DNA of 64,000 nucleotides from Selenomonas ruminantium subsp. lactilytica TAM6421. Its GTDB lineage: Bacteria > Bacillota > Negativicutes > Selenomonadales > Selenomonadaceae. Below, piece after piece: positions 1 to 64,000 of the stretch (position 1 is its first letter; each line of letters starts with the position of its first letter). Location: NCBI RefSeq assembly GCF_000284095.1, contig NC_017068.1, positions 2,418,001-2,482,000 of the forward strand, given 5' to 3'. Below the pieces are notes generated by a model. That model worked only from the letters and a program-made list of their open reading frames with translations, was not told where the DNA came from and did not search any database. Position numbers and translations under genes: made by a program.

Positions 1-327
1 TTAATCAAGCTCTCAATTATCTATAAAAGAAATTGCCGATTGCTATGTTGTTCATACCAATCGATGTTTTGTTAAGAAGTAAAAACTTCTTCAAACATCT
101 GGCTTAATCATGTTGCATGATTATTTTGCATTGTTTAGTTTTCAAAGAACAATCATTGTCGCACTCTTCAGAAGTGCCCGTCGCTTCAAGCGACTCATTT
201 ATCTTATCACCAGCAGATCAGCTTGTCAAGAACTTTTTAAATTCTTTTTTGAAGCTTTTCGGAACTCTCCAGCGGCCTGCCACTCAAGGCTTGCTGTGCT
301 GTTTCGTTGCCGTGTCTGTCAGCGACT
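1..327 (-). promoter_or_regulatory. Probable rRNA operon leader, transcribed off the left edge
   Basis: On the minus strand this stretch reads as an untranslated leader downstream of two strong promoters. It contains two perfect or near-perfect hairpins (around 180-195 and 160-178) and, at 138-152, the sequence TGTTCTTTGAAAACT, which resembles the boxA antitermination signal of Firmicute rRNA leaders. No open frame with a ribosome binding site is present. The 16S gene itself would lie just left of base 1 and is not in the window, so the rRNA assignment is inference from leader structure. Confidence 0.6.
201..229 (-). promoter_or_regulatory. Promoter P2 of the putative rRNA operon
   Basis: The minus strand has a perfect -35 TTGACA (224-229), a 17-base spacer and a -10 TAAGAT (201-206). 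It lies about 130 bases downstream of an equally good promoter, the tandem arrangement common for rRNA operons. Confidence 0.7.
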
Positions 328-333
328 TGTATT

Positions 334-362
334 ATATTACACGAGTCGGATGGATATGTCAA
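334..362 (-). promoter_or_regulatory. Promoter P1 of the putative rRNA operon
   Basis: The minus strand has a perfect -35 TTGACA (357-362), a 17-base spacer and -10 TAATAT (334-339). The bases just upstream are rich in A/T runs (363-390), as expected for an UP element. Start site would be near 327. Confidence 0.7.
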
Positions 363-498
363 CACCTTTTTTGAAAAAACTTAAAAAAACTGCCAAACGC
401 TGCCAAAACATTAGTCCCCCCTGTCATGCTTTATCCACACCTATAAATTGCAGTTTGTAGATGCGAGCCTAAACTCTTTTGTTATAGCTCAGTGGGGC

Positions 499-687
499 GG
501 CGGTGGGAATACTTTTCCGCCGCTGCACTAAATGTCCCGCCAACAGAAGTACGCATCTTCCAGTAACCTGCGCCGGGCAAGTCCGGCGGCGCGTCCATCA
601 ACGAAGCATCCAGCAAATGCTGTTTGCGGGCCAGCCTTCACTTCGTTCAGGCAGTCGTTCCGCCGGCGGAAAAGCATCCCCACCGCC
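499..687 (+). repeat. MITE-like element, copy 1
   Basis: A 189-bp unit bounded by 24-bp inverted repeats (499-522 and 664-687, 22 of 24 identical as reverse complements). Inside are a GC-rich palindromic block B (570-595) and a block C (629-661). The same order and spacing of terminal repeat, B, C, terminal repeat recurs in inverted orientation at 807-991. No gene can be supported in it: open frames exist on both strands but lack ribosome binding sites and resemble nothing recognised. Confidence 0.65.
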
Positions 688-806
688 ACCCAGCGTTACG
701 TTTGTCAATGCTGCTATGTTCCGGCTGGAGGATACAAGCACATCGATGTTCTTGTTACGGGAGAACCGGGTTCGTGCCGATTGCCAAAATCGTGGCTGGG
801 AGGCGA

Positions 807-991
807 ACGGGGGAGTGCTTTTTCTGTGGGAGCGACTGCCTGAGCGCCAGCGAAGGCCGGCCCGAGGCAGGCAGTTACCAGAAAGCACGCTGAAAGACGC
901 GCCGCCGGTCTTGCCCGGCGCCATCTGGCTAAACAGCTCTAAAATTGCCGAGAGGGTCGTTTTAGCGGAAACAGAAAAAGTACTCCCCCGT
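807..991 (-). repeat. MITE-like element, copy 2 (inverted)
   Basis: A 185-bp unit with 21-bp terminal inverted repeats (807-827 and 971-991, 20 of 21 identical). Block C' (829-862) and block B' (896-921) are the reverse complements of C and B in copy 1; B and B' match at 25 of 26 positions. Spacings agree between copies: terminal repeat to B 47 versus 49 bases, B to C 33 versus 33, C to terminal repeat 2 versus 1. No target duplication could be defined. The 119 bases between the two copies show nothing recognisable. Confidence 0.65.
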
Positions 992-1061
992 GAACCCCTG
1001 ACTGCGTATGAACGGGATATCTTCAGCACGAACCTGCCAATAAACTGCAATTTGCGCAAAT

Positions 1062-1098
1062 GGGGCTGTTGCACGTAACTTTTCACTGCAACAGCCCC
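1062..1098 (-). terminator. Terminator-like hairpin after ndh
   Basis: A perfect 12-bp stem GGGGCTGTTGCA/TGCAACAGCCCC starts nine bases after the ndh stop on the minus strand. The following T-run is weak, so termination strength is uncertain. Confidence 0.6.
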
Positions 1099-1106
1099 AT
1101 TTATCC

Positions 1107-2366
1107 TCAGATTTTGATATTCGTAATAATACGTCCCAACCGCGTGCCGGACAGCAGATTCCACGTCCACTTGATGGCCACGGTGATATTAGTATGGGTA
1201 CCAGCCAAGCGGATCAGATGGATGAACATCCAAGCGCACCAAGCGATAAAGCCGGTCATTTCCGGGTTCATGCTGGTCTTGGCCACAACGGCCTGCCCAC
1301 GCCCAATGGTAGCCATAGCTCCCAAATCCTTATACACGAAGGTTTTGAGCTCCTGCTGCCCGCGAATCAGGCGCATGATGTTCTCATGAGCCACCACGGC
1401 TTCCTGGGTAGCCACCGGCGCCACCGTTGCCAGCGGCCGTTCCGTGCCATGGCAGAAGTTTGCGCAGTCACCGATAGCAAAGACATTCTGGCTGCCATTG
1501 ACGCGCAGTTTCTCATCGACGATAACGCGACCGGCCCGGTCTACTTCCCCGCCGCAGTTTTCGATGAAGGGCACAGCCTTGACACCAGCCGCCCAGATCA
1601 GTGTGCTGGTGGGGATCTCTTCCCCGTTCTTCAACTTAATGACGTGTCCGTCGTAGCCTGTTACCTGCGTATTCAGCAGCACTTCCACGCCTTTGCTGCG
1701 CAGGACTTCCACCGTATGATCGCGCAGATTCTGCGGCATCATAGGCAGGACATTGGGCGTAGCTTCGATCAGCTTGACGGTAACTTCGCTGAAATCCAGA
1801 TTATGAAATTCCTTCTTCTGGATGCCGATCAATTCCGAAATAGCGCCCGCCTCTTCAATGCCGGTGGGGCCGCCGCCCACGATGACGAAGCTCAGCATCT
1901 TGCGGCGTTCTTCCGGGTCCTTGCTCTTGTTGGCACGCTCAAACATATGCAGCACATGATTGCGAATATGCAAAGCTTCCTGCAGGGATTTCATGCCAAA
2001 GGAATGCTGTTCCACTTCCGTCATACCAAAGAAATTCGTGGTTGCACCAGCTGCCAGGATCAGATAATCGTATTCGATTTCCCCATGATTGGTCAGCAGG
2101 ATATTTCTCTGCTGGTCAACGCCCAGTGCTTTGGCCATAAAGAATTCCACATTCTTGTTCTTACGGAAGAACGTGCGGATAGGATAGGCAATTTCATCCG
2201 TGGACAATACCGCCGTAGACACCTGATACAGCAGTGGCTGAAACAAATGGTAATTATGGCGGTCTACCAGGGTAATATCCACATTTTCCTTGCTAAACAG
2301 CTTTGCCAATTTGACGCCACCGAACCCAGCGCCCACAATCACTATACGCGGTTTCCTATCTGCCAT
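1107..2366 (-). CDS. ndh: Type II NADH dehydrogenase (NADH:quinone oxidoreductase)
   Basis: A 419-residue flavoprotein that would oxidise NADH and reduce membrane quinone without pumping protons. The N-terminus has the FAD-binding Rossmann motif VGAGFGG (about residues 11-17), and a second dinucleotide motif VGGGPTG lies near residue 165 for NADH. A conserved YDYLILAAGA segment follows the first half, and a GDCA FAD-contact motif is near residue 300. Length and order match the Ndh family. The start at 2366 is chosen because GGGAGGG sits 7-8 bases upstream; an upstream in-frame ATG at 2384 overlaps that site. It is monocistronic, with its own upstream gap and a terminator-like hairpin downstream. 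Confidence 0.9.
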   Translation of the reverse strand: MADRKPRIVIVGAGFGGVKLAKLFSKENVDITLVDRHNYHLFQPLLYQVSTAVLSTDEIAYPIRTFFRKNKNVEFFMAKALGVDQQRNILLTNHGEIEYDYLILAAGATTNFFGMTEVEQHSFGMKSLQEALHIRNHVLHMFERANKSKDPEERRKMLSFVIVGGGPTGIEEAGAISELIGIQKKEFHNLDFSEVTVKLIEATPNVLPMMPQNLRDHTVEVLRSKGVEVLLNTQVTGYDGHVIKLKNGEEIPTSTLIWAAGVKAVPFIENCGGEVDRAGRVIVDEKLRVNGSQNVFAIGDCANFCHGTERPLATVAPVATQEAVVAHENIMRLIRGQQELKTFVYKDLGAMATIGRGQAVVAKTSMNPEMTGFIAWCAWMFIHLIRLAGTHTNITVAIKWTWNLLSGTRLGRIITNIKI

Positions 2367-2576
2367 GAAAAGCCCTCCCAGCATCTACACATTTCATTCG
2401 TGAAAATCATAACTTATAATTGTGAAAAAAAGCACTTTTGTTTCATGGTTTACATAATATCACGTTTCCCAGTAAATGCAAGAGGAAATTTACATATTTC
2501 AGACAATTTATTATTGTATATTCTTAGCGACAAGAAAAACGCCTATATTTCTTCCCAATTTCTTTTCTTTACACGT

Positions 2577-2603
2577 AAAAAACCTTCCCCGCAGGGAAGG
2601 TTT
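2577..2603 (-). terminator. Intrinsic terminator of the DUF2225/DUF4127 operon
   Basis: On the minus strand a GC-rich stem AACCTTCCC/GGGAAGGTT closed by a four-base loop is followed by a run of T, just after the DUF4127 stop. Its stem and loop are almost identical to the terminator at 5689-5714. Confidence 0.85.
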
Positions 2604-2606
2604 CCG

Positions 2607-4223
2607 TTACTTGAAAAAATGAATTTCTTTATGTTCACTATGCCGGATATCCGCTTCAAACATCCGATTCCAGGGAAAATAAACTTCGATATCTTCCAAC
2701 GTGGTCAAATGCGGCAGATTGCTGTCAATAAAGCGGCGCAGCATGGTCTGGGTGCGTTGTGACACCGCTTCCTTCTTGGCATCGAGGCTGCCATAGACGC
2801 CATCTCCCCGCAGCCAGGAAAGCTGGCGGGCAATGGTATTGCGGACATTGGCCTGATAGGCCCAATCATCCAGATAGCGCGTCAGCAGCAGGGCATCCAC
2901 ATCAGCCCGCTTCATCTTCTGCGTCAGCATGCCCTCACCGATGGCAAAGCCGGTGCTGTTAGTGGGCGTGTTCCAACCGGCATAGGCCTTCAGCTTGAAG
3001 AGCAGGCTGCGCTTTTTGAGTTCCTCCATCAGCGCATTATCACTGCCATTGGCATAGGCAATATCCGCAATGCCTACCGGATACCCCTTGTCCACATATT
3101 CGCTGACCAGATCGGCAAAGTATTTCGTACCTTCCCGATCATCCCCATCATTTGACCTGTCATTGGCCTCATAGGTCTTGCCGTTGGGATTTGTGTTTAC
3201 CATCAGCACCAGATCCGCCCGTTCCGGGCTGGTCACAGGCATGCCGCCCGCCGCCGTGATGGCCGACGCGATGGAGGCACTGATCTTCTCGTCCGAGTAA
3301 GCCGGTACTGTAAATTCCCCTCTGCCCCAATTATACTTGGTGTAGACAAAGGGCACCTCTTTTTTCAGATTATTGATGGCCCGTGTCAAAAGCAGTATCC
3401 CCGTCTCATCAATGCCAGCCATGGCCTGGAACCGTGTCTTGTCCAGATCCTTGCCCGCTTCTGCCAGATGACGGCTTTCCAGATGTGTCCGCGAATAAGG
3501 CGCATTGTCATCACGACCCAAAGCCAGATAATCAAACACCTTTTTACGGGAAAGATTGATGAGCTCCTTATTAGCTGCAAAGTTCTTTTCCCGGCGTCCC
3601 AGCCAATCCTGCAGATCCTTCCTGGGAATAAGCTCTGTCAGGAAAGCCTTCTCCTTCTGTTCCCGACGGGAAAGGCCTTCTACCTCTTCCTTATCCTCCA
3701 GCACCGTATAACGGAAGATATCGGCACCGTAATTGCGGTAGTAGGCCGGTTCCTCATGACCGGAAGCTTCACCGTTCCGGGGCGTGCGCATGATCGAACC
3801 GAAAACATAGACAGGCAGTTTGGGATTTTCCTTGCGGAACTGCTTGAACTTTGCCGCCCGCTCCAGCACCTCTTCCTTGCTGTATTCATGTTTGCGGGAT
3901 CCCACCAGACTGCCATAGAGCAGGGAGTCCGAGGATATGACTGCAGCCTTGGCATCTGCCGAATGAACCGTCAGCCAATCCCACAACGCACCGGGATGCC
4001 CCAGATCTTCCCGGTTGCCCAACAGCTCATCTGGAGGAACAATCACCTCATAGCCGAGTTTTTCCGCCACTTCCGCAGTCTGTTTATCAGAAATGGGCCG
4101 GTTATCATGAGGAATATAAAGAATCTTTTCTACTTGCACATCTTTATGGCGAGCCTGCCCCTGTGGCATAGCCCCCAGCATCACCATGGATACCATTACA
4201 AGCATGAACAGCCGCTTGTACAA
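2607..4223 (-). CDS. DUF4127 family exported protein
   Basis: A 538-residue protein whose N-terminus (MYKRLFMLVMVSMVMLGA) is a signal peptide with probable cleavage near residue 24, so it should act outside the cytoplasmic membrane. The segment YIPHDNRP soon after, and the NTNPNGKT and YAGWNTPTNSTG motifs further on, match the DUF4127 family, whose function is unknown. It starts with TTG at 4223, with GGGAGCG upstream. It is the last of three tightly packed genes (DUF2225, an unknown protein, DUF4127), 17 bases after its neighbour, and is followed by a strong terminator, so the three are probably one operon. Family assignment is fairly firm; no reaction can be proposed. Confidence 0.8.
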   Translation of the reverse strand: MYKRLFMLVMVSMVMLGAMPQGQARHKDVQVEKILYIPHDNRPISDKQTAEVAEKLGYEVIVPPDELLGNREDLGHPGALWDWLTVHSADAKAAVISSDSLLYGSLVGSRKHEYSKEEVLERAAKFKQFRKENPKLPVYVFGSIMRTPRNGEASGHEEPAYYRNYGADIFRYTVLEDKEEVEGLSRREQKEKAFLTELIPRKDLQDWLGRREKNFAANKELINLSRKKVFDYLALGRDDNAPYSRTHLESRHLAEAGKDLDKTRFQAMAGIDETGILLLTRAINNLKKEVPFVYTKYNWGRGEFTVPAYSDEKISASIASAITAAGGMPVTSPERADLVLMVNTNPNGKTYEANDRSNDGDDREGTKYFADLVSEYVDKGYPVGIADIAYANGSDNALMEELKKRSLLFKLKAYAGWNTPTNSTGFAIGEGMLTQKMKRADVDALLLTRYLDDWAYQANVRNTIARQLSWLRGDGVYGSLDAKKEAVSQRTQTMLRRFIDSNLPHLTTLEDIEVYFPWNRMFEADIRHSEHKEIHFFK

Positions 4224-4240
4224 AAAACCGCTCCCTTCGC

Positions 4241-4927
4241 TTATTTTCCCTGCTGCGGCAATATTGCGCGCAGATCGTCCTTCACATCATCCGGTACATT
4301 GAGTTTCGTCTGGAACATGATGCCGCCCTCCTTAGGCACAGCTTTCTCAATCTCCACCACGTCCAACAGACGATGGCCATGAAACATGGTCCTGCCCAGC
4401 TGGGATGATGCCAAGACCTTGCTATAGTCAATCGTCACTGTATTGTGCTTAATGGTCACCGGCACGTCCTCACTGAGCTGTACACTGCCCACCATGCGCT
4501 GGGCCATAGCCAGTGACACCCGGGAGAACACCCAGGACATCAGCCCATGGTTGGGAATGTTCCGCTGGCGTACCTTATAGACCATGCAGGATTTATCTCC
4601 ATTGTGGACAAATTCCTGCACCTGCCCATTGAGTTCCACCGGCCCAAACTTAACCGTGTCCACCGTGATGGCCAGACTGCCATCCGCCGCTGATTTCAGC
4701 TTCACAGACTTTGCCGGGCCGCCCTCTTTGATATTTTTAGCCAAGGCCTCATTGAGCACATCATCTGAAACAAAGAGATTACCCTGGCTGATTTCGGCCA
4801 GGGTTTCTTTATCCCATGTTTCTTTGATGACACGCAAAGCCGGCCCATAGTCGGCTACTTTTTCCTGCACCTTTGACCAGTCAATTTTTGCCAGCTGTTC
4901 CTGAAAGTGTGCTGGTAAATCAATCAC
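4241..4927 (-). CDS. Conserved protein of unknown function
   Basis: A 228-residue protein not recognised with confidence. It has no signal peptide or membrane segment. The middle and C-terminal parts are rich in alternating hydrophobic and charged residues typical of beta structure. It begins with GTG at 4927, whose bases overlap the TGA of the DUF2225 gene (GTGA), with GGAGG upstream, so translation is coupled to that gene. The next gene encodes an exported DUF4127 protein. A lipid- or envelope-binding role like that of DUF2993 proteins is possible but cannot be shown from the sequence. Confidence 0.7.
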   Translation of the reverse strand: MIDLPAHFQEQLAKIDWSKVQEKVADYGPALRVIKETWDKETLAEISQGNLFVSDDVLNEALAKNIKEGGPAKSVKLKSAADGSLAITVDTVKFGPVELNGQVQEFVHNGDKSCMVYKVRQRNIPNHGLMSWVFSRVSLAMAQRMVGSVQLSEDVPVTIKHNTVTIDYSKVLASSQLGRTMFHGHRLLDVVEIEKAVPKEGGIMFQTKLNVPDDVKDDLRAILPQQGK

Positions 4928-5607
4928 TTAGCATCCTCCTTGTCCTCGCGGATGGTCTGCCATAGATCCCGCGCCTGCTTATAAAGATGGATATCCCTTT
5001 CCCTCAGCCCCTGATCACCAATCAGGCGGGAAATATACTGGGTAGCCTTTTCGTAATTCTGCATCCGGACATAAATCGCCCCCACAAGATACAAGGCCAT
5101 ATCATCGCTCATGCCATTCTGGGGATAACGTTCCGTCATCAGAGATTTATCATAGAGATCCGCTGCCTGCTGCAACATCTCCATCTCTTTATCTTTCTCT
5201 GCTGAGTAGCGATAGATCCAAGCCAGCCCCAAATACATCCCGGCCTGTTTGGCCAGCGGCTGATCCGTCATCTCTGCATAAAAAATAGCCAGCTTATATG
5301 CCGCCACCGCATCCGGCACCCGCCGTACCTCCACAAATTCCATACCCAGTTTTTTCTTATCCAGAAATTCCTTGATCTTCCTCTTATGTACTACAGGCAT
5401 AGAGCCCAAAAAGGTCTTCTCATCAGCGGCATAACCGCATTTCTCACAGAACCAGATCTTGTAAAGATAAGGATTGAACCCCTTGTAGTGGACGCAGAAA
5501 TCTTCATCGGTGCGTTCCACACTGAGCTTGGATTTTGTCTTCACCACGCGGGTTGATTCTCCGCAGATCGGACATTGCTTCTCAACGGTAAACGTAAATT
5601 CTCCCAT
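4924..5607 (-). CDS. DUF2225 zinc-ribbon and TPR-like protein
   Basis: A 227-residue cytoplasmic protein. Two CxxC pairs near the N-terminus, CPIC (about residues 12-15) and CEKC (about 54-57), form a likely zinc ribbon, and the intervening DEDFCVHY and NPYLYKIWFC segments match the DUF2225 family. The remaining ~150 residues are helical and repeat-like (YKLAIFYAEM, LGLAWIYRYSA, LYLVGAIYVRM), resembling tetratricopeptide repeats used for protein contacts. AGGAGGAA precedes the ATG at 5607. It is the first gene of a three-gene operon and overlaps the next gene by four bases. Function is unknown; a protein-interaction role is inferred. Confidence 0.8.
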   Translation of the reverse strand: MGEFTFTVEKQCPICGESTRVVKTKSKLSVERTDEDFCVHYKGFNPYLYKIWFCEKCGYAADEKTFLGSMPVVHKRKIKEFLDKKKLGMEFVEVRRVPDAVAAYKLAIFYAEMTDQPLAKQAGMYLGLAWIYRYSAEKDKEMEMLQQAADLYDKSLMTERYPQNGMSDDMALYLVGAIYVRMQNYEKATQYISRLIGDQGLRERDIHLYKQARDLWQTIREDKEDAK

Positions 5608-5688
5608 GGCGGCTTCCTCCTTATCCGCAACACGCTGCTCAACTTTAGTATATCATTTATCCGGAAAAAAACAAATTAAAATACGTTT

Positions 5689-5714
5689 AAAAAACCTTCC
5701 CCGCAGGGAAGGCT
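5689..5714 (-). terminator. Intrinsic terminator
   Basis: On the minus strand a stem of CCTTCCC/GGGAAGG with a short loop and a T-run follows immediately after the stop of the proline-rich protein gene. Confidence 0.85.
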
Positions 5715-5717
5715 TTG

Positions 5718-6443
5718 TTACCGAACTGGTTCTATGGGCGGCAGTTCCACCGTGTCATTGCCGCTGAACTCACTGACGTTCAGTTCGATGCTGGTGGATT
5801 CTACAATGGCATCCTCCACCTTGCTCTGAGGCAGTTTTTCTATTTCCAGTTCCACTGTTTCCACACCTTGAGACAACACCTGGCCCACCGGCTGTACTGG
5901 CGGCAGTTCCACCACCTCTGCAGTCTGCGCTGGCAAAGGTGTAGGGGCAGGCTGGACGGGCTGTATCTGCAGGTCTACCTCCGTCTGTATCTGTGGCTGC
6001 GGCTCTGCCGGTTTGACCGGGGCCGGCTTCGGAGCCGGTCTGACGGCAGGCTCCAGAGGCTGAGGCGTTATGATAGCTGGGATATCCGTCTTCTCTCCCC
6101 GCTTCTTCGCCTTGCGCTCCCTATCGATATCCGCAGCTGTAATGATGATAGGAACAGCTTTTTTCTGCCGCTGGGCCGCTTTCTCCTCTTCGGCCAGCTG
6201 TTCCGGCGTCTTCACCGCCGACCAATGCAGACGGGAATTGAGTTCCGGCAGGTTGCGCACTGCATCATCCACAGCCCGGGCAGCCTGTTGGGCATTAGAA
6301 TTCCCTTTGCTCTCCTTCACCAACTGCGAATGGAATAATTCCTGCGAATCCACCGTGGAAACAGCCGCTTCTCCCCAGCTGAAGCCCCCTGCCATCATAA
6401 TGCCAGTCAAGACTGCTATACCTATTGTCCTGCTTTCCCTCAT
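5718..6443 (-). CDS. Exported proline-rich protein
   Basis: A 241-residue protein, not assigned to a family. It has an N-terminal signal peptide (hydrophobic core GIAVLTGIMMAGG, likely cut after an Ala near residue 25), then a charged, helical part with KAAQRQKKA, and a C-terminal half dominated by Pro, Val and Glu/Gln (APKPAPVKPAEPQPQ and similar). Such proline-rich stretches are typical of extended periplasmic spacers, as in TonB-like or wall-spanning proteins; this is inference. The start at ATG 6443 is chosen because GGGGGA lies eight bases upstream; the upstream TTG overlaps that site. It has its own terminator and appears to be a single transcription unit. Confidence 0.7.
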   Translation of the reverse strand: MRESRTIGIAVLTGIMMAGGFSWGEAAVSTVDSQELFHSQLVKESKGNSNAQQAARAVDDAVRNLPELNSRLHWSAVKTPEQLAEEEKAAQRQKKAVPIIITAADIDRERKAKKRGEKTDIPAIITPQPLEPAVRPAPKPAPVKPAEPQPQIQTEVDLQIQPVQPAPTPLPAQTAEVVELPPVQPVGQVLSQGVETVELEIEKLPQSKVEDAIVESTSIELNVSEFSGNDTVELPPIEPVR

Positions 6444-6491
6444 AGTTATATCCCCCAATGGCCTGCGCCGTATTTTCTCTAAACATAAATA

Positions 6492-6528
6492 AAATTCGGC
6501 AGAACCTTAAAAAAGTCCTGCCGAATTT
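6492..6528 (-). terminator. Terminator of the secreted-protein gene
   Basis: A perfect 11-bp stem AAATTCGGCAG/CTGCCGAATTT lies just after the stop at 6534. The loop holds a T-run on the minus strand and the stem ends in T-rich sequence. Confidence 0.75.
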
Positions 6529-6533
6529 CCTGC

Positions 6534-7214
6534 TTATTTTTCGGTAAAGCTTACAACGCCCTTCTGGAAAGCAGCGATTGCCTCACTGCGCAGATTGGGG
6601 TTATCAATCAGCTGTACGGAATAACGGCCGCCCTTGTTGCCGCGGAAGAAAGTCACCGCCATCTGGGCATCAGCCTTAGCCGTCACATCCGGCTTGCCAT
6701 CACCATCGGTATCAATCTCCACCTCTTTGGCCGTAATCGCGTAAATTGCCTTGTCCTTGGCATTGCGATTGATCAGCATGATGCCCTCGTAACCATTGGT
6801 GGTCATCAGCCCATTCAGATAACTTTTGGCTGCGGCTTCATCAATGGTATTAAGATCCGGCATCTTGGCATCATCAAAGGCATCCTTGATGATTACCCAG
6901 GCATTCTTGATATTGTAACCCTCGTTGTCAAAAATCAAAACCTCGCCCTGCTTGCCTTCATAAAGCTCGCTGGCCGGAATCACATTTGGCTTCTTGGGGC
7001 AATTGATGGTATAGCCATACTTGCTGCTGGTGTAAACATAGCTGTTCTGCTGCGCCTCACCAGCTTTGACTGCCTGCGGAGCTGTTTTTGCTTCCGTGGT
7101 CACCGCCGGCTTTGGCGCCGCTTTTTTCTTTGCCTCCGTCTGCTGCATGCCCGTGCCAAGCATAAGGACTCCCATCAGTCCTAAGGCTGTGATAATCTTT
7201 GTTTTTTTCGTCAT
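6534..7214 (-). CDS. Secreted protein of unknown function
   Basis: A 226-residue protein. The first ~28 residues form a signal peptide (KIITALGLMGVLMLG), followed by a Lys/Ala/Pro-rich linker (residues 29-55) and a globular part beginning YVYTSSKYGYTINCPKKP, which resembles the start of small extracytoplasmic domains that recognise a YGY-type entry strand. A segment DTDGDGKPDV (about residues 172-181) looks like a calcium-binding loop of the dockerin/EF-hand type. Only one cysteine is present in the mature part. AGAGGT precedes the ATG. It is flanked by a terminator and probably transcribed alone. No family is claimed. Confidence 0.7.
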   Translation of the reverse strand: MTKKTKIITALGLMGVLMLGTGMQQTEAKKKAAPKPAVTTEAKTAPQAVKAGEAQQNSYVYTSSKYGYTINCPKKPNVIPASELYEGKQGEVLIFDNEGYNIKNAWVIIKDAFDDAKMPDLNTIDEAAAKSYLNGLMTTNGYEGIMLINRNAKDKAIYAITAKEVEIDTDGDGKPDVTAKADAQMAVTFFRGNKGGRYSVQLIDNPNLRSEAIAAFQKGVVSFTEK

Positions 7215-7280
7215 CGTACATTACCTCTTTCCATTAGTTCTGCTATGCTGGGATTCCTGTTTCTCTATTGCCCTATTATA

Positions 7281-8861
7281 TCACCGTTTGCGGGCCGGTT
7301 CCACATTTACCTTCCAGCCCTTGACCGTATTGCGGTGCATCGTGCTCATGACGCGTTCAGCCACATCCTCCGGCACTTCCACAAAGGTGAACTTGTCGTA
7401 GATATTGATGACGCCGATGGTCGCCCCTGGGATATCCGCTTCATCGGCAATCGCCCGGACAATGTCAGCCGGACGGATCTTCTGGCTGCGGCCGATATTG
7501 AAGAACAGACGTACCATGCCCGGTGCTCCGCCCGTATCGCCAAAGCCATTATCCGCATCGCTCTTCTCGTCCTTGAATCCTTCCAATGACAGCTTCAGGG
7601 CAGCCGCTGCGATGTCCACCATATCGAAGCCTTCGGCTGCCACATCCGAGATGATCTCATGGTAATCATCATAGTGATTCTGCTGCAAGGTCTTCACGAG
7701 ACGTTCCTGCACCAGATCCTTCTGCCGTTCCAGCAGGTCAGATGCCGTCGGCAGTTCCTTGCGCTGGATCTTCGTATGGGCCAGTTTCATGATCAGGCGC
7801 AGCTGACGGTATTCCTTCGGCTCGATAAAGGTCATGGCCACGCCTTTGCGGCCGGCACGGCCCGTACGGCCAATGCGGTGCACATAGGATTCATGGTCCT
7901 GGGGAATATCGTAGTTGATGACATGGGTGATATCGTCGATATCAATACCGCGAGCCGCCACATCCGTGGCAATCAGGATGTCAATGCGACCCTCGCGGAA
8001 ACGCTTCATCACGCGGTCACGCTGGATCTGGGACAGATCGCCATGCAGGCCGCCGGCGGAATAGCCGCGGGCCTCCAGGGAAGCCGTCAGATCATCCACC
8101 GCCCGCTTGGTGCGGCAGAAGATAATGAGCTTGCCCGTTTCCTCCACATCCAGCACCCGGCAAAGACCTTCGAATTTCTCACGCGTCTCATAATAAAGCT
8201 GGTCAATCAAAGGAACTGTGAGGTTTTCTTTGGTGATCGTGACGCGCTGGGGATGCTCCATATAGCGGCGGGAAAGTTTTTCAATCGGCCCCGGCATCGT
8301 CGCCGAGAACAGAAGCGTCTGCCGCCCGTCAGGAATCTGCTTGATGATGTTTTCGATATCATCAATAAAGCCCATATCCAGCATTTCATCGGCTTCATCC
8401 AAGACTAACGTCTGCACATTCTCCAAATCCAGCGTGCCACGGTTCAGATGGTCAAGCAGGCGCCCCGGCGTACCCACAACCGCATGCACACCGCGCTTCA
8501 AGGAGCGAATCTGCCGGTCGATGGACTGCCCGCCATAGATCGGCAGCGTACGCACCCGCTTGAACTTGCCGATCTTATTGAGCTCCTCCGCCGTCTGGAT
8601 CGCCAGTTCCCGCGTCGGCGTGAGAATAAGCGCCTGCACCTTATGGAATTTCTCGGCAATCTTCTCCACCGTAGGGATGCCAAACGCCGCCGTCTTCCCT
8701 GTCCCCGTCTGGGCCTGCCCAATCACATCATGCCCTTCGAGGGTAAGTGGAATCGTCTGCGCCTGAATCGGCGAAGGCTCCTCAAACCCCATCTCCCGCA
8801 GTGCCTGCAGCACCTTACGGCTCAGTTCAATCTCACCAAAGTTTTTAAGTTCCTGTTTCAA
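7281..8861 (-). CDS. deaD: DEAD-box ATP-dependent RNA helicase with DbpA-type RNA-binding domain
   Basis: A 526-residue helicase that unwinds RNA duplexes in ribosome assembly or cold-shock mRNA turnover. All core motifs are visible: a Q motif (GFEEPSPIQAQTIP), motif I AQTGTGKT, Ia PTRELA, II DEAD, III SAT, and VI HRIGRTGRAG. After a helical linker, the last ~85 residues (from VRLFFNIGRSQ) match the DbpA-type RNA recognition domain found in DeaD/CsdA and DbpA. Translation starts at TTG 8861, with GGAGGA eight bases upstream. It is separated on both sides from neighbours and probably monocistronic. The exact orthologue (DeaD, CshA or DbpA) cannot be decided; the symbol is approximate. Confidence 0.9.
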   Translation of the reverse strand: MKQELKNFGEIELSRKVLQALREMGFEEPSPIQAQTIPLTLEGHDVIGQAQTGTGKTAAFGIPTVEKIAEKFHKVQALILTPTRELAIQTAEELNKIGKFKRVRTLPIYGGQSIDRQIRSLKRGVHAVVGTPGRLLDHLNRGTLDLENVQTLVLDEADEMLDMGFIDDIENIIKQIPDGRQTLLFSATMPGPIEKLSRRYMEHPQRVTITKENLTVPLIDQLYYETREKFEGLCRVLDVEETGKLIIFCRTKRAVDDLTASLEARGYSAGGLHGDLSQIQRDRVMKRFREGRIDILIATDVAARGIDIDDITHVINYDIPQDHESYVHRIGRTGRAGRKGVAMTFIEPKEYRQLRLIMKLAHTKIQRKELPTASDLLERQKDLVQERLVKTLQQNHYDDYHEIISDVAAEGFDMVDIAAAALKLSLEGFKDEKSDADNGFGDTGGAPGMVRLFFNIGRSQKIRPADIVRAIADEADIPGATIGVINIYDKFTFVEVPEDVAERVMSTMHRNTVKGWKVNVEPARKR

Positions 8862-8903
8862 AAAGTTCCTCCAAAAAATCTATAAAAAGTAAAGATAGTG
8901 GTA

Positions 8904-8952
8904 TTCCACCTCATCCGCCCCTTACGGGGCACCTTCCCCTCAAGGGGAAGGC
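8904..8952. repeat. Palindromic CCTTCCCC repeat, copy 1
   Basis: The order is a CACCTCATCCG lead, a hairpin (CCCCTTACGGGG), then ACCTTCCCCTCAAGGGGAAGG, a hairpin with TCAA in the loop. The same layout occurs at 14088-14139 with a different first hairpin but conserved lead and second hairpin. Intergenic, between rimO and the helicase gene. Confidence 0.7.
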
Positions 8953-8974
8953 ATAAAATCGTGCTATATCGTTG

Positions 8975-9076
8975 CCCGGTGCCCAAGGAGGGGCACCGGT
9001 GGCTTTAAATCCCGTGATGGGATTTTCAGCTACGTTTTCTTTTCGGTTCCTTTTCTTTGCGCCAAAGAAAAGGAAC
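8975..9076. repeat. Multi-hairpin intergenic repeat, copy 1
   Basis: Four inverted repeats follow one another or are nested: GGTGCCC/GGGCACC, TGGCT/AGCTA enclosing AAATCCC/GGGATTT, and GTTCC plus TTTTCTTTG paired with CAAAGAAAA plus GGAAC. The copy at 20616-20716 has the same architecture with compensating base changes in the stems. It lies between rimO and the helicase gene and overlaps neither. Confidence 0.7.
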
Positions 9077-9083
9077 AAAGACT

Positions 9084-10415
9084 TTATTCGTTTACCGGCT
9101 CGCCCACCACATCATAGGTGAACCCCTGAAGCACGCGTACTTTTATAACGTCTCCCGGCTTGCTGGTGCTGTCACCTTCAATATATACCTGTCCATCAAC
9201 TTCAGGTGCCTCGCGATAGGAGCGCCCTACCGCGATATTCGGCTGTTCCTCATCCCGTCCTTCCACCAGGACTTCAATAACCTTGCCCTCAAAGCTCTGA
9301 TTGACCTCCTCAGAAATCTTGCTCTGCACGCTCATGAGGTCATGATAGCGTTCCTGCATGACTTCTTCAGAAATCTGATTTTCCATATCATAAGCCGGCG
9401 TATCTTCCTCACGGGAATAGGTGAACACGCCCACCTTGTCCAGGCGCTGCTCGATCAGGAAGTTGCGCAGAGTCTGATACTGTGCATCCGTTTCCCCGGG
9501 GAAGCCAACAATGAACGTGGAACGAATCGTAACCCCCGGAATGCGTTCCCGCAGCTTCTTGATCAGGGTAATCATCTGCTCCTGGGTGTCCGGGCGATGC
9601 ATGGATTTCAGCACGGAATTATGAGCATGCTGCAGAGGCAGGTCCACATACTTGCAGACCTTGGGTTCCGTGGCATAGACATCAATGAGTTCATCGGTGA
9701 AGAACTTCGGATAGCAGTAAAGGGTACGCACCCATTTGAGCTTCGGCACCTTGACCACTTCCCGCAAGAGTTCAGCCAGGGCCGGACGGTTGTAGATATC
9801 CCGGCCATAGTTGGTGCTGTCCTGGGCGATAAAGACAACTTCCCGCACACCCTGCTCCGTGAGATGCTCCACTTCCTTGCAGATATCTTCAATCCTGCGG
9901 CTGCGGAAACGGCCGCGGATCTGCGGGATGGCACAGAAGGCACAACGATTGTCGCAGCCTTCGGCGATCTTCACATAGGCCGTATAATCCGGCGTAGTCA
10001 GGATGCGGGGCGTCTTTTCATCATAAAGGGCCTCATCCTCATCGGCAATGACCACCCGGCGTCCCTTAAGAGTTTCCTCCACTGCCTCCATAATGCGCCC
10101 CCAGGCCCCGGTGCCCAGGATAGCATCGGCTTCCGGCAGTTCATCCAATAATTCCTGCTTATAGCGCTGGCCCAGGCAGCCTGCCACAATCAGACTGCGG
10201 CAGCGACCCGATTCTTTATAATCGGCCATGTTGAGTACCGTGGTAATGGACTCTTCCTTAGCCGACTGGATAAAGGCACAAGTGTTGACAATCAAAATAT
10301 CGGCTTCCGCCGGATCATTGGTCAGCTCAATGCCATGGTTCTTCAATTCCCCCAGCATCACTTCCGTATCCACCAGATTCTTGGAACAGCCAAGACTGAT
10401 AAAGCCTGCTTTCAC
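9084..10415 (-). CDS. rimO: Ribosomal protein S12 methylthiotransferase
   Basis: A 443-residue radical SAM enzyme that adds a methylthio group to an aspartate of ribosomal protein S12. The N-terminal domain has the three cluster cysteines in GCSKN (9), NTCAF (about 45) and AGCLGQ (about 79). The radical SAM motif CDNRCAFC (about residues 153-160) is followed by the substrate-typical IPQIRGRFRSR. The C-terminal ~65 residues form a TRAM domain. The EEVNQSFEGK and ALGFTYD-like ending fits RimO better than MiaB. It starts with GTG at 10415 with AGGAGGT upstream. A hairpin separates it from the upstream solute-binding gene. Confidence 0.92.
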   Translation of the reverse strand: MKAGFISLGCSKNLVDTEVMLGELKNHGIELTNDPAEADILIVNTCAFIQSAKEESITTVLNMADYKESGRCRSLIVAGCLGQRYKQELLDELPEADAILGTGAWGRIMEAVEETLKGRRVVIADEDEALYDEKTPRILTTPDYTAYVKIAEGCDNRCAFCAIPQIRGRFRSRRIEDICKEVEHLTEQGVREVVFIAQDSTNYGRDIYNRPALAELLREVVKVPKLKWVRTLYCYPKFFTDELIDVYATEPKVCKYVDLPLQHAHNSVLKSMHRPDTQEQMITLIKKLRERIPGVTIRSTFIVGFPGETDAQYQTLRNFLIEQRLDKVGVFTYSREEDTPAYDMENQISEEVMQERYHDLMSVQSKISEEVNQSFEGKVIEVLVEGRDEEQPNIAVGRSYREAPEVDGQVYIEGDSTSKPGDVIKVRVLQGFTYDVVGEPVNE

Positions 10416-10451
10416 AAAAATACCTCCTAAATATCTACGCTCTAATTACGA

Positions 10452-10489
10452 AAGAGGATACGGCCTGTATGGACAGGCTGCACCCTCTG
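10452..10489 (-). terminator. Terminator-like hairpin after the solute-binding protein gene
   Basis: On the minus strand an outer AGAGG/CCTCT and inner GCCTGT/ACAGGC stem is followed by TTTCGT. It lies between the stop at 10520 and the rimO start. Confidence 0.5.
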
Positions 10490-10519
10490 CATAGCAAAAC
10501 AACACACGCAAAACTTAAT

Positions 10520-11563
10520 TTACTTGAAACGGACTTCCTTCACCCATTTGTCCAGGAAATCATGTCTTTGCTGGTCCGTGAAATTCACGGGCTGATCAAA
10601 GAGAATCATATTCTTGCCGGCGAAGGACTTATAAGCCAATGTACCGGGATTGGTCGGCACAAAGTAGAAATCCTGTTTCTGCAAGGCCTGCTGGGCCTCA
10701 TCGGAAAGCAGCCAATCGGCAAACTCTTTGGCTGTCGTGGCATCCGCCGGTTTTGCCTTATAGACGATTCCCGTCCCCGTAACCATGGCCGCCGTGCCAT
10801 CAGCCGGATAGACGATCTTCAGCGGATATCCCCCCTGCATATAGCGGATGGCTTCGCTTTCCACCGCAACAGCCACATCCACTTCCCCCATCCCCGCCTG
10901 CCGGACCGGATTGGAAAGATAACGGGCATACTGCACCACCTTGGGATGAATCTGCCGCCAGATATCATAGGTGGCTGTATCCCCGAACTGCGCCAACATG
11001 CTCATAAAGAGATTGGCTGACGCATCTGCCGCCAGGAAATCCGTGATGCCCACCCGCATCTTGGGCTGAGCTGCCAGTTCCTTCCAGGTATCCGGCACCC
11101 GCGGCAAGGTCAGGAGATAATCCCTGTTCATACAGAACACAACCGGATCGTACCATACCCCTACCCAATAGCCATCGCTTTGGCGGAAACTCTCCGGCAC
11201 CTGATCGCCGGCCTCGGACAGGTAAGGCGTCAGATAACCGGCCGCAGAAGCCTTGGCCAGCGTATCCTTATCCGCCAGCACCATAGCCGCCGCACCGCCT
11301 TCGCCAGCTTCCGCCTGGGACTGCAGTTTCTTCAGCACATCCCCGGAAGACAGCGGCACGAAATTTATCCTTACATTATGGGAAGCTTCATAGGCATTAT
11401 TCAAGATAGCGGCATGTTCTGCCGGCAAGGTCGTGTAAACCACGATTTCCCGCAAAGGCCGCATTTTCCCCTCATGCCCGGCTCCGGCAAAGTATGCCGA
11501 ACCTGCTACAACTAAGATGAACAACAAAAAAGCCGTCAGCAGCAGGAATGTATACCTTCTCAT
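10520..11563 (-). CDS. Extracellular solute-binding protein, iron/polyamine ABC type
   Basis: A 347-residue exported binding protein for an ABC importer. The N-terminus has a hydrophobic signal or anchor (FLLLTAFLLFILVVAG). The mature part starts with IVVYTTLP, then ILNNAYEASHNVRINF, a pattern typical of the Fe(III)/AfuA-like solute-binding family that senses metal or small anionic ligands. WYDPVVFCMNRD, VGITDFLAADAS and AMVTGTGIV fit the family lobes. No lipobox cysteine is evident at the cleavage region. The start at ATG 11563 follows GAGGT by eight bases. No permease or ATPase is adjacent, so it is an orphan component or serves as a sensor; ligand is unknown. Confidence 0.8.
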   Translation of the reverse strand: MRRYTFLLLTAFLLFILVVAGSAYFAGAGHEGKMRPLREIVVYTTLPAEHAAILNNAYEASHNVRINFVPLSSGDVLKKLQSQAEAGEGGAAAMVLADKDTLAKASAAGYLTPYLSEAGDQVPESFRQSDGYWVGVWYDPVVFCMNRDYLLTLPRVPDTWKELAAQPKMRVGITDFLAADASANLFMSMLAQFGDTATYDIWRQIHPKVVQYARYLSNPVRQAGMGEVDVAVAVESEAIRYMQGGYPLKIVYPADGTAAMVTGTGIVYKAKPADATTAKEFADWLLSDEAQQALQKQDFYFVPTNPGTLAYKSFAGKNMILFDQPVNFTDQQRHDFLDKWVKEVRFK

Positions 11564-11670
11564 CAAACTTTACCTCGCTCACAACTTCAATCATTCCCTA
11601 TTCTATCATAAGAACAGCAGTGCCGCAACAGATTTTACAGAAGGCCTCGCACTGCAATTGCACGCACAAA

Positions 11671-11748
11671 GCCCGGTGGCTGATGATGCTTTCCGCAGCG
11701 TTTGGCGCTTTTTGTCAAAGCGGAGGAAAGTATTATCAGCCACCGGGC
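11671..11748 (-). terminator. Long terminator hairpin after cheV
   Basis: A perfect 14-bp stem GCCCGGTGGCTGAT/ATCAGCCACCGGGC encloses a second imperfect stem (CTTTCCGC/GCGGAGG). It sits 21 bases after the cheV stop on the minus strand and between cheV and the binding-protein gene. Confidence 0.65.
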
Positions 11749-11768
11749 GTCTTTGCATATCAACTTAG

Positions 11769-12722
11769 TCAAACTTCATCTGCATTGGGATCCTTGATGG
11801 GCACGCCGAAAATCAGATTATCCAGCAGACCAATCAACTGGTTGATCTCCGGTTTGGCAATCTGGCCGGAGGCACCGAGCTGCTCGCCCTTGAGGCGCAT
11901 TTCATCACTGATCAGAGACGAGAACAGTACCAGCGGAACCCCATTCAGAACCTCATCCTCACGCACCAGCTTCAGCAGGCGATGACCATCCATCTTGGGC
12001 ATCTCCACATCGGAGATGATAACCCCCACATGCTCATCAATCTTGCCCGGCTTCTTAGCCAGTCCCTGCAGATAATCCCAGGCGTCCTGACCGTTGCCGA
12101 AGTCACGCACAAAGCGATAGCCGGACTCATGCAAAGTCGTAACCAGCAGGTCACGCAGCATGGGCGAATCCTCTGCCACCACCACATGCACATCCGAACG
12201 CTTGGACTTCACATCCTCGGTTGCTTCTTCAAAAGTTGTGAGCTTCGCATTGATTTCAGGATTGATCTCCGCAATGATGGTCTCAAAGTCAATGAGCAGC
12301 ACAATGCGATCTTCCATCTTGATGATACCAACGACACGGGACTGATCTCCCACTTCCGGCGCCGGCTCCATATCCTTCCAGGAAATGCGGTGAATACGTG
12401 AAACATTCTCTACCAAAAAGCCAATGTTGTAGTTATTGATTTCCGTTACGATAACATTGCGCGGTTCGGTCTTTGACTGGACATTCAGGCAGCGGGGCAG
12501 GTTCACCAAGGGAATTGCCTTGCCACGCAGGGTGAACAGGCCATCGATATAAGGATGGGCCTGTGGCATAGCCGTCACCGGCGGGCAGGTGATTACTTCC
12601 CGCACCTTCGCTACGTTGATGCCATAGTTAACTTGTCCAATGCTGAACTCGACAATTTCAAACTCGTTGGTGCCGGTCTCCAGCAAGATTCCTTTCTTAT
12701 CGCCACTCGTTTCTGCTGCCAT
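11769..12722 (-). CDS. cheV: Chemotaxis coupling protein CheV
   Basis: A 317-residue two-domain chemotaxis protein. Residues ~15-155 form a CheW-like domain (EIVEFSIGQVNYGINVAKVREV; then IDGLFTLRGKAIPLVNL) that couples receptors to CheA. Residues ~175-310 form a receiver domain with the acidic pair in VVAEDSPM, the phospho-acceptor Asp in ISDVEMPKMDG, and the Ser/Lys region near the end (LFSSLI, IAKPE). CheV links receptors to CheA and adapts by phosphorylation. It implies that the organism is chemotactic and probably flagellated. No other che gene is adjacent. A long hairpin follows the gene. Confidence 0.92.
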   Translation of the reverse strand: MAAETSGDKKGILLETGTNEFEIVEFSIGQVNYGINVAKVREVITCPPVTAMPQAHPYIDGLFTLRGKAIPLVNLPRCLNVQSKTEPRNVIVTEINNYNIGFLVENVSRIHRISWKDMEPAPEVGDQSRVVGIIKMEDRIVLLIDFETIIAEINPEINAKLTTFEEATEDVKSKRSDVHVVVAEDSPMLRDLLVTTLHESGYRFVRDFGNGQDAWDYLQGLAKKPGKIDEHVGVIISDVEMPKMDGHRLLKLVREDEVLNGVPLVLFSSLISDEMRLKGEQLGASGQIAKPEINQLIGLLDNLIFGVPIKDPNADEV

Positions 12723-12826
12723 CTACTTCGCCCCCATCTATTTAATATCCCATTCGAATTTTGTCTCTAGCTTTCTTATTCGCCCTTGCGGGTTAAAATC
12801 CTTCAAAGCCGTAAAAAAATTCTGCA

Positions 12827-13699
12827 TTATTTCAAATAGGTCCAGCCGTCTTCCTCAAAGACCTTCTGCTCTTTGATCAAATGGCCCAAAGCGCGCTTGA
12901 AAGCCGCCTTGGAGATGCCGAACTTGTCCCGGATCACTTCCGGCGAAGATTCATCACTGTAAGGCATTTTGCCATCACGGTTTCGCAGAAGTTCCATAAT
13001 CTTTTCCCCATCGGTGATCAGGGCTTTTTCCTTGGATTCCTTCAGGGAAGCATTGAGGCGGCCATCATCACGGATATAGGTGACACGGGCGGTGACCACC
13101 TGACCGACACGGGGACGGTTGCGCTCATCCATTTCCTTATTGGCAATGAAGACGATATAACGCTCCTCACTGAACAGGAAAGCGCCGGCATCGGTGTAGT
13201 TATAGATGGCCCCTTTGACCAGCTGGCCCTTCTTCACGCCCTTGGCAGGCTGGGAGGCCCGGCGCATTTCATCTTCCACTTCCATGGTCACGGCCAGGCG
13301 CCCGGACTTATCCGTGTAAAGCTTGGCCCAAACCACCTCGCCAATCTGGGGACGGCCGCGCATACCGGCATAGGGCATGAAGATACCGCGCTCAGCGCCC
13401 ACGTCAACGAAGGCACCATCCCTGCTTACATTGATGACCTTGAGACGGGCAATCTGTCCTTCCCGCATCTTCGGCACCCGCATGCTGGCGGTGAGCTTCC
13501 GGTTTGGATCGAGATAGAGGAACACCTCCACCTCATCGCCGATTTTCACCGGTGATGTCTGCTGATTCTTGTGCAGCAGGATATCATCATTGGTATTGCC
13601 GGTTTCCGCATCGAGAAAAGCACCCAATTCCGACTCGCGCACAACTTTCAGCGTAGCTACGGAGCTGGGGCCGTATTTCCTTTTTGACTGTTCTTCCAT
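12827..13699 (-). CDS. cvfB: S1-like RNA-binding protein CvfB
   Basis: A 290-residue cytoplasmic RNA-binding protein of the CvfB/YitL family, which affects RNA stability and virulence traits in Gram-positive bacteria. Tandem S1-like folds are visible: residues ~10-70 (ATLKVVRESELGAFLDAE), ~75-140 (IARLKVINVSRDGAFVDVGAERGIF) and ~150-215. The last ~60 residues (KMPYSDESSPEVIRDKFGISKAAFKRALGHLIKE) are the winged-helix domain typical of the family. GAGGA precedes the ATG. It starts 12 bases after the rsfS stop and is likely co-transcribed with it. Confidence 0.9.
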   Translation of the reverse strand: MEEQSKRKYGPSSVATLKVVRESELGAFLDAETGNTNDDILLHKNQQTSPVKIGDEVEVFLYLDPNRKLTASMRVPKMREGQIARLKVINVSRDGAFVDVGAERGIFMPYAGMRGRPQIGEVVWAKLYTDKSGRLAVTMEVEDEMRRASQPAKGVKKGQLVKGAIYNYTDAGAFLFSEERYIVFIANKEMDERNRPRVGQVVTARVTYIRDDGRLNASLKESKEKALITDGEKIMELLRNRDGKMPYSDESSPEVIRDKFGISKAAFKRALGHLIKEQKVFEEDGWTYLK

Positions 13700-13710
13700 A
13701 ATGTCCTCAA

Positions 13711-14055
13711 TCAGTCCTCATAAACGGACAGTTTCGCATCGCCCCAGAGCTGTTCCAAAGCGTAGTATTCGCGGGCTTCCTGCATAAATACATGGGCAAC
13801 CACATCACCGTAGTCCAGCAGCACCCATTCACCTTCACGGTAGCCTTCCTTGTGGAAGAAATCCACACCGGCTTCCTGCAGCTGCTCTTCGATGCTGTCG
13901 GCAATAGCCCGCACCTGGGTGGCCGTATTGGCCGAGCAGACCACGAAATAATCCGTGGACGGGGACAGTTCCCGCATATCCATAATTACGATATCTCTGG
14001 CTTTTTTATCACTGGCGGCCTTGCAGATGGCCTGGCTCATTTCTTCAATGGTCAT
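13711..14055 (-). CDS. rsfS: Ribosomal silencing factor RsfS
   Basis: A 114-residue protein of the RsfS/Iojap family that binds ribosomal protein L14 and blocks subunit joining under starvation. The family signature is clear: DIVIMDMREL near residue 20, then SPSTDYFVVCSANTATQVRAIAD, GYREGEWVLLDYGDVVAHVF and YYALEQLWGDA at the C-terminus. Length is normal. GGAGG precedes the ATG. It belongs to the nadD-yqeK-LCP-rsfS order common in Firmicutes, but a palindromic repeat separates it from the LCP gene. Confidence 0.93.
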   Translation of the reverse strand: MTIEEMSQAICKAASDKKARDIVIMDMRELSPSTDYFVVCSANTATQVRAIADSIEEQLQEAGVDFFHKEGYREGEWVLLDYGDVVAHVFMQEAREYYALEQLWGDAKLSVYED

Positions 14056-14087
14056 AGTAAATCCTCCAAATCATATTATCCAGGTGT

Positions 14088-14139
14088 TTCCACCTCATCC
14101 GTCACGCTTCGCGTGCCACCTTCCCCTCAAGGGGAAGGC
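14088..14139. repeat. Palindromic CCTTCCCC repeat, copy 2
   Basis: It has the same lead (CACCTCATCCG) and second hairpin (CCTTCCCC-TCAA-GGGGAAGG) as 8904-8952, with a different first hairpin (CACGC-TTC-GCGTG). On the minus strand it overlaps the 3' end of the LCP gene and supplies that gene's last codons and TGA. Confidence 0.7.
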
Positions 14140-15179
14140 TTTTCTTCGTTTATATCTTCCGGCGGGAAAAGTTCCTGCATCCGCTGGACGGTGGCAGCAT
14201 CATCCAGCACCCAGATAGATGCGTCATCAGCTGCCGGTGCCCCGGGCAGGATAATGCTTTCCGGCGGCACGCTGCTCAGATGACGCAGCACATTGGCCAA
14301 ATGCATGGAATCGAATAGTTCCGCACTGGTCTCCACCCGCTGCTTGAGGATCTCAGCGATGGCCGGCAACTTCGTCAGGGTTCTGAACTGCAGGAGATTC
14401 TGATACACTGCCTTGCAGAAACGCTGCTGGCGCTGCATCCGCCCCAGATCATCCAGGTCGTCACTGCGATAGCGCAGATATTGCACGGCCTGGTTGCCAT
14501 CCAGATGCTGGTATCCCCGTGGCAGATGGATGGAGATGCCGCCCTCGGCATCATCGTAATTCATATCCGCTTCCACATAGATATCCACGCCGCCAATGGC
14601 ATCGATAAGTTCGCTGAAGGCCCGCATATCCAACACCATATACTGATGGATGGAAACGCCCAGCAGCGCATTGACCTGCCGCGTCATCAGCGGGGCGCCC
14701 CCCATGGCATAGAGATTCTTGATCTTCATCTGCTGCTGGCTGCCCGCCACGTTCACCCAGGTATCCTCGGGGATATGGATGAAACGCAGCTTGCCGGTGG
14801 AATTCTCAAAGCTGGCTACGACAATGCCATCCGCCCGCTTGCCTTCACCGCCATCTTCATCCACACCTTCATCAATCCCCAGGATCAGCACATTGGTATA
14901 GCCGTCAAAACGCGGATCAACTGTGCCGCGCCGGGCCTGCTGCCTTTGGGTGTACCCCGCATACATGGCCTGATACTCCTGATGGATTTTCGAGCCCAGT
15001 GACACCAGGGCATAACCGGCAAACAACACGCCCATCAATATGGTTGCAGACATAACCAGCAGGACCAGCAGGCGCAGCCTGGCCCGCCGCCGGCGCTGGG
15101 CCAAGAGTTTTCGTTTGTATTTTATATTCTGCTGGGTGACATTTATCTTGCCACCCTTGTCATTTCCCTTTTTTCCCAT
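14127..15179 (-). CDS. LytR-CpsA-Psr (LCP) family protein
   Basis: A 350-residue membrane protein. A very basic N-terminus (KYKRKLLAQRRRRARLRLL) precedes one membrane helix (about residues 38-60), placing the catalytic part outside. The LCP domain (~90-260) shows NVLILGID, a RFIHIPEDTWV segment in the place of the usual IPRDT strand, YMVLDMRAFSELIDAIGGVD, and YLRYRSDDLDDLGRMQRQQ. LCP enzymes move polyprenyl-linked glycopolymers onto peptidoglycan or proteins; its role in a diderm is open. The final residues KPSP and the stop come from an inserted palindromic repeat, so the natural C-terminus may be replaced. It starts 12 bases after yqeK. Confidence 0.88.
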   Translation of the reverse strand: MGKKGNDKGGKINVTQQNIKYKRKLLAQRRRRARLRLLVLLVMSATILMGVLFAGYALVSLGSKIHQEYQAMYAGYTQRQQARRGTVDPRFDGYTNVLILGIDEGVDEDGGEGKRADGIVVASFENSTGKLRFIHIPEDTWVNVAGSQQQMKIKNLYAMGGAPLMTRQVNALLGVSIHQYMVLDMRAFSELIDAIGGVDIYVEADMNYDDAEGGISIHLPRGYQHLDGNQAVQYLRYRSDDLDDLGRMQRQQRFCKAVYQNLLQFRTLTKLPAIAEILKQRVETSAELFDSMHLANVLRHLSSVPPESIILPGAPAADDASIWVLDDAATVQRMQELFPPEDINEEKPSP

Positions 15180-15191
15180 CTGCTCGCCCTT

Positions 15192-15770
15192 CTATTTCTG
15201 CAGCAGAATTTCATTGCGTGCATTGACCGTAGCCGGATGCACCAGCCCGCCCTTGCGCAAAACAAAGGCAATGGATTCCGTCAGTCCCACCAACAGCATC
15301 TCATCCAAACCTGCTGTCCGGGCAAGACCTCTGAGCATCTCTACTTCTGGATAATCCCGGTGCGGCTCGATCATATCGGCAAACCAGATGATCTTGTCCA
15401 GTTCTGTCATCTGTGGTCCGCCCACGGTATGCCGCCAGATGGCCTGCTCAATATCATTGTCATTGACACCATACTTTTCTGCCACCAGCCGGGAGCCGAC
15501 ATAGGCATGCAGGAGCAAAGGCATCCGGCGTTCCAATGGCTCCACGACAATCAGCCGCTTCTCGGCCTCGGAGATCAGGTCCTCATTGCGGAATTCCCGG
15601 GCACAGTCATGCAGAAGACCGGCCACCCGGGCCTTCTGTTCATCCACACCAAAACGCCGGGCCAGAAACACCGCAGTTTCCGCTACCCCCAAAGAATGTT
15701 CATAGCGGCCAGGCTTCAGACTCTTCTGCAAAAGTTGCTGCATCTCTTCATAGCTCATAGCAAAACTCAT
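15192..15770 (-). CDS. yqeK: HD-domain diadenosine tetraphosphate hydrolase-type protein
   Basis: A 192-residue HD-domain protein of the YqeK family, known to hydrolyse diadenosine tetraphosphate symmetrically. Metal-binding residues are visible in YEHSLGVAE, LLHDCARE (HD pair), LLHAYVG and AIWRHTVGG, with IIWFADMIEPHRDYPEV near the C-terminus. Its ATG overlaps the nadD stop (ATGA), so the two are translationally coupled, the usual nadD-yqeK pairing. Length fits the family. Confidence 0.92.
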   Translation of the reverse strand: MSFAMSYEEMQQLLQKSLKPGRYEHSLGVAETAVFLARRFGVDEQKARVAGLLHDCAREFRNEDLISEAEKRLIVVEPLERRMPLLLHAYVGSRLVAEKYGVNDNDIEQAIWRHTVGGPQMTELDKIIWFADMIEPHRDYPEVEMLRGLARTAGLDEMLLVGLTESIAFVLRKGGLVHPATVNARNEILLQK

Positions 15771-16384
15771 TGGTACAAACCTTCTTTTTCGATATAATCA
15801 GCCACAGCCTCGGGCAATAAATAGCGGATGGAACGTCCTGCCGCAATCCGCTCCCGGATCAGCGTGGAAGAAATCTCCATCATGGGCACTGCCAGTTCAT
15901 GGATGCGGCTTCGCAGTTCCGGGCCGAAATAATCCAGCAGCACTTTCTCGTCGAAAGGCACCTCCGGCCGGGTTGTGCCGATAAACTGGCAGGCTCCCAC
16001 CAAATCTCGCGGATGGTTCCAGGTGGGCAGGTCATTGATGGAATCCGAACCCGTGATAAAGAACAGTTCTGCATCCTTTCCCTGCCGCTGCTGCATCTCC
16101 TGCACCATCAGCCAGGAATAAGATGGCCCCTTGCGCTCCATTTCCAACAGATCGATGGCAAAATGCGGATTGCCCGCAATAGCCAGCTCCACCATCCGGA
16201 TGCGCTGCGCGGCTGAGGCAATCCTGCGTCCCTGCTTGTGCGGCGGCTGCGCCGCCGGGATAAAGAGTACCCTGTCCAGGGCAAAAGCCTCCCGGGCTTC
16301 TTCAGCAATATGCAGATGAGCCAGATGGATGGGATCAAAGGTTCCCCCCATCAGGCCAATGCGTTCCTTCACAGGCTTACCCAT
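15767..16384 (-). CDS. nadD: Nicotinate-nucleotide adenylyltransferase
   Basis: A 205-residue enzyme that joins nicotinate mononucleotide and ATP to deamido-NAD in NAD synthesis. The nucleotidyltransferase motif GGTFDPIHLAHL is near residue 13 and ISSTLIR, the second signature, is near residue 176. The ATG at 16384 is preferred to an upstream TTG at 16408 because it gives the usual short N-terminus. Either start lies within the preceding small membrane-peptide gene, so nadD overlaps that gene by at least 16 bases in another frame. Its stop overlaps yqeK. The exact start is uncertain because no strong ribosome binding site is visible. Confidence 0.9.
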   Translation of the reverse strand: MGKPVKERIGLMGGTFDPIHLAHLHIAEEAREAFALDRVLFIPAAQPPHKQGRRIASAAQRIRMVELAIAGNPHFAIDLLEMERKGPSYSWLMVQEMQQRQGKDAELFFITGSDSINDLPTWNHPRDLVGACQFIGTTRPEVPFDEKVLLDYFGPELRSRIHELAVPMMEISSTLIRERIAAGRSIRYLLPEAVADYIEKEGLYQ

Positions 16385-16530
16385 CCCACAAAATACAGAA
16401 TCAGACAAACAACAACCATGGTCAGCAACATGAGCAGCAGCGCCCGGGCATAGTCCCGGCTGTCATGCGCCCCCTTAGGGGTAGCGAGATATTGCCGCAG
16501 GGTGCGGTAATACCCGGATAGATGAAACAT
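16369..16530 (-). CDS. Small single-pass membrane protein, 53 residues, undescribed
   Basis: A short open frame fills the gap between proA and nadD. Its ATG shares the final A of the proA stop (TGATG), and its 3' end runs 16 bases into nadD. The product has a basic, aromatic N-terminal half (MFHLSGYYRTLRQYLATPKG, then AHDSRDYARA) and a C-terminal hydrophobic helix of about 22 residues (LLLMLLTMVVVCLILYFVGW). Basic residues on the N-side suggest that the N-terminus stays in the cytoplasm. The tight overlaps on both sides and the clean membrane helix support a real gene. No family is recognised and no function is proposed. Confidence 0.6.
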   Translation of the reverse strand: MFHLSGYYRTLRQYLATPKGAHDSRDYARALLLMLLTMVVVCLILYFVGWVSL

Positions 16531-17783
16531 CAGCGAATCTGCCCCTCACCCATGATCAGATATTTGCAGCTCGTAAGCTCCATCAGCCCCATCGGCCCGC
16601 GGGCATGAAGTTTCTGCGTGCTGATGCCGATTTCTGCACCGAAACCGAATTCAAAACCATCCGTAAAACGGGTGGATGCGTTGACATAGACCGCCGCCGC
16701 ATCCACTTCCTTCTGGAAGCGAGCCGCATTCACGAGGTCATTGGTCACGATGGTTTCCGAATGCCCCGTATTATAGCGGTTGATATGTTCAATCGCCGCT
16801 GACACATCCTCTACCACCTTCACCGAAAGGATCAGATCACCATATTCTGTGCTCCAATCCGCTTCCTCTGCCGCCTGCATCTCCGGACAGATGGCTTTAG
16901 CCTGCGCGCACCCCCGCAGCTCGACTTTTTTCGCCATCATGGCTTCATAGAGCATGGGCAGGAATTTTTCCGCAATGTCCTGATGCACCAGCAGGGTTTC
17001 CATGGCATTGCAAACCGAAGGACGGCTGGTCTTGGCATTGATGGCAATATCGAGAGCCATCTGCAGATCCGCACTCGCATCCACGAAGGTATGGCAGACA
17101 CCTGTGCCTGTTTCGATCACGGGTACGGAGCTGTCCTCTACCACGCGTTTGATCAGGCCGGCACCACCGCGCGGGATAATCACATCCAGGAGGCCAGTCA
17201 GATGCGTCATCACACCTACGGCCTCACGGTCGGTGAAATCGATGAACTGGATAGCCCCCTCAGGGATACCATGCGTATAGGCAGCTTCTGCGAGCAAAGA
17301 ACTGATGGCGATATTCGAGCGAATGGCCTCACTGCCGCCACGCAGCAGGACTGCATTGCCGGATTTCAGGCAAAGAGCCAAAGCATCCGCCGTGACATTG
17401 GGGCGGGCTTCATAGATGATGCCCACCACGCCCAGCGGCACCCGCACGCGGCGGATGGAGAGACCATTGGGCCGCACGGTGCTATAGTCGCCCAGGCCAA
17501 TCGGGTCCGGCAACGCCGCCGTCTGCCGCAGGCCTTCGGCCATACCGGCAATGCGGTTCTCATCGAGCATCAACCGGTCCAGATAGGAACGCTTGACGCC
17601 CTTTTCCCTCGCCTCTTCCAAATCCTGCGCATTGGCTTCCAGGATCATGGAGCTGCGCTGTTCCAAGGCATGGGCCATGGCCAGCAACGCTTCATTCTTC
17701 ACCTTTGTCGAAAGCGTGCCCAGCTTATAGGAAGCTGCCTTGGCGGCTTCTGCTTTTTTGCGTACTTCGCGCTGAATATCCAA
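16530..17783 (-). CDS. proA: Gamma-glutamyl phosphate reductase
   Basis: A 417-residue aldehyde-dehydrogenase-type enzyme, the second step of proline synthesis: NADPH-dependent reduction of glutamyl 5-phosphate to glutamate semialdehyde. The catalytic cysteine is in GTGVCHTFVD, the NADP-contact strands in GVVGIIYEARPNVT and LRGGSEA, and the family ending in LHARGPMGL. It starts with TTG at 17783, with GGGAGGA upstream. It lies 27 bases downstream of proB, the usual proBA operon, and its stop overlaps the small membrane-peptide gene. Confidence 0.95.
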   Translation of the reverse strand: MDIQREVRKKAEAAKAASYKLGTLSTKVKNEALLAMAHALEQRSSMILEANAQDLEEAREKGVKRSYLDRLMLDENRIAGMAEGLRQTAALPDPIGLGDYSTVRPNGLSIRRVRVPLGVVGIIYEARPNVTADALALCLKSGNAVLLRGGSEAIRSNIAISSLLAEAAYTHGIPEGAIQFIDFTDREAVGVMTHLTGLLDVIIPRGGAGLIKRVVEDSSVPVIETGTGVCHTFVDASADLQMALDIAINAKTSRPSVCNAMETLLVHQDIAEKFLPMLYEAMMAKKVELRGCAQAKAICPEMQAAEEADWSTEYGDLILSVKVVEDVSAAIEHINRYNTGHSETIVTNDLVNAARFQKEVDAAAVYVNASTRFTDGFEFGFGAEIGISTQKLHARGPMGLMELTSCKYLIMGEGQIR

Positions 17784-17810
17784 ACTGATTCCTCCCGTAC
17801 TACAAAAACA

Positions 17811-18941
17811 TCACACCATCAATACCATATTATCCCGATGAATGACCTCTGTAGGTACATCACCAGCTAAAATCTTGCTGATATCCTCGGTCTGCTGGCC
17901 GAGGATTCTCTGCAGATCCGTTTCTTTAAAGTTCACGATGCCCCGGGCAATTTCCTGCTGGCTTTGCGTCAAAACCCGCACGGTGCTGCCGGCGGCAAAA
18001 TCACCCTCACAGGCCGTAACGCCCGCAGCCAGAATGCTCGCACCGTTCTCCCGCAGGGCAGCGGCACAGCCATCATCCACCGTGATCTCGCCGGCCAGAC
18101 GCTTGCCAAAGGCCAGCCAGGACTTGCGCACCCGCAGATGCGATTCCCGCGCGGGGAACACCGTACCCAGAGCCTGACCGCTCAAAATATCCCGGAGCAC
18201 ATTCTCCCGGGAGCCCGAGGCGATGACCATCGTGACGCCGGCACTCATGGCAATTTGCGCCGCCTGAATCTTGGTCATCATGCCGCCCGTTCCCAGCTTG
18301 GAACCAGCACCGCCTGCAATGGCTTCCACCTCCGGCGTGATTTCCGGAATCTCTGCGATCAGCTCCGCCTCCGGATGGGTAGCCGGATTCGCGGTATAAA
18401 GCCCCTCGATATCCGACAGGATAATCAAGGCATCGGCATCCACCAAAGTGGCCACCATGGCCGACAGATTATCGTTGTCGCCAATCTTGATCTCGTCCAC
18501 CGCCACCGCATCGTTTTCATTGATGACCGGGATGGCGCCCATAGCGAGCTGGGCCAAAAGTGAATTGCGGGAATGGATGTACTGATGATGCTGCACAGAA
18601 TTTTCCTTGGTCAGCAGCACCTGTCCCATCACCTGCCCGTACTCGGCAAAGAGCTTCTCATAGATATGCATGAGCACGCCCTGCCCGATGGCCGCCACCG
18701 CCTGCTTTTCCGGGATGGAGTCCGGCTTCTTGTCGAGCCCCAATTTTCCCAGGCCAGCGGCAATGGCTCCCGAAGATACGAGAATCATTTCCTTGCCCTG
18801 ATTCTTGAGATCCGCAATTTCCCGCAGCAGCAGGTCAATGCGATGAAGATTGAGTTTTCCTGTTTCATGGGTCAGGGTACTGGTGCCCACCTTGACCACA
18901 ATGCGTTTGGCCTCACGCAAACGCTCTCTGGCAGTTCCCAT
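17811..18941 (-). CDS. proB: Glutamate 5-kinase
   Basis: A 376-residue enzyme that phosphorylates the side-chain carboxylate of glutamate, the first and feedback-inhibited step of proline synthesis. The amino-acid kinase domain (residues ~10-255) shows KRIVVKVGTSTL, LVSSGAIAAG, PVINENDAVA and LGTGGMMTKI. Residues ~275-360 form a PUA domain, present in the long ProB class. GGAGG lies upstream of ATG 18941. It is followed by proA and preceded by yhbY in one operon-like run. Confidence 0.95.
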   Translation of the reverse strand: MGTARERLREAKRIVVKVGTSTLTHETGKLNLHRIDLLLREIADLKNQGKEMILVSSGAIAAGLGKLGLDKKPDSIPEKQAVAAIGQGVLMHIYEKLFAEYGQVMGQVLLTKENSVQHHQYIHSRNSLLAQLAMGAIPVINENDAVAVDEIKIGDNDNLSAMVATLVDADALIILSDIEGLYTANPATHPEAELIAEIPEITPEVEAIAGGAGSKLGTGGMMTKIQAAQIAMSAGVTMVIASGSRENVLRDILSGQALGTVFPARESHLRVRKSWLAFGKRLAGEITVDDGCAAALRENGASILAAGVTACEGDFAAGSTVRVLTQSQQEIARGIVNFKETDLQRILGQQTEDISKILAGDVPTEVIHRDNMVLMV

Positions 18942-18959
18942 GCTTTTGCCTCCGATATA

Positions 18960-19262
18960 TTACGGCAGTTCGATTTTCGGCTTATCGTAGTTGCGCTTGA
19001 ACAGCAGACCGTTGCGGCCAATGATCTGCACGAGGTTCACATCGGCACGCTCGGCCAGCATCGTGATGGCATCTTCCGGCTCTTCCATGCAGTTCTGCAG
19101 CACACGCACCTTGATCAGCTCACGCTTCTTGATGGCTTCCCGGGCAGCTTCGACTACCGTAGGCGTAACACCTTCCTTGCCCATCATGACCACCGGTTCC
19201 AACTTCTGGCCCATGGAGCGCAAAAAGCTCTTCTGCTTGCCTGTCAATGAATTTCTTAACAA
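18960..19262 (-). CDS. yhbY: YhbY-type RNA-binding (CRM domain) protein
   Basis: A 100-residue single CRM-domain protein that associates with pre-50S ribosomal particles. Signature segments are LTGKQKSFLRSMGQKLEPVVMMGKEG near the N-terminus, AIKKRELIKVRVLQN in the middle, and VQIIGRNGLLFKRN at the end. Translation starts with TTG at 19262, with GGAGGA seven bases upstream. It sits between obgE and proB, a conserved order in Firmicutes. Confidence 0.92.
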   Translation of the reverse strand: MLRNSLTGKQKSFLRSMGQKLEPVVMMGKEGVTPTVVEAAREAIKKRELIKVRVLQNCMEEPEDAITMLAERADVNLVQIIGRNGLLFKRNYDKPKIELP

Positions 19263-19300
19263 ATCTATTCCTCCGTATTTCCTTACTTATACAATCACGC

Positions 19301-20581
19301 TTAATCACGGAATTCGAATTCCATCTCACCGATATGGATGGTATCGCCCTCTTTGGCGCCCTTTTCCCGCAGCTTCTCATCGAGATTCTTGATGCGCCAG
19401 ATATACTGGAAGCGGCGCACAGCTTCATCGTTGAGGAAATTGGTCATCTTCACGAGCTTTTCGATATTCTGACCGGATACCACGAGTTCACCGCTAATAT
19501 TGCGGGTGATGGTAATCTTGTCCGGATCTTCCTCATTCTCGTCATAGACCACGACTTCATCTTCCGTCTCCGGCTCTTCCACATAGTTGTCGAGCCATTC
19601 ACCGGTATAGTCGATAAGCTCCTGCACGCCTTCGCGCGTAGCTGCCGAAATGGCAAAGAACTTCAAGCCGTTCTCCTCGGCCAGCTTCTGCAGGCGCGGC
19701 AGATTCTCCTGCGCTTCCGGCAGGTCAATCTTATTAGCTACAAGCACCTGCGTACGGCGGGCAATCTTCTCGCTGTACTTCTTGAGCTCCGCATTGATCT
19801 TGTAGTAATCATCAATGGGGTCACGGCCTTCAAGCCCCGAAGCATCCACAATATGCAGAATCAGCTTCGTACGCTCCACATGGCGCAGGAAGTCATGACC
19901 AAGCCCCACGCCATCAGCAGCACCTTCGATAAGGCCCGGGATATCCGCCATCACGAAGCTCTTCTCATAGTCCGTCTTGACCACACCGAGCACCGGCGTA
20001 ATCGTCGTGAAGTGATACTCCGCAATCTCCGGCCGAGCTGCCGAACAGCTGGCCACAAGGCTGGACTTACCGACACTCGGATAACCCACCAAACCAACAT
20101 CTGCGAGCAGCTTCAATTCCAGGATCAGATTCTTCGCCTCACCCGGCTCACCGAATTCGGCAAAGGTCGGCGTGCGGTTGGCAGAGTTGGCAAATTTCGC
20201 ATTGCCGCGCCCACCGCGGCCGCCCTTGCAGACTACAGCTTCCTGACCGATTTCCGTAAGGTCAGCCAATACCTTGCCCGTAGCCTCGTCCTTCACGATC
20301 GTTCCAGGCGGTACCTTCACATAGCAGGCCGGAGCATTGGCACCATACTGATTCTTGATATCCCCGTTCTCACCATTCTTAGCCGTGAATTTCCGATGGA
20401 AACGAAAATCCAGCAGGGTATTCATATTCTGGTCGACGACAAAAATAACGTCGCCGCCCCGGCCGCCATCGCCACCAGACGGCCCACCTTTCGGCACAAA
20501 CTTCTCCCGGCGGAAAGCAGACTTCCCATGCCCACCATCTCCCGCTTTAACAATCACGCGAGTTCTATCAATAAACTGCAT
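19301..20581 (-). CDS. obgE: Obg family GTPase (ObgE/CgtA)
   Basis: A 426-residue GTPase for 50S maturation and stress signalling. The glycine-rich Obg fold (residues ~1-158: KAGDGGHGKSAFRREKF, GGRGGRGN) is followed by the G domain (~159-330) with P-loop GYPSVGKSS, switch FTTITPVLGVV, DIPG, and NKID, and then a C-terminal OCT domain (~345-426). The ATG at 20581 follows GGAGGAA; an in-frame GTG at 20593 overlaps that site and is rejected. It lies between rpmA and yhbY, a conserved order. Confidence 0.96.
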   Translation of the reverse strand: MQFIDRTRVIVKAGDGGHGKSAFRREKFVPKGGPSGGDGGRGGDVIFVVDQNMNTLLDFRFHRKFTAKNGENGDIKNQYGANAPACYVKVPPGTIVKDEATGKVLADLTEIGQEAVVCKGGRGGRGNAKFANSANRTPTFAEFGEPGEAKNLILELKLLADVGLVGYPSVGKSSLVASCSAARPEIAEYHFTTITPVLGVVKTDYEKSFVMADIPGLIEGAADGVGLGHDFLRHVERTKLILHIVDASGLEGRDPIDDYYKINAELKKYSEKIARRTQVLVANKIDLPEAQENLPRLQKLAEENGLKFFAISAATREGVQELIDYTGEWLDNYVEEPETEDEVVVYDENEEDPDKITITRNISGELVVSGQNIEKLVKMTNFLNDEAVRRFQYIWRIKNLDEKLREKGAKEGDTIHIGEMEFEFRD

Positions 20582-20615
20582 TTTTTCCTCCACATCTATA
20601 TAAAGACACTGTAAT

Positions 20616-20716
20616 CCCGGCGCCCAAGGACGGGCGCCTGTGGACGTAAATCACGTGATGTGATTTCAGTCCACGTTTTCTTTTGGATACTTTTCTTTGC
20701 GCCAAAGAAAAGTATC
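20616..20716. repeat. Multi-hairpin intergenic repeat, copy 2
   Basis: It has the same architecture as 8975-9076: GGCGCCC/GGGCGCC, then GTGGAC/GTCCAC enclosing AAATCAC/GTGATTT, then GATAC plus TTTTCTTTG paired with CAAAGAAAA plus GTATC. Stems differ from copy 1 by paired, compensating changes. It lies just upstream of obgE, possibly in its leader. Confidence 0.7.
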
Positions 20717-20736
20717 ACCACGCATTTGCAATACAC

Positions 20737-20780
20737 AAAGGCAAGAGCCGGCATTGCGTTCAATACCGGCTCTTGCCTTT
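20737..20780. terminator. Hairpin between rpmA and obgE
   Basis: A perfect 15-bp stem AAAGGCAAGAGCCGG/CCGGCTCTTGCCTTT with a 14-base loop. It lacks a clear T-run on the minus strand, so it may be an attenuator or RNA-processing site rather than a full terminator. Confidence 0.5.
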
Positions 20781-20823
20781 ATGCACTACAACGCAACCTA
20801 ACGCCGTTCCTTATAATATAACA

Positions 20824-20849
20824 ATACCTGCGCTTTTAGGCGCAGGTAT
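20824..20849 (-). terminator. Terminator-like hairpin after rpmA
   Basis: A ten-bp stem ATACCTGCGC/GCGCAGGTAT follows the rpmA stop by 13 bases on the minus strand and is followed by TGTTATATT. Confidence 0.6.
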
Positions 20850-20861
20850 CCGTTATATGTC

Positions 20862-21152
20862 TTACATAGCTTCTTCAACCGTGTAAACGCTGACCTGACG
20901 CTGGTAGCGGCCTTTGCGCTCGAAAGCAACCTTGCCGGCAACCTTTGCGAACAGGGTATCATCCTTACCGATACCAACGTTGTGGCCCGGATGGAAATGC
21001 GTGCCGCGCTGACGAACCAGAATGCTGCCAGCCGTTACAACCGTACCAGCCTGTTCCTTAACGCCAAGGCGCTTGGAATGGCTGTCACGACCGTTACGCG
21101 TGGAGCTAACACCCTTTTTATGTGCGAACAACTGCAAATCAAAAGTAAACAT
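20862..21152 (-). CDS. rpmA: 50S ribosomal protein L27 with cleavable N-terminal extension
   Basis: A 96-residue ribosomal protein near the peptidyl-transferase centre. Its N-terminus ([14 protein letters not shown]) carries the Firmicute extension ending LQLFA, which the protease Prp removes before HKKG; mature L27 begins at the His. The rest ([24 protein letters not shown]) is standard. The ATG at 21152 follows GGAGGT by seven bases; an upstream in-frame GTG overlaps that site. The prp gene is immediately upstream in the same operon. Confidence 0.95.
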
Positions 21153-21170
21153 CGAATTCACCTCCGCTGC

Positions 21171-21479
21171 TTAAAGAATCCGTACAGCCTCTGGACTGAG
21201 CTTCTGAATCTCCATCAGCCCTAGAAGCATTGTCTGTAAAATCGCCTCGGTCAGATCATCAGGAGCCCCCTTGAGCCTCATTTTGAGCTCTCCACTCGCT
21301 ACGGAATAGTCCAAGTCGCGATGCAGATGCTCGCCGAGTCCCAAAAGCGCCGTCTGTGTAAGGGACGAAACCCCCGCACAGACAATGTCCTGACCATGCT
21401 CTGCCGTGCCGCTATGGCCGGCAACTTCAAAGCCAACGATACGACCCGCTGACTCCTTAAAGATTTTCACCTTAATCAT
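21171..21479 (-). CDS. prp: Ribosomal-processing cysteine protease Prp
   Basis: A 102-residue YsxB-type protease that cuts the N-terminal extension of L27. The catalytic His is in VAGHSGTA and the catalytic Cys in [10 protein letters not shown], both in the expected spacing. It lies between rplU and rpmA, as in other Firmicutes with extended L27. Three bases separate it from rplU, so the genes are co-translated. Confidence 0.95.
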
Positions 21480-21482
21480 GGA

Positions 21483-21794
21483 TTAAGCTTCGATCTTTTC
21501 GATAACAACCTTCGTGAACGGCTGACGATGACCCTGACGTTTACGATAGTTGCTCTTAGCCTTGTACTTGAAGACCAGAATCTTCTTGTCCTTGCCCTGA
21601 GCTTCAACCTTGCCCGTTACCTTGGCACCTTCAACAACCGGCTTGCCAACTTTGACATCACCGTCGTTTACTACCGTCAGAACTTCGTCAAACACTACAG
21701 CTTCGCCTTCAGCAGCGGAGAGTTTCTCCACCATGATTACATCACCTTCAGCGACCTTGTACTGCTTGCCACCAGTTTTGATAATTGCGTACAT
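21483..21794 (-). CDS. rplU: 50S ribosomal protein L21
   Basis: A 103-residue 23S rRNA-binding protein with the family start [14 protein letters not shown] and end [25 protein letters not shown] precedes the ATG. It is the first gene of the rplU-prp-rpmA operon, with a structured leader and a strong promoter upstream. Confidence 0.96.
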
Positions 21795-21920
21795 GAAAAC
21801 ACCTCCCTAAAAGATTACTCGCCAGCTACGGCACAGCCCCAATCGGCTGTTTTACGAGCCCCGCTGTGCGGTTGGGGATGGGCTGTTAACCCAAATCAGA
21901 CGCACTTCATGCGCCTACAG
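21795..21920 (-). promoter_or_regulatory. L21 leader (structured 5' untranslated region)
   Basis: About 125 bases separate the rplU promoter from its start. The minus-strand RNA can form GC-rich stems, including GGGTTAACAGCCC and AACCGCACAGCGGGG. Its place and size match the L21 leader of Firmicutes, through which L21 or a partner represses its own operon. Identity is inferred from context; a covariance-model search would be decisive. Confidence 0.5.
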
Positions 21921-21926
21921 TTAGTA

Positions 21927-21955
21927 ATACTAACATAGGGTCCAGCACTTGTCAA
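21927..21955 (-). promoter_or_regulatory. Promoter of rplU-prp-rpmA
   Basis: The minus strand has -35 TTGACA (21950-21955), a 17-base spacer and -10 TAGTAT (21927-21932), directly upstream of the L21 leader. Confidence 0.75.
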
Positions 21956-22106
21956 TAAGTCACGAGGCCAATCCCTAAAATTTTTTCACATTTCACTTTT
22001 AGCACATAGCTCGATCCAAAACACTCCTGTTTGCATCCAGGTCCTTATCTTCATGTAAAAAAAACCAACCATGTTATCAAAGCCACTCAATTAACTCCTG
22101 CTGTTG

Positions 22107-22161
22107 TTGACAAATCTTTAAAACTGTGACATAATGACATTATAGTGACATGTCATTATGT
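22107..22161 (+). promoter_or_regulatory. Promoter with palindromic operator for the XRE gene
   Basis: -35 TTGACA (22107-22112), a 17-base spacer and -10 CATAAT (22130-22135). A perfect inverted repeat with 11-base arms, ACATAATGACA (22129-22139) and TGTCATTATGT (22151-22161), covers the -10 and the start site. A dimeric helix-turn-helix protein bound there would block transcription, so the gene probably represses itself. Confidence 0.65.
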
Positions 22162-22177
22162 AAAGGAGGCATTCATT

Positions 22178-22963
22178 ATGTCCATCAATGCAATTCAAGG
22201 AAGTAAATCTCTTGCCAAAAAAATCAAACAAAGACGAGCTGAATTAGGGTTGACCATTGAAGAAGCCGCTTCTCGCGCAGGTGTAGGCACTAAAACCTGG
22301 AGCAGGTATGAAGCCGGTGAATCAATTCGGCAAGATAAGTCAAAAGGTATCTGTAAGGCACTCAATTGGCATCAATTGGAAATTTCAGGCAAAGAAACAT
22401 TGACTGAATTCTCGCTTGATACTTATAAAGCACACGAATGCTGGTCTGAATATTTAGAAAAAAATTTCGGAGCCATAGCTGCATTATCTTTTGTTATTGG
22501 CAGTGATATCCTGTACGATCATATCACGGACGATATGGAACAACTAGCAAAAATGCCAAAAGGATCTCATATCGGACAGTTAAATTATTCCTTTCTGACT
22601 GATTTGCTTCCAGCGCAGTTTCTAATGTATTATGACTATGATTTTCTTTATCAACTACTAAGTGAACTCCAACATTTATCAAAATGCGCACAAGCAGGAA
22701 TCGAAATCATTGCACATAGCGTATTAGATGAATTAATACTATATCTTTGCAACGAAGAAGCACAGATATTTATAGATGCAGAAAAAGAGTCTCTCAAACT
22801 GAATCGAAAAGAGTGGGCCAAGTACTCAAAAGACTGGGTATTTGATTTATTTGATGATATGGATATTATCACCTTCCTATACTCCTATACCTATTTGAAT
22901 TCTGAAAACCCGTACCATTTTTCACACTGGGGGGACATACAATTTTATACCAACGAGCGTTGA
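22178..22963 (+). CDS. XRE-family transcriptional regulator
   Basis: A 261-residue protein. Residues ~10-62 form a Cro/CI-type helix-turn-helix (LAKKIKQRRAELGLTIEEAASRAGVGTKTWSRYE). The remaining ~200 residues are acidic and helical and match no family that can be named; they may bind a ligand or partner. The ATG at 22178 follows AAGGAGG. It is the first plus-strand gene after a long minus-strand run and begins the accessory patch. A palindrome over its promoter suggests autoregulation. A second ribosome-binding sequence just downstream now abuts the IS element, hinting that a partner gene was lost. Confidence 0.75.
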   Translation: MSINAIQGSKSLAKKIKQRRAELGLTIEEAASRAGVGTKTWSRYEAGESIRQDKSKGICKALNWHQLEISGKETLTEFSLDTYKAHECWSEYLEKNFGAIAALSFVIGSDILYDHITDDMEQLAKMPKGSHIGQLNYSFLTDLLPAQFLMYYDYDFLYQLLSELQHLSKCAQAGIEIIAHSVLDELILYLCNEEAQIFIDAEKESLKLNRKEWAKYSKDWVFDLFDDMDIITFLYSYTYLNSENPYHFSHWGDIQFYTNER

Positions 22964-22984
22964 TCATCAGTCTCGTGACTCCCT

Positions 22985-23017
22985 TTCGTCAAGAAAACTT
23001 CTCATTTTCTTGACGAA
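22985..23017 (+). terminator. Hairpin after the XRE gene
   Basis: A perfect 13-bp stem TTCGTCAAGAAAA/TTTTCTTGACGAA with a seven-base loop, starting 21 bases after the stop. Confidence 0.6.
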
Positions 23018-23130
23018 TTTCATGTAGGAGGGATACTCATTATAAAGATAAAGCCCCTATACGTGTGATATGCTCCCTATTAGGTAGACAGAAGAAATAA
23101 TAAAACTGTCTGCTTGATAGGGAGCATTTT

Positions 23131-23802
23131 ATGTACAAGAAGAGATTATCACCCGAAGAGAAAATCCACTTCATTGAAAAGTATAAACGTGGAGAGGGCA
23201 GTTATGCCTCCATAGCCGCGGATGCAGGCGTTGACAGCAGATCCTTCAGGCAATGGGTTCGTAACTATGATGCTTGCGGCCCGGATGTATTCTTCAAACG
23301 ACATCATCAGCGCTATTCTGTTGAATTTAAGGAAACTGCTATCCACGATTATCTTTCTGGCGTGGATTCACAAGATGCTATATGCCGAAAATACGGACTT
23401 CGTTCGCGGAGACAGCTACAAGACTGGATTATGAAGTATAATAGTCACGAGGAACTTAAACCATCCGGTACAGGAGGGAGCACCATCGTGACTAAAGGCA
23501 GAAAAACTACATTTGATGAACGGGTATCCATTGTAGAGGATTGCATTGCAAATGGCCGTGATTATGCTTTGACGGCGGAGAAATTCGATGTTTCTTACCA
23601 GCAGGTCTATACCTGGGTCAGGAAATATGACCAAAAGGGAATCGAAGGCCTCAAGGACGGCAGAGGCCGCAGGAAGCCTGAGTCTGAGATGAACGAGCTG
23701 GAACGGCTCAGATATGAAAACCGCATGCAGAAGGCTCAGTTGCTACAAAAGCAGATGGAGATAGATTTTCTAAAAAAACTCGAGGAATTGGAAAGGCGGT
23801 GA
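23131..23802 (+). CDS. IS3-family transposase OrfA
   Basis: A 223-residue DNA-binding subunit. Two helix-turn-helix units are visible: residues ~5-60 (SPEEKIHFIEKYKRG, SYASIAADAGVDSRSFRQWVRNY) and ~125-180 (FDERVSIVEDCIANG, ALTAEKFDVSYQQVYTWVRKYD). The C-terminal ~40 residues are a leucine-rich coiled coil (MQKAQLLQKQMEIDFLKKLEELE), typical for OrfA multimerisation. A run of seven A at 23772-23778 in frame A AAA AAA could support a -1 ribosomal frameshift into OrfB, giving the OrfAB transposase of IS3 elements. Confidence 0.9.
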   Translation: MYKKRLSPEEKIHFIEKYKRGEGSYASIAADAGVDSRSFRQWVRNYDACGPDVFFKRHHQRYSVEFKETAIHDYLSGVDSQDAICRKYGLRSRRQLQDWIMKYNSHEELKPSGTGGSTIVTKGRKTTFDERVSIVEDCIANGRDYALTAEKFDVSYQQVYTWVRKYDQKGIEGLKDGRGRRKPESEMNELERLRYENRMQKAQLLQKQMEIDFLKKLEELERR

Positions 23803-24713
23803 TACTAGACAGAACTCGTAATACGGCTGCCTACCGGGCGATACTGGAGCTCAGCAGTATCTGTAAGGATTATCCAGTCAAGGCGTTATGCAGGTTGGGC
23901 CGTGTAACCAGGGCTGCGTATTACAAATGGCTTCACAGGAAGCTGGGACAAAACGAAGAAACGAACCAGAAGCTTGCTGCCCTGGCAGAATCAATCCATA
24001 AGGAGCATCCAGATATGGGCTACCGAAGGATTCGAGATAAGATTGAGCATGACCATGGCCTGCATGCTAATGACAAGCGTATCCTGCGTATATGCCGCAA
24101 GAAGAGACTGCGCTCCGTAATAAAAGGACGTCACAACTGTTGCACCAGGCCTGCTGTTGATCCATACTATACAGCAGAGAATGTGCTCAACAGGGATTTC
24201 CATGCAGATAAATACAACCAGAAATGGGTTACGGATGTGACCGAATTCAAGTACTTTCCTGAATACGGAACCGTTAAAAAGGTATATCTGAGTGCCATCC
24301 TTGACCTCTGTGATCGCCGGCCTGTTGCCTATGTTATTGGTGACAGCAACAATAACCAGTTGGTATTCCAAACCTTTGACAAAGCTCTTGAAGCCAATCC
24401 AGGGGCACATCCCTTGTTTCATAGTGACCGTGGCTTTCAGTACACCAATAAGTTGTTCCGCGCCAAAATTGAACAGGCCGGTATGACACAAAGCATGTCC
24501 CGTGTAGCACATTGCCTAGACAATGGCCCCATGGAAGGCTTCTGGGGTATCTTGAAGCGCGAGATGTACTACAGGCGCAGATTTACTTCCCGGCAAGAGT
24601 TGGTTGAGTCAATTGAGGAATATATAAGATATTACACTTATGACAGACCACAGCGTCATTTAGGCATACGAACCCCAAGTGAGTACCACGAAAAACTGGT
24701 TGGAGCTGCATGA
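23799..24713 (+). CDS. IS3-family transposase OrfB (DDE integrase)
   Basis: A 304-residue catalytic subunit with a GTG start that overlaps the OrfA stop (GTGA). An N-terminal helical region (YYKWLHRK) precedes the HTH_21 segment (IHKEHPDMGYRRIRDKIEHDHG). The rve integrase core has the DDE triad: Asp in WVTDVTEFKY, Asp in FHSDRGFQYT, Glu in NGPMEGFWGILKRE, with the spacing of IS3 enzymes. It is probably expressed mainly as a frameshift fusion with OrfA. Confidence 0.92.
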   Translation: MILDRTRNTAAYRAILELSSICKDYPVKALCRLGRVTRAAYYKWLHRKLGQNEETNQKLAALAESIHKEHPDMGYRRIRDKIEHDHGLHANDKRILRICRKKRLRSVIKGRHNCCTRPAVDPYYTAENVLNRDFHADKYNQKWVTDVTEFKYFPEYGTVKKVYLSAILDLCDRRPVAYVIGDSNNNQLVFQTFDKALEANPGAHPLFHSDRGFQYTNKLFRAKIEQAGMTQSMSRVAHCLDNGPMEGFWGILKREMYYRRRFTSRQELVESIEEYIRYYTYDRPQRHLGIRTPSEYHEKLVGAA

Positions 24714-24903
24714 AAAAAGCTGCTCGCATTAGTTGCGAGCAGCAATGAATATTTTTATTTTTTTACCTGTCCACTTGACGGGGAGCACACCAGTGCCTAA
24801 TAGGGCTTTATCTTTATCTTTTTATTTAAAATCATCTCTTGCCATAAAAACACCCCACTTCCATGTAAAATCTAATTACCTGTTTTATATCCCTTCACTA
24901 TTT

Positions 24904-25902
24904 TTACGCTATCCCCTTCAGATTCAAAGCATGAACAAAAGACATTTTTTCCAACTGGGATGTCTTAGTATATGCTTCTTCACCATGGGACAAATTCACC
25001 AAATCTTTCGAAGTAAAGCTGTCGAATTTCTTATTGACATCTTGCAATACTTCCAATTCTTTCTCTGAGAATAATGATGCATCGAACTGTACATCAGACT
25101 CTATGCACTCTCCTCCATATGGACTACCAGTATCTTCTTCAATCCGAATAACACTCATCTTCTCCAAAAGCCCCAGCAGTTCATTGCGGTCTTCCGGAAC
25201 CGGCCCATAATTTAAATGAATATAGGTAAGCCCACTAATTGACTTTGTGCTACGAAAGAAATTCAGCGCATCAGTATACCATAACAGTTTCATCAATTTA
25301 GTCTTATAAAGTTTTTTCTGATTCTGAGCATAATATATAATCATGTTCTTCAATTTCTGGAAATTAAATTTCTGAAAGCCACTATATTCTGTAGGATTCC
25401 CTTTTTCCTTATCTTGGAATATCTTATAATACGGAGCCACTTTATTTCGATTCTGTGCAAGTGCTAATTCAATCTTACGACATTCACTCTCAGAAAAATC
25501 ATCCTGAATTTTTCTGTATGTTTCTCTCAAATTCTCTGGATTTTCCATCAAGATAATCAATCTATTATGGGTATCATTTTGGATGGTTCCTTTTTCATAA
25601 CGCACGAGCGTTGCCTGCGTACAACCTATCAACTTAGCAAAAGTCCTCTGACTCAGCTTATACTTATTGCGAATACGCATAATATCTTCTGCCAACAAAA
25701 GACCGTGAGCTTTCTTATACTTCTGATATGCTTGCCTCAAACTTTCCGTATCTAACTTCATATCAAAGATTTCTTCATTGCATTTCCTGCATACCCTCAC
25801 TTTTGCTTCTACCGCAACAGGTTCTCCTTTTACATCATAAGTTTCATCTTTATTTACGATATAGGTATCATTATGAGGGCAACGTTTGCTTACATTGCAC
25901 AT
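24904..25902 (-). CDS. Antitoxin with MqsA-type zinc finger, XRE domain and Panacea (DUF4065) domain
   Basis: A 332-residue three-part protein. Residues ~1-50 hold two cysteine pairs (CNVSKRCPH and VCRKCNEE) in the YgiT/MqsA zinc-finger pattern. Residues ~68-120 form an XRE helix-turn-helix (IRNKYKLSQRTFAKLIGCTQATLVRYEKG). Residues ~185-300 match the SocA/Panacea domain (KLYKTKLMKLLWYTDALNF, GLTYIHLNYGPVPED), a fold known to neutralise many unrelated toxins. AGGAGGG precedes the ATG. It lies 20 bases after an MqsR-like toxin gene in toxin-first order, as in mqsRA. It should bind its own promoter and the toxin. No protease degradation signal is evident. Confidence 0.85.
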   Translation of the reverse strand: MCNVSKRCPHNDTYIVNKDETYDVKGEPVAVEAKVRVCRKCNEEIFDMKLDTESLRQAYQKYKKAHGLLLAEDIMRIRNKYKLSQRTFAKLIGCTQATLVRYEKGTIQNDTHNRLIILMENPENLRETYRKIQDDFSESECRKIELALAQNRNKVAPYYKIFQDKEKGNPTEYSGFQKFNFQKLKNMIIYYAQNQKKLYKTKLMKLLWYTDALNFFRSTKSISGLTYIHLNYGPVPEDRNELLGLLEKMSVIRIEEDTGSPYGGECIESDVQFDASLFSEKELEVLQDVNKKFDSFTSKDLVNLSHGEEAYTKTSQLEKMSFVHALNLKGIA

Positions 25903-25922
25903 TATTTAACCCTCCTAAATTT

Positions 25923-26246
25923 CTATTTAAACGGATAAATGATTTCCTTCTCTGGGAAGTGAAATGATATCGCTAATATGTTATCTGTAAGTTTTAATTT
26001 TATGTAAATCGTCTTCTGTTCATTGGGAAGATACTTGCCAAATTCCCATATACAATTGCGGTCATTACTATTCCAATCATCCGACGGACCAGAAAAATAA
26101 TCATCTACCTCAAGCTCGTATATAATATCAGGAACATCCTGCGGAAGCCATCCCAACCCAGCCAGAGTTTCCATATTTTTCCGTCTATCTTCTAAAAACT
26201 TGAATTTCTTCTGACTTATCAAACTCTTAATCTGGAACAAAGCCAA
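25923..26246 (-). CDS. MqsR-like toxin
   Basis: A 107-residue protein that aligns by eye with MqsR mRNA interferases (RelE-like fold): RKNMETLAGLGW resembles the first helices, then IIYELEVDDYFSGP, IWEFGKY and the core strands TIYIKLKLTDNILAISFH. MqsR cuts mRNA at GCU-type sites in E. coli; specificity here is unknown. It starts with TTG at 26246, preceded closely by an in-frame stop and a weak AGGT site, which would keep toxin output low. The antitoxin gene follows by 20 bases. The family call is from motif resemblance and gene pairing. Confidence 0.75.
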   Translation of the reverse strand: MALFQIKSLISQKKFKFLEDRRKNMETLAGLGWLPQDVPDIIYELEVDDYFSGPSDDWNSNDRNCIWEFGKYLPNEQKTIYIKLKLTDNILAISFHFPEKEIIYPFK

Positions 26247-26365
26247 TTTGACCTAGCTTTTCTGTGAACGATTGCTATCATCGCTCATCGGCACCATCCC
26301 CTTTATGCTACAACAATACTCTTAACCATGAAACCTCCCCTCTTAACACTCGCTACACTTAACCT

Positions 26366-26393
26366 ATATTAATGATATCATTTTTGTAAACAA
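26366..26393 (-). promoter_or_regulatory. Probable promoter and operator of the toxin-antitoxin operon
   Basis: On the minus strand -35 TTGTTT (26388-26393), a 16-base spacer and -10 TAATAT (26366-26371). A perfect 12-bp palindrome AATGATATCATT (26371-26382) lies between the two boxes and is a plausible binding site for the antitoxin. Confidence 0.45.
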
Positions 26394-26444
26394 TCTTTTT
26401 AGTCAGGCGCTCCATTATAAACATCTTCTAACCTGTGCCCTACG

Positions 26445-26471
26445 AAAAAAGGCGGCATGTACAACACCGCC
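26445..26471 (-). terminator. Terminator of glf
   Basis: On the minus strand a GGCGG/CCGCC stem followed by six T, four bases after the glf stop. Confidence 0.7.
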
Positions 26472-26474
26472 CCC

Positions 26475-27569
26475 TCATCCACATACCACAACCACCTTCT
26501 CCAAAGCGCTCTTGATTACGTCATCCATATCGTAATACTTATACTCAGCCAGTCGCCCGCCAAAAATCACGTTGCTTTCCTTGGCGGCCAGTTCCTGATA
26601 ACGCTGGCAGAGAGCCTGATTGCGGTCATCATTCACCGGATAATAAGCCTCTTCCCCTGGCTGCCAAGTTGCGGGATACTCCCGAGTCACATAGGTCACA
26701 GGCTGCGTGCCGAACTCGAAATGCTTATGCTCTATGATGCGGGTATAGGGCACCTCTCTAGCAGTGTAGTTCATCACTGCCACTCCCTGGTGATTCTCCT
26801 CCTCCAGCCGCTCTGTCTCAAACCTCAAGCCCCGGTACTCCAGCTTGCCCAGCTCATACCCAAAATATTCATCGATAGGACCGGTATAGACAACCTTTGC
26901 CGCCAGCTTGTCAAATGCTGCCTTATCCTTCAAATAATCCGTATTCAGCCGTACTTCTATCCCTTCCAGTAAGGCATCAATAAGCTTATTGTACCCTCCT
27001 ACAGGTATGCCCTGGTAGCGGTCATTGAAGTAGTTGTTATCAAATGTATAGCGCACAGGCAAACGCTTAATGATAAAAGCGGGCAGCTCCGTACAGGAAC
27101 GTCCCCATTGCTTTTCCGTATAGCCCTTGATCAGCTTCTCATACACTGTACGGCCAATCAAAGAAATTGCCTGCTCCTCCAGATTCCGTGGCTCCCCAAT
27201 GCCCGCCTCCCGGCGTTCGGCCTCAATCTTCGCCGCCACTTCAGCAGGAGTGCGCACCTCCGGCCACAACTTGGTAAATGTATTCATATTAAATGGCAGA
27301 TTGTAAAGCTCCCCCCGAAAATTTGCCACAGGGGAATTGACGTAATTATTGAACTCCACAAAGCGATTCACATACTCCCACACCTCCTTATAAGATGTAT
27401 GAAAGATATGCGCCCCATACTTATGGATGTTGATGCCATCCTTCTCCTCACAGTACACAATCCCTCCCGCATGGCCTCTGCGCTCCAACACCAGGCAGGA
27501 TTTCGCCTTCGCCTCATGAGCAAAGACAGCTCCAAAGAGGCCGCTGCCAACTATCAGGTAATCATACAT
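26475..27569 (-). CDS. glf: UDP-galactopyranose mutase
   Basis: A 364-residue FAD enzyme that converts UDP-galactopyranose to UDP-galactofuranose, the donor for Galf in surface glycans. The FAD-binding motif VGSGLFGAVFAHEA is at the N-terminus, followed by KYGAHIFHT and YVNRFVEFNNYVNSP, which line the active site. LIKGYTEKQWG, PVRYTFDNNYFND and the Tyr-rich YTGPIDEYF are family hallmarks, and the flavin-contacting Arg and Tyr regions are present. GGAGGT precedes the ATG. It has its own terminator and is separated from the upstream genes by another. A short copy of its 3' end is found at 32635-32712. Confidence 0.95.
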   Translation of the reverse strand: MYDYLIVGSGLFGAVFAHEAKAKSCLVLERRGHAGGIVYCEEKDGINIHKYGAHIFHTSYKEVWEYVNRFVEFNNYVNSPVANFRGELYNLPFNMNTFTKLWPEVRTPAEVAAKIEAERREAGIGEPRNLEEQAISLIGRTVYEKLIKGYTEKQWGRSCTELPAFIIKRLPVRYTFDNNYFNDRYQGIPVGGYNKLIDALLEGIEVRLNTDYLKDKAAFDKLAAKVVYTGPIDEYFGYELGKLEYRGLRFETERLEEENHQGVAVMNYTAREVPYTRIIEHKHFEFGTQPVTYVTREYPATWQPGEEAYYPVNDDRNQALCQRYQELAAKESNVIFGGRLAEYKYYDMDDVIKSALEKVVVVCG

Positions 27570-27671
27570 CGTGCTACCTCCTTGCGTTAACCAATTCTCG
27601 CCGCAAAACTACCGACAATGTATATTGCAAATCAGGCATGAATCCTGCCTACCCTATAACACATGATTTTC

Positions 27672-27712
27672 AAAAAAATACCGCTGACTTCCTAATTTGA
27701 AATCAGCGGTAT
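27672..27712 (-). terminator. Terminator overlapping the doc stop codon
   Basis: On the minus strand the stem ATACCGCTGA/TCAGCGGTAT, whose left arm contains the doc stop, is followed by a T-run (27672-27677). It ends the upstream transcript before glf. Confidence 0.8.
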
Positions 27713-28005
27713 ATATGGGATTCTATCCATTGCGACAAATCTTGATATGCAATCTTTCCCTCGGCAACTCCCAAAATAGTCTCTTCCATTTCGTCTTCAG
27801 TGCATTCCAACGATTTATTATTTGCAAGAAGAAAAGTTTCCATAGCATGAACAGCCACTCGTTTATTGCCATCAATAAAAGCATAATTCGTTGCAATACC
27901 AAAACATAATCTAGCATCCTTCAAACAGATGCCAGGATATAAATCTTCACCGCCAAAAGTTTTAAATGGCTCATTGATTGCCGATTCCAACAATGCGATA
28001 CACAT
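27703..28005 (-). pseudogene. Degenerate Doc-type (Fic fold) toxin
   Basis: A 100-residue frame that aligns with the C-terminal four-fifths of Doc proteins: LLESAINEPFKTFGGEDLYPGI, then the Fic motif region YAFIDGNKR and the helical C-terminus. Doc transfers phosphate to elongation factor Tu. Two defects are visible. The N-terminal ~25 residues are missing: in the same frame GIVEI precedes the ATG and a TAG stands nine codons upstream. And the invariant His that starts the Fic motif (H-x-F) is Tyr. No Phd-type antitoxin is next to it. It is probably an inactive remnant, though an expressed binding protein cannot be excluded. Confidence 0.65.
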
Positions 28006-28042
28006 AATTTCTACTATCCCCGCCCTCTATAATCCTACTGAT

Positions 28043-29074
28043 TCAATCCATCACAAACATAACCTTGCAGTACATCTCTCTGCGCTCGTGCATGAGAGAA
28101 AATGCATCTTGGTGCTCAGCCAACGAAAACCTATGCGTAATAAGACTCTTCAGATCCAGTCGCCTGTCCTGCATGGCCGCTACAGCTTCCCGCCAATCGT
28201 TTTCCATGCTACCGAAACTGCTGTTCCAGGTACCTGCTAATGTCAATTCCTTCCTGAGAATCTTCCAGTAGTTATCCTGAGAAAGGCTCATGCCGCCAAG
28301 GGGATTCCCCATGCAGACTACCCTGCCACCAGCTTTGGCAAGACTGATACACTCCGCCCAAGGCTCCGATTCTCCCGTTCCTTCGATGCAGGCATCTGCA
28401 CCTTGACCATCAGTAATTTCTCCTACTAGTTTGCTCAAAGCATCCCGCTTCACATTCACAGCCAGGGAAAAGCCAAGTTTCTTGGCAAAATCAACCTTGT
28501 CATCTGTCCTGGCTGCCAGGATAATGTTCTTCACTCCTGCCGACCTTGCCCATTGAGCCGTAATCAGGCCAATGGTGCCGACCCCATAAATAAGGACTGT
28601 ACCTCCCTGCCCCGCACCACTCTTACGAAAGGCATGCAAAGCCACTGCCGTCGGTTCGCTCATGGCTGCCTCTTCATAACTTACACCTTCTGGCAGCAGG
28701 CAGAGGTTTTCCTGTTTTACCGCTAGATACTCCGCCATAGCCCCATCTCGACGGGAACCGTAATAATCATAATCCGAGCAACGGGCATACTGCTCCTGTT
28801 TGCAGGCTTCACAATGTCCACAGGGAAGCAACGGGAACACGGAGGCTCCACTCCCCACCAAAGCACTATCATCTGCTTCTACGATCTCCCCGGCGAACTC
28901 ATGCCCTATGATAGTAGGGAAATGATATGTCCCCTTGGTGAAAACTCTTGGTATATCGCTGCCACAAATGCCCACGGCCTTGATTTTCAGCAGCACCTCT
29001 CCCGGCTTACGCTCCGGGCAGGAAACTTCCTCATACCGCAAGTCCCCCACGCCGTGCAGATTCAATGCCATCAT
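28043..29074 (-). CDS. Zinc-dependent medium-chain dehydrogenase, polyol-phosphate type
   Basis: A 343-residue alcohol dehydrogenase. The N-terminal catalytic domain has the zinc ligand Cys and the family run in VGICGSDIPR and GHEFAGEIVE, and the structural-zinc cysteines in PCGHCEACKQEQYARC. The coenzyme domain has IYGVGTIGLITAQWA. It resembles galactitol-1-phosphate, iditol and ribulose-5-phosphate (TarJ-like) reductases. Beside pentose-phosphate epimerases and IspD/TarI-type cytidylyltransferases, reduction of ribulose- or xylulose-5-phosphate to a pentitol phosphate is the best guess. Start is ATG 29074, overlapping the broken cytidylyltransferase gene (ATGA); an in-frame GTG lies at 29083. 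Confidence 0.8.
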   Translation of the reverse strand: MMALNLHGVGDLRYEEVSCPERKPGEVLLKIKAVGICGSDIPRVFTKGTYHFPTIIGHEFAGEIVEADDSALVGSGASVFPLLPCGHCEACKQEQYARCSDYDYYGSRRDGAMAEYLAVKQENLCLLPEGVSYEEAAMSEPTAVALHAFRKSGAGQGGTVLIYGVGTIGLITAQWARSAGVKNIILAARTDDKVDFAKKLGFSLAVNVKRDALSKLVGEITDGQGADACIEGTGESEPWAECISLAKAGGRVVCMGNPLGGMSLSQDNYWKILRKELTLAGTWNSSFGSMENDWREAVAAMQDRRLDLKSLITHRFSLAEHQDAFSLMHERREMYCKVMFVMD

Positions 29075-29595
29075 TTCAGCCACTCATCCCTTTCCGTGGC
29101 CAACATGGCCTTGAACATATCGATATCCTCTGTACGCGTCAGCTTGATGTTTCGTTCACTGCCCTTGGCAAAATAGATCTGCCATCCCAGCGCTACCTGC
29201 AAAGCCGAAATCGAATCAATCTCCACGCCTTGTTCTGCCGCCCGGGCATGCATCTCCCGCATGCGTCTGCCCGATACACACTCCGGTGTCTGCCCCCCTG
29301 ACCAATCCTGCGCGTTCCACCACCTGACTAGTCGAATCCGGAGACTGCCGCATATACATAGTATCCGAACAATCAAGCACCGTCATAGCATTTTCATATT
29401 CTTTGCAGACTCGAATCATATCCGAAATGGAATCCGCTGCCACCAAAGGACGCACTGCATCATGAACAATCAGCACATCGTCATCGGCCACCTCGCCCAA
29501 AGACATCATGCCAGCTTTAGTTGACAGGAACCGCGTGGCACCGCCCGGTACAATACCCTGCCCATACCACCTGCCAAAAGTACAACTACATTCAT
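29071..29595 (-). pseudogene. Broken IspD/TarI-type cytidylyltransferase
   Basis: The start MNVVVLLAGGMGR is the nucleotidyltransferase signature. It is then joined out of frame to GIVPGGATRFLSTKAG, which in intact relatives begins about 60 residues later, so ~180 bases are deleted. The next frame runs through VLIVHDAVRPLV to about 29300, where a second shift leads into the remaining C-terminus (IYFAKGSERNIKLTRTEDIDMFKA). The intact paralogue at 42197-42907 supplies the comparison. The ATG overlaps the stop of the epimerase gene, so epimerase, cytidylyltransferase and dehydrogenase formed one operon before decay. Confidence 0.85.
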
Positions 29596-30257
29596 TGAAA
29601 CCTCAACTCCCTGATTGCCTGCAGCGTTTCACCATAAGGACGATTCTTACCGAAAAGCAACGTAGTTCCCAATACGAATCCCTTTACCCCCATCGGCGCA
29701 AATTTCCAGATTTTATCTGCCCCACAGGCGCCATCCCAATACAACTCAAATTCCATCTCATCCTTGACCGACAGCAACTTTTCAATCTTGCTCCCTACAT
29801 AAGGCAAAAACATCTGCCCTGCATTGCCGGGATTCACCGCCATCACCAGCACACTGTCCACAATCCGTAACATCTCATGCACCGTTTCAAAACTCGTACC
29901 AGGATTGATGGCAATCCCTGGAATCAAGCCGCCATTGATGATTTTCTGCAAGGTCGTGGACGGATGATACTCTGCTTCCGGATGGATATATATCGTATCC
30001 CCTGGACGCAGGCTGTTGATGAAAAGCTCAATCGTATTATTCGGGTGTTCCACCATCAAATGTACATCCAAAGGCTTATCCGTCAGAGAACGTATGCACC
30101 GCAGGTCATTCAATGACATAGCATAGTTCGGCACATACCGCCCATCCATTATATCTATATGGAAGGAATCTATCCCCCCTGCATCAAGCGCCTCCACCTC
30201 CCGCTGCAGATTACGGTAATCTGCGCACATCATGGAGGCCATAAGCTGGAAATTCAT
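29592..30257 (-). CDS. Ribulose-phosphate 3-epimerase family protein, paralogue 1
   Basis: A 221-residue TIM-barrel protein. Metal and catalytic residues are seen in FHIDIMDGRYVPN (His and first Asp), DVHLMVEHP, and YWDGACG, which holds the second catalytic Asp. HPEAEYHPSTTLQKI and AVNPGNAGQMFLPYV correspond to the phosphate-binding loops. Rpe interconverts ribulose- and xylulose-5-phosphate. It is visibly different from a housekeeping Rpe (WDGACG in place of the usual DGGI/V) and closely related to the protein at 32796, so a sugar-specific role in nucleotide-polyol synthesis is inferred. Its stop overlaps the broken cytidylyltransferase. Confidence 0.8.
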   Translation of the reverse strand: MNFQLMASMMCADYRNLQREVEALDAGGIDSFHIDIMDGRYVPNYAMSLNDLRCIRSLTDKPLDVHLMVEHPNNTIELFINSLRPGDTIYIHPEAEYHPSTTLQKIINGGLIPGIAINPGTSFETVHEMLRIVDSVLVMAVNPGNAGQMFLPYVGSKIEKLLSVKDEMEFELYWDGACGADKIWKFAPMGVKGFVLGTTLLFGKNRPYGETLQAIRELRFQ

Positions 30258-30334
30258 ATACGATCAATCCCTTCTTGACCCTAAATTACACAAATACAAA
30301 TGCAATTCTTTACATAGCTTATTATTATCTTGTA

Positions 30335-30343
30335 TGGTATAAT
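30335..30343 (+). promoter_or_regulatory. Extended -10 promoter for the DUF4160/DUF2442 pair
   Basis: TGG followed by a perfect TATAAT (30338-30343), about 20 bases before the DUF4160 start. No good -35 is seen at standard spacing, consistent with an extended -10 promoter. Confidence 0.45.
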
Positions 30344-30362
30344 ACAGGCAGGAGGATTATAG

Positions 30363-30599
30363 ATGCCCACATATAGCACAGCAGGTATAACCATTGAATT
30401 GAGGAGCAGGGAAGACGGACGACATCATTTGCCACATGTTCACGTTATATATGGCAAGTATGCACAAGTCTTGGACTTGGACGGCAACGAATTAGCTGGC
30501 AGGATGCCAGCCAAGCAACTCAAACGAGCCAAAGAATGGATAGCCGATAACAAATCTTTGCTGGAAAAAGAATGGAGGAAATTTCATGTGCATGATTGA
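30363..30599 (+). CDS. DUF4160 domain protein
   Basis: A 78-residue protein. The motif HHLPHVHVIYGKY (residues ~20-32) and the C-terminal AKEWIADNKSLLEKEWRKF match the DUF4160 family. GGAGG precedes the ATG. A DUF2442-like gene overlaps its end. Such pairs recur in bacterial genomes and are often listed as putative toxin-antitoxin modules, but activity is not established. Confidence 0.8.
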   Translation: MPTYSTAGITIELRSREDGRHHLPHVHVIYGKYAQVLDLDGNELAGRMPAKQLKRAKEWIADNKSLLEKEWRKFHVHD

Positions 30600-30789
30600 A
30601 AATATTAGGCGTTCCAGTAGAAATATATATCTTACAATCAATGAAGACGATATTATCAGCGTCAAGAAAATGTCTATTGCTAAGTATGAATATGCAAAAC
30701 AATTCGGAAACAGTGATTTCCTAAATGCCGTCAGTACCTTGACTACTGAAAGGGACATTGAGGACTCGTACAGTGCTGTAACCATATGA
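30586..30789 (+). CDS. DUF2442-like protein
   Basis: A 67-residue protein that overlaps the DUF4160 gene by 14 bases. Its ATG at 30586 has GGAGG seven bases upstream, inside the preceding gene. The sequence (ISVKKMSIAKYEYAKQF, SDFLNAVSTLT) is compatible with the DUF2442 partner normally encoded beside DUF4160, but the match is weaker than for the first gene. A clear terminator follows. Confidence 0.6.
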   Translation: MCMIENIRRSSRNIYLTINEDDIISVKKMSIAKYEYAKQFGNSDFLNAVSTLTTERDIEDSYSAVTI

Positions 30790-30805
30790 GAGATCCCATA
30801 TGATA

Positions 30806-30828
30806 GCCCGCCATTCGGCGGGCTTTTT
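30806..30828 (+). terminator. Intrinsic terminator of the DUF4160 operon
   Basis: A seven-bp stem GCCCGCC/GGCGGGC with a four-base loop and TTTTT, 17 bases after the stop at 30789. Confidence 0.85.
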
Positions 30829-31112
30829 CATACCAAAAATTTACATCCCGTATGCACGATATGAAAATCCTTCTTGTGATATATAAAGTACAGCGTCTCC
30901 AGCACTTCTCCCATATACCCAATATATCTATCAGCCCTTTCTGCCCCTTTCGGCACACTAAACTCCTCTACTCGCTCCAATACAAGGAAAAGCCAACTAC
31001 AGTAATCTGCCAACACTGTTTTCTTGGCCAATAAGAACCTGCCAAAACCATGGAGAAACACTTTACGACAAAAATCTACAAAACTATAGAAGGTTATTTT
31101 ACAAATTCTCAT
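30828..31112 (-). pseudogene. C-terminal remnant of a DUF4422-type glycosyltransferase
   Basis: A 94-residue frame without a good ribosome binding site. The run FLLAKKTVLADYCSWLFLVLERVEEF, followed by RYIGYMGEVLETLYFIYHKKDFHI, resembles the end of DUF4422 capsular glycosyltransferases (usually ~250 residues), where a YCEWLF-type segment precedes a GY(x)ER(L) segment. The N-terminal two-thirds with the catalytic residues is absent. It is interpreted as debris of a former transferase gene; the family call is from pattern only. Confidence 0.4.
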
Positions 31113-31243
31113 AATTCCCCATTATTCAAGAGCACTATTCGCAACTGTCTAAACTTGTCATAGTCCTCCCAACTTACACTGCCGCAAATCAAGGAACTTT
31201 TGCACAGCTTTGATATGCTTCAAAACAATTATGGAGTGGGAGC

Positions 31244-31735
31244 ATGAAACGAAATCATATACTTGTTAAATTCTTTTCTAATAAAGATTACGCGTTGGAT
31301 TTTATTCACGGGAATTTCTATATGAACACCTTGAATTTCTTTTGGAATGAATATCCCAACAGCAGTCTTTTATCATCTGCACAAGCCGACTTGCTTGAAG
31401 GTGTTGTAGGGATAAAACCAGCCAATTGGGAAGATTCCGCATTCAATAATACTGTATTATCAGATATTATATTCCGTTCCATAGGATATAGATATTGCAG
31501 CATTTTATGTTTTTATAAACTTGAGTATCAAATCGAAGATAAACTCGATAAGCATATAGTATATTATCCTGTACCAAATATGTCCGACTGCGGTAATTAT
31601 GTTGTTATAATAAAAGATAAAGCTGAATTTCAGCATAGGATAAGAGAATCTTTCAAAGGAACAAAATTCAAATTCTTATGCGGGGATGTTGAATATAGGA
31701 GATTACAAAAAAATTGGTCCTATGTCAAGATTTAG
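31244..31735 (+). CDS. Hypothetical protein
   Basis: A 163-residue protein, not recognised. It starts KRNHILVKFFSNKDYALDFIHGNFYMNTLNFFW and has neither signal peptide nor membrane helix. GGGAG lies upstream of the ATG. The compact start and abrupt basic end suggest that it may be the N-terminal part of a longer family member truncated by rearrangement; an IS fragment begins within 35 bases of its stop. It lies in a plus-strand patch inside the sugar locus. Confidence 0.5.
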   Translation: MKRNHILVKFFSNKDYALDFIHGNFYMNTLNFFWNEYPNSSLLSSAQADLLEGVVGIKPANWEDSAFNNTVLSDIIFRSIGYRYCSILCFYKLEYQIEDKLDKHIVYYPVPNMSDCGNYVVIIKDKAEFQHRIRESFKGTKFKFLCGDVEYRRLQKNWSYVKI

Positions 31736-31766
31736 TACAACATAAAATGAGAAATTTTAATTATTT

Positions 31767-31905
31767 TCAACTTACCAATAGTGCTTCTCTAGCAACGCTC
31801 GCCTTGTAAAGTTTTTCAAAGTCATCTGGCGAAAGATATCTACAATAGCTGTGAATCCGCTTTGTATTATAAAATGCTTCAATATACTCAAAAATTAGGC
31901 TAATC
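31767..31905 (-). pseudogene. C-terminal fragment of an IS3-family OrfB transposase
   Basis: The minus strand reads IFEYIEAFYNTKRIHSYCRY followed by LSPDDFEKLYKAS, the typical C-terminal end of IS3-family OrfB (IEAFYN, K-R-I-H, LSP..FE). The reading ends in TGA at 31767-31769. The catalytic core is missing. It differs from the intact IS at 23042-24817, so a second IS type once inserted here. Confidence 0.75.
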
Positions 31906-31971
31906 CCCCCACCTGTCACTCCCCCGCATCAAGGAACTGGCCCATAGGCTGGGTATGCTCTGAGACATAGG

Positions 31972-32017
31972 AATCCCCCATGACTGTCACCATAAATATG
32001 TGACAGCCATGGGGGAT
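31972..32017. terminator. Long hairpin next to the IS fragment
   Basis: A near-perfect 18-19 bp stem AATCCCCCATGACTGTCAC/GTGACAGCCATGGGGGATT with a nine-base loop. It could be a terminator or an inverted-repeat end of a lost element. Confidence 0.5.
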
Positions 32018-32140
32018 TATTTCTTGCGCTGTTGTAAACGAATTCTAATGATTTACAAACAAAAACCAGCAAAGACACCTCCCTGCTGGTTCCTATTTTC
32101 TGGCGGGGCATATCAATCCTAACCATTGTCACAAGAATCG

Positions 32141-32407
32141 TCAAAAGCTCCACTTAACTAAAAATGTCCTAGATGCACGGGCTAATGCCCCACGATATGC
32201 CCACGCAAAAACAAATTTAACAAAGTGTAACATAGCAACCACTCCTACCAAAAAGATCACTGCTATAGAGGGGGAAAGAAATTCACACACAAATTTCAGT
32301 AACTCCACGGTAAAAGAAGCTAGCAACGACGTAATGTAAGCAATGCCGGTCAGCTCATTTAACTTTTCATTATAGCATAGATATATATTATTATCAAGGA
32401 GTAACAT
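32141..32407 (-). CDS. Possible small membrane protein
   Basis: An 88-residue frame with two hydrophobic stretches (IAYITSLLASFTVELL and SIAVIFLVGVVAMLHFVKFVFAW). No clear ribosome binding site is visible upstream of the ATG at 32407 and the family is unknown. It lies between gene fragments, so it may itself be debris. Confidence 0.25.
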   Translation of the reverse strand: MLLLDNNIYLCYNEKLNELTGIAYITSLLASFTVELLKFVCEFLSPSIAVIFLVGVVAMLHFVKFVFAWAYRGALARASRTFLVKWSF

Positions 32408-32603
32408 CGAATAAATAGGCCGACTCCCGCCTATCACTCTGTCATCCTAAATATTCTCGCCACCAATCCAACAAACGGAAACCGCAGTTCCAATGCAACA
32501 GACACCGCAGCTCCAGGAAAAAGAAACCGCTCTCATTGAAGCGCACAGCAGCGACAACGGCATAGAGCAGATATGATTGATTGCTCTACTGCCTGTCCTC
32601 CGC

Positions 32604-32631
32604 GGAGAGCCACACATTTTGATGGCTCTCC
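32604..32631 (-). terminator. Hairpin after the glf fragment
   Basis: A nine-bp stem GGAGAGCCA/TGGCTCTCC with a ten-base loop, directly after the stop at 32635 on the minus strand. No T-run follows. Confidence 0.4.
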
Positions 32632-32634
32632 CCA

Positions 32635-32712
32635 TCATATTACCTGGCTCTCCAATTCCTCCTCAGCCCTCTCCAAAGCACTCTTGATGACATCGTCCAT
32701 ATCGATGCTCAT
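32635..32712 (-). pseudogene. 3' fragment of a second glf
   Basis: The minus strand reads MSIDMDDVIKSALERAEEEL and then stops. DMDDVIKSALE is identical to the C-terminus of the intact glf (26475-27569), and the DNA over those residues is nearly the same. Upstream sequence is unrelated, so only the 3' end survives, which suggests duplication or recombination at glf. Confidence 0.65.
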
Positions 32713-32795
32713 GACACCGGCCTATTTCCATGTCAATATCCAGCCACCTCTTGACTGACATCATACTATTCAATCCATTCTATGTCTATCCGCGT

Positions 32796-33461
32796 TCATC
32801 TGGGTAGTTCTACCAAAATATCGCCATATGCTCTCTCCTTGCCAAACAAGATGGTCGTTCCCAAGATAAAACCATCCACTCCCTGCGGAGCGTATGTTTT
32901 TATCTTATCCATCCCACAAGATCCATCCCAATATATCTGAAAGTTGTATTCTTCCTTCAAATTCAGTAACCGCTTGACTTTCTTACCCACATAGGGCAGG
33001 AACATCTGTCCAGCATTGCCTGGATTTACAGCCATCACCAAAACTTTTTTCACTATAACCAGCATTTCCATCACCGTAGCCACACTGGTACCAGGATTTA
33101 TGGCAATCCCCGGTACCATGCCGGCATTGATGATTTTCTGCAGGGTTGTGGAAGGATGGTACTCTGCCTCTGGATGGATATACACAGTATCCCCGGGGCG
33201 CAGGTTACGCAGGAACATATCTACTGTATTAACGGGATGCTCTACCATCAGATGCACATCCAGCGGCGTTTTCGTGGCACCGGCAATATAGGCCATATCG
33301 TTCAAGGACATAGCAAAATTCGGCACAAAGCGCCCATCCATGATGTCTATGTGGAAGCTATCTATGCCACCGGCATCCAGCGCTTTCACTTCATCTCGCA
33401 GACAAGCATAGTCAGCGCACATCATAGAAGCGCAATATTCTATCGGCTTTTTATTCTGCAT
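32796..33461 (-). CDS. Ribulose-phosphate 3-epimerase family protein, paralogue 2
   Basis: A 221-residue TIM-barrel protein, very similar to the product of 29592-30257 over its whole length. It keeps FHIDIMDGRFVPN, DVHLMVEHP, HPEAEYHPSTTLQKI, AVNPGNAGQMFLPYVG and YWDGSCG. The start at ATG 33461 is preferred because GAGGAGAGGA lies upstream; a TTG at 33479 overlaps that site. It follows the manA-like gene by 14 bases, so the two are co-transcribed. The substrate is probably a pentulose 5-phosphate, but an altered sugar-phosphate specificity is possible. Confidence 0.8.
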   Translation of the reverse strand: MQNKKPIEYCASMMCADYACLRDEVKALDAGGIDSFHIDIMDGRFVPNFAMSLNDMAYIAGATKTPLDVHLMVEHPVNTVDMFLRNLRPGDTVYIHPEAEYHPSTTLQKIINAGMVPGIAINPGTSVATVMEMLVIVKKVLVMAVNPGNAGQMFLPYVGKKVKRLLNLKEEYNFQIYWDGSCGMDKIKTYAPQGVDGFILGTTILFGKERAYGDILVELPR

Positions 33462-33475
33462 AAAGCATCCTCTCC

Positions 33476-34336
33476 TCAAATCGTCAGCCAGGCAGTCATG
33501 GCCTCTTGCACCGCAAGTCCAATGATCCTTTCCCCCGGAGATATGATAACTGTCATACCGGGATGCAGCTCGACGCCATCGGCTTTCCCCTGCCCTTTCA
33601 GTAAAGTGAAGCAGATATCCTTATCCTGCTTGTTCTCATAGGCATTCAGATCATGGTGAAGCTGCGTGGCATAGGTTGCCTCCACTATTGGCTCTTCCAC
33701 ATTATAACGCCGCACCACAGATTTCAAATCAGGGTGTAAACAGGCCAAAGCCTTTTCCGTATGCAGTTCTCGTTTATTTCCCTTAGCATCCACACGGTCA
33801 TAGTCATAGAAACGATAGGTGAAATCTGCCCCCTGCTCTATTTCGTAAACCAGACTGCCCGCAGATATCGCATGCAGTGTGCCCGGCTCCACAAATACAT
33901 AGTCCCCCACCGTCACCGGTAAATAGTCCAAAACCCCCTCATAGTCACTTTCCGCCACATGAGCACGGATAGATTCCATATCTTTCAGACAGCACCCATT
34001 CACCAGATTGCCACTCTCAGGAGCTTCTAGGAAATACCAGGACTCCCGCTTTCCTCTAGCCAGCTGCTCCAACTTCTGGGCAGCTTCATCATCAGGATGC
34101 ACCTGCAAACTAAGGTCTTTATCTGCTTCTGTCAAGGCGATAGTCAAAGGAAAATCAGGCCGAACTTCCTGTAAAGTCTTGCCTGCATACGCACCATTCA
34201 GGATCTTATTGGACAATTCTTTTCTGGCATAAACGGAATAAAGATGCCCTATCTGCGTCTCTCCAGTAGTAGTCAAAGGTGTCAAGCGTGGGCCACCCCA
34301 AATAGTTTCATGTACAATAGGTTCCAATACTAACAT
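33476..34336 (-). CDS. manA: Class I mannose-6-phosphate isomerase-like protein
   Basis: A 286-residue cupin-type zinc isomerase. Zinc ligands are in LQVHPDDE (Gln and His) and VEPGTLHAI (His), with a Glu in the WYFLEA region; YEIEQGADFTYRFYDYDR is the family's arginine segment. The enzyme interconverts fructose-6- and mannose-6-phosphate, feeding GDP-mannose or heptose routes. GAGG lies upstream of the ATG. It is placed between the epimerase and a GT-B gene. No phosphomannomutase or GDP-mannose pyrophosphorylase is seen nearby, so another aldose phosphate may be the true substrate. Confidence 0.85.
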   Translation of the reverse strand: MLVLEPIVHETIWGGPRLTPLTTTGETQIGHLYSVYARKELSNKILNGAYAGKTLQEVRPDFPLTIALTEADKDLSLQVHPDDEAAQKLEQLARGKRESWYFLEAPESGNLVNGCCLKDMESIRAHVAESDYEGVLDYLPVTVGDYVFVEPGTLHAISAGSLVYEIEQGADFTYRFYDYDRVDAKGNKRELHTEKALACLHPDLKSVVRRYNVEEPIVEATYATQLHHDLNAYENKQDKDICFTLLKGQGKADGVELHPGMTVIISPGERIIGLAVQEAMTAWLTI

Positions 34337-34354
34337 ATGCGTCCCTCATCTCTT

Positions 34355-35656
34355 TCAAGCTCTTATTGTTGGCAAATATCCTGCAATATCTTTTAACAGC
34401 TGCTCTAAAGATTTCTCCCTGTCTACCGTAATTTCCTTCAACAATTCACCACCTGTGCACAGCCCCATCCGCTCTAACCCGCAAAACTCAACGTCTGGGT
34501 GATGCCAGGGCACCAGCCCCGGTGTCTTGGGTGGATAGAAAACTATGCGGTGGCAATTTGCCCGGCAGGTCACATCAAAGAAGCCGCTGCGAGTGCCTAT
34601 GACCAAGCCCAGATATTCCATGGCCAGAATGGTCTCCGGGAAATCAAAGCGCAGGATTGAAGCCCCCCCAATGTCTGACTTCTCCTCGTCGCCTGCTGCA
34701 TTGATGAAGACCTGATAGCCTTTTTCCTGTAAAACTGAAGCCAATTTCTGCCAAAAATCCCAGGGCATGATCTGCGCCGAATAAGCAAAAGGCGCAAGCA
34801 GCACTCCCCGCCCAGGCTTTACTCCCCTGGACTGCAAATATTGCTCCACAGCGTTCCTGTCCCCCTGCCACTGGGGATGACAAGGATGCGTATCTGAGGA
34901 CAATCCATAGGCAAAATGCCTGAATGTATCCATAAAGGTGCAATGGTGGCTCAGGCGCAACAGAGACGGATTGAAACGGAATTTTCCCTGCCAGCGGGTC
35001 AAAGGAGAGAGCTCCAGCACATCCTCTCCGAAAAAAGTCCAGGCCTGGATAAGGCTGTTGGACTGCTCCTGTGTAAGGGACACCACCGGCTCGATGCCAA
35101 AATAAGGAGATAATTTCTTCAGTCCCTTCGAGGCTCCCGCCATCAGATAGGAGGAAATGCCCTCCCTTTGACAATAGGCATGGAAATACAGCCCCAGCAG
35201 GTAATAGTCTCCCAACGGCCCGTCCGCCAGGAATATCCTGCACTGGCCGTACTCCCGCCGCAGTTCCCTATATAATGCCAGCCCCGCCTGCACAGATTGC
35301 CAGTTCCGTTCCGGGCTAGGCCGTTCCAATACAAAGACCTGCTCGCCCTCCTCATAGCCGAAGCCTTCAAACTGCCGCACTATCTCTGCCCAGTATTTAG
35401 GCGAGTGAACAATGATACGGATGCTTTCAGCGTGAGGAAGCAAGGCCTCCTTGGGGGAAGAAATGGTCAGCCCCATAAAGGAGCGCCCCCATTTGACGCT
35501 GTCATTATCCAAAATACCAGCAGGCTCACATCCGCAGGAACGAAGCAACTCTGCAATCTCCCCCACATTCTCCAGCCTGCCAATCATAAAAATCCTACTA
35601 TGGCTATCCCAGTTGGGAAGCCAGTCATCTATTTCCCTTGCTAATTCTTCCCGCAT
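34355..35656 (-). CDS. GT-B (GT9-like) glycosyltransferase with N-terminal Rossmann-like module
   Basis: A 433-residue protein. Residues ~18-110 form the module shared across this locus (RIFMIGRLENVGEIAELL, ILDNDS, then a GLTI strand and IRIIVHSPKYW). Residues ~135-430 look like a GT-B transferase related to heptosyltransferases: DGPLGDYYLLGLYFHAYC at the first fold, LLAPFAYSAQIMPWDFWQKLASVL at the start of the second, and LGLVIGTRSGFFDVTCRANCHRIVFYP in the donor-binding part. It overlaps its upstream paralogue (35641-37032) by 16 bases; the two probably add related sugars or arose by tandem duplication. Substrates are unknown. Confidence 0.7.
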   Translation of the reverse strand: MREELAREIDDWLPNWDSHSRIFMIGRLENVGEIAELLRSCGCEPAGILDNDSVKWGRSFMGLTISSPKEALLPHAESIRIIVHSPKYWAEIVRQFEGFGYEEGEQVFVLERPSPERNWQSVQAGLALYRELRREYGQCRIFLADGPLGDYYLLGLYFHAYCQREGISSYLMAGASKGLKKLSPYFGIEPVVSLTQEQSNSLIQAWTFFGEDVLELSPLTRWQGKFRFNPSLLRLSHHCTFMDTFRHFAYGLSSDTHPCHPQWQGDRNAVEQYLQSRGVKPGRGVLLAPFAYSAQIMPWDFWQKLASVLQEKGYQVFINAAGDEEKSDIGGASILRFDFPETILAMEYLGLVIGTRSGFFDVTCRANCHRIVFYPPKTPGLVPWHHPDVEFCGLERMGLCTGGELLKEITVDREKSLEQLLKDIAGYLPTIRA

Positions 35657-37032
35657 GGCTCAAACCTCTCCGTAATCGCCTCCATCAGACGCTGGTACTC
35701 CTGTAGTCTTTCCCAGCCATCCAACGTGTCATTGCCCTGCAACAGATCTTCAATGACAGGGGATTCCAATTCTATAAGCTGGTTCTCATCCTGACACAAC
35801 GGTCTCAGGCTGGCAAAATCACGACTAGAACGATGCACGCTGTAGTCAGGCTGACGAATCTCAGACGGATATAAAATTACCTTCCTGCAGGGTACCTGCG
35901 CCACAATATCGCAAAGGCCGCTGCGCAGCGCAAGAAAGTGTCCGGCATAGCGCAAGATGGCCTCACATTCTGCATAAGGAAAGAAAACCGGCTGCATAGA
36001 GCGGAAGGGATTCAGCTCTGCCGTTGGATTGAGGTTGACAAAAACCTTGTACCCCCTGGCCTGCAGCTCTATTGCCATCCTTTCCCAAAACCATGCCGGG
36101 AGTTTCTTGACCGAATAGGCATTGGGCGAGACGATGACTGTTTTGCCCTCCTGCAGCCCCCAAGACTTATATTTTTGGCGCAACTCTTCATTCAAGGGAG
36201 CAAAGAGAGGCTGCTGCCATTCCTCGGAGCTCACGAGATTCTTATAGATGAAATGCTGATATGTTTCCATGAAAGTGAAGCGTTCCTGCATGCGCAGACG
36301 ACATTTATTCAAAGGCAGGGTATTTTCCCACATGAAAAGATCCGTCACATCCGACTTGCGCCAAAAGGTATAGCAAAGCTGAAAAGCCTCAGCTTCTCCA
36401 TGGCTGAGAGCAACTACCTGTTTCCATTCAAACAGTGGAGCCAGACGCTTCAATCCCTTGGCATCTCCTGCCACCACATAATTTTCAAGGCCCAGTTTAC
36501 GGCAATATGGAGCCAGATAAAGCCCATTCAGAAAAACATCCCCGGTAGCTCCCCGCAGCAAAAAGATATGGGCCTTCTCGCCATAGTCAGCTTTTATTTG
36601 CTTGTATAGCGACAAGCCCTGCCTGGCTTTGGCAAACTGGCGGGCAAAGCGCTCCTTGCTGTCAGCTTCCCCGCTGGGCAGATCATGAAGCAGGAAAAAG
36701 TGGACCTTCTCCCTATAACCCCAAGCCTCCAACTGCTCCCTGACACTTTTGTTGCGGCCGGAAGCCATAACCAGGACCAAGGCATTTTCCCTTAAGGGCT
36801 GCAGGACTGCGTCCATCAGATAGACAGGAAGCCCAGCCCGGGATTTGCCCACCTGCTCAGGGTCATCATCTAGCACAGCTGCAAATTCCAGCCCGTAGCA
36901 TTTCAGATAATCCCGCATCATGGCCACATTATGCGCCGAGCCCATTGCCAGAACCATCCTGCCCATAAAGCGCACATCTTCGATGATCTTATGCAGTTCC
37001 AGATAAAGCGGGTCGCGCTTCATGAGCTTCAT
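35641..37032 (-). CDS. GT-B (GT9-like) glycosyltransferase with N-terminal Rossmann-like module, paralogue
   Basis: A 463-residue protein with the same plan as its downstream neighbour. The module covers residues ~25-115 (RMVLAMGSAHNVAMMRDYL, VLDDDP, GLPVYLMD, ALVLVMASGRNKS). The transferase part shows LLRGATGDVFLNGLYLAPYC, VSPNAYSVKKLPAWFWERMA and LALRSGLCDIVAQVPCRKVILYP. It starts with ATG 37032 with GGAGGT upstream, overlapping the previous gene by four bases. Sequence drift between the two paralogues is large, so the duplication is old. Confidence 0.7.
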   Translation of the reverse strand: MKLMKRDPLYLELHKIIEDVRFMGRMVLAMGSAHNVAMMRDYLKCYGLEFAAVLDDDPEQVGKSRAGLPVYLMDAVLQPLRENALVLVMASGRNKSVREQLEAWGYREKVHFFLLHDLPSGEADSKERFARQFAKARQGLSLYKQIKADYGEKAHIFLLRGATGDVFLNGLYLAPYCRKLGLENYVVAGDAKGLKRLAPLFEWKQVVALSHGEAEAFQLCYTFWRKSDVTDLFMWENTLPLNKCRLRMQERFTFMETYQHFIYKNLVSSEEWQQPLFAPLNEELRQKYKSWGLQEGKTVIVSPNAYSVKKLPAWFWERMAIELQARGYKVFVNLNPTAELNPFRSMQPVFFPYAECEAILRYAGHFLALRSGLCDIVAQVPCRKVILYPSEIRQPDYSVHRSSRDFASLRPLCQDENQLIELESPVIEDLLQGNDTLDGWERLQEYQRLMEAITERFEPCGKN

Positions 37033-37496
37033 GGGGTTACCTCCCCCAGCTGCGGTACACAGTCAAAACGATAGATATCATAGCAGAATAAGTCCCGTTT
37101 AGTCACACCAGGTATGCCCAGCAAATTCTCACCACAGGTATCATAAGGAATGGTCAGCGAAATGATGACTACCTTATCACTGAATGGATACAAAGCATAA
37201 AAGCGCATCATGTCCATAATCTGGCCATGCGCCATATAAGTTGCACTGACTTCATAAGTACCGTTGTAAGCCGATAATCTATCCAGCACAGCTTGATTGC
37301 TCGATACAAAAATTGCGCTATGCAATCCCTCTTTATGCAAATACGCATCAATATAGTCTATTGCATAATCATTGTAGTCACTTGTAATATGAGGCATCAG
37401 TATATATCGGTCAACCTGATAGTCAAGCGATAGACGCAACCACAGGCGTCTGCCGCTTACAGCCTCTCTAAGCTCCTTCCCCATCAATTCCACCAT
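37029..37496 (-). CDS. Unknown small protein of the sugar locus
   Basis: A 155-residue protein, not recognised. It begins MVELMGKELREAVSGRRLWLRLSLDYQ and has no membrane helix. The content of Tyr and Asp is high (DYNDYAIDYIDAYL). The ATG at 37496 follows AGGAAATAGGG; an in-frame GTG lies 30 bases upstream with no good site. It overlaps the GT-B gene by four bases and so is translationally coupled to it. It may be an accessory subunit; function unknown. Confidence 0.6.
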   Translation of the reverse strand: MVELMGKELREAVSGRRLWLRLSLDYQVDRYILMPHITSDYNDYAIDYIDAYLHKEGLHSAIFVSSNQAVLDRLSAYNGTYEVSATYMAHGQIMDMMRFYALYPFSDKVVIISLTIPYDTCGENLLGIPGVTKRDLFCYDIYRFDCVPQLGEVTP

Positions 37497-37567
37497 CCCT
37501 ATTTCCTGATAAACAGTAGTTGCCACCTAACATAAGGTAGCAGTATAGTTATACTTCACCTGCTACC

Positions 37568-39205
37568 TTACTTCATAAAATCGAACCTGACAAAACCTTC
37601 AGGACGACTAACGACATAGGAATCTTCCATGTACTTTTTTACCTTATCCTTGACAGTATAATCCGGATTTAGGATATTTTTGCGTTCGAACTCGTCAATC
37701 GACATATGCCCCCACTGACGTAGATTGTTCATATAGCAATCAGATACGCCCAATTTCTCTCCCAAGCGTACAAAATCAGGGATTTCCTTATAGTTATCCT
37801 CCTGCACTACCATCTGTATGCGGAAGAAACGAATCTTTCCTTCACGTTTCTTCCGAGCCAGCATTTCCAAATTTTGCATCAGTTTATGCCAACTACCACC
37901 TGGACGTAATTTGTTGTATGTATCCTCACAAGCCGCATCGATAGAAATATAAATATCAATATTCTCGTAACAAGGCAATAACCGATCAAACTTATCTTCT
38001 GTAAATAGATTACCGTTTGTAATGAGAAAAAGATCCTGACGTTTCTTATTGCCATAGAGAAGCTTCTGGTAGTATTTGCTGGCAAAGACATCGCCATAGC
38101 CAGCCAATCTTGTCAACTTTAAATCATCAAGCACGTGATTTTCAATGGCATCCTTTACTATAGCATCCAACAAACGACGACGCTCCAATGTAGCCGCTCG
38201 TGGCCCAGGACGACATGACGGGCAGTGCAGATTACATGTGTAATCGATTTCCAACTGCAGATGACGAGGTTTTTCGCTGGTCTCAAAATGCACGCGTTTG
38301 TCTGTAGTACCGGCTTTTACTTGCAGCCTATTGCAAAAATGATGATTGCAGAAGCAATAAGTCTTATTCAACATTGAAAGACGGAAAATCTTGAACCATG
38401 TTGAATTCCACAACTGCGTCCATGTCCGATAATACAGACGCTCCCTATCCGCCCACTTCCCCTGGACTCCCGCCGGACAACATGGGAATGGCCAAAAATT
38501 GTTGCCAATTATCAGATTAAAGAATGGCAGGTCACAATCACAAGGCTGGTCTTCCGGCTGCGCGTAGACAGTTTCATGCAACATTTCCGAGAACTTCGGC
38601 ATCAGTAGGATATCGCTGTCCATGAAATCCTCATTGACCTTCAACCCCAAATCCTCGAGCACGCAAATGCCATGCTCGAATTCTCGCGTTGCAACAATAA
38701 AATAATAATCTTTAAGCTTCACACTACCTACTTCTACACATTCCAGCATTAATGCTTCTGGTGTTCTGACCAGCAACGCGTCCAGACCACAAGTCTTGCT
38801 GACCTCTGAACCTTTATTGCAGTCCGTTAACACAGCCAGCTTCCTACCACGGGCAGCAAGTACTGGATCAAGTTCATCATCAAGTAACAGGAACAATTCA
38901 TCGGCTACGATTATGTGCGCGTCAGATATGCCTTTAGCAAGCAATTCTTGTCTAACTTCTTCTGCATCAAAATCACATATCAAAACAATTTTTGCCTTTG
39001 TAGTGCCTGGATTCCATGCATCTAATGTAAAAACAGGCCTATCGCAATGTCCCTCAATCGGACATTGGTCTATTAAATACGCTTCAACTGCAAGTTCATC
39101 AAAAATGTACTCAACATCTTGCTGAAACTTTCCCATTCCATAAATCAAGATCTGCTCTTCACCTTTTTGTATCGCTTGCAACAGTTTTCTATTTTCCCTA
39201 TCCAT
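37568..39205 (-). CDS. Radical SAM protein with Rossmann-like module and permuted SPASM-like segment
   Basis: A 545-residue protein with three parts. Residues ~15-105 are the shared Rossmann-like module (ILIYGMGKFQQDVEYIF, VLICDFDAEEVRQELL). Residues ~225-310 have a SPASM-like pattern: FPCCPAG, TWTQLWNSTWFKIFRLSML and the cysteines in YCFCNHHFC. Then comes the radical SAM core (~325-500) with CNLHCPSC (CxxxCxxC), ITNGNLF and ISIDAACEDTYNKLR. In standard proteins the SPASM part follows the core, so the order is permuted. It may modify a glycan or peptide by radical chemistry. Start ATG 39205 follows AGGAG. Confidence 0.75.
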   Translation of the reverse strand: MDRENRKLLQAIQKGEEQILIYGMGKFQQDVEYIFDELAVEAYLIDQCPIEGHCDRPVFTLDAWNPGTTKAKIVLICDFDAEEVRQELLAKGISDAHIIVADELFLLLDDELDPVLAARGRKLAVLTDCNKGSEVSKTCGLDALLVRTPEALMLECVEVGSVKLKDYYFIVATREFEHGICVLEDLGLKVNEDFMDSDILLMPKFSEMLHETVYAQPEDQPCDCDLPFFNLIIGNNFWPFPCCPAGVQGKWADRERLYYRTWTQLWNSTWFKIFRLSMLNKTYCFCNHHFCNRLQVKAGTTDKRVHFETSEKPRHLQLEIDYTCNLHCPSCRPGPRAATLERRRLLDAIVKDAIENHVLDDLKLTRLAGYGDVFASKYYQKLLYGNKKRQDLFLITNGNLFTEDKFDRLLPCYENIDIYISIDAACEDTYNKLRPGGSWHKLMQNLEMLARKKREGKIRFFRIQMVVQEDNYKEIPDFVRLGEKLGVSDCYMNNLRQWGHMSIDEFERKNILNPDYTVKDKVKKYMEDSYVVSRPEGFVRFDFMK

Positions 39206-39219
39206 ATGCTTTGAGCTCC

Positions 39220-39597
39220 TCACAAACTCTCATCTATTTCGGTACTTAATCCCAGCAGCCCCTCATTCCGCTTGCACTCCACGCTATAGCTCATCTTCAG
39301 CCCCGAGGGCTTGCTGTCATTCAGCAGGATGCGTTCCCCCATGGGCATCTGGAACTTGATATCGTTGTAGCGTATGCCCTCCTGCTTCAAGAAAGCCTCA
39401 GTCATCTCGCGAGCCTCTTCTTCCCTAGCTGTCAGTATCAGCACATAATCTTCTGCCGGGATGTTCTGCAAGAATTCCTTAGCCCCCGGCAGCCAGCGGT
39501 CTGCCCCCTCTTTGTAGCCATTGTGCTCCACCAAGGTACCATCAAAGTCAAAAATCCAGGTCTTCCCCAAGGTGGACAAGCGCAGATTCTCCTTCAT
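39220..39597 (-). CDS. HAD-superfamily phosphatase
   Basis: A 125-residue small HAD protein. The nucleophile motif IFDFDGTLVEHNGY is near residue 14, followed by the Thr motif ILTAREEEA and the late acidic pair replaced by LNDSKPSG, which may carry the metal-binding Asp. The ATG at 39597 has AGGAGGAA upstream and overlaps the stop of the NTP-transferase/kinase gene (ATGA). It probably removes a phosphate from a sugar intermediate made by the neighbouring enzymes. Family resembles small capsule-locus phosphatases; substrate is inferred only. Confidence 0.8.
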   Translation of the reverse strand: MKENLRLSTLGKTWIFDFDGTLVEHNGYKEGADRWLPGAKEFLQNIPAEDYVLILTAREEEAREMTEAFLKQEGIRYNDIKFQMPMGERILLNDSKPSGLKMSYSVECKRNEGLLGLSTEIDESL

Positions 39598-41114
39598 GCG
39601 TGTTCCTCCTGCCATTCCTGCCACAGTGCCAGCCCGTTGTAGTATGCCAGGCACATTGAATCGTAGTCTTCCCAGCAATGGCTGGCCAAAGAAATCCAGA
39701 CAATGGCATGGATAAGCTTCAGTTTGGCCACATTGCAGTCAGGAATCTTATCCAGGAAATACTGGGTCAAATCTTCCCAGCCGCTCCTGGCTATCTCATA
39801 CCTGACGCCATCTTCTGCGATTTCCAGTTCAAAATCCTTGATATTGAACCTGTCGAAACGGCCTGCCAAGGAATAATAAATCTTGGCCCAGTCATAATAG
39901 ACATCCCCCATGATCTCTCTGGTACCAAAATAGCCGCGGGCATCGATGAAGTAAATGCGCCCGTCTTTGTCAATCATGGTATTGGTCAAGGTACAATCAC
40001 CATGGATGGGACCAAAGTCAGCCTGGAACAGGAAGTCATGGATTTCCTGCCAAAATTCCTCCCGGAAGAGCAGCACATTCCTGCACTTTTTCCCATTGAT
40101 ATTGATATAGGGCTGGTCGACAAAGGGAATGGCATCCCGTATGCCCTGCACCCTCTTGATGGTCTTGCTGTAGTAATCCTTCTCCAGACCGAAATAGTCT
40201 GGCCCCGGCTGGGCTGACTTGTGCAGTCCGTCCAGCATTTCCACCAGTTGGTCAATGACCTTCTTTTTCTGCTCGGCGGAGAGCTTGGCCAGAAAGATAT
40301 TCTCTCCTTCAATGCGCTCCATGGTCAGCGGCTCATAGACATAAATCTTGGGCACAGCCTGAAAGCCATAGGCCGCCACAGCCTTGTACCAACGGACCTC
40401 GCGCTCAATCAGCTTCTTGCCTTCCTCTGTCAGTCCCGTCTTGATGACACAGTCCTTGGTGAACTCCATGTGATTGTAGGGGCGGCATCTGGCGGTACCT
40501 GGGTCGATAGTCTTCACGGCTTCCAAGGTGCCAGCTTCAGCAGTCTCCCGCAGATTCCAAGCTTGCAAGGGCAGCTTGCTCTCTGTCAGCCATTTTGTGA
40601 AGCTACCCTCACCTGGCAACCCCTGCAGCCTTTCCTTGCTGTCAAAGAGAAAACAACCAGCTACGCCAGACTTTCCCTCAGAAGGGAGCTTCTCCATAGT
40701 TCCTGCCCGAAAACGCCAGCTGCAGGGGAATCTGTCCGACACGCCTACATAGCAGGGAGCAGCTTCTTCCGGCAAAGCCAGGCTCTCATCCAGCAACAGG
40801 TCAGACCACAACAGCATGAATGGCTCACCTGCAGGAATGTACTTCAGAGCCTCTGCCACTCCTGCCCCATTGCCTTTCCCTTCGGCTTTCACCAACAAAT
40901 AGTCCACATCGGCAAAAACCTGCAAATAGCGGCTGAGAACTTCATATTTATAGTCACCAATGATGACGAACTTGCACTTCGGCCATCGCTCAAAGAGATG
41001 GAACACGATAGGCCGGTTCAGTACCGGCACCAGTGCCTTGGGACGGTTCCGCGTCAGTTTCCCCAGTCGCGTACCAAGGCCTCCGGCCTGAATGACAATG
41101 TAATTTACTTCCAT
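39594..41114 (-). CDS. Fusion of sugar-phosphate nucleotidyltransferase and APH/choline-kinase-like domain
   Basis: A 506-residue bifunctional protein. Residues ~1-225 form a nucleotidyltransferase with IQAGGLGTRLGKLTRNRPKAL (GGxGTRL and Lys) and LLWSDLLL for the metal-binding Asp. Residues ~240-500 are a protein-kinase-fold small-molecule kinase: IEGENIFLAKL, the catalytic loop HGDCTLTNTM and the metal Asp in IDARGYFG. Such fusions make and activate a phosphorylated compound in one polypeptide, as with LicA/LicC for phosphocholine. It lies between an SDR and a HAD phosphatase and overlaps the latter. Substrate unknown. Confidence 0.85.
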   Translation of the reverse strand: MEVNYIVIQAGGLGTRLGKLTRNRPKALVPVLNRPIVFHLFERWPKCKFVIIGDYKYEVLSRYLQVFADVDYLLVKAEGKGNGAGVAEALKYIPAGEPFMLLWSDLLLDESLALPEEAAPCYVGVSDRFPCSWRFRAGTMEKLPSEGKSGVAGCFLFDSKERLQGLPGEGSFTKWLTESKLPLQAWNLRETAEAGTLEAVKTIDPGTARCRPYNHMEFTKDCVIKTGLTEEGKKLIEREVRWYKAVAAYGFQAVPKIYVYEPLTMERIEGENIFLAKLSAEQKKKVIDQLVEMLDGLHKSAQPGPDYFGLEKDYYSKTIKRVQGIRDAIPFVDQPYININGKKCRNVLLFREEFWQEIHDFLFQADFGPIHGDCTLTNTMIDKDGRIYFIDARGYFGTREIMGDVYYDWAKIYYSLAGRFDRFNIKDFELEIAEDGVRYEIARSGWEDLTQYFLDKIPDCNVAKLKLIHAIVWISLASHCWEDYDSMCLAYYNGLALWQEWQEEHA

Positions 41115-41128
41115 GAAATATATCCTCC

Positions 41129-42187
41129 TTACGACTGAGCCTTGGTAAATAGTTCCTTCTCAATGGCTACTGTATGCTTTATTCCTTCCTCAGGCGCAAA
41201 GCGTGGCTGCCACCCCAAAGCCCGCAGTTTCTTATCTGACAGCACCGCCCTGCTAATGGGGGTTGGCTGACTGTTATTATCCTCATACCGCACAGCAACG
41301 CCCCCGGCCTTGGCGGCCAGCTGGGCAAAGTCTGCAATGCTGACCTGGGCTGAGGTATCTGCCACGTTATAAGCCTCCCCGGCCTTGCCATGCAATAGCA
41401 CCATCAACAATCCAGCTCCCCCATCAGCCACATAAGTATAGGAACGCACCTGCCCACCACGGCTCCGCAGGACAATATCTTCTCCACGGGAAGCCTGTCT
41501 CGTAAACTGAGCCGTAGCCCGGTTGTCTTTCTCCGTATGAGTTGGCCCGTAGGTATGGGCAGGCCTTGCCACCACCGCATCCACACCGTACTCATGTACA
41601 TATGAAAGGCAGAGATTTTCTGCCAGACGTTTCGACAAGGGATAGCAGCTGCGGACGCTGGCCTGGTCAATGTGGCCAAAATCCTGCTCATCCAAAGCAT
41701 CAGCATTGCCGGTCTCACCATAGACCTCACCGCTGGACAAGAACAAAAGGCGCCCACGGCCAGCCTGACGCAAGATGTCCAGCATTTTCCCAGTCCCCTC
41801 TACATTGGCCTTAATGACCTCCACAGGCTGCTCATACATGGAGTGGGGATCTGCACCACCTGCCGCATGAATGATATACTCTGGGCAGATATCTGGATAT
41901 CCCCAGGCCTGTGTCACATCCTGCACCAGTAACTCCATGTTATCTACAGGCTCCACTACAGGAAAGCGCCCCTGCAACCGCTCCAAACTGCGTGCAGAAG
42001 CATAAATCTTGCAAGCCAGTTGCCGCTCCCTATTGCCCAGACGCAATGCATCCACCAAAAATGACCCCAAAAGCCCCGCAGCCCCCGTCACAAGTACAGA
42101 CTTGCCAATCAGTTTTTCCAGACCAGGCACACTGTCCAGACAAGTCCGCAAGTCCTGACGATATAATTCACTTGACATCAAAGCCAT
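41129..42187 (-). CDS. NAD-dependent sugar epimerase/dehydratase (extended SDR)
   Basis: A 352-residue protein. The NAD-binding motif VTGAAGLLGSFLVDAL is near residue 32, the Ser of the catalytic triad in SSGEVYG and the Tyr/Lys pair in YPLSKRLAEN. RPAHTYGP and RSYTYVADG fit nucleotide-sugar-binding members such as UDP-glucuronate decarboxylases and dTDP-sugar epimerases. Start: ATG 42187 with GAGG upstream, ten bases after the cytidylyltransferase stop, so the pair is co-translated. It may act on the CDP- or NDP-activated product of the neighbouring transferases. Confidence 0.8.
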   Translation of the reverse strand: MALMSSELYRQDLRTCLDSVPGLEKLIGKSVLVTGAAGLLGSFLVDALRLGNRERQLACKIYASARSLERLQGRFPVVEPVDNMELLVQDVTQAWGYPDICPEYIIHAAGGADPHSMYEQPVEVIKANVEGTGKMLDILRQAGRGRLLFLSSGEVYGETGNADALDEQDFGHIDQASVRSCYPLSKRLAENLCLSYVHEYGVDAVVARPAHTYGPTHTEKDNRATAQFTRQASRGEDIVLRSRGGQVRSYTYVADGGAGLLMVLLHGKAGEAYNVADTSAQVSIADFAQLAAKAGGVAVRYEDNNSQPTPISRAVLSDKKLRALGWQPRFAPEEGIKHTVAIEKELFTKAQS

Positions 42188-42196
42188 AGCCATGCC

Positions 42197-42907
42197 TCAT
42201 TTCAACCAATAGGAACGCTGTGCCGCCAGCAGTGCCTTGAAAATATCTATATCTTCCACCGTAGTGAGCTTCACGTTCTTCTCTGAGCCTTTGGAGAAAT
42301 ACACCTTGTGCCCCAGTTCTATCATTAAAGTCACGGAGGCTACCGAATTGGTGATGCCACGAGCCAGTGCCTCCCTATGCAAATCGCAGATTTCTCCTAT
42401 ATGAAAGGCTTGCGGTGTCTGAGTACGCTTCAGCTTCTCACGGGGATAAAGCTCCTCAGAGGATTGCTGATCCTCAGTCATTACCATAGCCTCAGCGCAG
42501 GGAATGACCGTGATGGCGTTACCATGCTCCCTAGCTACCTTCAGGCAGTCTGAAATCACGGCCTCCGACACCATGGGGCGGATGGCATCATGCACCAGCA
42601 CAAAGTCTTCCCGCCCATAGTGTTTTTCCAGTTCAAACACCCCATTACGGATAGAAGCCTGACCGCAATCCCCACCTGGGATGATATGCTTCAGCTTCGT
42701 GATGTTAAACTGTCGAGCATACACCTCCAGCACGTGCATCCAATCAGCCAGACAGACCACAGCAATAGCATCTATCTCGGGATGCTTCTGGAATGCTTCT
42801 AATGTATAGATGATGACGGGCTTATCATGGACATTGAGAAACTGCTTTGGTATCTCCTGCCCCATCCTCTGACCTGTGCCACCAGCTATAAGCATGCCAA
42901 TATTCAT
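42197..42907 (-). CDS. IspD/TarI-family cytidylyltransferase
   Basis: A 236-residue enzyme that would transfer CMP from CTP to an alditol or sugar phosphate. The CTP-binding motif AGGTGQRMGQEIPKQFL is at the N-terminus; PGGDCGQASIRNG, VHDAIRPMV and the ending KLTTVEDIDIFKALL match IspD and ribitol-5-phosphate cytidylyltransferases. It is closely related to the broken copy at 29071-29595. In this sugar locus it is more likely a TarI-type enzyme for CDP-polyol than the isoprenoid enzyme, but the two are hard to separate by sequence alone. Confidence 0.85.
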   Translation of the reverse strand: MNIGMLIAGGTGQRMGQEIPKQFLNVHDKPVIIYTLEAFQKHPEIDAIAVVCLADWMHVLEVYARQFNITKLKHIIPGGDCGQASIRNGVFELEKHYGREDFVLVHDAIRPMVSEAVISDCLKVAREHGNAITVIPCAEAMVMTEDQQSSEELYPREKLKRTQTPQAFHIGEICDLHREALARGITNSVASVTLMIELGHKVYFSKGSEKNVKLTTVEDIDIFKALLAAQRSYWLK

Positions 42908-42929
42908 GGTGCATCATTCCTTCGTAAAA

Positions 42930-45035
42930 TTATTTTTCATTAGTCAGCAGGCAGTCCACTCGAACTCCCATTAGATTGTCATTTATATCCATGCCGTCAA
43001 ATACCTTTCCTGCTCCTGCGAAGATAGGCTGCTGATACATGGATAACAAAAAATGACCTATAGCAGGGCTTATAAACCCATCAGACTCACACAATGAAAA
43101 GAATTCATGACAAAATTTTTCAATAGCTTCTTGAGCCTCATCTAAAAGCTTCAATTCTTTATCAGACCTGTCTTCTTCCTCAAAAATTATATTCCCATTT
43201 TCATCAACAGAAGCGGCAGATGGCTCTGGCGATGAAAATATGAACTCAAGCGCATTATTCGCCAGCATATGCCAATCTGCCTGGGGAAGAAAAGTTTCCA
43301 CCCGTCCCATAGTAACAGAACTACCAGACATATAACGTGCAAAGAAAAGGCCGTACAAATTTGGCAATACTGAATGAGTCAATGCACACTGTGTAGTACC
43401 CTGAGAACACAAATCTGCAAAAGCATACCGTCCTTCTCTTTTTAACCCCAATCTAGCGACATAACGCTCATATCCATCTTTAATGACAGCCGAACGAGCA
43501 AATATACTTTCCTTTTTGTCAACAACCTCATTCCATATTAAATCAGTGTCCTCCCCCCACGCTGGCGGTATATGACCATCCCCTGGTAGAAAACCAAAAC
43601 ACTCTCTAAGGAAATGGTGCGTTTGTCCAACCAAATGACCTTTCAACCACTCCAATGCCTTTTCTTCTTGCAATGCTGCACTTATGCAAAGTTTGCGGGA
43701 ACCATAAAAATACATTCCTGGAGGTACATTAGGTAATTTCATAATTTCAGCAGCTGCTTGATAAAGTCTGTTGAACAACCATCCATCCCGAGCAGCAAAA
43801 AGCACTCCTTCGAAATGATGAATCTTAGCTCTTTGCAGCAGCCACAACACGTATTGAGCAGCCAATGGCGCCAAGAAAAATGAGGCAAACTGAGGCAAAC
43901 TCTTAACAGACACTAATTTTTCTCTGACTGCAAATGGATTTCCAAAAGTACGATTCGCAAATAACCCTATTAGCAATCTATCGTTAAAATTTTCAGCAAA
44001 CGACAAAATATTAGCCGCTTCTGTAGTCTTTAAAATCTGCAAAGCACTCGGCACCAACCATGAGTCGAATCCATGCACACGAGCTGACCATCCATCCATA
44101 ATAGCATTGTCTCCTATATGAAGATATGTCTCTGCTGGATGCTCCTTACGCACAAGTTCAAATAACTGCTCTCCCTTGCCCGTTCCCCTGTCATCAGAAA
44201 CATATAGTTCATCGTAAGCAGTTAGTTGATTTTCAGCGAGCACCTCCTGCAAAAACTCTGGTTGAAGATACATATCTGACACCAGCAGTACATACTTGCC
44301 TATATCATGTGCATAAGATAGTATCTCGCCCATTCCTGGTCGTGGCACAAGCACCTGACGCTCTGCTGCCAGCTCTTCGCGCATAACGAGAGCAGCCTGA
44401 GAATCTGTCCACCCCAACATTTCAGCAAGTGTCAGATAAATACCTGCCAATCCTTTATGACGCTTATCCCCACGTTCCGCCTGTATACGATAATTTTTAA
44501 ATCCAGGAATATCTATACCGTGTTCACGTAAACGTTTCTCCACAATATCAAAAACATCGGTCGGAAAAAGCACTTTGCGCATCAAGAGCGTATCAAAGAT
44601 ATCAAAGCTAACAATATCATGCGATGCAATAGCCTTTCGTAACTCACTCTCTTGATTCTCTTCAGCGGGAAAAGCCTTTCCAAGACATTCAGCTTTCAGT
44701 TTGCCACTATACAAGCTATATATTACTATTCCATGTGAATCACAAAAATCACAGATACGTGCATAGATATGTGATTCTGCAGACAAACTAGCCGCAATGA
44801 CTATAGCGTGTATGTTATTACGCGGCAAATCTTCTATTCGCCGTATAGGAAGACCGCAAAAAAATCCTGAGTTAATATCGCGATCTAAAAAACATGCGAT
44901 AGATTTAGGGAAGTGCCAATACACTGCTTGCGCATTCAGTTTTAAGCCATACACGGCTACTTTACCAGTTTGTTCACGGAGGAAACAGCCTATTCGAAGT
45001 AATGTATCTTTATTTAACATTTTACTCCCATCCAT
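42930..45035 (-). CDS. HAD-type protein with N-terminal Rossmann-like module and ARDG domain
   Basis: A 701-residue protein in three parts. Residues ~22-110 are the shared module (VAVYGLKLNAQAVYWHF, FLDRDI, IVIAASLSA). Residues ~138-340 are a HAD domain: SFDIFDTLLMRKV, LVSDMYL and HIGDNAIMDGWSARVHGF. Residues ~380-620 hold an unknown domain with FAARDGWLFNRLYQ and YFYGSRKLC that recurs in the gene at 46550. The pattern matches the COG5610 group of predicted hydrolases in polysaccharide loci. Start at 45035 or the in-frame ATG at 45020; neither has a strong ribosome binding site. From here on the locus is AT-rich. Confidence 0.75.
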   Translation of the reverse strand: MDGSKMLNKDTLLRIGCFLREQTGKVAVYGLKLNAQAVYWHFPKSIACFLDRDINSGFFCGLPIRRIEDLPRNNIHAIVIAASLSAESHIYARICDFCDSHGIVIYSLYSGKLKAECLGKAFPAEENQESELRKAIASHDIVSFDIFDTLLMRKVLFPTDVFDIVEKRLREHGIDIPGFKNYRIQAERGDKRHKGLAGIYLTLAEMLGWTDSQAALVMREELAAERQVLVPRPGMGEILSYAHDIGKYVLLVSDMYLQPEFLQEVLAENQLTAYDELYVSDDRGTGKGEQLFELVRKEHPAETYLHIGDNAIMDGWSARVHGFDSWLVPSALQILKTTEAANILSFAENFNDRLLIGLFANRTFGNPFAVREKLVSVKSLPQFASFFLAPLAAQYVLWLLQRAKIHHFEGVLFAARDGWLFNRLYQAAAEIMKLPNVPPGMYFYGSRKLCISAALQEEKALEWLKGHLVGQTHHFLRECFGFLPGDGHIPPAWGEDTDLIWNEVVDKKESIFARSAVIKDGYERYVARLGLKREGRYAFADLCSQGTTQCALTHSVLPNLYGLFFARYMSGSSVTMGRVETFLPQADWHMLANNALEFIFSSPEPSAASVDENGNIIFEEEDRSDKELKLLDEAQEAIEKFCHEFFSLCESDGFISPAIGHFLLSMYQQPIFAGAGKVFDGMDINDNLMGVRVDCLLTNEK

Positions 45036-45106
45036 TTCTTATCATTTTTTTTGCAAATCTTATACTTTTTGAATAAACTTTCACCTTTTTGTATAATCAT
45101 ATTAAT

Positions 45107-46495
45107 TCAAATACAATTTCTATATAGTTCAGGATAAGAATTTACCTTTTCTTTCGGGAATAAACCATGTAGTACTGTGGAAGTAATTCCTATTATTTTT
45201 TCTATAGGTACATTAAGAAAATACAAAAGTTCAGCAGGGAATGGAACATCTAGCACCTCACATGATGGAAAATATTTTCGGTAATCAATTTCGTCTCGGG
45301 GATGTGGCTTGATAACAATACGATTTAAATCATAATTTGATAAAATTTTACTATATGCCTCTACTTGCTCTTTTTCAGTCATACCATAAGCTGTTAAGTT
45401 TTGTGTAAAAAGGAAGTAATCCCTATGCCTATTAATCAAATCTTGTATCTTCTTTTTAGGAAATCCAAATACATATAAGATTTTATTCTGTTCATCAGTT
45501 TTTTTCCTTTGCCATAATTTTTTAATGTCAATTAATTTAACTTTGTCAGCGATAGATGGAAGAACATTTTCACGACCTGTTAGAATTATGCTTTCTACAT
45601 ACTTATTGTGTCCAAAAGCTAGGTAAGGTTCACCATCATCCATGACCCCACTATAATTGTGGCAGCTATCTTCTCGATAATCAAAGATGCCATCTTCTAA
45701 TTGAGTAAATCTGGTACCGAAATAATAATGAGCAAAACTATTATGGTCTACACCATATACGTGTATGTGATGACGTTTAGCATATTCCCCAATCAACATT
45801 ACACGATGACTTATTATATCGTTTAAATACTTATGCATCATAATGGTCTTATCAACAAAAATCTCATTATCGATGAGCAATGAATTAATTCTAACTGCTA
45901 TATCTTTACTAACACCAAGTGCTAGTATATAAGCGCTATCCCAATTTTCCTTTAACAGCATATACAGAAACAATGTATAAACAGTGTGAGTCAATACTAT
46001 ATCAGTAAATTTACGTTCTCGCTTGTTCCAATGCAAAAGCGGATCTAGCCAACCATTAGCTAATAATGCTGAATTATTTAGGTGAAGTAAATATAAATGA
46101 ATTCTAGCGACAAAAAGGCAGTCTATTGGTGTAAGAATATACGACTCAAAAAGCTCATTCAATTCAGCTTCGATTATTTCGATATCCCATGTAGGAAGCA
46201 CTATAACTCGTAGAGGACAATTAGTAGAAATTATATTTTTTAGATTTTCATTATCTGGAGTATAAACTGGTACGCCATCTACATCTTCTCTTATAGGAGA
46301 TGCATCAATGAAGCAGCATACATGTCTATAATTCTTGATATCTTGAAAAACCTGTTGTGAGAGATAATTTAAACCGTAAAAAATCAAACACTCATCCTTA
46401 GGTAAAACGTCAGATAGATTCAGTCCCATATATTTGATTTTCAAATAATCACTATCTCGTAAATAACGTAATGCAACAAAAGCATCTGAATTCAT
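45107..46495 (-). CDS. GT52/polysialyltransferase-like glycosyltransferase with N-terminal Rossmann-like module
   Basis: A 462-residue protein. The module occupies residues ~33-130 (CLIFYGLNYLSQQVF, CFIDASPI, GVPVYTPD, VIVLPTWDIE). The rest resembles GT52-type transferases: the RIVIKPHPRDEIDYRKYF segment contains the HP motif that binds CMP-sugar, and FPAELLYFLNVPIEKIIGITST is the typical follow-up. Known relatives transfer sialic acid or other sugars to lipooligosaccharide. GAGGT precedes the ATG. Donor here is unknown; no sialic-acid synthesis genes are seen in the window. Confidence 0.7.
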   Translation of the reverse strand: MNSDAFVALRYLRDSDYLKIKYMGLNLSDVLPKDECLIFYGLNYLSQQVFQDIKNYRHVCCFIDASPIREDVDGVPVYTPDNENLKNIISTNCPLRVIVLPTWDIEIIEAELNELFESYILTPIDCLFVARIHLYLLHLNNSALLANGWLDPLLHWNKRERKFTDIVLTHTVYTLFLYMLLKENWDSAYILALGVSKDIAVRINSLLIDNEIFVDKTIMMHKYLNDIISHRVMLIGEYAKRHHIHVYGVDHNSFAHYYFGTRFTQLEDGIFDYREDSCHNYSGVMDDGEPYLAFGHNKYVESIILTGRENVLPSIADKVKLIDIKKLWQRKKTDEQNKILYVFGFPKKKIQDLINRHRDYFLFTQNLTAYGMTEKEQVEAYSKILSNYDLNRIVIKPHPRDEIDYRKYFPSCEVLDVPFPAELLYFLNVPIEKIIGITSTVLHGLFPKEKVNSYPELYRNCI

Positions 46496-46549
46496 CTAAG
46501 TACCTCTTTCAATTATCCTTACACCTATTTAGTACATAGCAATAAATTC

Positions 46550-48226
46550 CTAATCCAATGAATCAAGATAATTTAAAAAGTATTTCGTATCAATAAAATG
46601 TGCCAGATTAATTATTATATTGTTGAACATCTTGTTTGTTAGTACTCTTATTTCTTTTTCTACTCCTTGAGCTATATCTAGGTTGCTTATTGCAATAATA
46701 ATACATTCGCCTGCAAACCAATTGGCAGAATTAAGATTGCACGTCCTAATTCCATCGTAGAAGCCAGGAATAGTAAACTTACAATCAATCCACTGCGAAA
46801 TATGTATCTTATGCTTTCGTGTTAATTCATAGAAAACTATTTCACCAATTTTTCCTGCACCATATAAAGTAACCCGTTTAGTTAATTCAACGCCAACAAA
46901 ATAACTTGGGACCTCTCTTCCCATGAGCGAATGACCATACAAGCGCTCATATTTTTTTAGAATCTTTAGACCGCTATGCCTGTATGTATAAGGGTATTTA
47001 TTATGAATTCTTTCATAAAGACGTTCTGACCATCTAATATTTCCTCCAAAATACTCCCTCAAATTAAGATTTATCATCCTCCAATCACGGCGATCAAGAG
47101 ATGGAGCGTAAACTTTCAGATGATGACCATCGGAGCTAATTGGCATACTCGCAAAAAAGTTAAAGAGTTTAGTATCAGGCTCGTTGTCTACAGCTTTTAA
47201 TATATTGGATGCCCATGCTGAAGAAAAAGCTCCATCGTGTAAACCAATACGATGTGAATAGATCAAACATGACTGTTTTACTCCTTCAAGATAATCCCTG
47301 TAGCCATACCGATTCAACTCGACACTCTCATGACCTTTAAGAACAGGTTGCATTTCTCCAGTTGGAGATTTTTCGTAGCCAATGGTTTGTCCATGCAGAG
47401 CACGTGTAAAAAGCTCCATCAATGATGAAGAAGATAGTTTCGTATCTATAAAAGATAAAAAATGACAATGACTACTAACGACTGGATTAACAAGTACATA
47501 AAAAAAAGTTGGAATTTTCCTATTGTAAGCATATGATAATAAATTGGCTATGCAAGAAGACGTATAGCCTGTTCCCTGCACATCAACCAATCCAAAATTA
47601 CCTTTTTCCAAATCTAATTCTTGTTTCAAATATGCTAACAAGGAAAATCGTGATCCCGTTTGTTGGGAAAAAATCTTTCTTCGCAGTTCAGTATTATGTT
47701 GAAGCTTGAGTATAAGTTGACGAGCATTAACATCATTAAGTCTCTGCTGCTCTGGAATATCAACATATTTCCTCATCTCGTCTATACTTAGTTGACATAT
47801 GTTTGCAAAATCTTGCAGGCTATGCGGAAAACTTTGTGCTAATAATTCCCCAAAGCATTTAGAACTTCCATCAAAAGAAGGCAGGCGCCAAGCACGCCTT
47901 GATGAATAAAGATAACTAGTGCGAAGAGATAAACTATTAGCCTGGATAATATACTCAACAGCTTTTTGAACCACAAAACCATCGCGTGCTAAAAAGTACA
48001 GCCGATCCAAGCCCATCTGCAATGCTTGCTGCACCAACCACTGTGCGTAAGCAAATACCAATGCGCCACCCACAGTATAACCAATAGAAAATGGTACACT
48101 GGCACCAGCAAGAATGGATTGTAGCAATTGTGCTCCTGGTGTCGCTAGAAGCAAATCGGTGACGCTTCTACCCAGCAACGGTAATTCATTTGAAGTCGCA
48201 CAATTTATCTCGCGGAAATTATCCAT
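46550..48226 (-). CDS. ARDG-domain protein with C-terminal Rossmann-like module
   Basis: A 558-residue protein. Residues ~45-330 correspond to the C-terminal domain of the HAD protein at 42930: YFLARDGFVVQKAVEYII and YLYSSRRAWRLPSF mirror FAARDGWLFNRLYQ and YFYGSRKLC, and FGLVDVQGTGYTSSCIANLL resembles FADLCSQGTTQCAL. There is no HAD domain. Residues ~455-550 hold the shared module (VTLYGAGKIGEIVFYEL, CIIIAISNLDIAQ). The start is given as ATG 48226; a GTG at 48241 is an alternative. Enzymatic role unknown; the ARDG part may recognise a common glycan or carrier. Confidence 0.65.
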   Translation of the reverse strand: MDNFREINCATSNELPLLGRSVTDLLLATPGAQLLQSILAGASVPFSIGYTVGGALVFAYAQWLVQQALQMGLDRLYFLARDGFVVQKAVEYIIQANSLSLRTSYLYSSRRAWRLPSFDGSSKCFGELLAQSFPHSLQDFANICQLSIDEMRKYVDIPEQQRLNDVNARQLILKLQHNTELRRKIFSQQTGSRFSLLAYLKQELDLEKGNFGLVDVQGTGYTSSCIANLLSYAYNRKIPTFFYVLVNPVVSSHCHFLSFIDTKLSSSSLMELFTRALHGQTIGYEKSPTGEMQPVLKGHESVELNRYGYRDYLEGVKQSCLIYSHRIGLHDGAFSSAWASNILKAVDNEPDTKLFNFFASMPISSDGHHLKVYAPSLDRRDWRMINLNLREYFGGNIRWSERLYERIHNKYPYTYRHSGLKILKKYERLYGHSLMGREVPSYFVGVELTKRVTLYGAGKIGEIVFYELTRKHKIHISQWIDCKFTIPGFYDGIRTCNLNSANWFAGECIIIAISNLDIAQGVEKEIRVLTNKMFNNIIINLAHFIDTKYFLNYLDSLD

Positions 48227-48266
48227 AATCCCAATCGCCACCCTTCAAATTCAGTAAAGTTTTCCT

Positions 48267-49634
48267 CTATTGCTCAACACAAACTTGCTTGAGTAACTCA
48301 TCTTTATATACTTCTATAATATGGTTGTAATCAAGAATATATTTTAATATGAACGGCCAATAAAAGCTACCGTATCCTTTTGTGGATAAAATATACCTTA
48401 TTTCATGTTCTTTACCTGACAAAGCTCCAATAATAACACTCACATTCCTATGCGTAATATTGACATTAGATAGCTTAACCACCTTATATCCATGAAATAT
48501 ATTTTCGTTGAAAAAAGCATCACTAACCAAAAAACCATCTATTTTTATATTATATTTCTCTAACCATGCTAAAACCAATTCACTACCATATCCTGTACCA
48601 AATATATATAATTCATCACTTCTTAATGATAACTTCTCAAATTTTAATCGCATTTTCTCCCATCTATATCCCAGTGTGACTAAACCATTTTTTTTAGACA
48701 TAAAATTATACAACAATTTTATTTTAGATGGCACATTATATATATATCTTTTATCAATTGACAATATAATCTCTTGGTGTATGTATTGGATTTCCTTTGT
48801 ATATTGTTCTCTTTTGTGAATGTACATGTCTACCAATCTATCTATCAACAAAGTAAAGTACCATTTATAAAAGTATTCACATACAAAAGCAGGATAACCA
48901 CGTAAACATTGTATTGATAATTTTATAGCTTGAAGGAACGAAAAATCATCAACTCCAGATGTCGTGTGAGACATACTGGCAGGATGAAGCCTATAATGAT
49001 AACTAAAATTTTGCAAGCATAATATTTTGTTTGCTCGTTTGAACACATTAATTGTTGTATATAGATCTTCGCCTTTAGTCAATATTTCGGCAAAAGACTC
49101 TTTATCGAATAATGATCTTTTGTAAATCTTGCACCATAATTCCCACGCAAAGATACGCCTTGTCAGCATATGTGTAACTGCTTCTATTGGTGAAATTATC
49201 CCCAATGTGTTTATCGGTCGCTCTTCAAGATATTTACTCCCATGAGATTCCTGAATGATACCTGTGACTACAATATCAACACTACTATTTTGCCTCGCGC
49301 CAAAAATCATGTTCTCATACATGTCCGGTTCAATCCAGTCATCACTATCCACAAAACCAATAAAAGTTCCCTTACTAGCTTTTATACCAGTAATTCTAGC
49401 ATTAACTAACCCTTCATTAGTTTTATGTATAACCTTAAACCTTGAGTCTACCTTGCCATATTCGTCGCAGATTTTTCCTGATGTGTCTGTGGAGCCATCA
49501 TCTACTAACCAACACTCCCAATTTTCAAAAGTTTGATCTCTTATAGATGTAAGACACTGCTCTAAAAAACATTCAGAATTATAGATAGGAACAATGATAC
49601 TAAGAATCGGTGATGACTCATTATATAAAGCCAT
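48267..49634 (-). CDS. GT2 glycosyltransferase with C-terminal Rossmann-like module
   Basis: A 455-residue protein. The GT-A domain (residues ~8-230) has ILSIIVPIYNSECFLEQCL, WLVDDGSTD, and the metal-binding DSDDW. A helical linker follows. Residues ~345-440 are the shared module (LYIFGTGYGSELVLAWL, VSVIIGALSGKEHEI). The ATG at 49634 is preferred because GAGGAGAA lies directly upstream; the open frame extends further but into the upstream gene. It inverts the anomeric centre of an NDP-sugar in extending a glycan; sugar unknown. Confidence 0.82.
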   Translation of the reverse strand: MALYNESSPILSIIVPIYNSECFLEQCLTSIRDQTFENWECWLVDDGSTDTSGKICDEYGKVDSRFKVIHKTNEGLVNARITGIKASKGTFIGFVDSDDWIEPDMYENMIFGARQNSSVDIVVTGIIQESHGSKYLEERPINTLGIISPIEAVTHMLTRRIFAWELWCKIYKRSLFDKESFAEILTKGEDLYTTINVFKRANKILCLQNFSYHYRLHPASMSHTTSGVDDFSFLQAIKLSIQCLRGYPAFVCEYFYKWYFTLLIDRLVDMYIHKREQYTKEIQYIHQEIILSIDKRYIYNVPSKIKLLYNFMSKKNGLVTLGYRWEKMRLKFEKLSLRSDELYIFGTGYGSELVLAWLEKYNIKIDGFLVSDAFFNENIFHGYKVVKLSNVNITHRNVSVIIGALSGKEHEIRYILSTKGYGSFYWPFILKYILDYNHIIEVYKDELLKQVCVEQ

Positions 49635-49654
49635 AAAATTCTCCTCATGCCTTG

Positions 49655-51091
49655 CTATGAATGTATTTTCGTATCCAAATATTTTCGGATTTTTTCCATG
49701 ACCATATCGGGATGCAACGCCTTCATACACTCAGGTTCATCTAACCGTCTTATACATGAAGCAAAGTTATCCTCTAAGTAACAGCATGGTGGACAAATAT
49801 TGGCAGATATATTGATATTTTCTTCATATCCAAAATACCACTGTGGAGTTGGGCCAAAAAGCACAGCACATTTAGTCCCCAACTGTGTAGCCAAATGAAC
49901 CAATCCACCCTCACAGTCTACATGTAAAAGAGCATTTTTTAAAATATATTTTACCAGTTCAAGGTTCTTACCAATGATTTCCTTATCTATTCCATCTAAA
50001 TGCAGCTCATTATCTCCACCAATTTGTACAATACACAACTCTGGGTATTCACCGTGAATCATTTCAGCGAGTTTTGTGAAATACGTTGATAGCCAAACCT
50101 TTGCATGTTTCTTGTTCTTAGAAGATATTTCCCCCCAACCATAGTGAAATGTAATATAGTTCCTATACATAAGACCCAGATTATTAAAGTTTGTACATTC
50201 AGACTCCGACATAGGAATAGGTACTCTAGTATCCTTTATTTCTAGCCCCCCTGCTTCCGTATATGCTGTATATGCATTTCGATTAAAATATCGACACCTA
50301 GCAAAATGCACACTGTTTAACGTCCTTTCTTGAGAACCAGCCAAGCCATATAAATTCAGTTGCTTACTTAAATTACGAACCATATATAAAAGTCTAGGCG
50401 CAACCAATTCTATCTTATTTTCTGAAATTTTATCTAGTGACAGAAGATAAGTAACATAGACAGCCAAATCATACTTTTGGCACTGGCTTGCGTAAAAGTT
50501 CCAAGGAAAAACATTATGCAACTGGGGTAAATCAGAACAAACAGCTTCTATGAATTCTGCTTTTCCAAACATATCAAGCAATGTATGTGGCGGCGATAAA
50601 CGCAAGATTTCCATAATGTATTTCTTCGCAATAATAATATCGCCAAGACCATTGCCCACAAATACAGCAATCCGCACTCCATTATTATCAATTTCATAGG
50701 CAAACTTATCTGAATAATATCCCATCTTGCGAGATATCATTGGTACAATTTTATTTGGTGCTAATAATATGGAATCATATATTATCTTTTTTCCTGAAAC
50801 ACCCAATTCTGCTTTCAAATATGCTACTACTTTTTGACACACCAATTCATTATTTATGGCTATTACAATATAATCGTAAGAATAAGCAGCGATTGTCTCA
50901 GGATCTATCACCTTTATATTTTCACTCAATAATTCATACTTTTCCCATTCTCTATCCGCAATAGCTACAACTTCACAATATCCGGTAGTTATCAATTCTT
51001 GCCAGAAGATTTGTCCCACTCTGCCTGCACCATAAATTATCACTTTGGAACCTTTATCGACCTTCCAAAAAGGAAAAATATATGTTTCCAT
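49655..51091 (-). CDS. GT9-family glycosyltransferase with N-terminal Rossmann-like module
   Basis: A 478-residue protein. Residues ~15-110 form the shared module (VIIYGAGRVGQIFWQEL, IADREWEK, YDYIVIAINNELVC). From ~135 it reads as a heptosyltransferase-type GT-B: IAVFVGNGLGDIIIAKKYIM at the first fold, and HVDCEGGLVHLATQLGTKCAVLFGP with the donor-side His in the second, followed by CPPCCYL. Relatives add heptose or other sugars to lipopolysaccharide cores. The product is placed between a GT2 and an FkbM methyltransferase gene. Confidence 0.82.
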   Translation of the reverse strand: METYIFPFWKVDKGSKVIIYGAGRVGQIFWQELITTGYCEVVAIADREWEKYELLSENIKVIDPETIAAYSYDYIVIAINNELVCQKVVAYLKAELGVSGKKIIYDSILLAPNKIVPMISRKMGYYSDKFAYEIDNNGVRIAVFVGNGLGDIIIAKKYIMEILRLSPPHTLLDMFGKAEFIEAVCSDLPQLHNVFPWNFYASQCQKYDLAVYVTYLLSLDKISENKIELVAPRLLYMVRNLSKQLNLYGLAGSQERTLNSVHFARCRYFNRNAYTAYTEAGGLEIKDTRVPIPMSESECTNFNNLGLMYRNYITFHYGWGEISSKNKKHAKVWLSTYFTKLAEMIHGEYPELCIVQIGGDNELHLDGIDKEIIGKNLELVKYILKNALLHVDCEGGLVHLATQLGTKCAVLFGPTPQWYFGYEENINISANICPPCCYLEDNFASCIRRLDEPECMKALHPDMVMEKIRKYLDTKIHS

Positions 51092-51141
51092 TGTCTGTCA
51101 CCAATTTTCTAACGATATATTTACAATATATCAATATTTTC

Positions 51142-52335
51142 TCATTGCCATGCAAGCCTCTCTGGACGAACACTATCGCAACGCACATCCATAGGATTTA
51201 GTAGAAATCTCTCGTGCAGAGAAAAATTCCAGTCTGATGTTCTCACAAAAGTCAGTTCCATTGCCTCTGTAATCATCGCATTTCCGATATAGGTGACAGA
51301 GCCCCAATTATTAGCATGTAGATGCACCAGCGTATGCGTGCGCTTCAACCCTGCCAACGCCTCAAGCAACGCATCCCACTTCTCTATCTCATCCAAGCCA
51401 TGTAGTTCCAGCACAATCTGTGCAAACTTAGACTGCACAGATTCAGATAAGTTACGGAATACATCTACTTCAAAACCCTCAATATCCATCTTCAACAGCA
51501 TATCTTGATCCTGTAGATGTTCATTTTCACGCATAAAATCTGTCAATGTGGATAGCTCGAACCTAGATTCGTCATGCTCACCAATCAATCCGCGCTTTTG
51601 ATAATGAAAAGACGGATGCTCTTGTGGTAGTTTCGGCACGGTATGATCATACATATAAACCTGATACCCCTGTTCTGCCATCTCGTATTCAAATGATACA
51701 TCTCCCCCCACTCCAAAAGCATATAAAATTTTTCTTTCACTAATTGGATAATTTTCTACTATTAAATATCCGCCATCACCATGCTTCCCTAGACGTACAA
51801 AATTATGTGTATTATCTATCTTGTAAACAGTAAGTGCAGACTTAAGCAATTGAAATTTCTCATTAAGCCAAGATTTTTCCCAGTCCTGACAAGTCCTAAG
51901 CCAACATTCATTCTCGGCAAAAGATTCCAGACCATACAGCATTTTTCCAACACGATTACGTAGGAAATAATCCATGCTAGAAATCTTTTGAAGTATCTGT
52001 TCTCTATCCGACTCCAATAGTACATATTTATATACACACTTCTCTGCAGGCACACCCAAATTTACCAGTTCAACCTTTACAGATTCAGCGGTTGTAACTG
52101 ACAGTAAGGCAATGACTATATAATCAAATTCTGTTTCCTGGACAGATATTGGTGGTCTAACCGCGATATTATTAGAGTTTATAGATTGATAATTTTTATC
52201 TACAGAAAAAAGCAATTCACAATAGTGATTGTGCTCTATTTGATCAACAAACATCCTGCCCAACCATCCCATGCCATAAATTATCACTCGAGAGTTTTTC
52301 TCTACTCTCTCATAGGGGAATAACACATAATTCAT
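51142..52335 (-). CDS. FkbM-type methyltransferase with N-terminal Rossmann-like module
   Basis: A 397-residue protein. The module at residues ~15-110 (VIIYGMGWLGRMFVDQI, FDYIVIALLSVTTA) is followed by a helical linker and a class I methyltransferase (~180-370): LYAFGVGGDVSFEYEMA for SAM binding, YMYDHTVP, and LLKMDIEGFEVDVF, the FkbM hallmark. FkbM enzymes O-methylate sugars. GAGGA precedes the ATG. It would cap or decorate the glycan built by its neighbours. Confidence 0.8.
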   Translation of the reverse strand: MNYVLFPYERVEKNSRVIIYGMGWLGRMFVDQIEHNHYCELLFSVDKNYQSINSNNIAVRPPISVQETEFDYIVIALLSVTTAESVKVELVNLGVPAEKCVYKYVLLESDREQILQKISSMDYFLRNRVGKMLYGLESFAENECWLRTCQDWEKSWLNEKFQLLKSALTVYKIDNTHNFVRLGKHGDGGYLIVENYPISERKILYAFGVGGDVSFEYEMAEQGYQVYMYDHTVPKLPQEHPSFHYQKRGLIGEHDESRFELSTLTDFMRENEHLQDQDMLLKMDIEGFEVDVFRNLSESVQSKFAQIVLELHGLDEIEKWDALLEALAGLKRTHTLVHLHANNWGSVTYIGNAMITEAMELTFVRTSDWNFSLHERFLLNPMDVRCDSVRPERLAWQ

Positions 52336-52368
52336 AGACGTTTCCTCAATTCTTTTATTTTAATCATT

Positions 52369-53643
52369 TTATACCATACATATATAGGTTTGATTCCCCA
52401 ATAATTTCAAAACATTTATCATCTCAATTTGCTTATCTGGCATCACAGCTAGAAGAACTACATTATTGGGGGATTTTCTACACAATTCATTTATGTCACA
52501 AATTTCATTTCCCATAAAATAGTTGTTTGTTTTATTAGTGACTGCAATTTTAAACTTATCAATCCCTAAATTATGAAGGTATATCAGCGTTCTACCTGCA
52601 ACATATCCTGCTCCATAAACAATAACAGTATTGCAATTTTTCATTAAACATAATTCTTCATCAGTAAATTTATGCAATGATGGTTCTGGCCTAACAATAC
52701 ACTTAAACACCTCAAGTGCAATATTTTCCCACGGTCGTAAAAATACAATTTTTCCCCCATCGATGATGTTAAAATTATCATTCCATATGCGATGTACCAA
52801 GGAAAAATGCCCACCTAACCACCTCGATATACATTCCATATTATCAGGCAGAATGTTTTTTTGATATAAAACCTCCTTCATTGCATAGCAAGCTTGTATA
52901 AATTTATCCATTAGATATTTTTCTGTAAAAACATCAGTTGTCACCGATGCATGTCGACGATAATAATGATATAATGGCACATCAATACATTTAGTTCTGT
53001 CGGCTCTCAAAATTGCCTGCAATGAAAATAAGCAATCTTCTTCAAAACGAAGTTCTTCATTGAAAAACAATCTACTGTCATGCAGAAACTCCCTCTTGAA
53101 AACAGCCGCCCATACCACCCCTAACTGTGCATTGTTTCTTAATTGAAGAACAAACATTTCCTGTCCGTTTATAGCTTTATCAATACATGCCCCCGCACGT
53201 GTTCGGACCACCATACCTTTTTCTTTTTGCCTTATCTTATCATCCTCATATTCAAAAACAAATCCAAAATATAGTATGTCCAACCTATCTTTCGTCGATA
53301 ACTCATATAGTTTCTTGGCTGCATCTAGTTCTAGCCAATCATCTGCATCAACCATAAGAATATATTCGCCAGATGCTACTACTAAACCAATATTTCGTGC
53401 AATCGATTGTCCTAAATTTCTAGAAGGCACTTCATTCCCACTGCTATAAAACAACTTTACCCTTTCATCTCTTGCCGCATACTGTTGAACAATCGCTGTC
53501 GAACCATCAGTAGATGCATCATCTACACAGATTATCTCTATCTCCTTCAAAGTTTGTCCTATTAGACTATTCAAGCATCTACTTAGATATTTTTCAGCAT
53601 TAAATATCGGCACTATAATAGAAATCTTTACATATCCTTTCAA
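52369..53643 (-). CDS. GT2 glycosyltransferase with C-terminal Rossmann-like module
   Basis: A 424-residue protein with TTG start (GAGGT upstream). The GT-A domain (~6-240) has ISIIVPIFNAEKYLSRCL, IICVDDASTDGS and VDADDWLE, the latter with the metal-binding Asp pair. Residues ~335-424 are the shared module (VIVYGAGYVAGRTLIYL, VVLLAVMPDKQIEM). It is a member of a trio with the GT2 enzymes at 48267 and 54902, all with the module at the C-terminus. Confidence 0.82.
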   Translation of the reverse strand: MKGYVKISIIVPIFNAEKYLSRCLNSLIGQTLKEIEIICVDDASTDGSTAIVQQYAARDERVKLFYSSGNEVPSRNLGQSIARNIGLVVASGEYILMVDADDWLELDAAKKLYELSTKDRLDILYFGFVFEYEDDKIRQKEKGMVVRTRAGACIDKAINGQEMFVLQLRNNAQLGVVWAAVFKREFLHDSRLFFNEELRFEEDCLFSLQAILRADRTKCIDVPLYHYYRRHASVTTDVFTEKYLMDKFIQACYAMKEVLYQKNILPDNMECISRWLGGHFSLVHRIWNDNFNIIDGGKIVFLRPWENIALEVFKCIVRPEPSLHKFTDEELCLMKNCNTVIVYGAGYVAGRTLIYLHNLGIDKFKIAVTNKTNNYFMGNEICDINELCRKSPNNVVLLAVMPDKQIEMINVLKLLGNQTYICMV

Positions 53644-53682
53644 TACTCGTCACCTCAAATTTACATTGCATAAACTGAGCAG

Positions 53683-54783
53683 TTACCTTCTAATACATAA
53701 AATACCATTTTTCTTAAACTCATCATCAGCGAACAGCCAAGCACATTGTGCCAAATGCACCGAATCTCTATAATATTGTGTTTTAGTTTTATACTCCTCG
53801 TCAACCAGCATTGGAAAAATCGACAAACATGTTGCAATATTTCCATCTAAGCATTTCTTTTTTAGTTCTCTTATAAAATATTCTGTCGCTTTATTGCGTT
53901 CAGCTTGCGTCCCAGAACGTGGAAAATTATCATCTAATTTGCAATCATCACTTTGAGAAGCCACTGGACACCAAATATAGACTCTATACTTTTCGCTCAA
54001 CTTATTAACAAACGACACATAATTTTCAACAACTTTATCGACCACGCGATGAAAGTCCCCCCCCCTTTTTGTCTGTTTAAATACATGTACTCTTATATCA
54101 ATTTCCCCGAATACGCATAATATCTTCTCACCAGCAGGAATTAGATTTAAAATACGGTCTATTTTTTCTCTTGCTTTAGTGGTTGTCCCGTAATTATTTA
54201 GATTATATGCCAATGCTGGTCCCAAATGGAATACCTTAAATGGATCAATACGTGGTCTGCACAATCCGAGACCATCTCTATACACATAATTGTCTAAATA
54301 GCAGCCAGAAAAAAAACATGCATGACTATCACCTATCACAAAAATTCTATTTTTCTCTTTCGGGTTTATATAATATCTTTCCAGCATCAAATCCCATAAT
54401 TCATGCGAAGAATTCATTCCATTACTTATTGAATTATCATTATTGTTAATTATATTGCTAAATACTTCTACGCATTTATTAGGAGGAATAAATTTATATA
54501 AATGATCTCTTATCTCATGAAAATTATTTACTTGATAACTGGCAACCAGCACTATGATATCCTTCTGATTTTTGAGAAATGTGCTATTTTTTACTTTATT
54601 ATTTACATCTGCTAAGAAATTATCTATTATCGCAAATTCTTGTATATTAAACTCATAATTCATTATTCCTTTTAAGATTTTTCCACCTTCGCCAAAAGGA
54701 TATATAACAAATTTTGTATCTTTGCCAAACTCAATCAATACTCTTTCCAAAGCATTTCGGGCTAAAGCAGATAAATTAGGCAT
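53683..54783 (-). CDS. SGNH-hydrolase-like protein with N-terminal Rossmann-like module
   Basis: A 366-residue protein. Residues ~20-115 form a diverged module (FVIYPFGEGGKILKGI, AIIDNF, IIVLVASYQVNNF). Residues ~145-360 look like an SGNH hydrolase: block I VIGDSHACFFSG with the likely Ser nucleophile, a GEID block for the acidic contact, and DSVHLA near the C-terminus for the Asp-His pair. Such enzymes remove or transfer acyl groups on sugars. It lies between two GT2 genes. Esterase versus acyltransferase cannot be decided. Confidence 0.7.
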   Translation of the reverse strand: MPNLSALARNALERVLIEFGKDTKFVIYPFGEGGKILKGIMNYEFNIQEFAIIDNFLADVNNKVKNSTFLKNQKDIIVLVASYQVNNFHEIRDHLYKFIPPNKCVEVFSNIINNNDNSISNGMNSSHELWDLMLERYYINPKEKNRIFVIGDSHACFFSGCYLDNYVYRDGLGLCRPRIDPFKVFHLGPALAYNLNNYGTTTKAREKIDRILNLIPAGEKILCVFGEIDIRVHVFKQTKRGGDFHRVVDKVVENYVSFVNKLSEKYRVYIWCPVASQSDDCKLDDNFPRSGTQAERNKATEYFIRELKKKCLDGNIATCLSIFPMLVDEEYKTKTQYYRDSVHLAQCAWLFADDEFKKNGILCIRR

Positions 54784-54901
54784 TTAATCTTCTTCCTTTA
54801 TCAGTAGCATCCTCACAGTATATCTTTTTACATATGGATATTCCAGTCCCTAATCAAAGTCTAGTATGTCTATCTCATCAGTAATAGTGCCCACTTATTT
54901 G

Positions 54902-56206
54902 TTATACTTTTATGGAATTCGGAGACTGCATGACTGCATATCCTTCTTTAAGTACGATATATGAGAAGTGTCTCTCATCTAACAAGCAAACTATTTCATC
55001 TTGCCAACACCTCGTTACAGCTAGAATAATTACATCCTTTTCATCATCGAAATTCTCCAAAGATCCCAAATCATATAAAGGGAATCCAGCTACATTTGTT
55101 TTGTCTTTCTTATCCGTAACAACAAAATATATTTTATTTCTCGAACAACCATATTGTAAGAGTAACTGCAACATCTTCTGCCCACATACACCGGCACCAT
55201 ACAAAAAAATTCTCTCTTTATTTATTACCCGGTGCAAATCAGATGAATTCATAAAGATTTCTGATCGACGTTCTTGTATACTTTCTAATACAACGCCTCG
55301 TAGCAGCATAGCATCTACAGGACTATTGAATTTTAACTCAATCAGTTCCTCTTGTGAAAATTTTTTAGCATAATTCAATCCAACTGTTAAAAATACGCTT
55401 ACATAGTTCAACGCTTCCATAGCACATCGGCTATCATCAAATTTATGTTTTCGCAAGAACTCTGAACAACGTAACCACAAAAGCAAATATGAACGGCAAT
55501 GACGCAGCTCATGTGAAAAAGTACGTCCCGTCATTACAGACCCATCTCGGTAACGACGTAAATGAAATGCCTTCGGTAAAGCCATCATTTTCTTGGCTGT
55601 CAATACTGCTCGCAGACAAAACAATTCATCCTCATGTGGCGATGTTTCTTCATCATTAAATATTCCATTATCTAACAAGTACGAATGTCTCCAGAGGTAT
55701 CTTCCTGGCTGACATGATGCCCTTTCTTTAGAACAGAATTTCAAAAATAAATTTTCTCCCGATATCACTCCATTATCTATCTGAAATTTAGCAACTGATG
55801 CACTCAATGATACACCTTGCTTGAGTTCTGGTGAATCAAAGACATCCTCAGCATCAAAAATTATTCCTTCAACCTGCTCTTGGTCAGCTATTCGGCACAA
55901 TTCTGAAAGAGCATTTGACCGTAACATATCGTCTGAATCCAAAAAATATACATACTCTCCCCTTGCTTCACGCAAACCAATATTTCGTCCTGCAGCCTGT
56001 CCACCATTTTTTTCTAATTTGATTAAACGAATACGATTATCCTGCAATGCATATTTTTGCATAATATCTGCTGAATTATCAGTAGATGCATCATCTATGC
56101 ATATAATTTCCCAACTAGACATATCTTGTTCTATCACACTATCCAAACAAGCTGCAATATAATCCTCAGTATTATATACAGGTATAATTACTGAAACTTT
56201 TATCAT
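54902..56206 (-). CDS. GT2 glycosyltransferase with C-terminal Rossmann-like module
   Basis: A 434-residue protein. The GT-A domain (~4-240) has VSVIIPVYNTEDYIAACLDS, IICIDDASTDNS and FLDSDDM. The region ~330-425 is the shared module (RIFLYGAGVCGQKMLQLL, DVIILAVTRCWQDEI). AAGGTGA precedes the ATG. It follows the UDP-xylose synthase gene by 35 bases and could use that product, but donor choice is inference. Confidence 0.82.
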   Translation of the reverse strand: MIKVSVIIPVYNTEDYIAACLDSVIEQDMSSWEIICIDDASTDNSADIMQKYALQDNRIRLIKLEKNGGQAAGRNIGLREARGEYVYFLDSDDMLRSNALSELCRIADQEQVEGIIFDAEDVFDSPELKQGVSLSASVAKFQIDNGVISGENLFLKFCSKERASCQPGRYLWRHSYLLDNGIFNDEETSPHEDELFCLRAVLTAKKMMALPKAFHLRRYRDGSVMTGRTFSHELRHCRSYLLLWLRCSEFLRKHKFDDSRCAMEALNYVSVFLTVGLNYAKKFSQEELIELKFNSPVDAMLLRGVVLESIQERRSEIFMNSSDLHRVINKERIFLYGAGVCGQKMLQLLLQYGCSRNKIYFVVTDKKDKTNVAGFPLYDLGSLENFDDEKDVIILAVTRCWQDEIVCLLDERHFSYIVLKEGYAVMQSPNSIKV

Positions 56207-56241
56207 TTCAATTCACCTTCATACTCTATGACGTACTTAAT

Positions 56242-57180
56242 TTACATAAGCCCTCTAAAGTACTCAATCGTCCTCTTTAAACCCTCTTCAAGAGCTACCT
56301 TTGGTTTCCATCCTAACTCTGACATCGCAACATCAATAACTGGGCAACGCTGTACCGGATCATCCGATGGCAGAGACTTATAAACAATTTTTGATGAACT
56401 TCCTGTCATTTTCAATACAATTTCCGCCAACTGCTTTATGGTATATTCAGCTGGATTACCTATATTCACAGGTCCGGAAAAATCTTCGCGGGAATTATTC
56501 ATCATACGGTACATGCCCTCAATAAGATCATCTACATACTGGAAACTACGAGTCTGAGAGCCGTCCCCATATATAGTAATATCCTCACCTCTCAAAGCCT
56601 GCACAACGAAATTAGAAATAACCCTGCCATCGTTCAAGCTCATACGTGGTCCATAAGTATTGAAGATACGCACAACTTTAATGTTAAGATTTTCCTGTCG
56701 CTTGTAATCGAAGAACAAGGTTTCAGCCATGCGCTTGCCTTCATCATAACATGAACGTATGCCAATGGGATTTACACACCCGCGATATCGCTCTGGCTGT
56801 GGATGCACCTCCGGATCACCATATACTTCAGATGTACTTGCCTGTAAAATACGTGCTTTTAGTCGCCTTGCTAGACCTAGCATATTCAATGCCCCAAGCA
56901 CACTGGTCCTACCAGTCTGTATGGGATCATGCTGATAATGCACAGGGCTGGCAGGACATGCCAGGTTGTATATCTGATCTACTTCAACATAAAGTGGCAT
57001 CGTTACATCGTGACGGATAAATTCAAAATAAGGATTACCCAACAAATGCCGTATATTGTCTTTATTGCCCGTGAATAAATTATCTACACAAATTACATCT
57101 GAACCTTCTTTTATTAACCTGTCACAAAGATGGGAGCCCAGGAATCCTGCGCCACCGGTAACCAAAACCCTCTTCCTCAC
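56242..57180 (-). CDS. UDP-glucuronate decarboxylase (UDP-xylose synthase)
   Basis: A 312-residue extended SDR that turns UDP-glucuronate into UDP-xylose. [16 protein letters not shown] binds [19 protein letters not shown] and [13 protein letters not shown] contain the catalytic residues, and [15 protein letters not shown] is typical of this enzyme. It starts with GTG at 57180, with TAGGAG upstream, 13 bases after the UDP-glucose dehydrogenase gene. Together the two genes give a UDP-glucose to UDP-glucuronate to UDP-xylose route. Confidence 0.92.
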
Positions 57181-57193
57181 ATCGCATCAGCTC

Positions 57194-58534
57194 CTACCGC
57201 CACTCTACAAAATTGTCCCCCACACCGATCTGGTAATACTCGAAGCCCATTTCCCTCAAATTATCACTCTCATACTGATTGCGCCCATCAAAAATAACTG
57301 GTTCCTTCAAACATTCCTTAATCCTCTCAAAGTCTGGGCATCTGAATTCTTTCCATTCCGTGATTAAAATAAGTGCAGCACACCCCTTCAATGCATCGTA
57401 TTTTCCATCAAAGTATTCTATGTTCTTATTATCACGAAAATATATTGTCCGTGCCAATTTCTCTGCCTGCGGATCATACGCATGCACCTTTGCCCCCCGC
57501 TTAGTCAGCTCGCCTACTATCACCAGCGAAGCTGCACAACGCATATCGTCCGTATCAGGCTTGAACGACAATCCCCAACAGGTAAAGTGCAATCCTTCCA
57601 AATTCTCCCCGTACTTAGCTACGATACGCCTAGGTAAAACTTGTTTTTGCGACTCATTAACTGCTTCAACAGCCTTCAATATACGTGCTTCGTACCCTAG
57701 GCCACCACTAGTACGGATAAGTGCCTGTACATCCTTTGGAAAACAGCTCCCTCCATAACCGCACCCAGGAAAGATAAAACTATAGCCTATACGAGGATCA
57801 GAACCTATTCCCATTCGAACTTTATTCACATCTGCTCCTACTAATTCACAAATATTTGCTATTTCGTTGATGAAGCTGATTTTTGTAGCAAGCATACAAT
57901 TGGCAGCATACTTCGTCATCTCTGCACTTGCAATATCCATATGAAGCAGATGACCTGTGCTCCTAAGAAACGGTTTATAAAGTTTCGCCATCAAACGTGC
58001 TGCTTTTTCAGATTCAGTACCAACTATTATTCGGTCTGGCAGTAGACAATCATGCACTGCTGTTCCCTCTTTCAAGAACTCTGGATTTGATATCACATCA
58101 AAAGTAAGCTCACTATCGCGGGCATCTAATTCATGTTGTACCGCCTTGCGTACTTTTCGTGAGGTCCCTACTGGAACGGTTGATTTGTCTACGATAAACA
58201 TATGTCGTACCATCATTCTTCCGATGGATGATGCCACTGCAAGCACAGCTGACAAATCAGCACTACCATCCTCTCCGGGAGGTGTGCCAACTGCAATAAA
58301 ACAAACATTTACCTCCTGCAACGCCTCATCAATATCAGTTACAAAGTGCAGTCTATCTATATTCTTCTGAACTAATTCCTTCAACCCTGGCTCAAATATA
58401 GGTATCACTGTATTTTGCAATTCTGTTATCTTTTCTTTATCTTTATCCACACACCATACATCATTCCCCATCTCCGCAAAGCACGTTCCCGATACCAAGC
58501 CAACATACCCTACCCCCACAATCGCTATTTTCAT
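57194..58534 (-). CDS. ugd: UDP-glucose 6-dehydrogenase
   Basis: A 446-residue enzyme that oxidises UDP-glucose twice to UDP-glucuronate. The N-terminal NAD-binding motif is VGVGYVGLVSGTCFAEMG, the catalytic Cys is in YGGSCFPKDV and the dimer helix follows. STVPVGTSRKVR and ISNPEFLKEGTAVHD are family hallmarks. Length is normal. It supplies the decarboxylase immediately downstream and possibly a GlcA transferase. Confidence 0.95.
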   Translation of the reverse strand: MKIAIVGVGYVGLVSGTCFAEMGNDVWCVDKDKEKITELQNTVIPIFEPGLKELVQKNIDRLHFVTDIDEALQEVNVCFIAVGTPPGEDGSADLSAVLAVASSIGRMMVRHMFIVDKSTVPVGTSRKVRKAVQHELDARDSELTFDVISNPEFLKEGTAVHDCLLPDRIIVGTESEKAARLMAKLYKPFLRSTGHLLHMDIASAEMTKYAANCMLATKISFINEIANICELVGADVNKVRMGIGSDPRIGYSFIFPGCGYGGSCFPKDVQALIRTSGGLGYEARILKAVEAVNESQKQVLPRRIVAKYGENLEGLHFTCWGLSFKPDTDDMRCAASLVIVGELTKRGAKVHAYDPQAEKLARTIYFRDNKNIEYFDGKYDALKGCAALILITEWKEFRCPDFERIKECLKEPVIFDGRNQYESDNLREMGFEYYQIGVGDNFVEWR

Positions 58535-58644
58535 GCATATGTCACCTGCCCTCTTCTATTTTCTTCTCTAATATGATAATTAAAAATGTCACTTTTTATA
58601 AAAATATAGACCTCAACAATATTTTTCAAAAATGTAAAATAGGT

Positions 58645-59928
58645 TCAAACTACTTCAATATGAAAGTATTGGCAGGCGGGCAACTTCTTAAGATAATCTC
58701 CTAATCTGTCATGAAGATATTCTGTTATTTCTATACGCTTATCTTCAGGATACGCATCCATAACATTTGCTGGGAGAGTTTGTGCCCAGCGAATTCTCCC
58801 CCGCACTGAACGACTTTGGACATTAAATAACACATATTTATCCGGCTTATAGTACACACAGCCTGGATTTAAAATACAATTGGAAAGCAACCATAATATT
58901 TCCTCTCTATGTTCATCTTCAGACAAAGCAATCCAATCAGAGGGATTGGCTGCACTAAGATTTTCACGCCAATTATTCAAGTGACAAATATGAACGGATC
59001 TAGGATATAGATTACGATTACTAGCCGTTGTCCTAACATTTCCTCCTGCATCCATATAATCATTTATACCAGTAAATGTTGGATTCTTAAACTTAGCATA
59101 ATTCTGCGGATCATGAACAACACAATGCCCTTTCAACGCTTTTGGACTTCCTATTTTTTTTAAACGTTCAAATAGTTTCGGGGTAACATCATCGTGTTCT
59201 TCACTTGACAGTCTTTTAGGAACATCCAAACATCCTCCACAGATTTCACACCAAGAAAGCTGCTCACCAAAATCTTTCGGTTTTCTTCGCCACCAACCCG
59301 GTTCAATAGCCCAACCACCAGGACCGTCAAAAAGCATATCCAGGGCACCGGCCACCTCGCAAAAAAATGCTCCTTTTGGCGTAACAGTTGCAGACCATGT
59401 ATTTTGTACCCAACATGCATCACGCTTTTTGATCCATTCTTCGTCCGGTATGCCCAATTCATTGCGACTCATCAACAGAGCCTGATGCATACATTCATTG
59501 TTATGGTCATTCAAAAGTTGCCGAGAAAATGATTGATTTATAGTTTCAAAATGCTTGTAATACGAACTCGTCAAAGATGACCATAGTCCTGTATTAACTC
59601 CTGCATAATCTCCAGAAAAATACCTAGTAATATATCCCTGCATATTGACAATCGGTTCTCTAGCTGTTTTTACATCTTCCTTTAATCTAGCCTCTTTGAG
59701 ATAATCGGCCATACGTTCAAACTCAGGGTGTAGTGTAGGCTCTCCTCCTATCATGCCAACTGTGTTCGGAAAATCAGCCAAAGAATCAACAGCTTTTTTA
59801 AATGTGTCAAAATCCATAAAAAAAGGTTTGACATGATGTCCACACATGCGTGTGCAATTCGAACATTCATGTGCACACGCATTGGTAACATCTATTTGTA
59901 TAATAAACATGTCCGCTGGACTACGCAT
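58645..59928 (-). CDS. Radical SAM protein of the sugar locus
   Basis: A 427-residue protein. The iron-sulphur motif CAHECSNC (CxxxCxxC) lies at residues ~18-25, preceded by IQIDVTNA. MIGGEPTLHPEF is the SAM-binding GGE region. More cysteines (CEICGGC, CHLNNW, CVYY) in the second half suggest an auxiliary cluster. No Rossmann-like module is present, unlike the radical SAM protein at 37568. GGAGA precedes the ATG. It may modify a sugar or act on a carrier; substrate unknown. Confidence 0.8.
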   Translation of the reverse strand: MRSPADMFIIQIDVTNACAHECSNCTRMCGHHVKPFFMDFDTFKKAVDSLADFPNTVGMIGGEPTLHPEFERMADYLKEARLKEDVKTAREPIVNMQGYITRYFSGDYAGVNTGLWSSLTSSYYKHFETINQSFSRQLLNDHNNECMHQALLMSRNELGIPDEEWIKKRDACWVQNTWSATVTPKGAFFCEVAGALDMLFDGPGGWAIEPGWWRRKPKDFGEQLSWCEICGGCLDVPKRLSSEEHDDVTPKLFERLKKIGSPKALKGHCVVHDPQNYAKFKNPTFTGINDYMDAGGNVRTTASNRNLYPRSVHICHLNNWRENLSAANPSDWIALSEDEHREEILWLLSNCILNPGCVYYKPDKYVLFNVQSRSVRGRIRWAQTLPANVMDAYPEDKRIEITEYLHDRLGDYLKKLPACQYFHIEVV

Positions 59929-60025
59929 AAATTCATCTCCATTTTTAGTTATTCATAAACTTGCATCTTTTCCTGAGAATCTTGAAACCCTCAGAAAACC
60001 CACAGCTTATCCATTTTCAAATTCA

Positions 60026-61231
60026 TTACAAATCAACTATATATCCATTTTCATCTGTAGCAGTCTCCTGGTAAATCCCTTTAAAGCCTCTAGGATTTAC
60101 CATAATCAATTCTGTATGTGGATACGCAAGTAATGCAAATTCTTTAAGTTTCACGTGCTTATCATAAAAAATTCTCATCTGTGGCTCTATATATTCCTTT
60201 TTGTATCGACTCTGCTTATCGTATTCCTCATCAAAATAATTCACTTTATCATAAGCATATCCATCACAACCAACTAAATATATTTTTTGGGGACGACAAA
60301 ACAAAGCAAACTGCACAGCTGAAAATAAAACGCTCACATTTCCATTCAAAAAATTATATCTTAAGTCAGGCCAAAAATCTCCACTTGTCAATTCTTGATT
60401 GTAGTAAACATTATAATCATATATCTGACACTCATCATACGGAGGAGTTATAGGCCATCGTTCCCCTATCGTTTGTCCGATAAACTTTACGCATTCCAGC
60501 TTATTCATTCGTTCAAGTAGTTCATTTCTCGATTTCAATTCCTCTCTATTTTGCGGATGATAAACATTCGTTACATGTTGATTAAAATAGTAATCCAGCA
60601 TGCCAGAATACTTTTCATCAAGCATCATACTATTCATTCCTATATGTATTCTACCATCATCAAAATTATACAGATTTAATGTCTGTCCACATCCACAAAC
60701 AACTACTTCCTTTCCTTCAAAAGCACCGTAATATGGACCAAATGTTTTTTTGTGAATTTCAAGCATAACAGGCATGGCACTGATCATATACTGAAGATTG
60801 GTTAGCTTGCATTCCAACCTTTTTATCTCAGCTAACATCTTGTATGATAAATCTCTTGTACTTGCAGACAAATCTTCTATTTCCGCAGATATATATCTAT
60901 ATTCTTCTTCGGAAATAATATGTACGTTTGTCAATCCACGATTTAACAACTCTAACTCCATTGCTTGCTGAATTCTACTATTCATAGCAGCAATAATCAC
61001 TAGTACATCAGCCGAAAAAGAAAATTTACTAATTTCAAGAACAGATATCCCCATAATCTGAGGAGGAGTACTTGCATTTCTATTAGTAACTATAACACCA
61101 TCTATTTTATCAACCCCTACATGCTTTATACAATATCTTATTATTAAACTACCACACTCACCTGCACCATAAACAACTATCTTGTTTGCTTTATTGATAC
61201 AAGAGTTGAAAAGACTTAACTTCGCATTCAT
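60026..61231 (-). CDS. DUF115/MptE-like protein with N-terminal Rossmann-like module
   Basis: A 401-residue protein. Residues ~14-105 are the shared module (IVVYGAGECGSLIIRYC, VLVIIAAMNSRIQQA). A helical stretch (~115-165) leads into a C-terminal domain: KEVVVCGCGQTLNLYNF, IGMNSMML and IYLVGCDGYAYDKV, which resembles DUF115 proteins, the group containing Maf flagellin glycosyltransferases and MptE. GAGAGGT is upstream of the ATG. Given a chemotaxis gene nearby and no exporter, a role in protein glycosylation is possible but not shown. Confidence 0.65.
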   Translation of the reverse strand: MNAKLSLFNSCINKANKIVVYGAGECGSLIIRYCIKHVGVDKIDGVIVTNRNASTPPQIMGISVLEISKFSFSADVLVIIAAMNSRIQQAMELELLNRGLTNVHIISEEEYRYISAEIEDLSASTRDLSYKMLAEIKRLECKLTNLQYMISAMPVMLEIHKKTFGPYYGAFEGKEVVVCGCGQTLNLYNFDDGRIHIGMNSMMLDEKYSGMLDYYFNQHVTNVYHPQNREELKSRNELLERMNKLECVKFIGQTIGERWPITPPYDECQIYDYNVYYNQELTSGDFWPDLRYNFLNGNVSVLFSAVQFALFCRPQKIYLVGCDGYAYDKVNYFDEEYDKQSRYKKEYIEPQMRIFYDKHVKLKEFALLAYPHTELIMVNPRGFKGIYQETATDENGYIVDL

Positions 61232-61300
61232 AAATGATAGTACCTCTCGTCAAAATCATATCCTCAGAGAATACAGATTAAATATCTAATTCATAATATC

Positions 61301-63454
61301 TTACAAGTTTTCTTTAATTGTTTCTAATATTCTCTTTCCTGTTGTACCAAATTTTCGCCAAGATACCTGCTCTATTTCATCAGTCAATGGCTTAAGTAGA
61401 TTTTTGAGATTCCACGAATGCACCACATCCTTAAGCATTACATCATCCTCAGGCTCCATTCGAAGTCTATGGTAAAGCACCTCACTAGATTCAGGCCAGA
61501 ACTCAATAAGTTCCGTCCCACGCTCCCTGAAACTCAAGAAACTACCACCATCTTCACTTTGTCTTGTCCAAAAAACCTCATTACGCAAATCTGCCTCCTC
61601 AAAGGGTCGCACCAACTTACGGGTTAGTTCCGGCACTTGCTCAGCTTGATGGCTACCAGTCTGCCATATGTACATATCATCCGCGAAATATGGGAAAATA
61701 AGTCTTCTCTGTCCCCAAGGAACTACTGAAGAAAACGGAAAAATTTGATTACTAGAAACCATAGGGCATTCTACTAATTCCATCTCCTGTGTATCAATAT
61801 GTATGCATGCCAATGAATTCCCTGCCCATGGAGATATCCACAAATCATCACCACAACGTGACAGTGTCCGTGGTTGAAATTTCTTTGGCAAAGGCAGCTT
61901 CAAAATATTTGCCGTCAAGCTACGCATATCCATAACCAGCAATACCGGCATATCTATAACCACCAAATACCATATATCTCCTATCAGCTCAGACCCTCCA
62001 AATTTTGGCTTTTTTTCAAAGTTCAATCTCTTCAGCCATTCCTCATGATATATATACTTTCCATTAGCTTTACGATATTCCACCAGCAGTCCATTTCTAT
62101 TGCCCATGAAAAATATGGAGTCTCCCCATTCTGCCATGGGACCAAATGCACCATATCTTTCCAAATTTGGTTCCCATACTTTCTTTTCACAGGAAATTTT
62201 CGTTAAACTTTCTGAAGTTATATCATACTCAAGAAAGGCCTCATTGGAAAACAGTGGAGGCATAATTATCTTATGTCCATCTTTGACTGGCAACAGATAA
62301 TCCAGCCCCCAATCTGTAAGTTCTTCACTATTTGGTAACCGACATAGAACTTTCACCTTATCAGTATCCAAATCAGCCTCGCATAGTACACCAAACACAT
62401 TTCTAACCGTGTATGTGAAATATATCTTTTGTCCATCGCGACATAATTCTCCAACCTGTGGACATTTAGGTAAATTCTTGAGATTACTATAGGGTGGATC
62501 AATAACAGTTCTTACTGCACTACGCCCCCAGACTTTCCTAGGATTTCCAAAAGTCACATCTGAATATTCTAAGGCTCTTCCTACCTCTCCACTTTTATCA
62601 TATATTGTGCTAGGAGACTCTAGAAATTTCCTTTTGACCTCTTCAAATGATAATTTCAAATCATTAGACAGCAATGCAACAGCCTTATCAAGTTCCTTAT
62701 CAACCAACCACCAAACAGCACTATCTTTCCTTTCTTGTGTCAGGTAGATTAGATTCTCTATTAAAGTTACCGCGTGCTGACCAACAGACAGAAGTGTCTG
62801 CGGCTGAATACATAACAATGCTACTTTCTTACCATATATAATTTCTTCCCACTCTTTAGGCAGTTTCGCTGACGTAGATTCCACAAAAGCATTTTCCAAC
62901 CAAATCTCTAGAGACTGACCATAATTCACAAATGTGTACAGTGCAGCAAATTTGCCGGTTTCTTTAAACTTAACTTCATAAGGAGAAACATCTCCATAAT
63001 ATACATCTCCCCATGCCAATGCCCTATTAAAGTCCATACTTTCATCATGCACTGCCGTAGCAAGATGTATTTGCAGTGTCCACATATATGTCCGTTCAAG
63101 TTTTTTACGCTCATTTTCATCATCTACCGCTTCTATGAGCTTTCTAAGCGAACCATCATCAAACCACCAAAGCACAACACCTCGCATATTACTAGTACTG
63201 CATCCCAGTGCACTTAGCAAATTAATATAACTCTGTGCCCGTTCTATTATACTCGCATGATATTTAGCCTGGAAGTTAACACCAGCGTAAAAGACTACTA
63301 CTAACTTTTCATTAGCATAACTCAACCATGATTCCGGTAACGTATGCATAATCTTCAACTCATTTACATCCTTAGGAGCAATACTTATCCTATCTAACGA
63401 TAGCAATAACTCCGACCATCCTAGCCTTTTTATGTTCAATTCATTTATTATCAT
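61301..63454 (-). CDS. Large protein with tandem duplicated domain and beta-propeller-like C-terminus
   Basis: A 717-residue protein. Two tandem copies of one ~110-residue unit are visible: residues ~50-170 (VVVFYAGVN, VVLWWFDD, RALAWGDVYYGD) and ~209-315 (VALLCIQPQ, AVWWLVD, RALEYSDVTFGN). The pattern resembles units in Firmicute polysaccharide-locus proteins in which an LLWRPHP strand precedes a DAYYGD segment and which are related to CDP-glycerol phosphotransferases; here HP is replaced by W. Residues ~335-660 repeat short beta segments (DSIFFMGNRNGLLVEY, LWISPWAGNSLACIHI) as in a beta-propeller. Role unknown; a polyol-phosphate link would fit the CDP-polyol genes. Confidence 0.55.
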   Translation of the reverse strand: MIINELNIKRLGWSELLLSLDRISIAPKDVNELKIMHTLPESWLSYANEKLVVVFYAGVNFQAKYHASIIERAQSYINLLSALGCSTSNMRGVVLWWFDDGSLRKLIEAVDDENERKKLERTYMWTLQIHLATAVHDESMDFNRALAWGDVYYGDVSPYEVKFKETGKFAALYTFVNYGQSLEIWLENAFVESTSAKLPKEWEEIIYGKKVALLCIQPQTLLSVGQHAVTLIENLIYLTQERKDSAVWWLVDKELDKAVALLSNDLKLSFEEVKRKFLESPSTIYDKSGEVGRALEYSDVTFGNPRKVWGRSAVRTVIDPPYSNLKNLPKCPQVGELCRDGQKIYFTYTVRNVFGVLCEADLDTDKVKVLCRLPNSEELTDWGLDYLLPVKDGHKIIMPPLFSNEAFLEYDITSESLTKISCEKKVWEPNLERYGAFGPMAEWGDSIFFMGNRNGLLVEYRKANGKYIYHEEWLKRLNFEKKPKFGGSELIGDIWYLVVIDMPVLLVMDMRSLTANILKLPLPKKFQPRTLSRCGDDLWISPWAGNSLACIHIDTQEMELVECPMVSSNQIFPFSSVVPWGQRRLIFPYFADDMYIWQTGSHQAEQVPELTRKLVRPFEEADLRNEVFWTRQSEDGGSFLSFRERGTELIEFWPESSEVLYHRLRMEPEDDVMLKDVVHSWNLKNLLKPLTDEIEQVSWRKFGTTGKRILETIKENL

Positions 63455-63474
63455 AGGTTATTCACTACTCTCAA

Positions 63475-64000
63475 CTAAAACATTATGCAATCAACTGTTC
63501 TTCTTGCCATATTCACTGTATACTTATTATCATTAAACAAGTTAATAATATGCCGAGCTAACCAATCACAATTAGGTATACTTTTTTCACTAAAGTATCC
63601 ATTCCCCAACCCTAGATAATGCTTACTAGCAAAAAGTCCCGCTTGAAACAACTTTTTCATGCACTCATCTTGATTCCTTACTAATACGTTATACCGCCAG
63701 TCATGCATCCCATCAGGCAATGCATTAGGCAATTTCTTGTAAATTTTATTAATAGCAGCCTTATGTGTCACAATATGTGCTAGTTCTGTAAGCACTTCCT
63801 GCTCATAATCTTCCCCCGGCATCTGTGCCGGATCTGTCCAGTTATCTAGCAAAATATCCCACTCTGCACTTTTATGTTCCGCATGACATCTCTTTATAGA
63901 AGCATCAAAAGCCACATCTGCAGCCTCTGTATCTCCCTCCAAATGATACCTTTCATATTTCCACGTTTTTTTCAAGAATGCGAATGCCCCCTTGCCTACG
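63475..64000 (-). CDS. C-terminal part of an unknown protein, cut by the right edge
   Basis: At least 174 residues are encoded. The frame stays open to base 64000 (reading GKGAFAFLKKTWKY into the window), so the start lies beyond the edge. A TTG at 63975 exists but has no special support. The protein is soluble, with no membrane helix; LGLGNGYFSEKSIPNCDW and the Asn-rich end are not assigned to a family. It precedes the 717-residue protein by 20 bases and is likely in the same operon. Confidence 0.6.
   Translation of the reverse strand, partial: VGKGAFAFLKKTWKYERYHLEGDTEAADVAFDASIKRCHAEHKSAEWDILLDNWTDPAQMPGEDYEQEVLTELAHIVTHKAAINKIYKKLPNALPDGMHDWRYNVLVRNQDECMKKLFQAGLFASKHYLGLGNGYFSEKSIPNCDWLARHIINLFNDNKYTVNMARRTVDCIMF

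Follow-up and report, generated by a model that had tools for sequence, protein, structure and literature searches.

Our analysis indicates that 12 of 13 segments firmly, and one (in the gene at 53683, g53683) probably, represent the same ~90-residue nucleotide-binding-type Rossmann domain, judging from their sequences. They are encoded in a 64,000-nucleotide stretch of Selenomonas ruminantium subsp. lactilytica TAM6421 (GCF_000284095.1, NC_017068.1, positions 2,418,001 to 2,482,000; hereafter the window). The first-pass annotation had described them as one module on thirteen unrelated enzymes; the 13 ORFs, all on the minus strand, lie where it had placed them, and their N- and C-terminal segments are as it had assigned them (Table 1). 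Our preferred, still tentative, reading is that of a recruitment or docking module with a nucleotide pocket, carried by acceptor-side enzymes in the cytosol and serving, most likely, flagellin glycosylation.

Table 1. Module copies and neighbouring genes (window positions; score, bits with the module profile)
Feature	ORF	Position	Strand	Score	Partner or content
Module, N-terminal	34355-35656	35333..35605	-	51.8	GxG lost, D kept; no Pfam family, clusters with 35641
Module, N-terminal	35641-37032	36694..36963	-	31.5	GxG lost
Module, N-terminal	37568-39223	38906..39163	-	27.1	Radical_SAM, 36.4 bits
Module, N-terminal	42930-45035	44718..44972	-	28.5	HAD-like, Hydrolase 22.7 bits, below cut-off
Module, N-terminal	45107-46495	46142..46399	-	20.7	GT52/polysialyltransferase-like, GT52 82.1 bits
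Module, C-terminal	46550-48241	46604..46885	-	31.4	Cluster C4, with 42930
Module, C-terminal	48267-49730	48351..48623	-	39.5	GT2, 123.5 bits
Module, N-terminal	49655-51091	50777..51055	-	54.3	GT9-like; AlphaFold2-modelled copy, pLDDT 93.5
Module, N-terminal	51142-52335	52030..52299	-	49.1	FkbM methyltransferase, Methyltransf_21 37 bits
Module, C-terminal	52369-53643	52372..52638	-	32.4	GT2, 112.6 bits
Probable module, weakest copy, N-terminal	53683-54783	54466..54723	-	9.8	SGNH-like, below cut-off
Module, C-terminal	54902-56206	54950..55222	-	44.3	GT2, 127.7 bits
Module, N-terminal	60026-61231	60911..61192	-	44.1	DUF115-like claim unproven
Module-free precursor genes		39594..42907	-		NTP transferase + APH kinase fusion (39594), SDR (41129), IspD-like cytidylyltransferase (42197); Pfam
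Module-free precursor genes		56242..58534	-		SDR epimerase (56242, 4.2 bits), UDP-sugar dehydrogenase (57194, 5.7 bits); Pfam
Other module-free genes (60026 excepted)		58645..63999	-		Radical SAM-like 58645; 717-aa 61301 without Pfam match; ORF 63475 runs past the window end

Identity between module copies is about 18%. In leave-one-out searches six held-out copies reached 22–27 bits and that of g46550 16 bits, while those of g34355, g35641, g37568, g42930, g45107 and g53683 were weak or absent. The top of 2000 shuffled decoys scored 8.5–15.8 bits depending on the run, and six true copies did not exceed the highest of these values, so the 13 sequences by themselves are insufficient proof. A relatives-only profile of 115 domains from stretches of 10 other genomes, which held no window sequence (its genomes and seed had been chosen with profiles that did), was searched against all 127 window ORFs of at least 90 aa (Z = 5000). 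It recovered 12 of the 13 copies at 20.7–54.3 bits (iE 3.5e-15 to 1.1e-4); g53683 scored 9.8 bits, and an unrelated window ORF scored higher, at 10.9. The true Rossmann enzymes of the window, UGDH and an SDR, reached only 5.7 and 4.2 bits, and chance likeness among Rossmann folds is therefore rejected. Thus the claim of a common module holds for 12 enzymes (iE ≤ 1.1e-4). The thirteenth is compatible with it but unproven: hhalign of two g53683 orthologues gave a probability of 25% (E 7.5e-4), and a model from a window-only alignment (pLDDT 75.7) has a similar order of elements. Elsewhere in this genome, the 13-segment profile found one further place, a 653-aa ORF, at E ≤ 10, and the wider A2 profile gave 15 matches at E ≤ 1e-5, two of them besides the 13. 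A g49655 pattern scan of genome contigs yielded 7 pattern matches and no confirmed relative.

In structure prediction, the well-modelled g49655 copy folds as an NAD(P)-type Rossmann domain. It matches CAC2185 of Clostridium acetobutylicum (2g6t), the PglF-type 3nkl, the WbaP regulatory domain and Rex. The best structural neighbour is 2g6t (Foldseek E 7e-6; Z 13.2, rmsd 2.1 over 92), with Z 12.2 for 3nkl, 11.4 for 8t53 (WbaP) and 11.0 for Rex; further neighbours are VioB with a TDP-sugar and PerB. A sequence relation to 3nkl (E 1.3e-10), Rex (E 1.7e-9) and WbaP (E 2e-4) was also detected, which places the module with the PglF/WbaP/Rex-like domains by both fold and sequence, with one copy modelled well and a second at pLDDT 75.7. 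Viral homologues of the fold were not found at E ≤ 0.001. Among the nearest solved domains, those of Rex and VioB bind nucleotides.

The predicted nucleotide pocket is mostly conserved across the module set. GxG is kept in 109 of 128 modules and absent from 19 (two without aligned residues there), and D/E follows strand 2 in 97 of 128. Over 500 modules the signature F/Y-G-x-G-x-x-[GAC] + D shows G at 97%, G at 95%, [GAC] at 86% and D at 83%, frequencies that are somewhat circular because the finding profile rewards those very residues. The description of the GxG loops as worn is apt for the window, where 5 of 13 copies have lost them, but not for the wider set; nor does it exclude a redox role, as had been argued, given the conserved pocket. 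A pure docking domain would not require a pocket, and its conservation counts against docking alone. On the other hand, the pocket is gone and the fold retained in cluster 10 (4/4) and cluster 16 (2/2, close relatives), which argues for a role beyond ligand binding.

The observation extends further than the annotation stated: the stretches taken from 11 genomes encode 123 module proteins. Their partners form 40 clusters, 21 singletons and 19 with at least two proteins (by single linkage, which may chain multidomain proteins). Clusters C0, C4 and C6 mix N-terminal and C-terminal fusions, and several proteins carry two to four copies. The thirteen partners in the window are not all unrelated, since they fall into nine clusters (the three GT2 together, 34355 with 35641, and 42930 with 46550). 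Comparable module-rich loci do occur in other genomes, though module-free genes intervene: between the first and last module gene of the 11-genome set, 121 ORFs carry the module and 91 do not. The two groups differ in content. Among module proteins (103 of 123 scanned, E ≤ 0.01) the families were GT2 (19), radical SAM (10), GT9 (8), FkbM (7), DUF4422 (5), WbsX (5) and Glyphos_transf (4). The module-free ORFs of the same spans (67 of 91 scanned at the same threshold, after 21 shorter than 180 aa and three that may carry the module had been set aside) gave NTP_transf_3 (12), Epimerase (10), IspD (5), GT2 (4), DegT (3) and UDP-sugar dehydrogenase (3). Nine sugar-nucleotide-making enzymes used as queries matched none of the 123 module proteins with modules masked, versus 26 of the 67 module-free ORFs, five of which are the queries themselves. 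The module thus accompanies acceptor-side rather than precursor-making enzymes; the four GT2 without it count against a clean split, and a cytidylyltransferase domain on four module proteins is an exception. A single conserved hub gene was rejected, as no module-free cluster occurs in the stretches of all 11 genomes (the widest are SDRs, in 9, and IspD-like proteins, in 7).

Similar loci recur across Selenomonadaceae and Lachnospiraceae. Fifty named loci of at least 20 kb, located via a module-bearing gene, have a median of 6 module proteins, and 43 of them have at least three. Polytopic membrane proteins are few: a simple hydropathy count gave 2 of 822 ORFs inside module spans versus 32 of 736 outside, a contrast mainly due to the named loci (1/394 versus 27/403), while in the 11-genome set such ORFs are rare on both sides (0/165 versus 1/145). 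One of 24 window genes has a single TM-like stretch by hydropathy.

In many genomes the module lies near flagellin genes. Of 149 sampled genomes of the window's phylum, 10 had a module match of at least 55 bits among the matches listed, and in 7 of these such a match, again among those listed, lay 11–43 kb from flagellin (P 9e-4 under an assumed 20% chance rate; 8 of 10, all within 50 kb, if the 49.5-bit match of genome G111 is counted). All 39 genomes behind the tested named module loci (40 of 80 loci) have flagellin, compared with 40/80 in the family of one named-locus genome and 125/149 in the phylum sample. In the genome studied here, the distance to the nearest flagellin is 109 kb, and three of the 10 relatives have none on the contig that carries the examined cluster. 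Four other genomes have 26–61 profile matches each, spread over several loci; a Selenomonas-built profile found no flagellin in their fetched stretches, and the glycosylation target may therefore be broader than flagellin.

One homologous fold that recurs on acceptor-side enzymes, in loci where polytopic membrane proteins are scarce, fits the docking or sensing domain that the annotation had suggested, with docking and binding themselves putative. We propose that the module, repeatedly fused at either end of, or within, enzymes that build or decorate a glycan in the cytosol, would gather those on the acceptor side (glycosyl- and phosphotransferases, methyltransferases, radical SAM enzymes and others) together or onto a common acceptor, probably flagellin. 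The pathway would lack membrane anchors. By analogy with WbaP, the pocket kept in most copies may gate docking; the WbaP domain dimerises and has been implicated in uridine nucleotide binding, according to the available part of its description (PMC10942596).

A less probable explanation is that the module senses a single nucleotide common to all copies (UMP/UDP, CMP or NAD(H)) and tunes all glycan enzymes jointly, docking being unneeded. The pocket signature with its D, conserved over 500 modules in the partly circular sense noted above, is consistent with such an allosteric sensor. So is the lack of within-locus co-divergence: among modules with different partners, median identity was 18.0% within a genome and 17.7% between genomes, so no locus-specific interface was seen, as expected if every module reads one invariant ligand. 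However, the two entire clusters without the GxG loop retain the domain, and relatives of the nine precursor-making enzymes, a usual target of feedback, lack it.

It is quite unlikely that the module is an acceptor handle, which would grip a nucleotide-linked glycan intermediate by its nucleotide end and offer it to each of the enzymes. A role of this kind has been suggested for the N-domain of PglD/VioB-type acetyltransferases, VioB and PerB are among the structural neighbours, and PglD_N (PF17836) was the Pfam family most often matched in 100 of the 128 modules (30/100 at E ≤ 0.1; Methyltransf_14, 12). Its cut-off of 23.4 bits is passed by some relatives (e.g., L044:17728-18771, 25.9 bits) but not in the window, where, of the 13 proteins, only 49655 matches at E ≤ 0.1 (14.4 bits; module alone, 18.5); at E ≤ 0.001 this genome has a single PglD_N match, outside the window. 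Against such a handle, sugar-nucleotide-modifying SDR and DegT proteins in the same spans carry no module, and we know of no pathway that builds a long glycan on a nucleotide.

A Rex-like NAD(H) domain coupling glycosylation to the redox state of the anaerobe appears improbable. Rex is among the closest matches in sequence and fold, and the conserved D after strand 2 suits an NAD-type ribose contact; the same signature is nevertheless also present in domains with other nucleotide ligands, and no redox partner domain was seen. Least likely is a module without present function, left over from an ancestral fusion that recombination spread between glycan loci, for although GxG is missing in 19 of 128 modules and the copies have diverged to about 18% identity, the fold and D are usually retained, and the module occurs with many partner clusters, at both protein ends, in distant families and in multiple copies per protein.

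Among known systems, CAC2185 is the top structural neighbour and presumably the namesake of Pfam C2185-like_N (PF22674), but only 14 of 100 modules match that family at E ≤ 0.1. Of the 13 window proteins, 49655 (20.6 bits; module alone, 24.7) and 51142 (20.1) match at this threshold, below the cut-off of 27 bits. PMC4000134 (Table 2) lists CA_C2186 and CA_C2187, close to CAC2185, as a glycosyltransferase and spsE; in the accessible part of that paper, a shared-module pattern around CAC2185 was not found. For the CA_C2195 neighbourhood, which includes both genes, the same part mentions that several operons include export proteins, and it favours a carbohydrate of the cell surface over modification of intracellular proteins, which we count against a cytosolic flagellin pathway. 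The WbaP/PglF-type domain of unknown function shares fold and related sequence with the module, but is one domain within a membrane enzyme, whereas here the module sits on many soluble enzyme families. Rex repressors, similarly related, differ in their DNA-binding domain and gene context; NAD binding by the module is putative. Flagellin glycosylation systems (C. difficile type A, Maf) resemble the present loci in flagellin linkage in many genomes. The type A model, in the available part of PMC10714395, has a TagF-like phosphotransferase and a cytidylyltransferase, likewise found here. The present loci differ in having more enzymes per locus and the shared module, and this genome has no match to the MptE/Maf-type transferase family (PF01973). 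We claim likeness to a flagellin glycosylation island, not membership. Some flagellin glycosylation systems use transferases other than the Maf type. A description of a module common to the enzymes of such loci was not recognised in the literature considered, mostly outside subscription journals.

These loci bear on the question of how long, heavily decorated glycans could be built in order by soluble enzymes that have neither a lipid carrier nor a membrane scaffold. The module allows a prediction of which proteins go together, suggests a rule for mining the genomes of gut and rumen bacteria for such loci, and has a role testable with small soluble domains. The puzzling Rossmann-like domains of WbaP, PglF and CAC2185 may share a function with it. 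More speculatively, and with rather low probability, there may be a class of membrane-free bacterial glycan factories defined by one interchangeable recruitment module, in which an enzyme would join the line on acquiring the module, module capture would lead to new glycans, and flagellin would be one acceptor. Genomes with up to 61 module matches in many loci would then have several parallel factories.

Concerning individual window genes, the annotated GT2, GT52, FkbM and radical SAM partners were recovered by Pfam, while the others stayed under their cut-offs: SGNH 19.4 bits (cut-off 27), HAD 22.7 (26.4), GT9 in 49655 21.7 (22) and DUF115/MptE-like in 60026 13.1 (34.6). The partners in 34355 and 35641 had no Pfam family at E ≤ 0.1, and a GT-B identity was rejected for both, as hhalign against the GT9 group aligned the module columns. 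For the g60026 partner, the top solved match (a Rab5 exchange factor, E 0.011) was judged to be chance. A PDB search with g61301 at E ≤ 1 and an Rfam scan of L001 gave no match. The radical SAM match of 58645 (28.5 bits) is slightly under the cut-off. Genes for NeuB and DegT lie upstream of the window, which we count in favour of the preferred reading.

All 13 ORFs to which the first-pass annotation had assigned a common Rossmann-like module are present where it had placed them, on the minus strand, and the observation of a common module is confirmed, with 12 of the 13 copies firm. When a profile was built from 12 segments and the 13th was held out, six held-out segments scored 22-27 bits, that of the ORF at 46550 scored 16 bits, and six were weak or absent. 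A stricter profile, free of window sequence, was seeded with one module from another genome and extended with matches from stretches of 10 genomes other than the window's, until it comprised 115 domains (109 proteins); both seed and genomes had been chosen with window-containing profiles, so that selection was steered but training was not. Applied to all 127 window ORFs of at least 90 aa (Z=5000), it recovered 12 segments at 20.7-54.3 bits (iE 3.5e-15 to 1.1e-4), followed by an unrelated ORF (10.9 bits), the segment at 53683 (9.8 bits), a UDP-sugar dehydrogenase (5.7 bits) and an SDR (4.2 bits). The copy at 53683 is only probable: two orthologues jointly gave an hhalign probability of 25% (E 7.5e-4), and a model from the 13 window sequences reached a pLDDT of 75.7.

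The partners had been described as thirteen unrelated enzymes; this does not hold, since with modules masked they fall into nine clusters (see table). Among the catalytic domains proposed for them, GT2, GT52, FkbM and radical SAM exceed the Pfam cut-off, GT9, HAD and SGNH lie below it, and DUF115 has no Pfam support. The NTP transferase-kinase fusion listed in the table resembles a LicC/LicA pair.

Features of the window, of relatives' loci (L handles) and of the window's own genome (G000); clusters are from the all-against-all partner comparison with modules masked, and single numbers are the lower ORF coordinates
Place	Feature	Remark
48267, 52369, 54902	GT2 cluster	
34355, 35641	partner cluster	no Pfam family matched at E<=0.1
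42930, 46550	partner cluster	
60026	partner in a cluster of its own	
	GT9-like, radical SAM, FkbM, SGNH-like, GT52	one cluster apiece
23131-23802	transposase-like HTH gene	
24904-25902	Panacea and MqsA antitoxin-like domains in one gene	near the HTH gene
37029-37526	165-aa protein, no Pfam match	again beside 34355/35641-type genes in one relative (L049:9285-9815)
39594-41114	NTP transferase fused to APH-type kinase	close to IspD-like cytidylyltransferase gene
61301-63454	717-aa protein among transferase genes	no match in Pfam at E<=0.1 or PDB at E<=1
L060:5163-9738, L053:15713-17446, L059:7809-9362	two to four module copies each	partly tandem
L045:2852-3265	137-aa ORF, nearly all module	could be stand-alone module or else fragment
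L061:7796-8161	121-aa ORF, nearly all module	could be stand-alone module or else fragment
G000:C1:2588473-2641599	six of 11 flagellin-like matches	~53 kb

In the window's own genome, the 13-segment profile (E<=10) found the 13 copies and one further place, a 653-aa ORF, and a wider profile gave 15 matches at E<=1e-5. Matches at E<=1e-3 occur in 27 of 59 relatives (28/60 with the own genome), often packed into one stretch. The window and the stretches of 10 relatives, termed here the 11-genome set, hold 128 domains in 122 proteins by a profile including the window copies. With the ORF at 45107 added, the 123 module proteins form 40 partner clusters. Of these, 19 have at least two members; the other 21 are singletons and include at least six proteins that are truncated at a stretch end or scarcely more than a module. 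Three clusters combine N- and C-terminal fusions, and in some proteins the module occurs two to four times. Partners that bear the module in relatives and not in the window include the TIM-barrel-like, TylF, TagF-like and WbsX families and a methyltransferase-cytidylyltransferase fusion that carries the module internally.

Module-rich loci were also found more widely. The TIM-barrel-like protein led to further loci (the best 80 of 125 relatives; "named loci" below), whose titles cover Selenomonas, Selenomonadaceae, Anaerovibrio and Megamonas, mostly Lachnospiraceae and other clostridia, and one Desulfovibrio MAG. At least three module proteins occur in 43 of the 50 named loci of at least 20 kb (median 6, range 1-9), and eight genomes with one or two in the named locus have 3 to 61 matches genome-wide (E<=1e-6). 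In a sample of the window's phylum, 92 of 149 genomes match at E<=1e-5. Many of these, however, consist of one frame of ~210-250 or ~620-650 aa (E about 1e-8) and are taken here for Rex and PglF-type proteins; genomes with conspicuously dense clusters are G188 (14 matches), G003, G148, G177 and G141.

The module at 49655 was modelled with high confidence (AlphaFold2, 74 sequences; pLDDT 93.5, pTM 0.85). Its solved neighbours are 2g6t, apparently the CAC2185 structure (Z 13.2, also ranked top by Foldseek), 3nkl, a PglF-type domain (12.2), the related domain of the phosphoglycosyl transferase WbaP (11.4) and Rex (11.0), followed by succinyl-CoA synthetase and PerB/PglB. The fold is a common one, with Z>=5 in 866 and Z>=8 in 205 of the 1000 chains compared; sequence search names the same relatives (3nkl 1.3e-10, Rex 1.7e-9, VioB 4e-5, WbaP 2e-4). 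Across 500 modules, the G-x-G glycines are kept in 97% and 95%, G/A/C at the third position in 86% and the acidic D in 83%, figures that are unweighted, count some genomes twice and come from a profile favouring these residues. In the 11-genome set, 109 of 128 modules retain GxG (two of the other 19 have no residues aligned at that site) and 97 have D/E; the window keeps GxG in 8 of 13. GxG is absent throughout partner clusters 10 (4/4) and 16 (2/2), so that loss of the pocket, though it is mostly retained, need not entail loss of the domain.

The module is unevenly distributed among enzyme kinds. Between first and last module gene, the stretches of the 11-genome set contain 121 ORFs with a module and 91 without. 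Module proteins are chiefly transferases and tailoring enzymes (103 of 123 scanned, E<=0.01), whereas module-free ORFs (67 of 91 scanned, same threshold) are chiefly sugar-nucleotide makers, plus four GT2 and three AAA-type genes. Nine precursor enzymes used as queries matched none of the 123 module proteins (modules masked) and 26 of the 67 module-free ORFs, five of the 26 being the queries themselves (Fisher 4e-14, relatedness ignored). An exception is the cytidylyltransferase domain on four module proteins. By simple hydropathy, over four partly overlapping ORF sets, polytopic proteins number 2/822 inside module spans vs 32/736 outside. The named loci account for most of this difference (1/394 vs 27/403), since the 11-genome set gives 0/165 vs 1/145.

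We consider the module best read as a putative part for recruitment or docking, possibly gated by its nucleotide pocket, because it sits on acceptor-side enzymes, at either end, survives loss of the pocket and is akin to the WbaP domain. If a large glycan is built in the cytosol, the acceptor-side enzymes would all have to locate one acceptor; the module may bring them together, and its pocket may gate docking. The WbaP domain forms dimers and has been implicated in binding uridine nucleotides (PMC10942596), and its counterpart in EpsZ has a predicted contact with a regulator (PMC12802240). The main rival, that the module is a pure sensor of a shared nucleotide, would suit the mostly retained pocket and fits less well with the clusters that have lost it. 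The earlier proposal of a common docking or sensing domain is partly supported: the common fold stands, while docking, ligand and target are putative. Neither the fold nor this kind of locus is new; in the literature searched, we found no description of the shared-module arrangement.

Of 10 relatives, seven carry a flagellin at a distance of 14-51 kb from the module cluster; the other three have none on the contig of the module cluster examined, though genome G023 has a second module cluster ~70 kb from one. Ten genomes of the phylum sample, the own included, have a match of at least 55 bits, which in seven stands 11-43 kb from flagellin among the matches listed; in G111 flagellin is near a 49.5-bit match only, and G193 and the own genome (distance 109 kb) lack a flagellin within 50 kb of the matches listed. 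The 40 named loci tested (of 80) come from 39 genomes, every one of which encodes flagellin, compared with 40/80 in the family of one such genome and 125/149 in the phylum sample (Fisher 3e-9 and 0.005, relatedness ignored), and a flagellin ORF lies inside 7 of the 80 named loci. The C. difficile type A model has flagellin with a phosphate-linked decoration made by cytidylyltransferase and TagF-like enzymes (PMC10714395). For a related neighbourhood, export genes in several operons have led to the contrary view of a surface carbohydrate (PMC4000134). Separate loci (L161-L195) in Eubacterium G327, Clostridiaceae G328, Lachnospiraceae G330 and Roseburia G324 have 61, 38, 30 and 26 profile matches and no flagellin in the fetched stretches by a Selenomonas-built profile that may be insensitive in these genomes; they count against an exclusive flagellin role. 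Upstream of the window stand GT4-like, methyltransferase, FrhB-like, pyruvyl transferase, NeuB, DegT and TagF-like genes, and the lower flank carries two pentose-phosphate epimerases and a zinc dehydrogenase.
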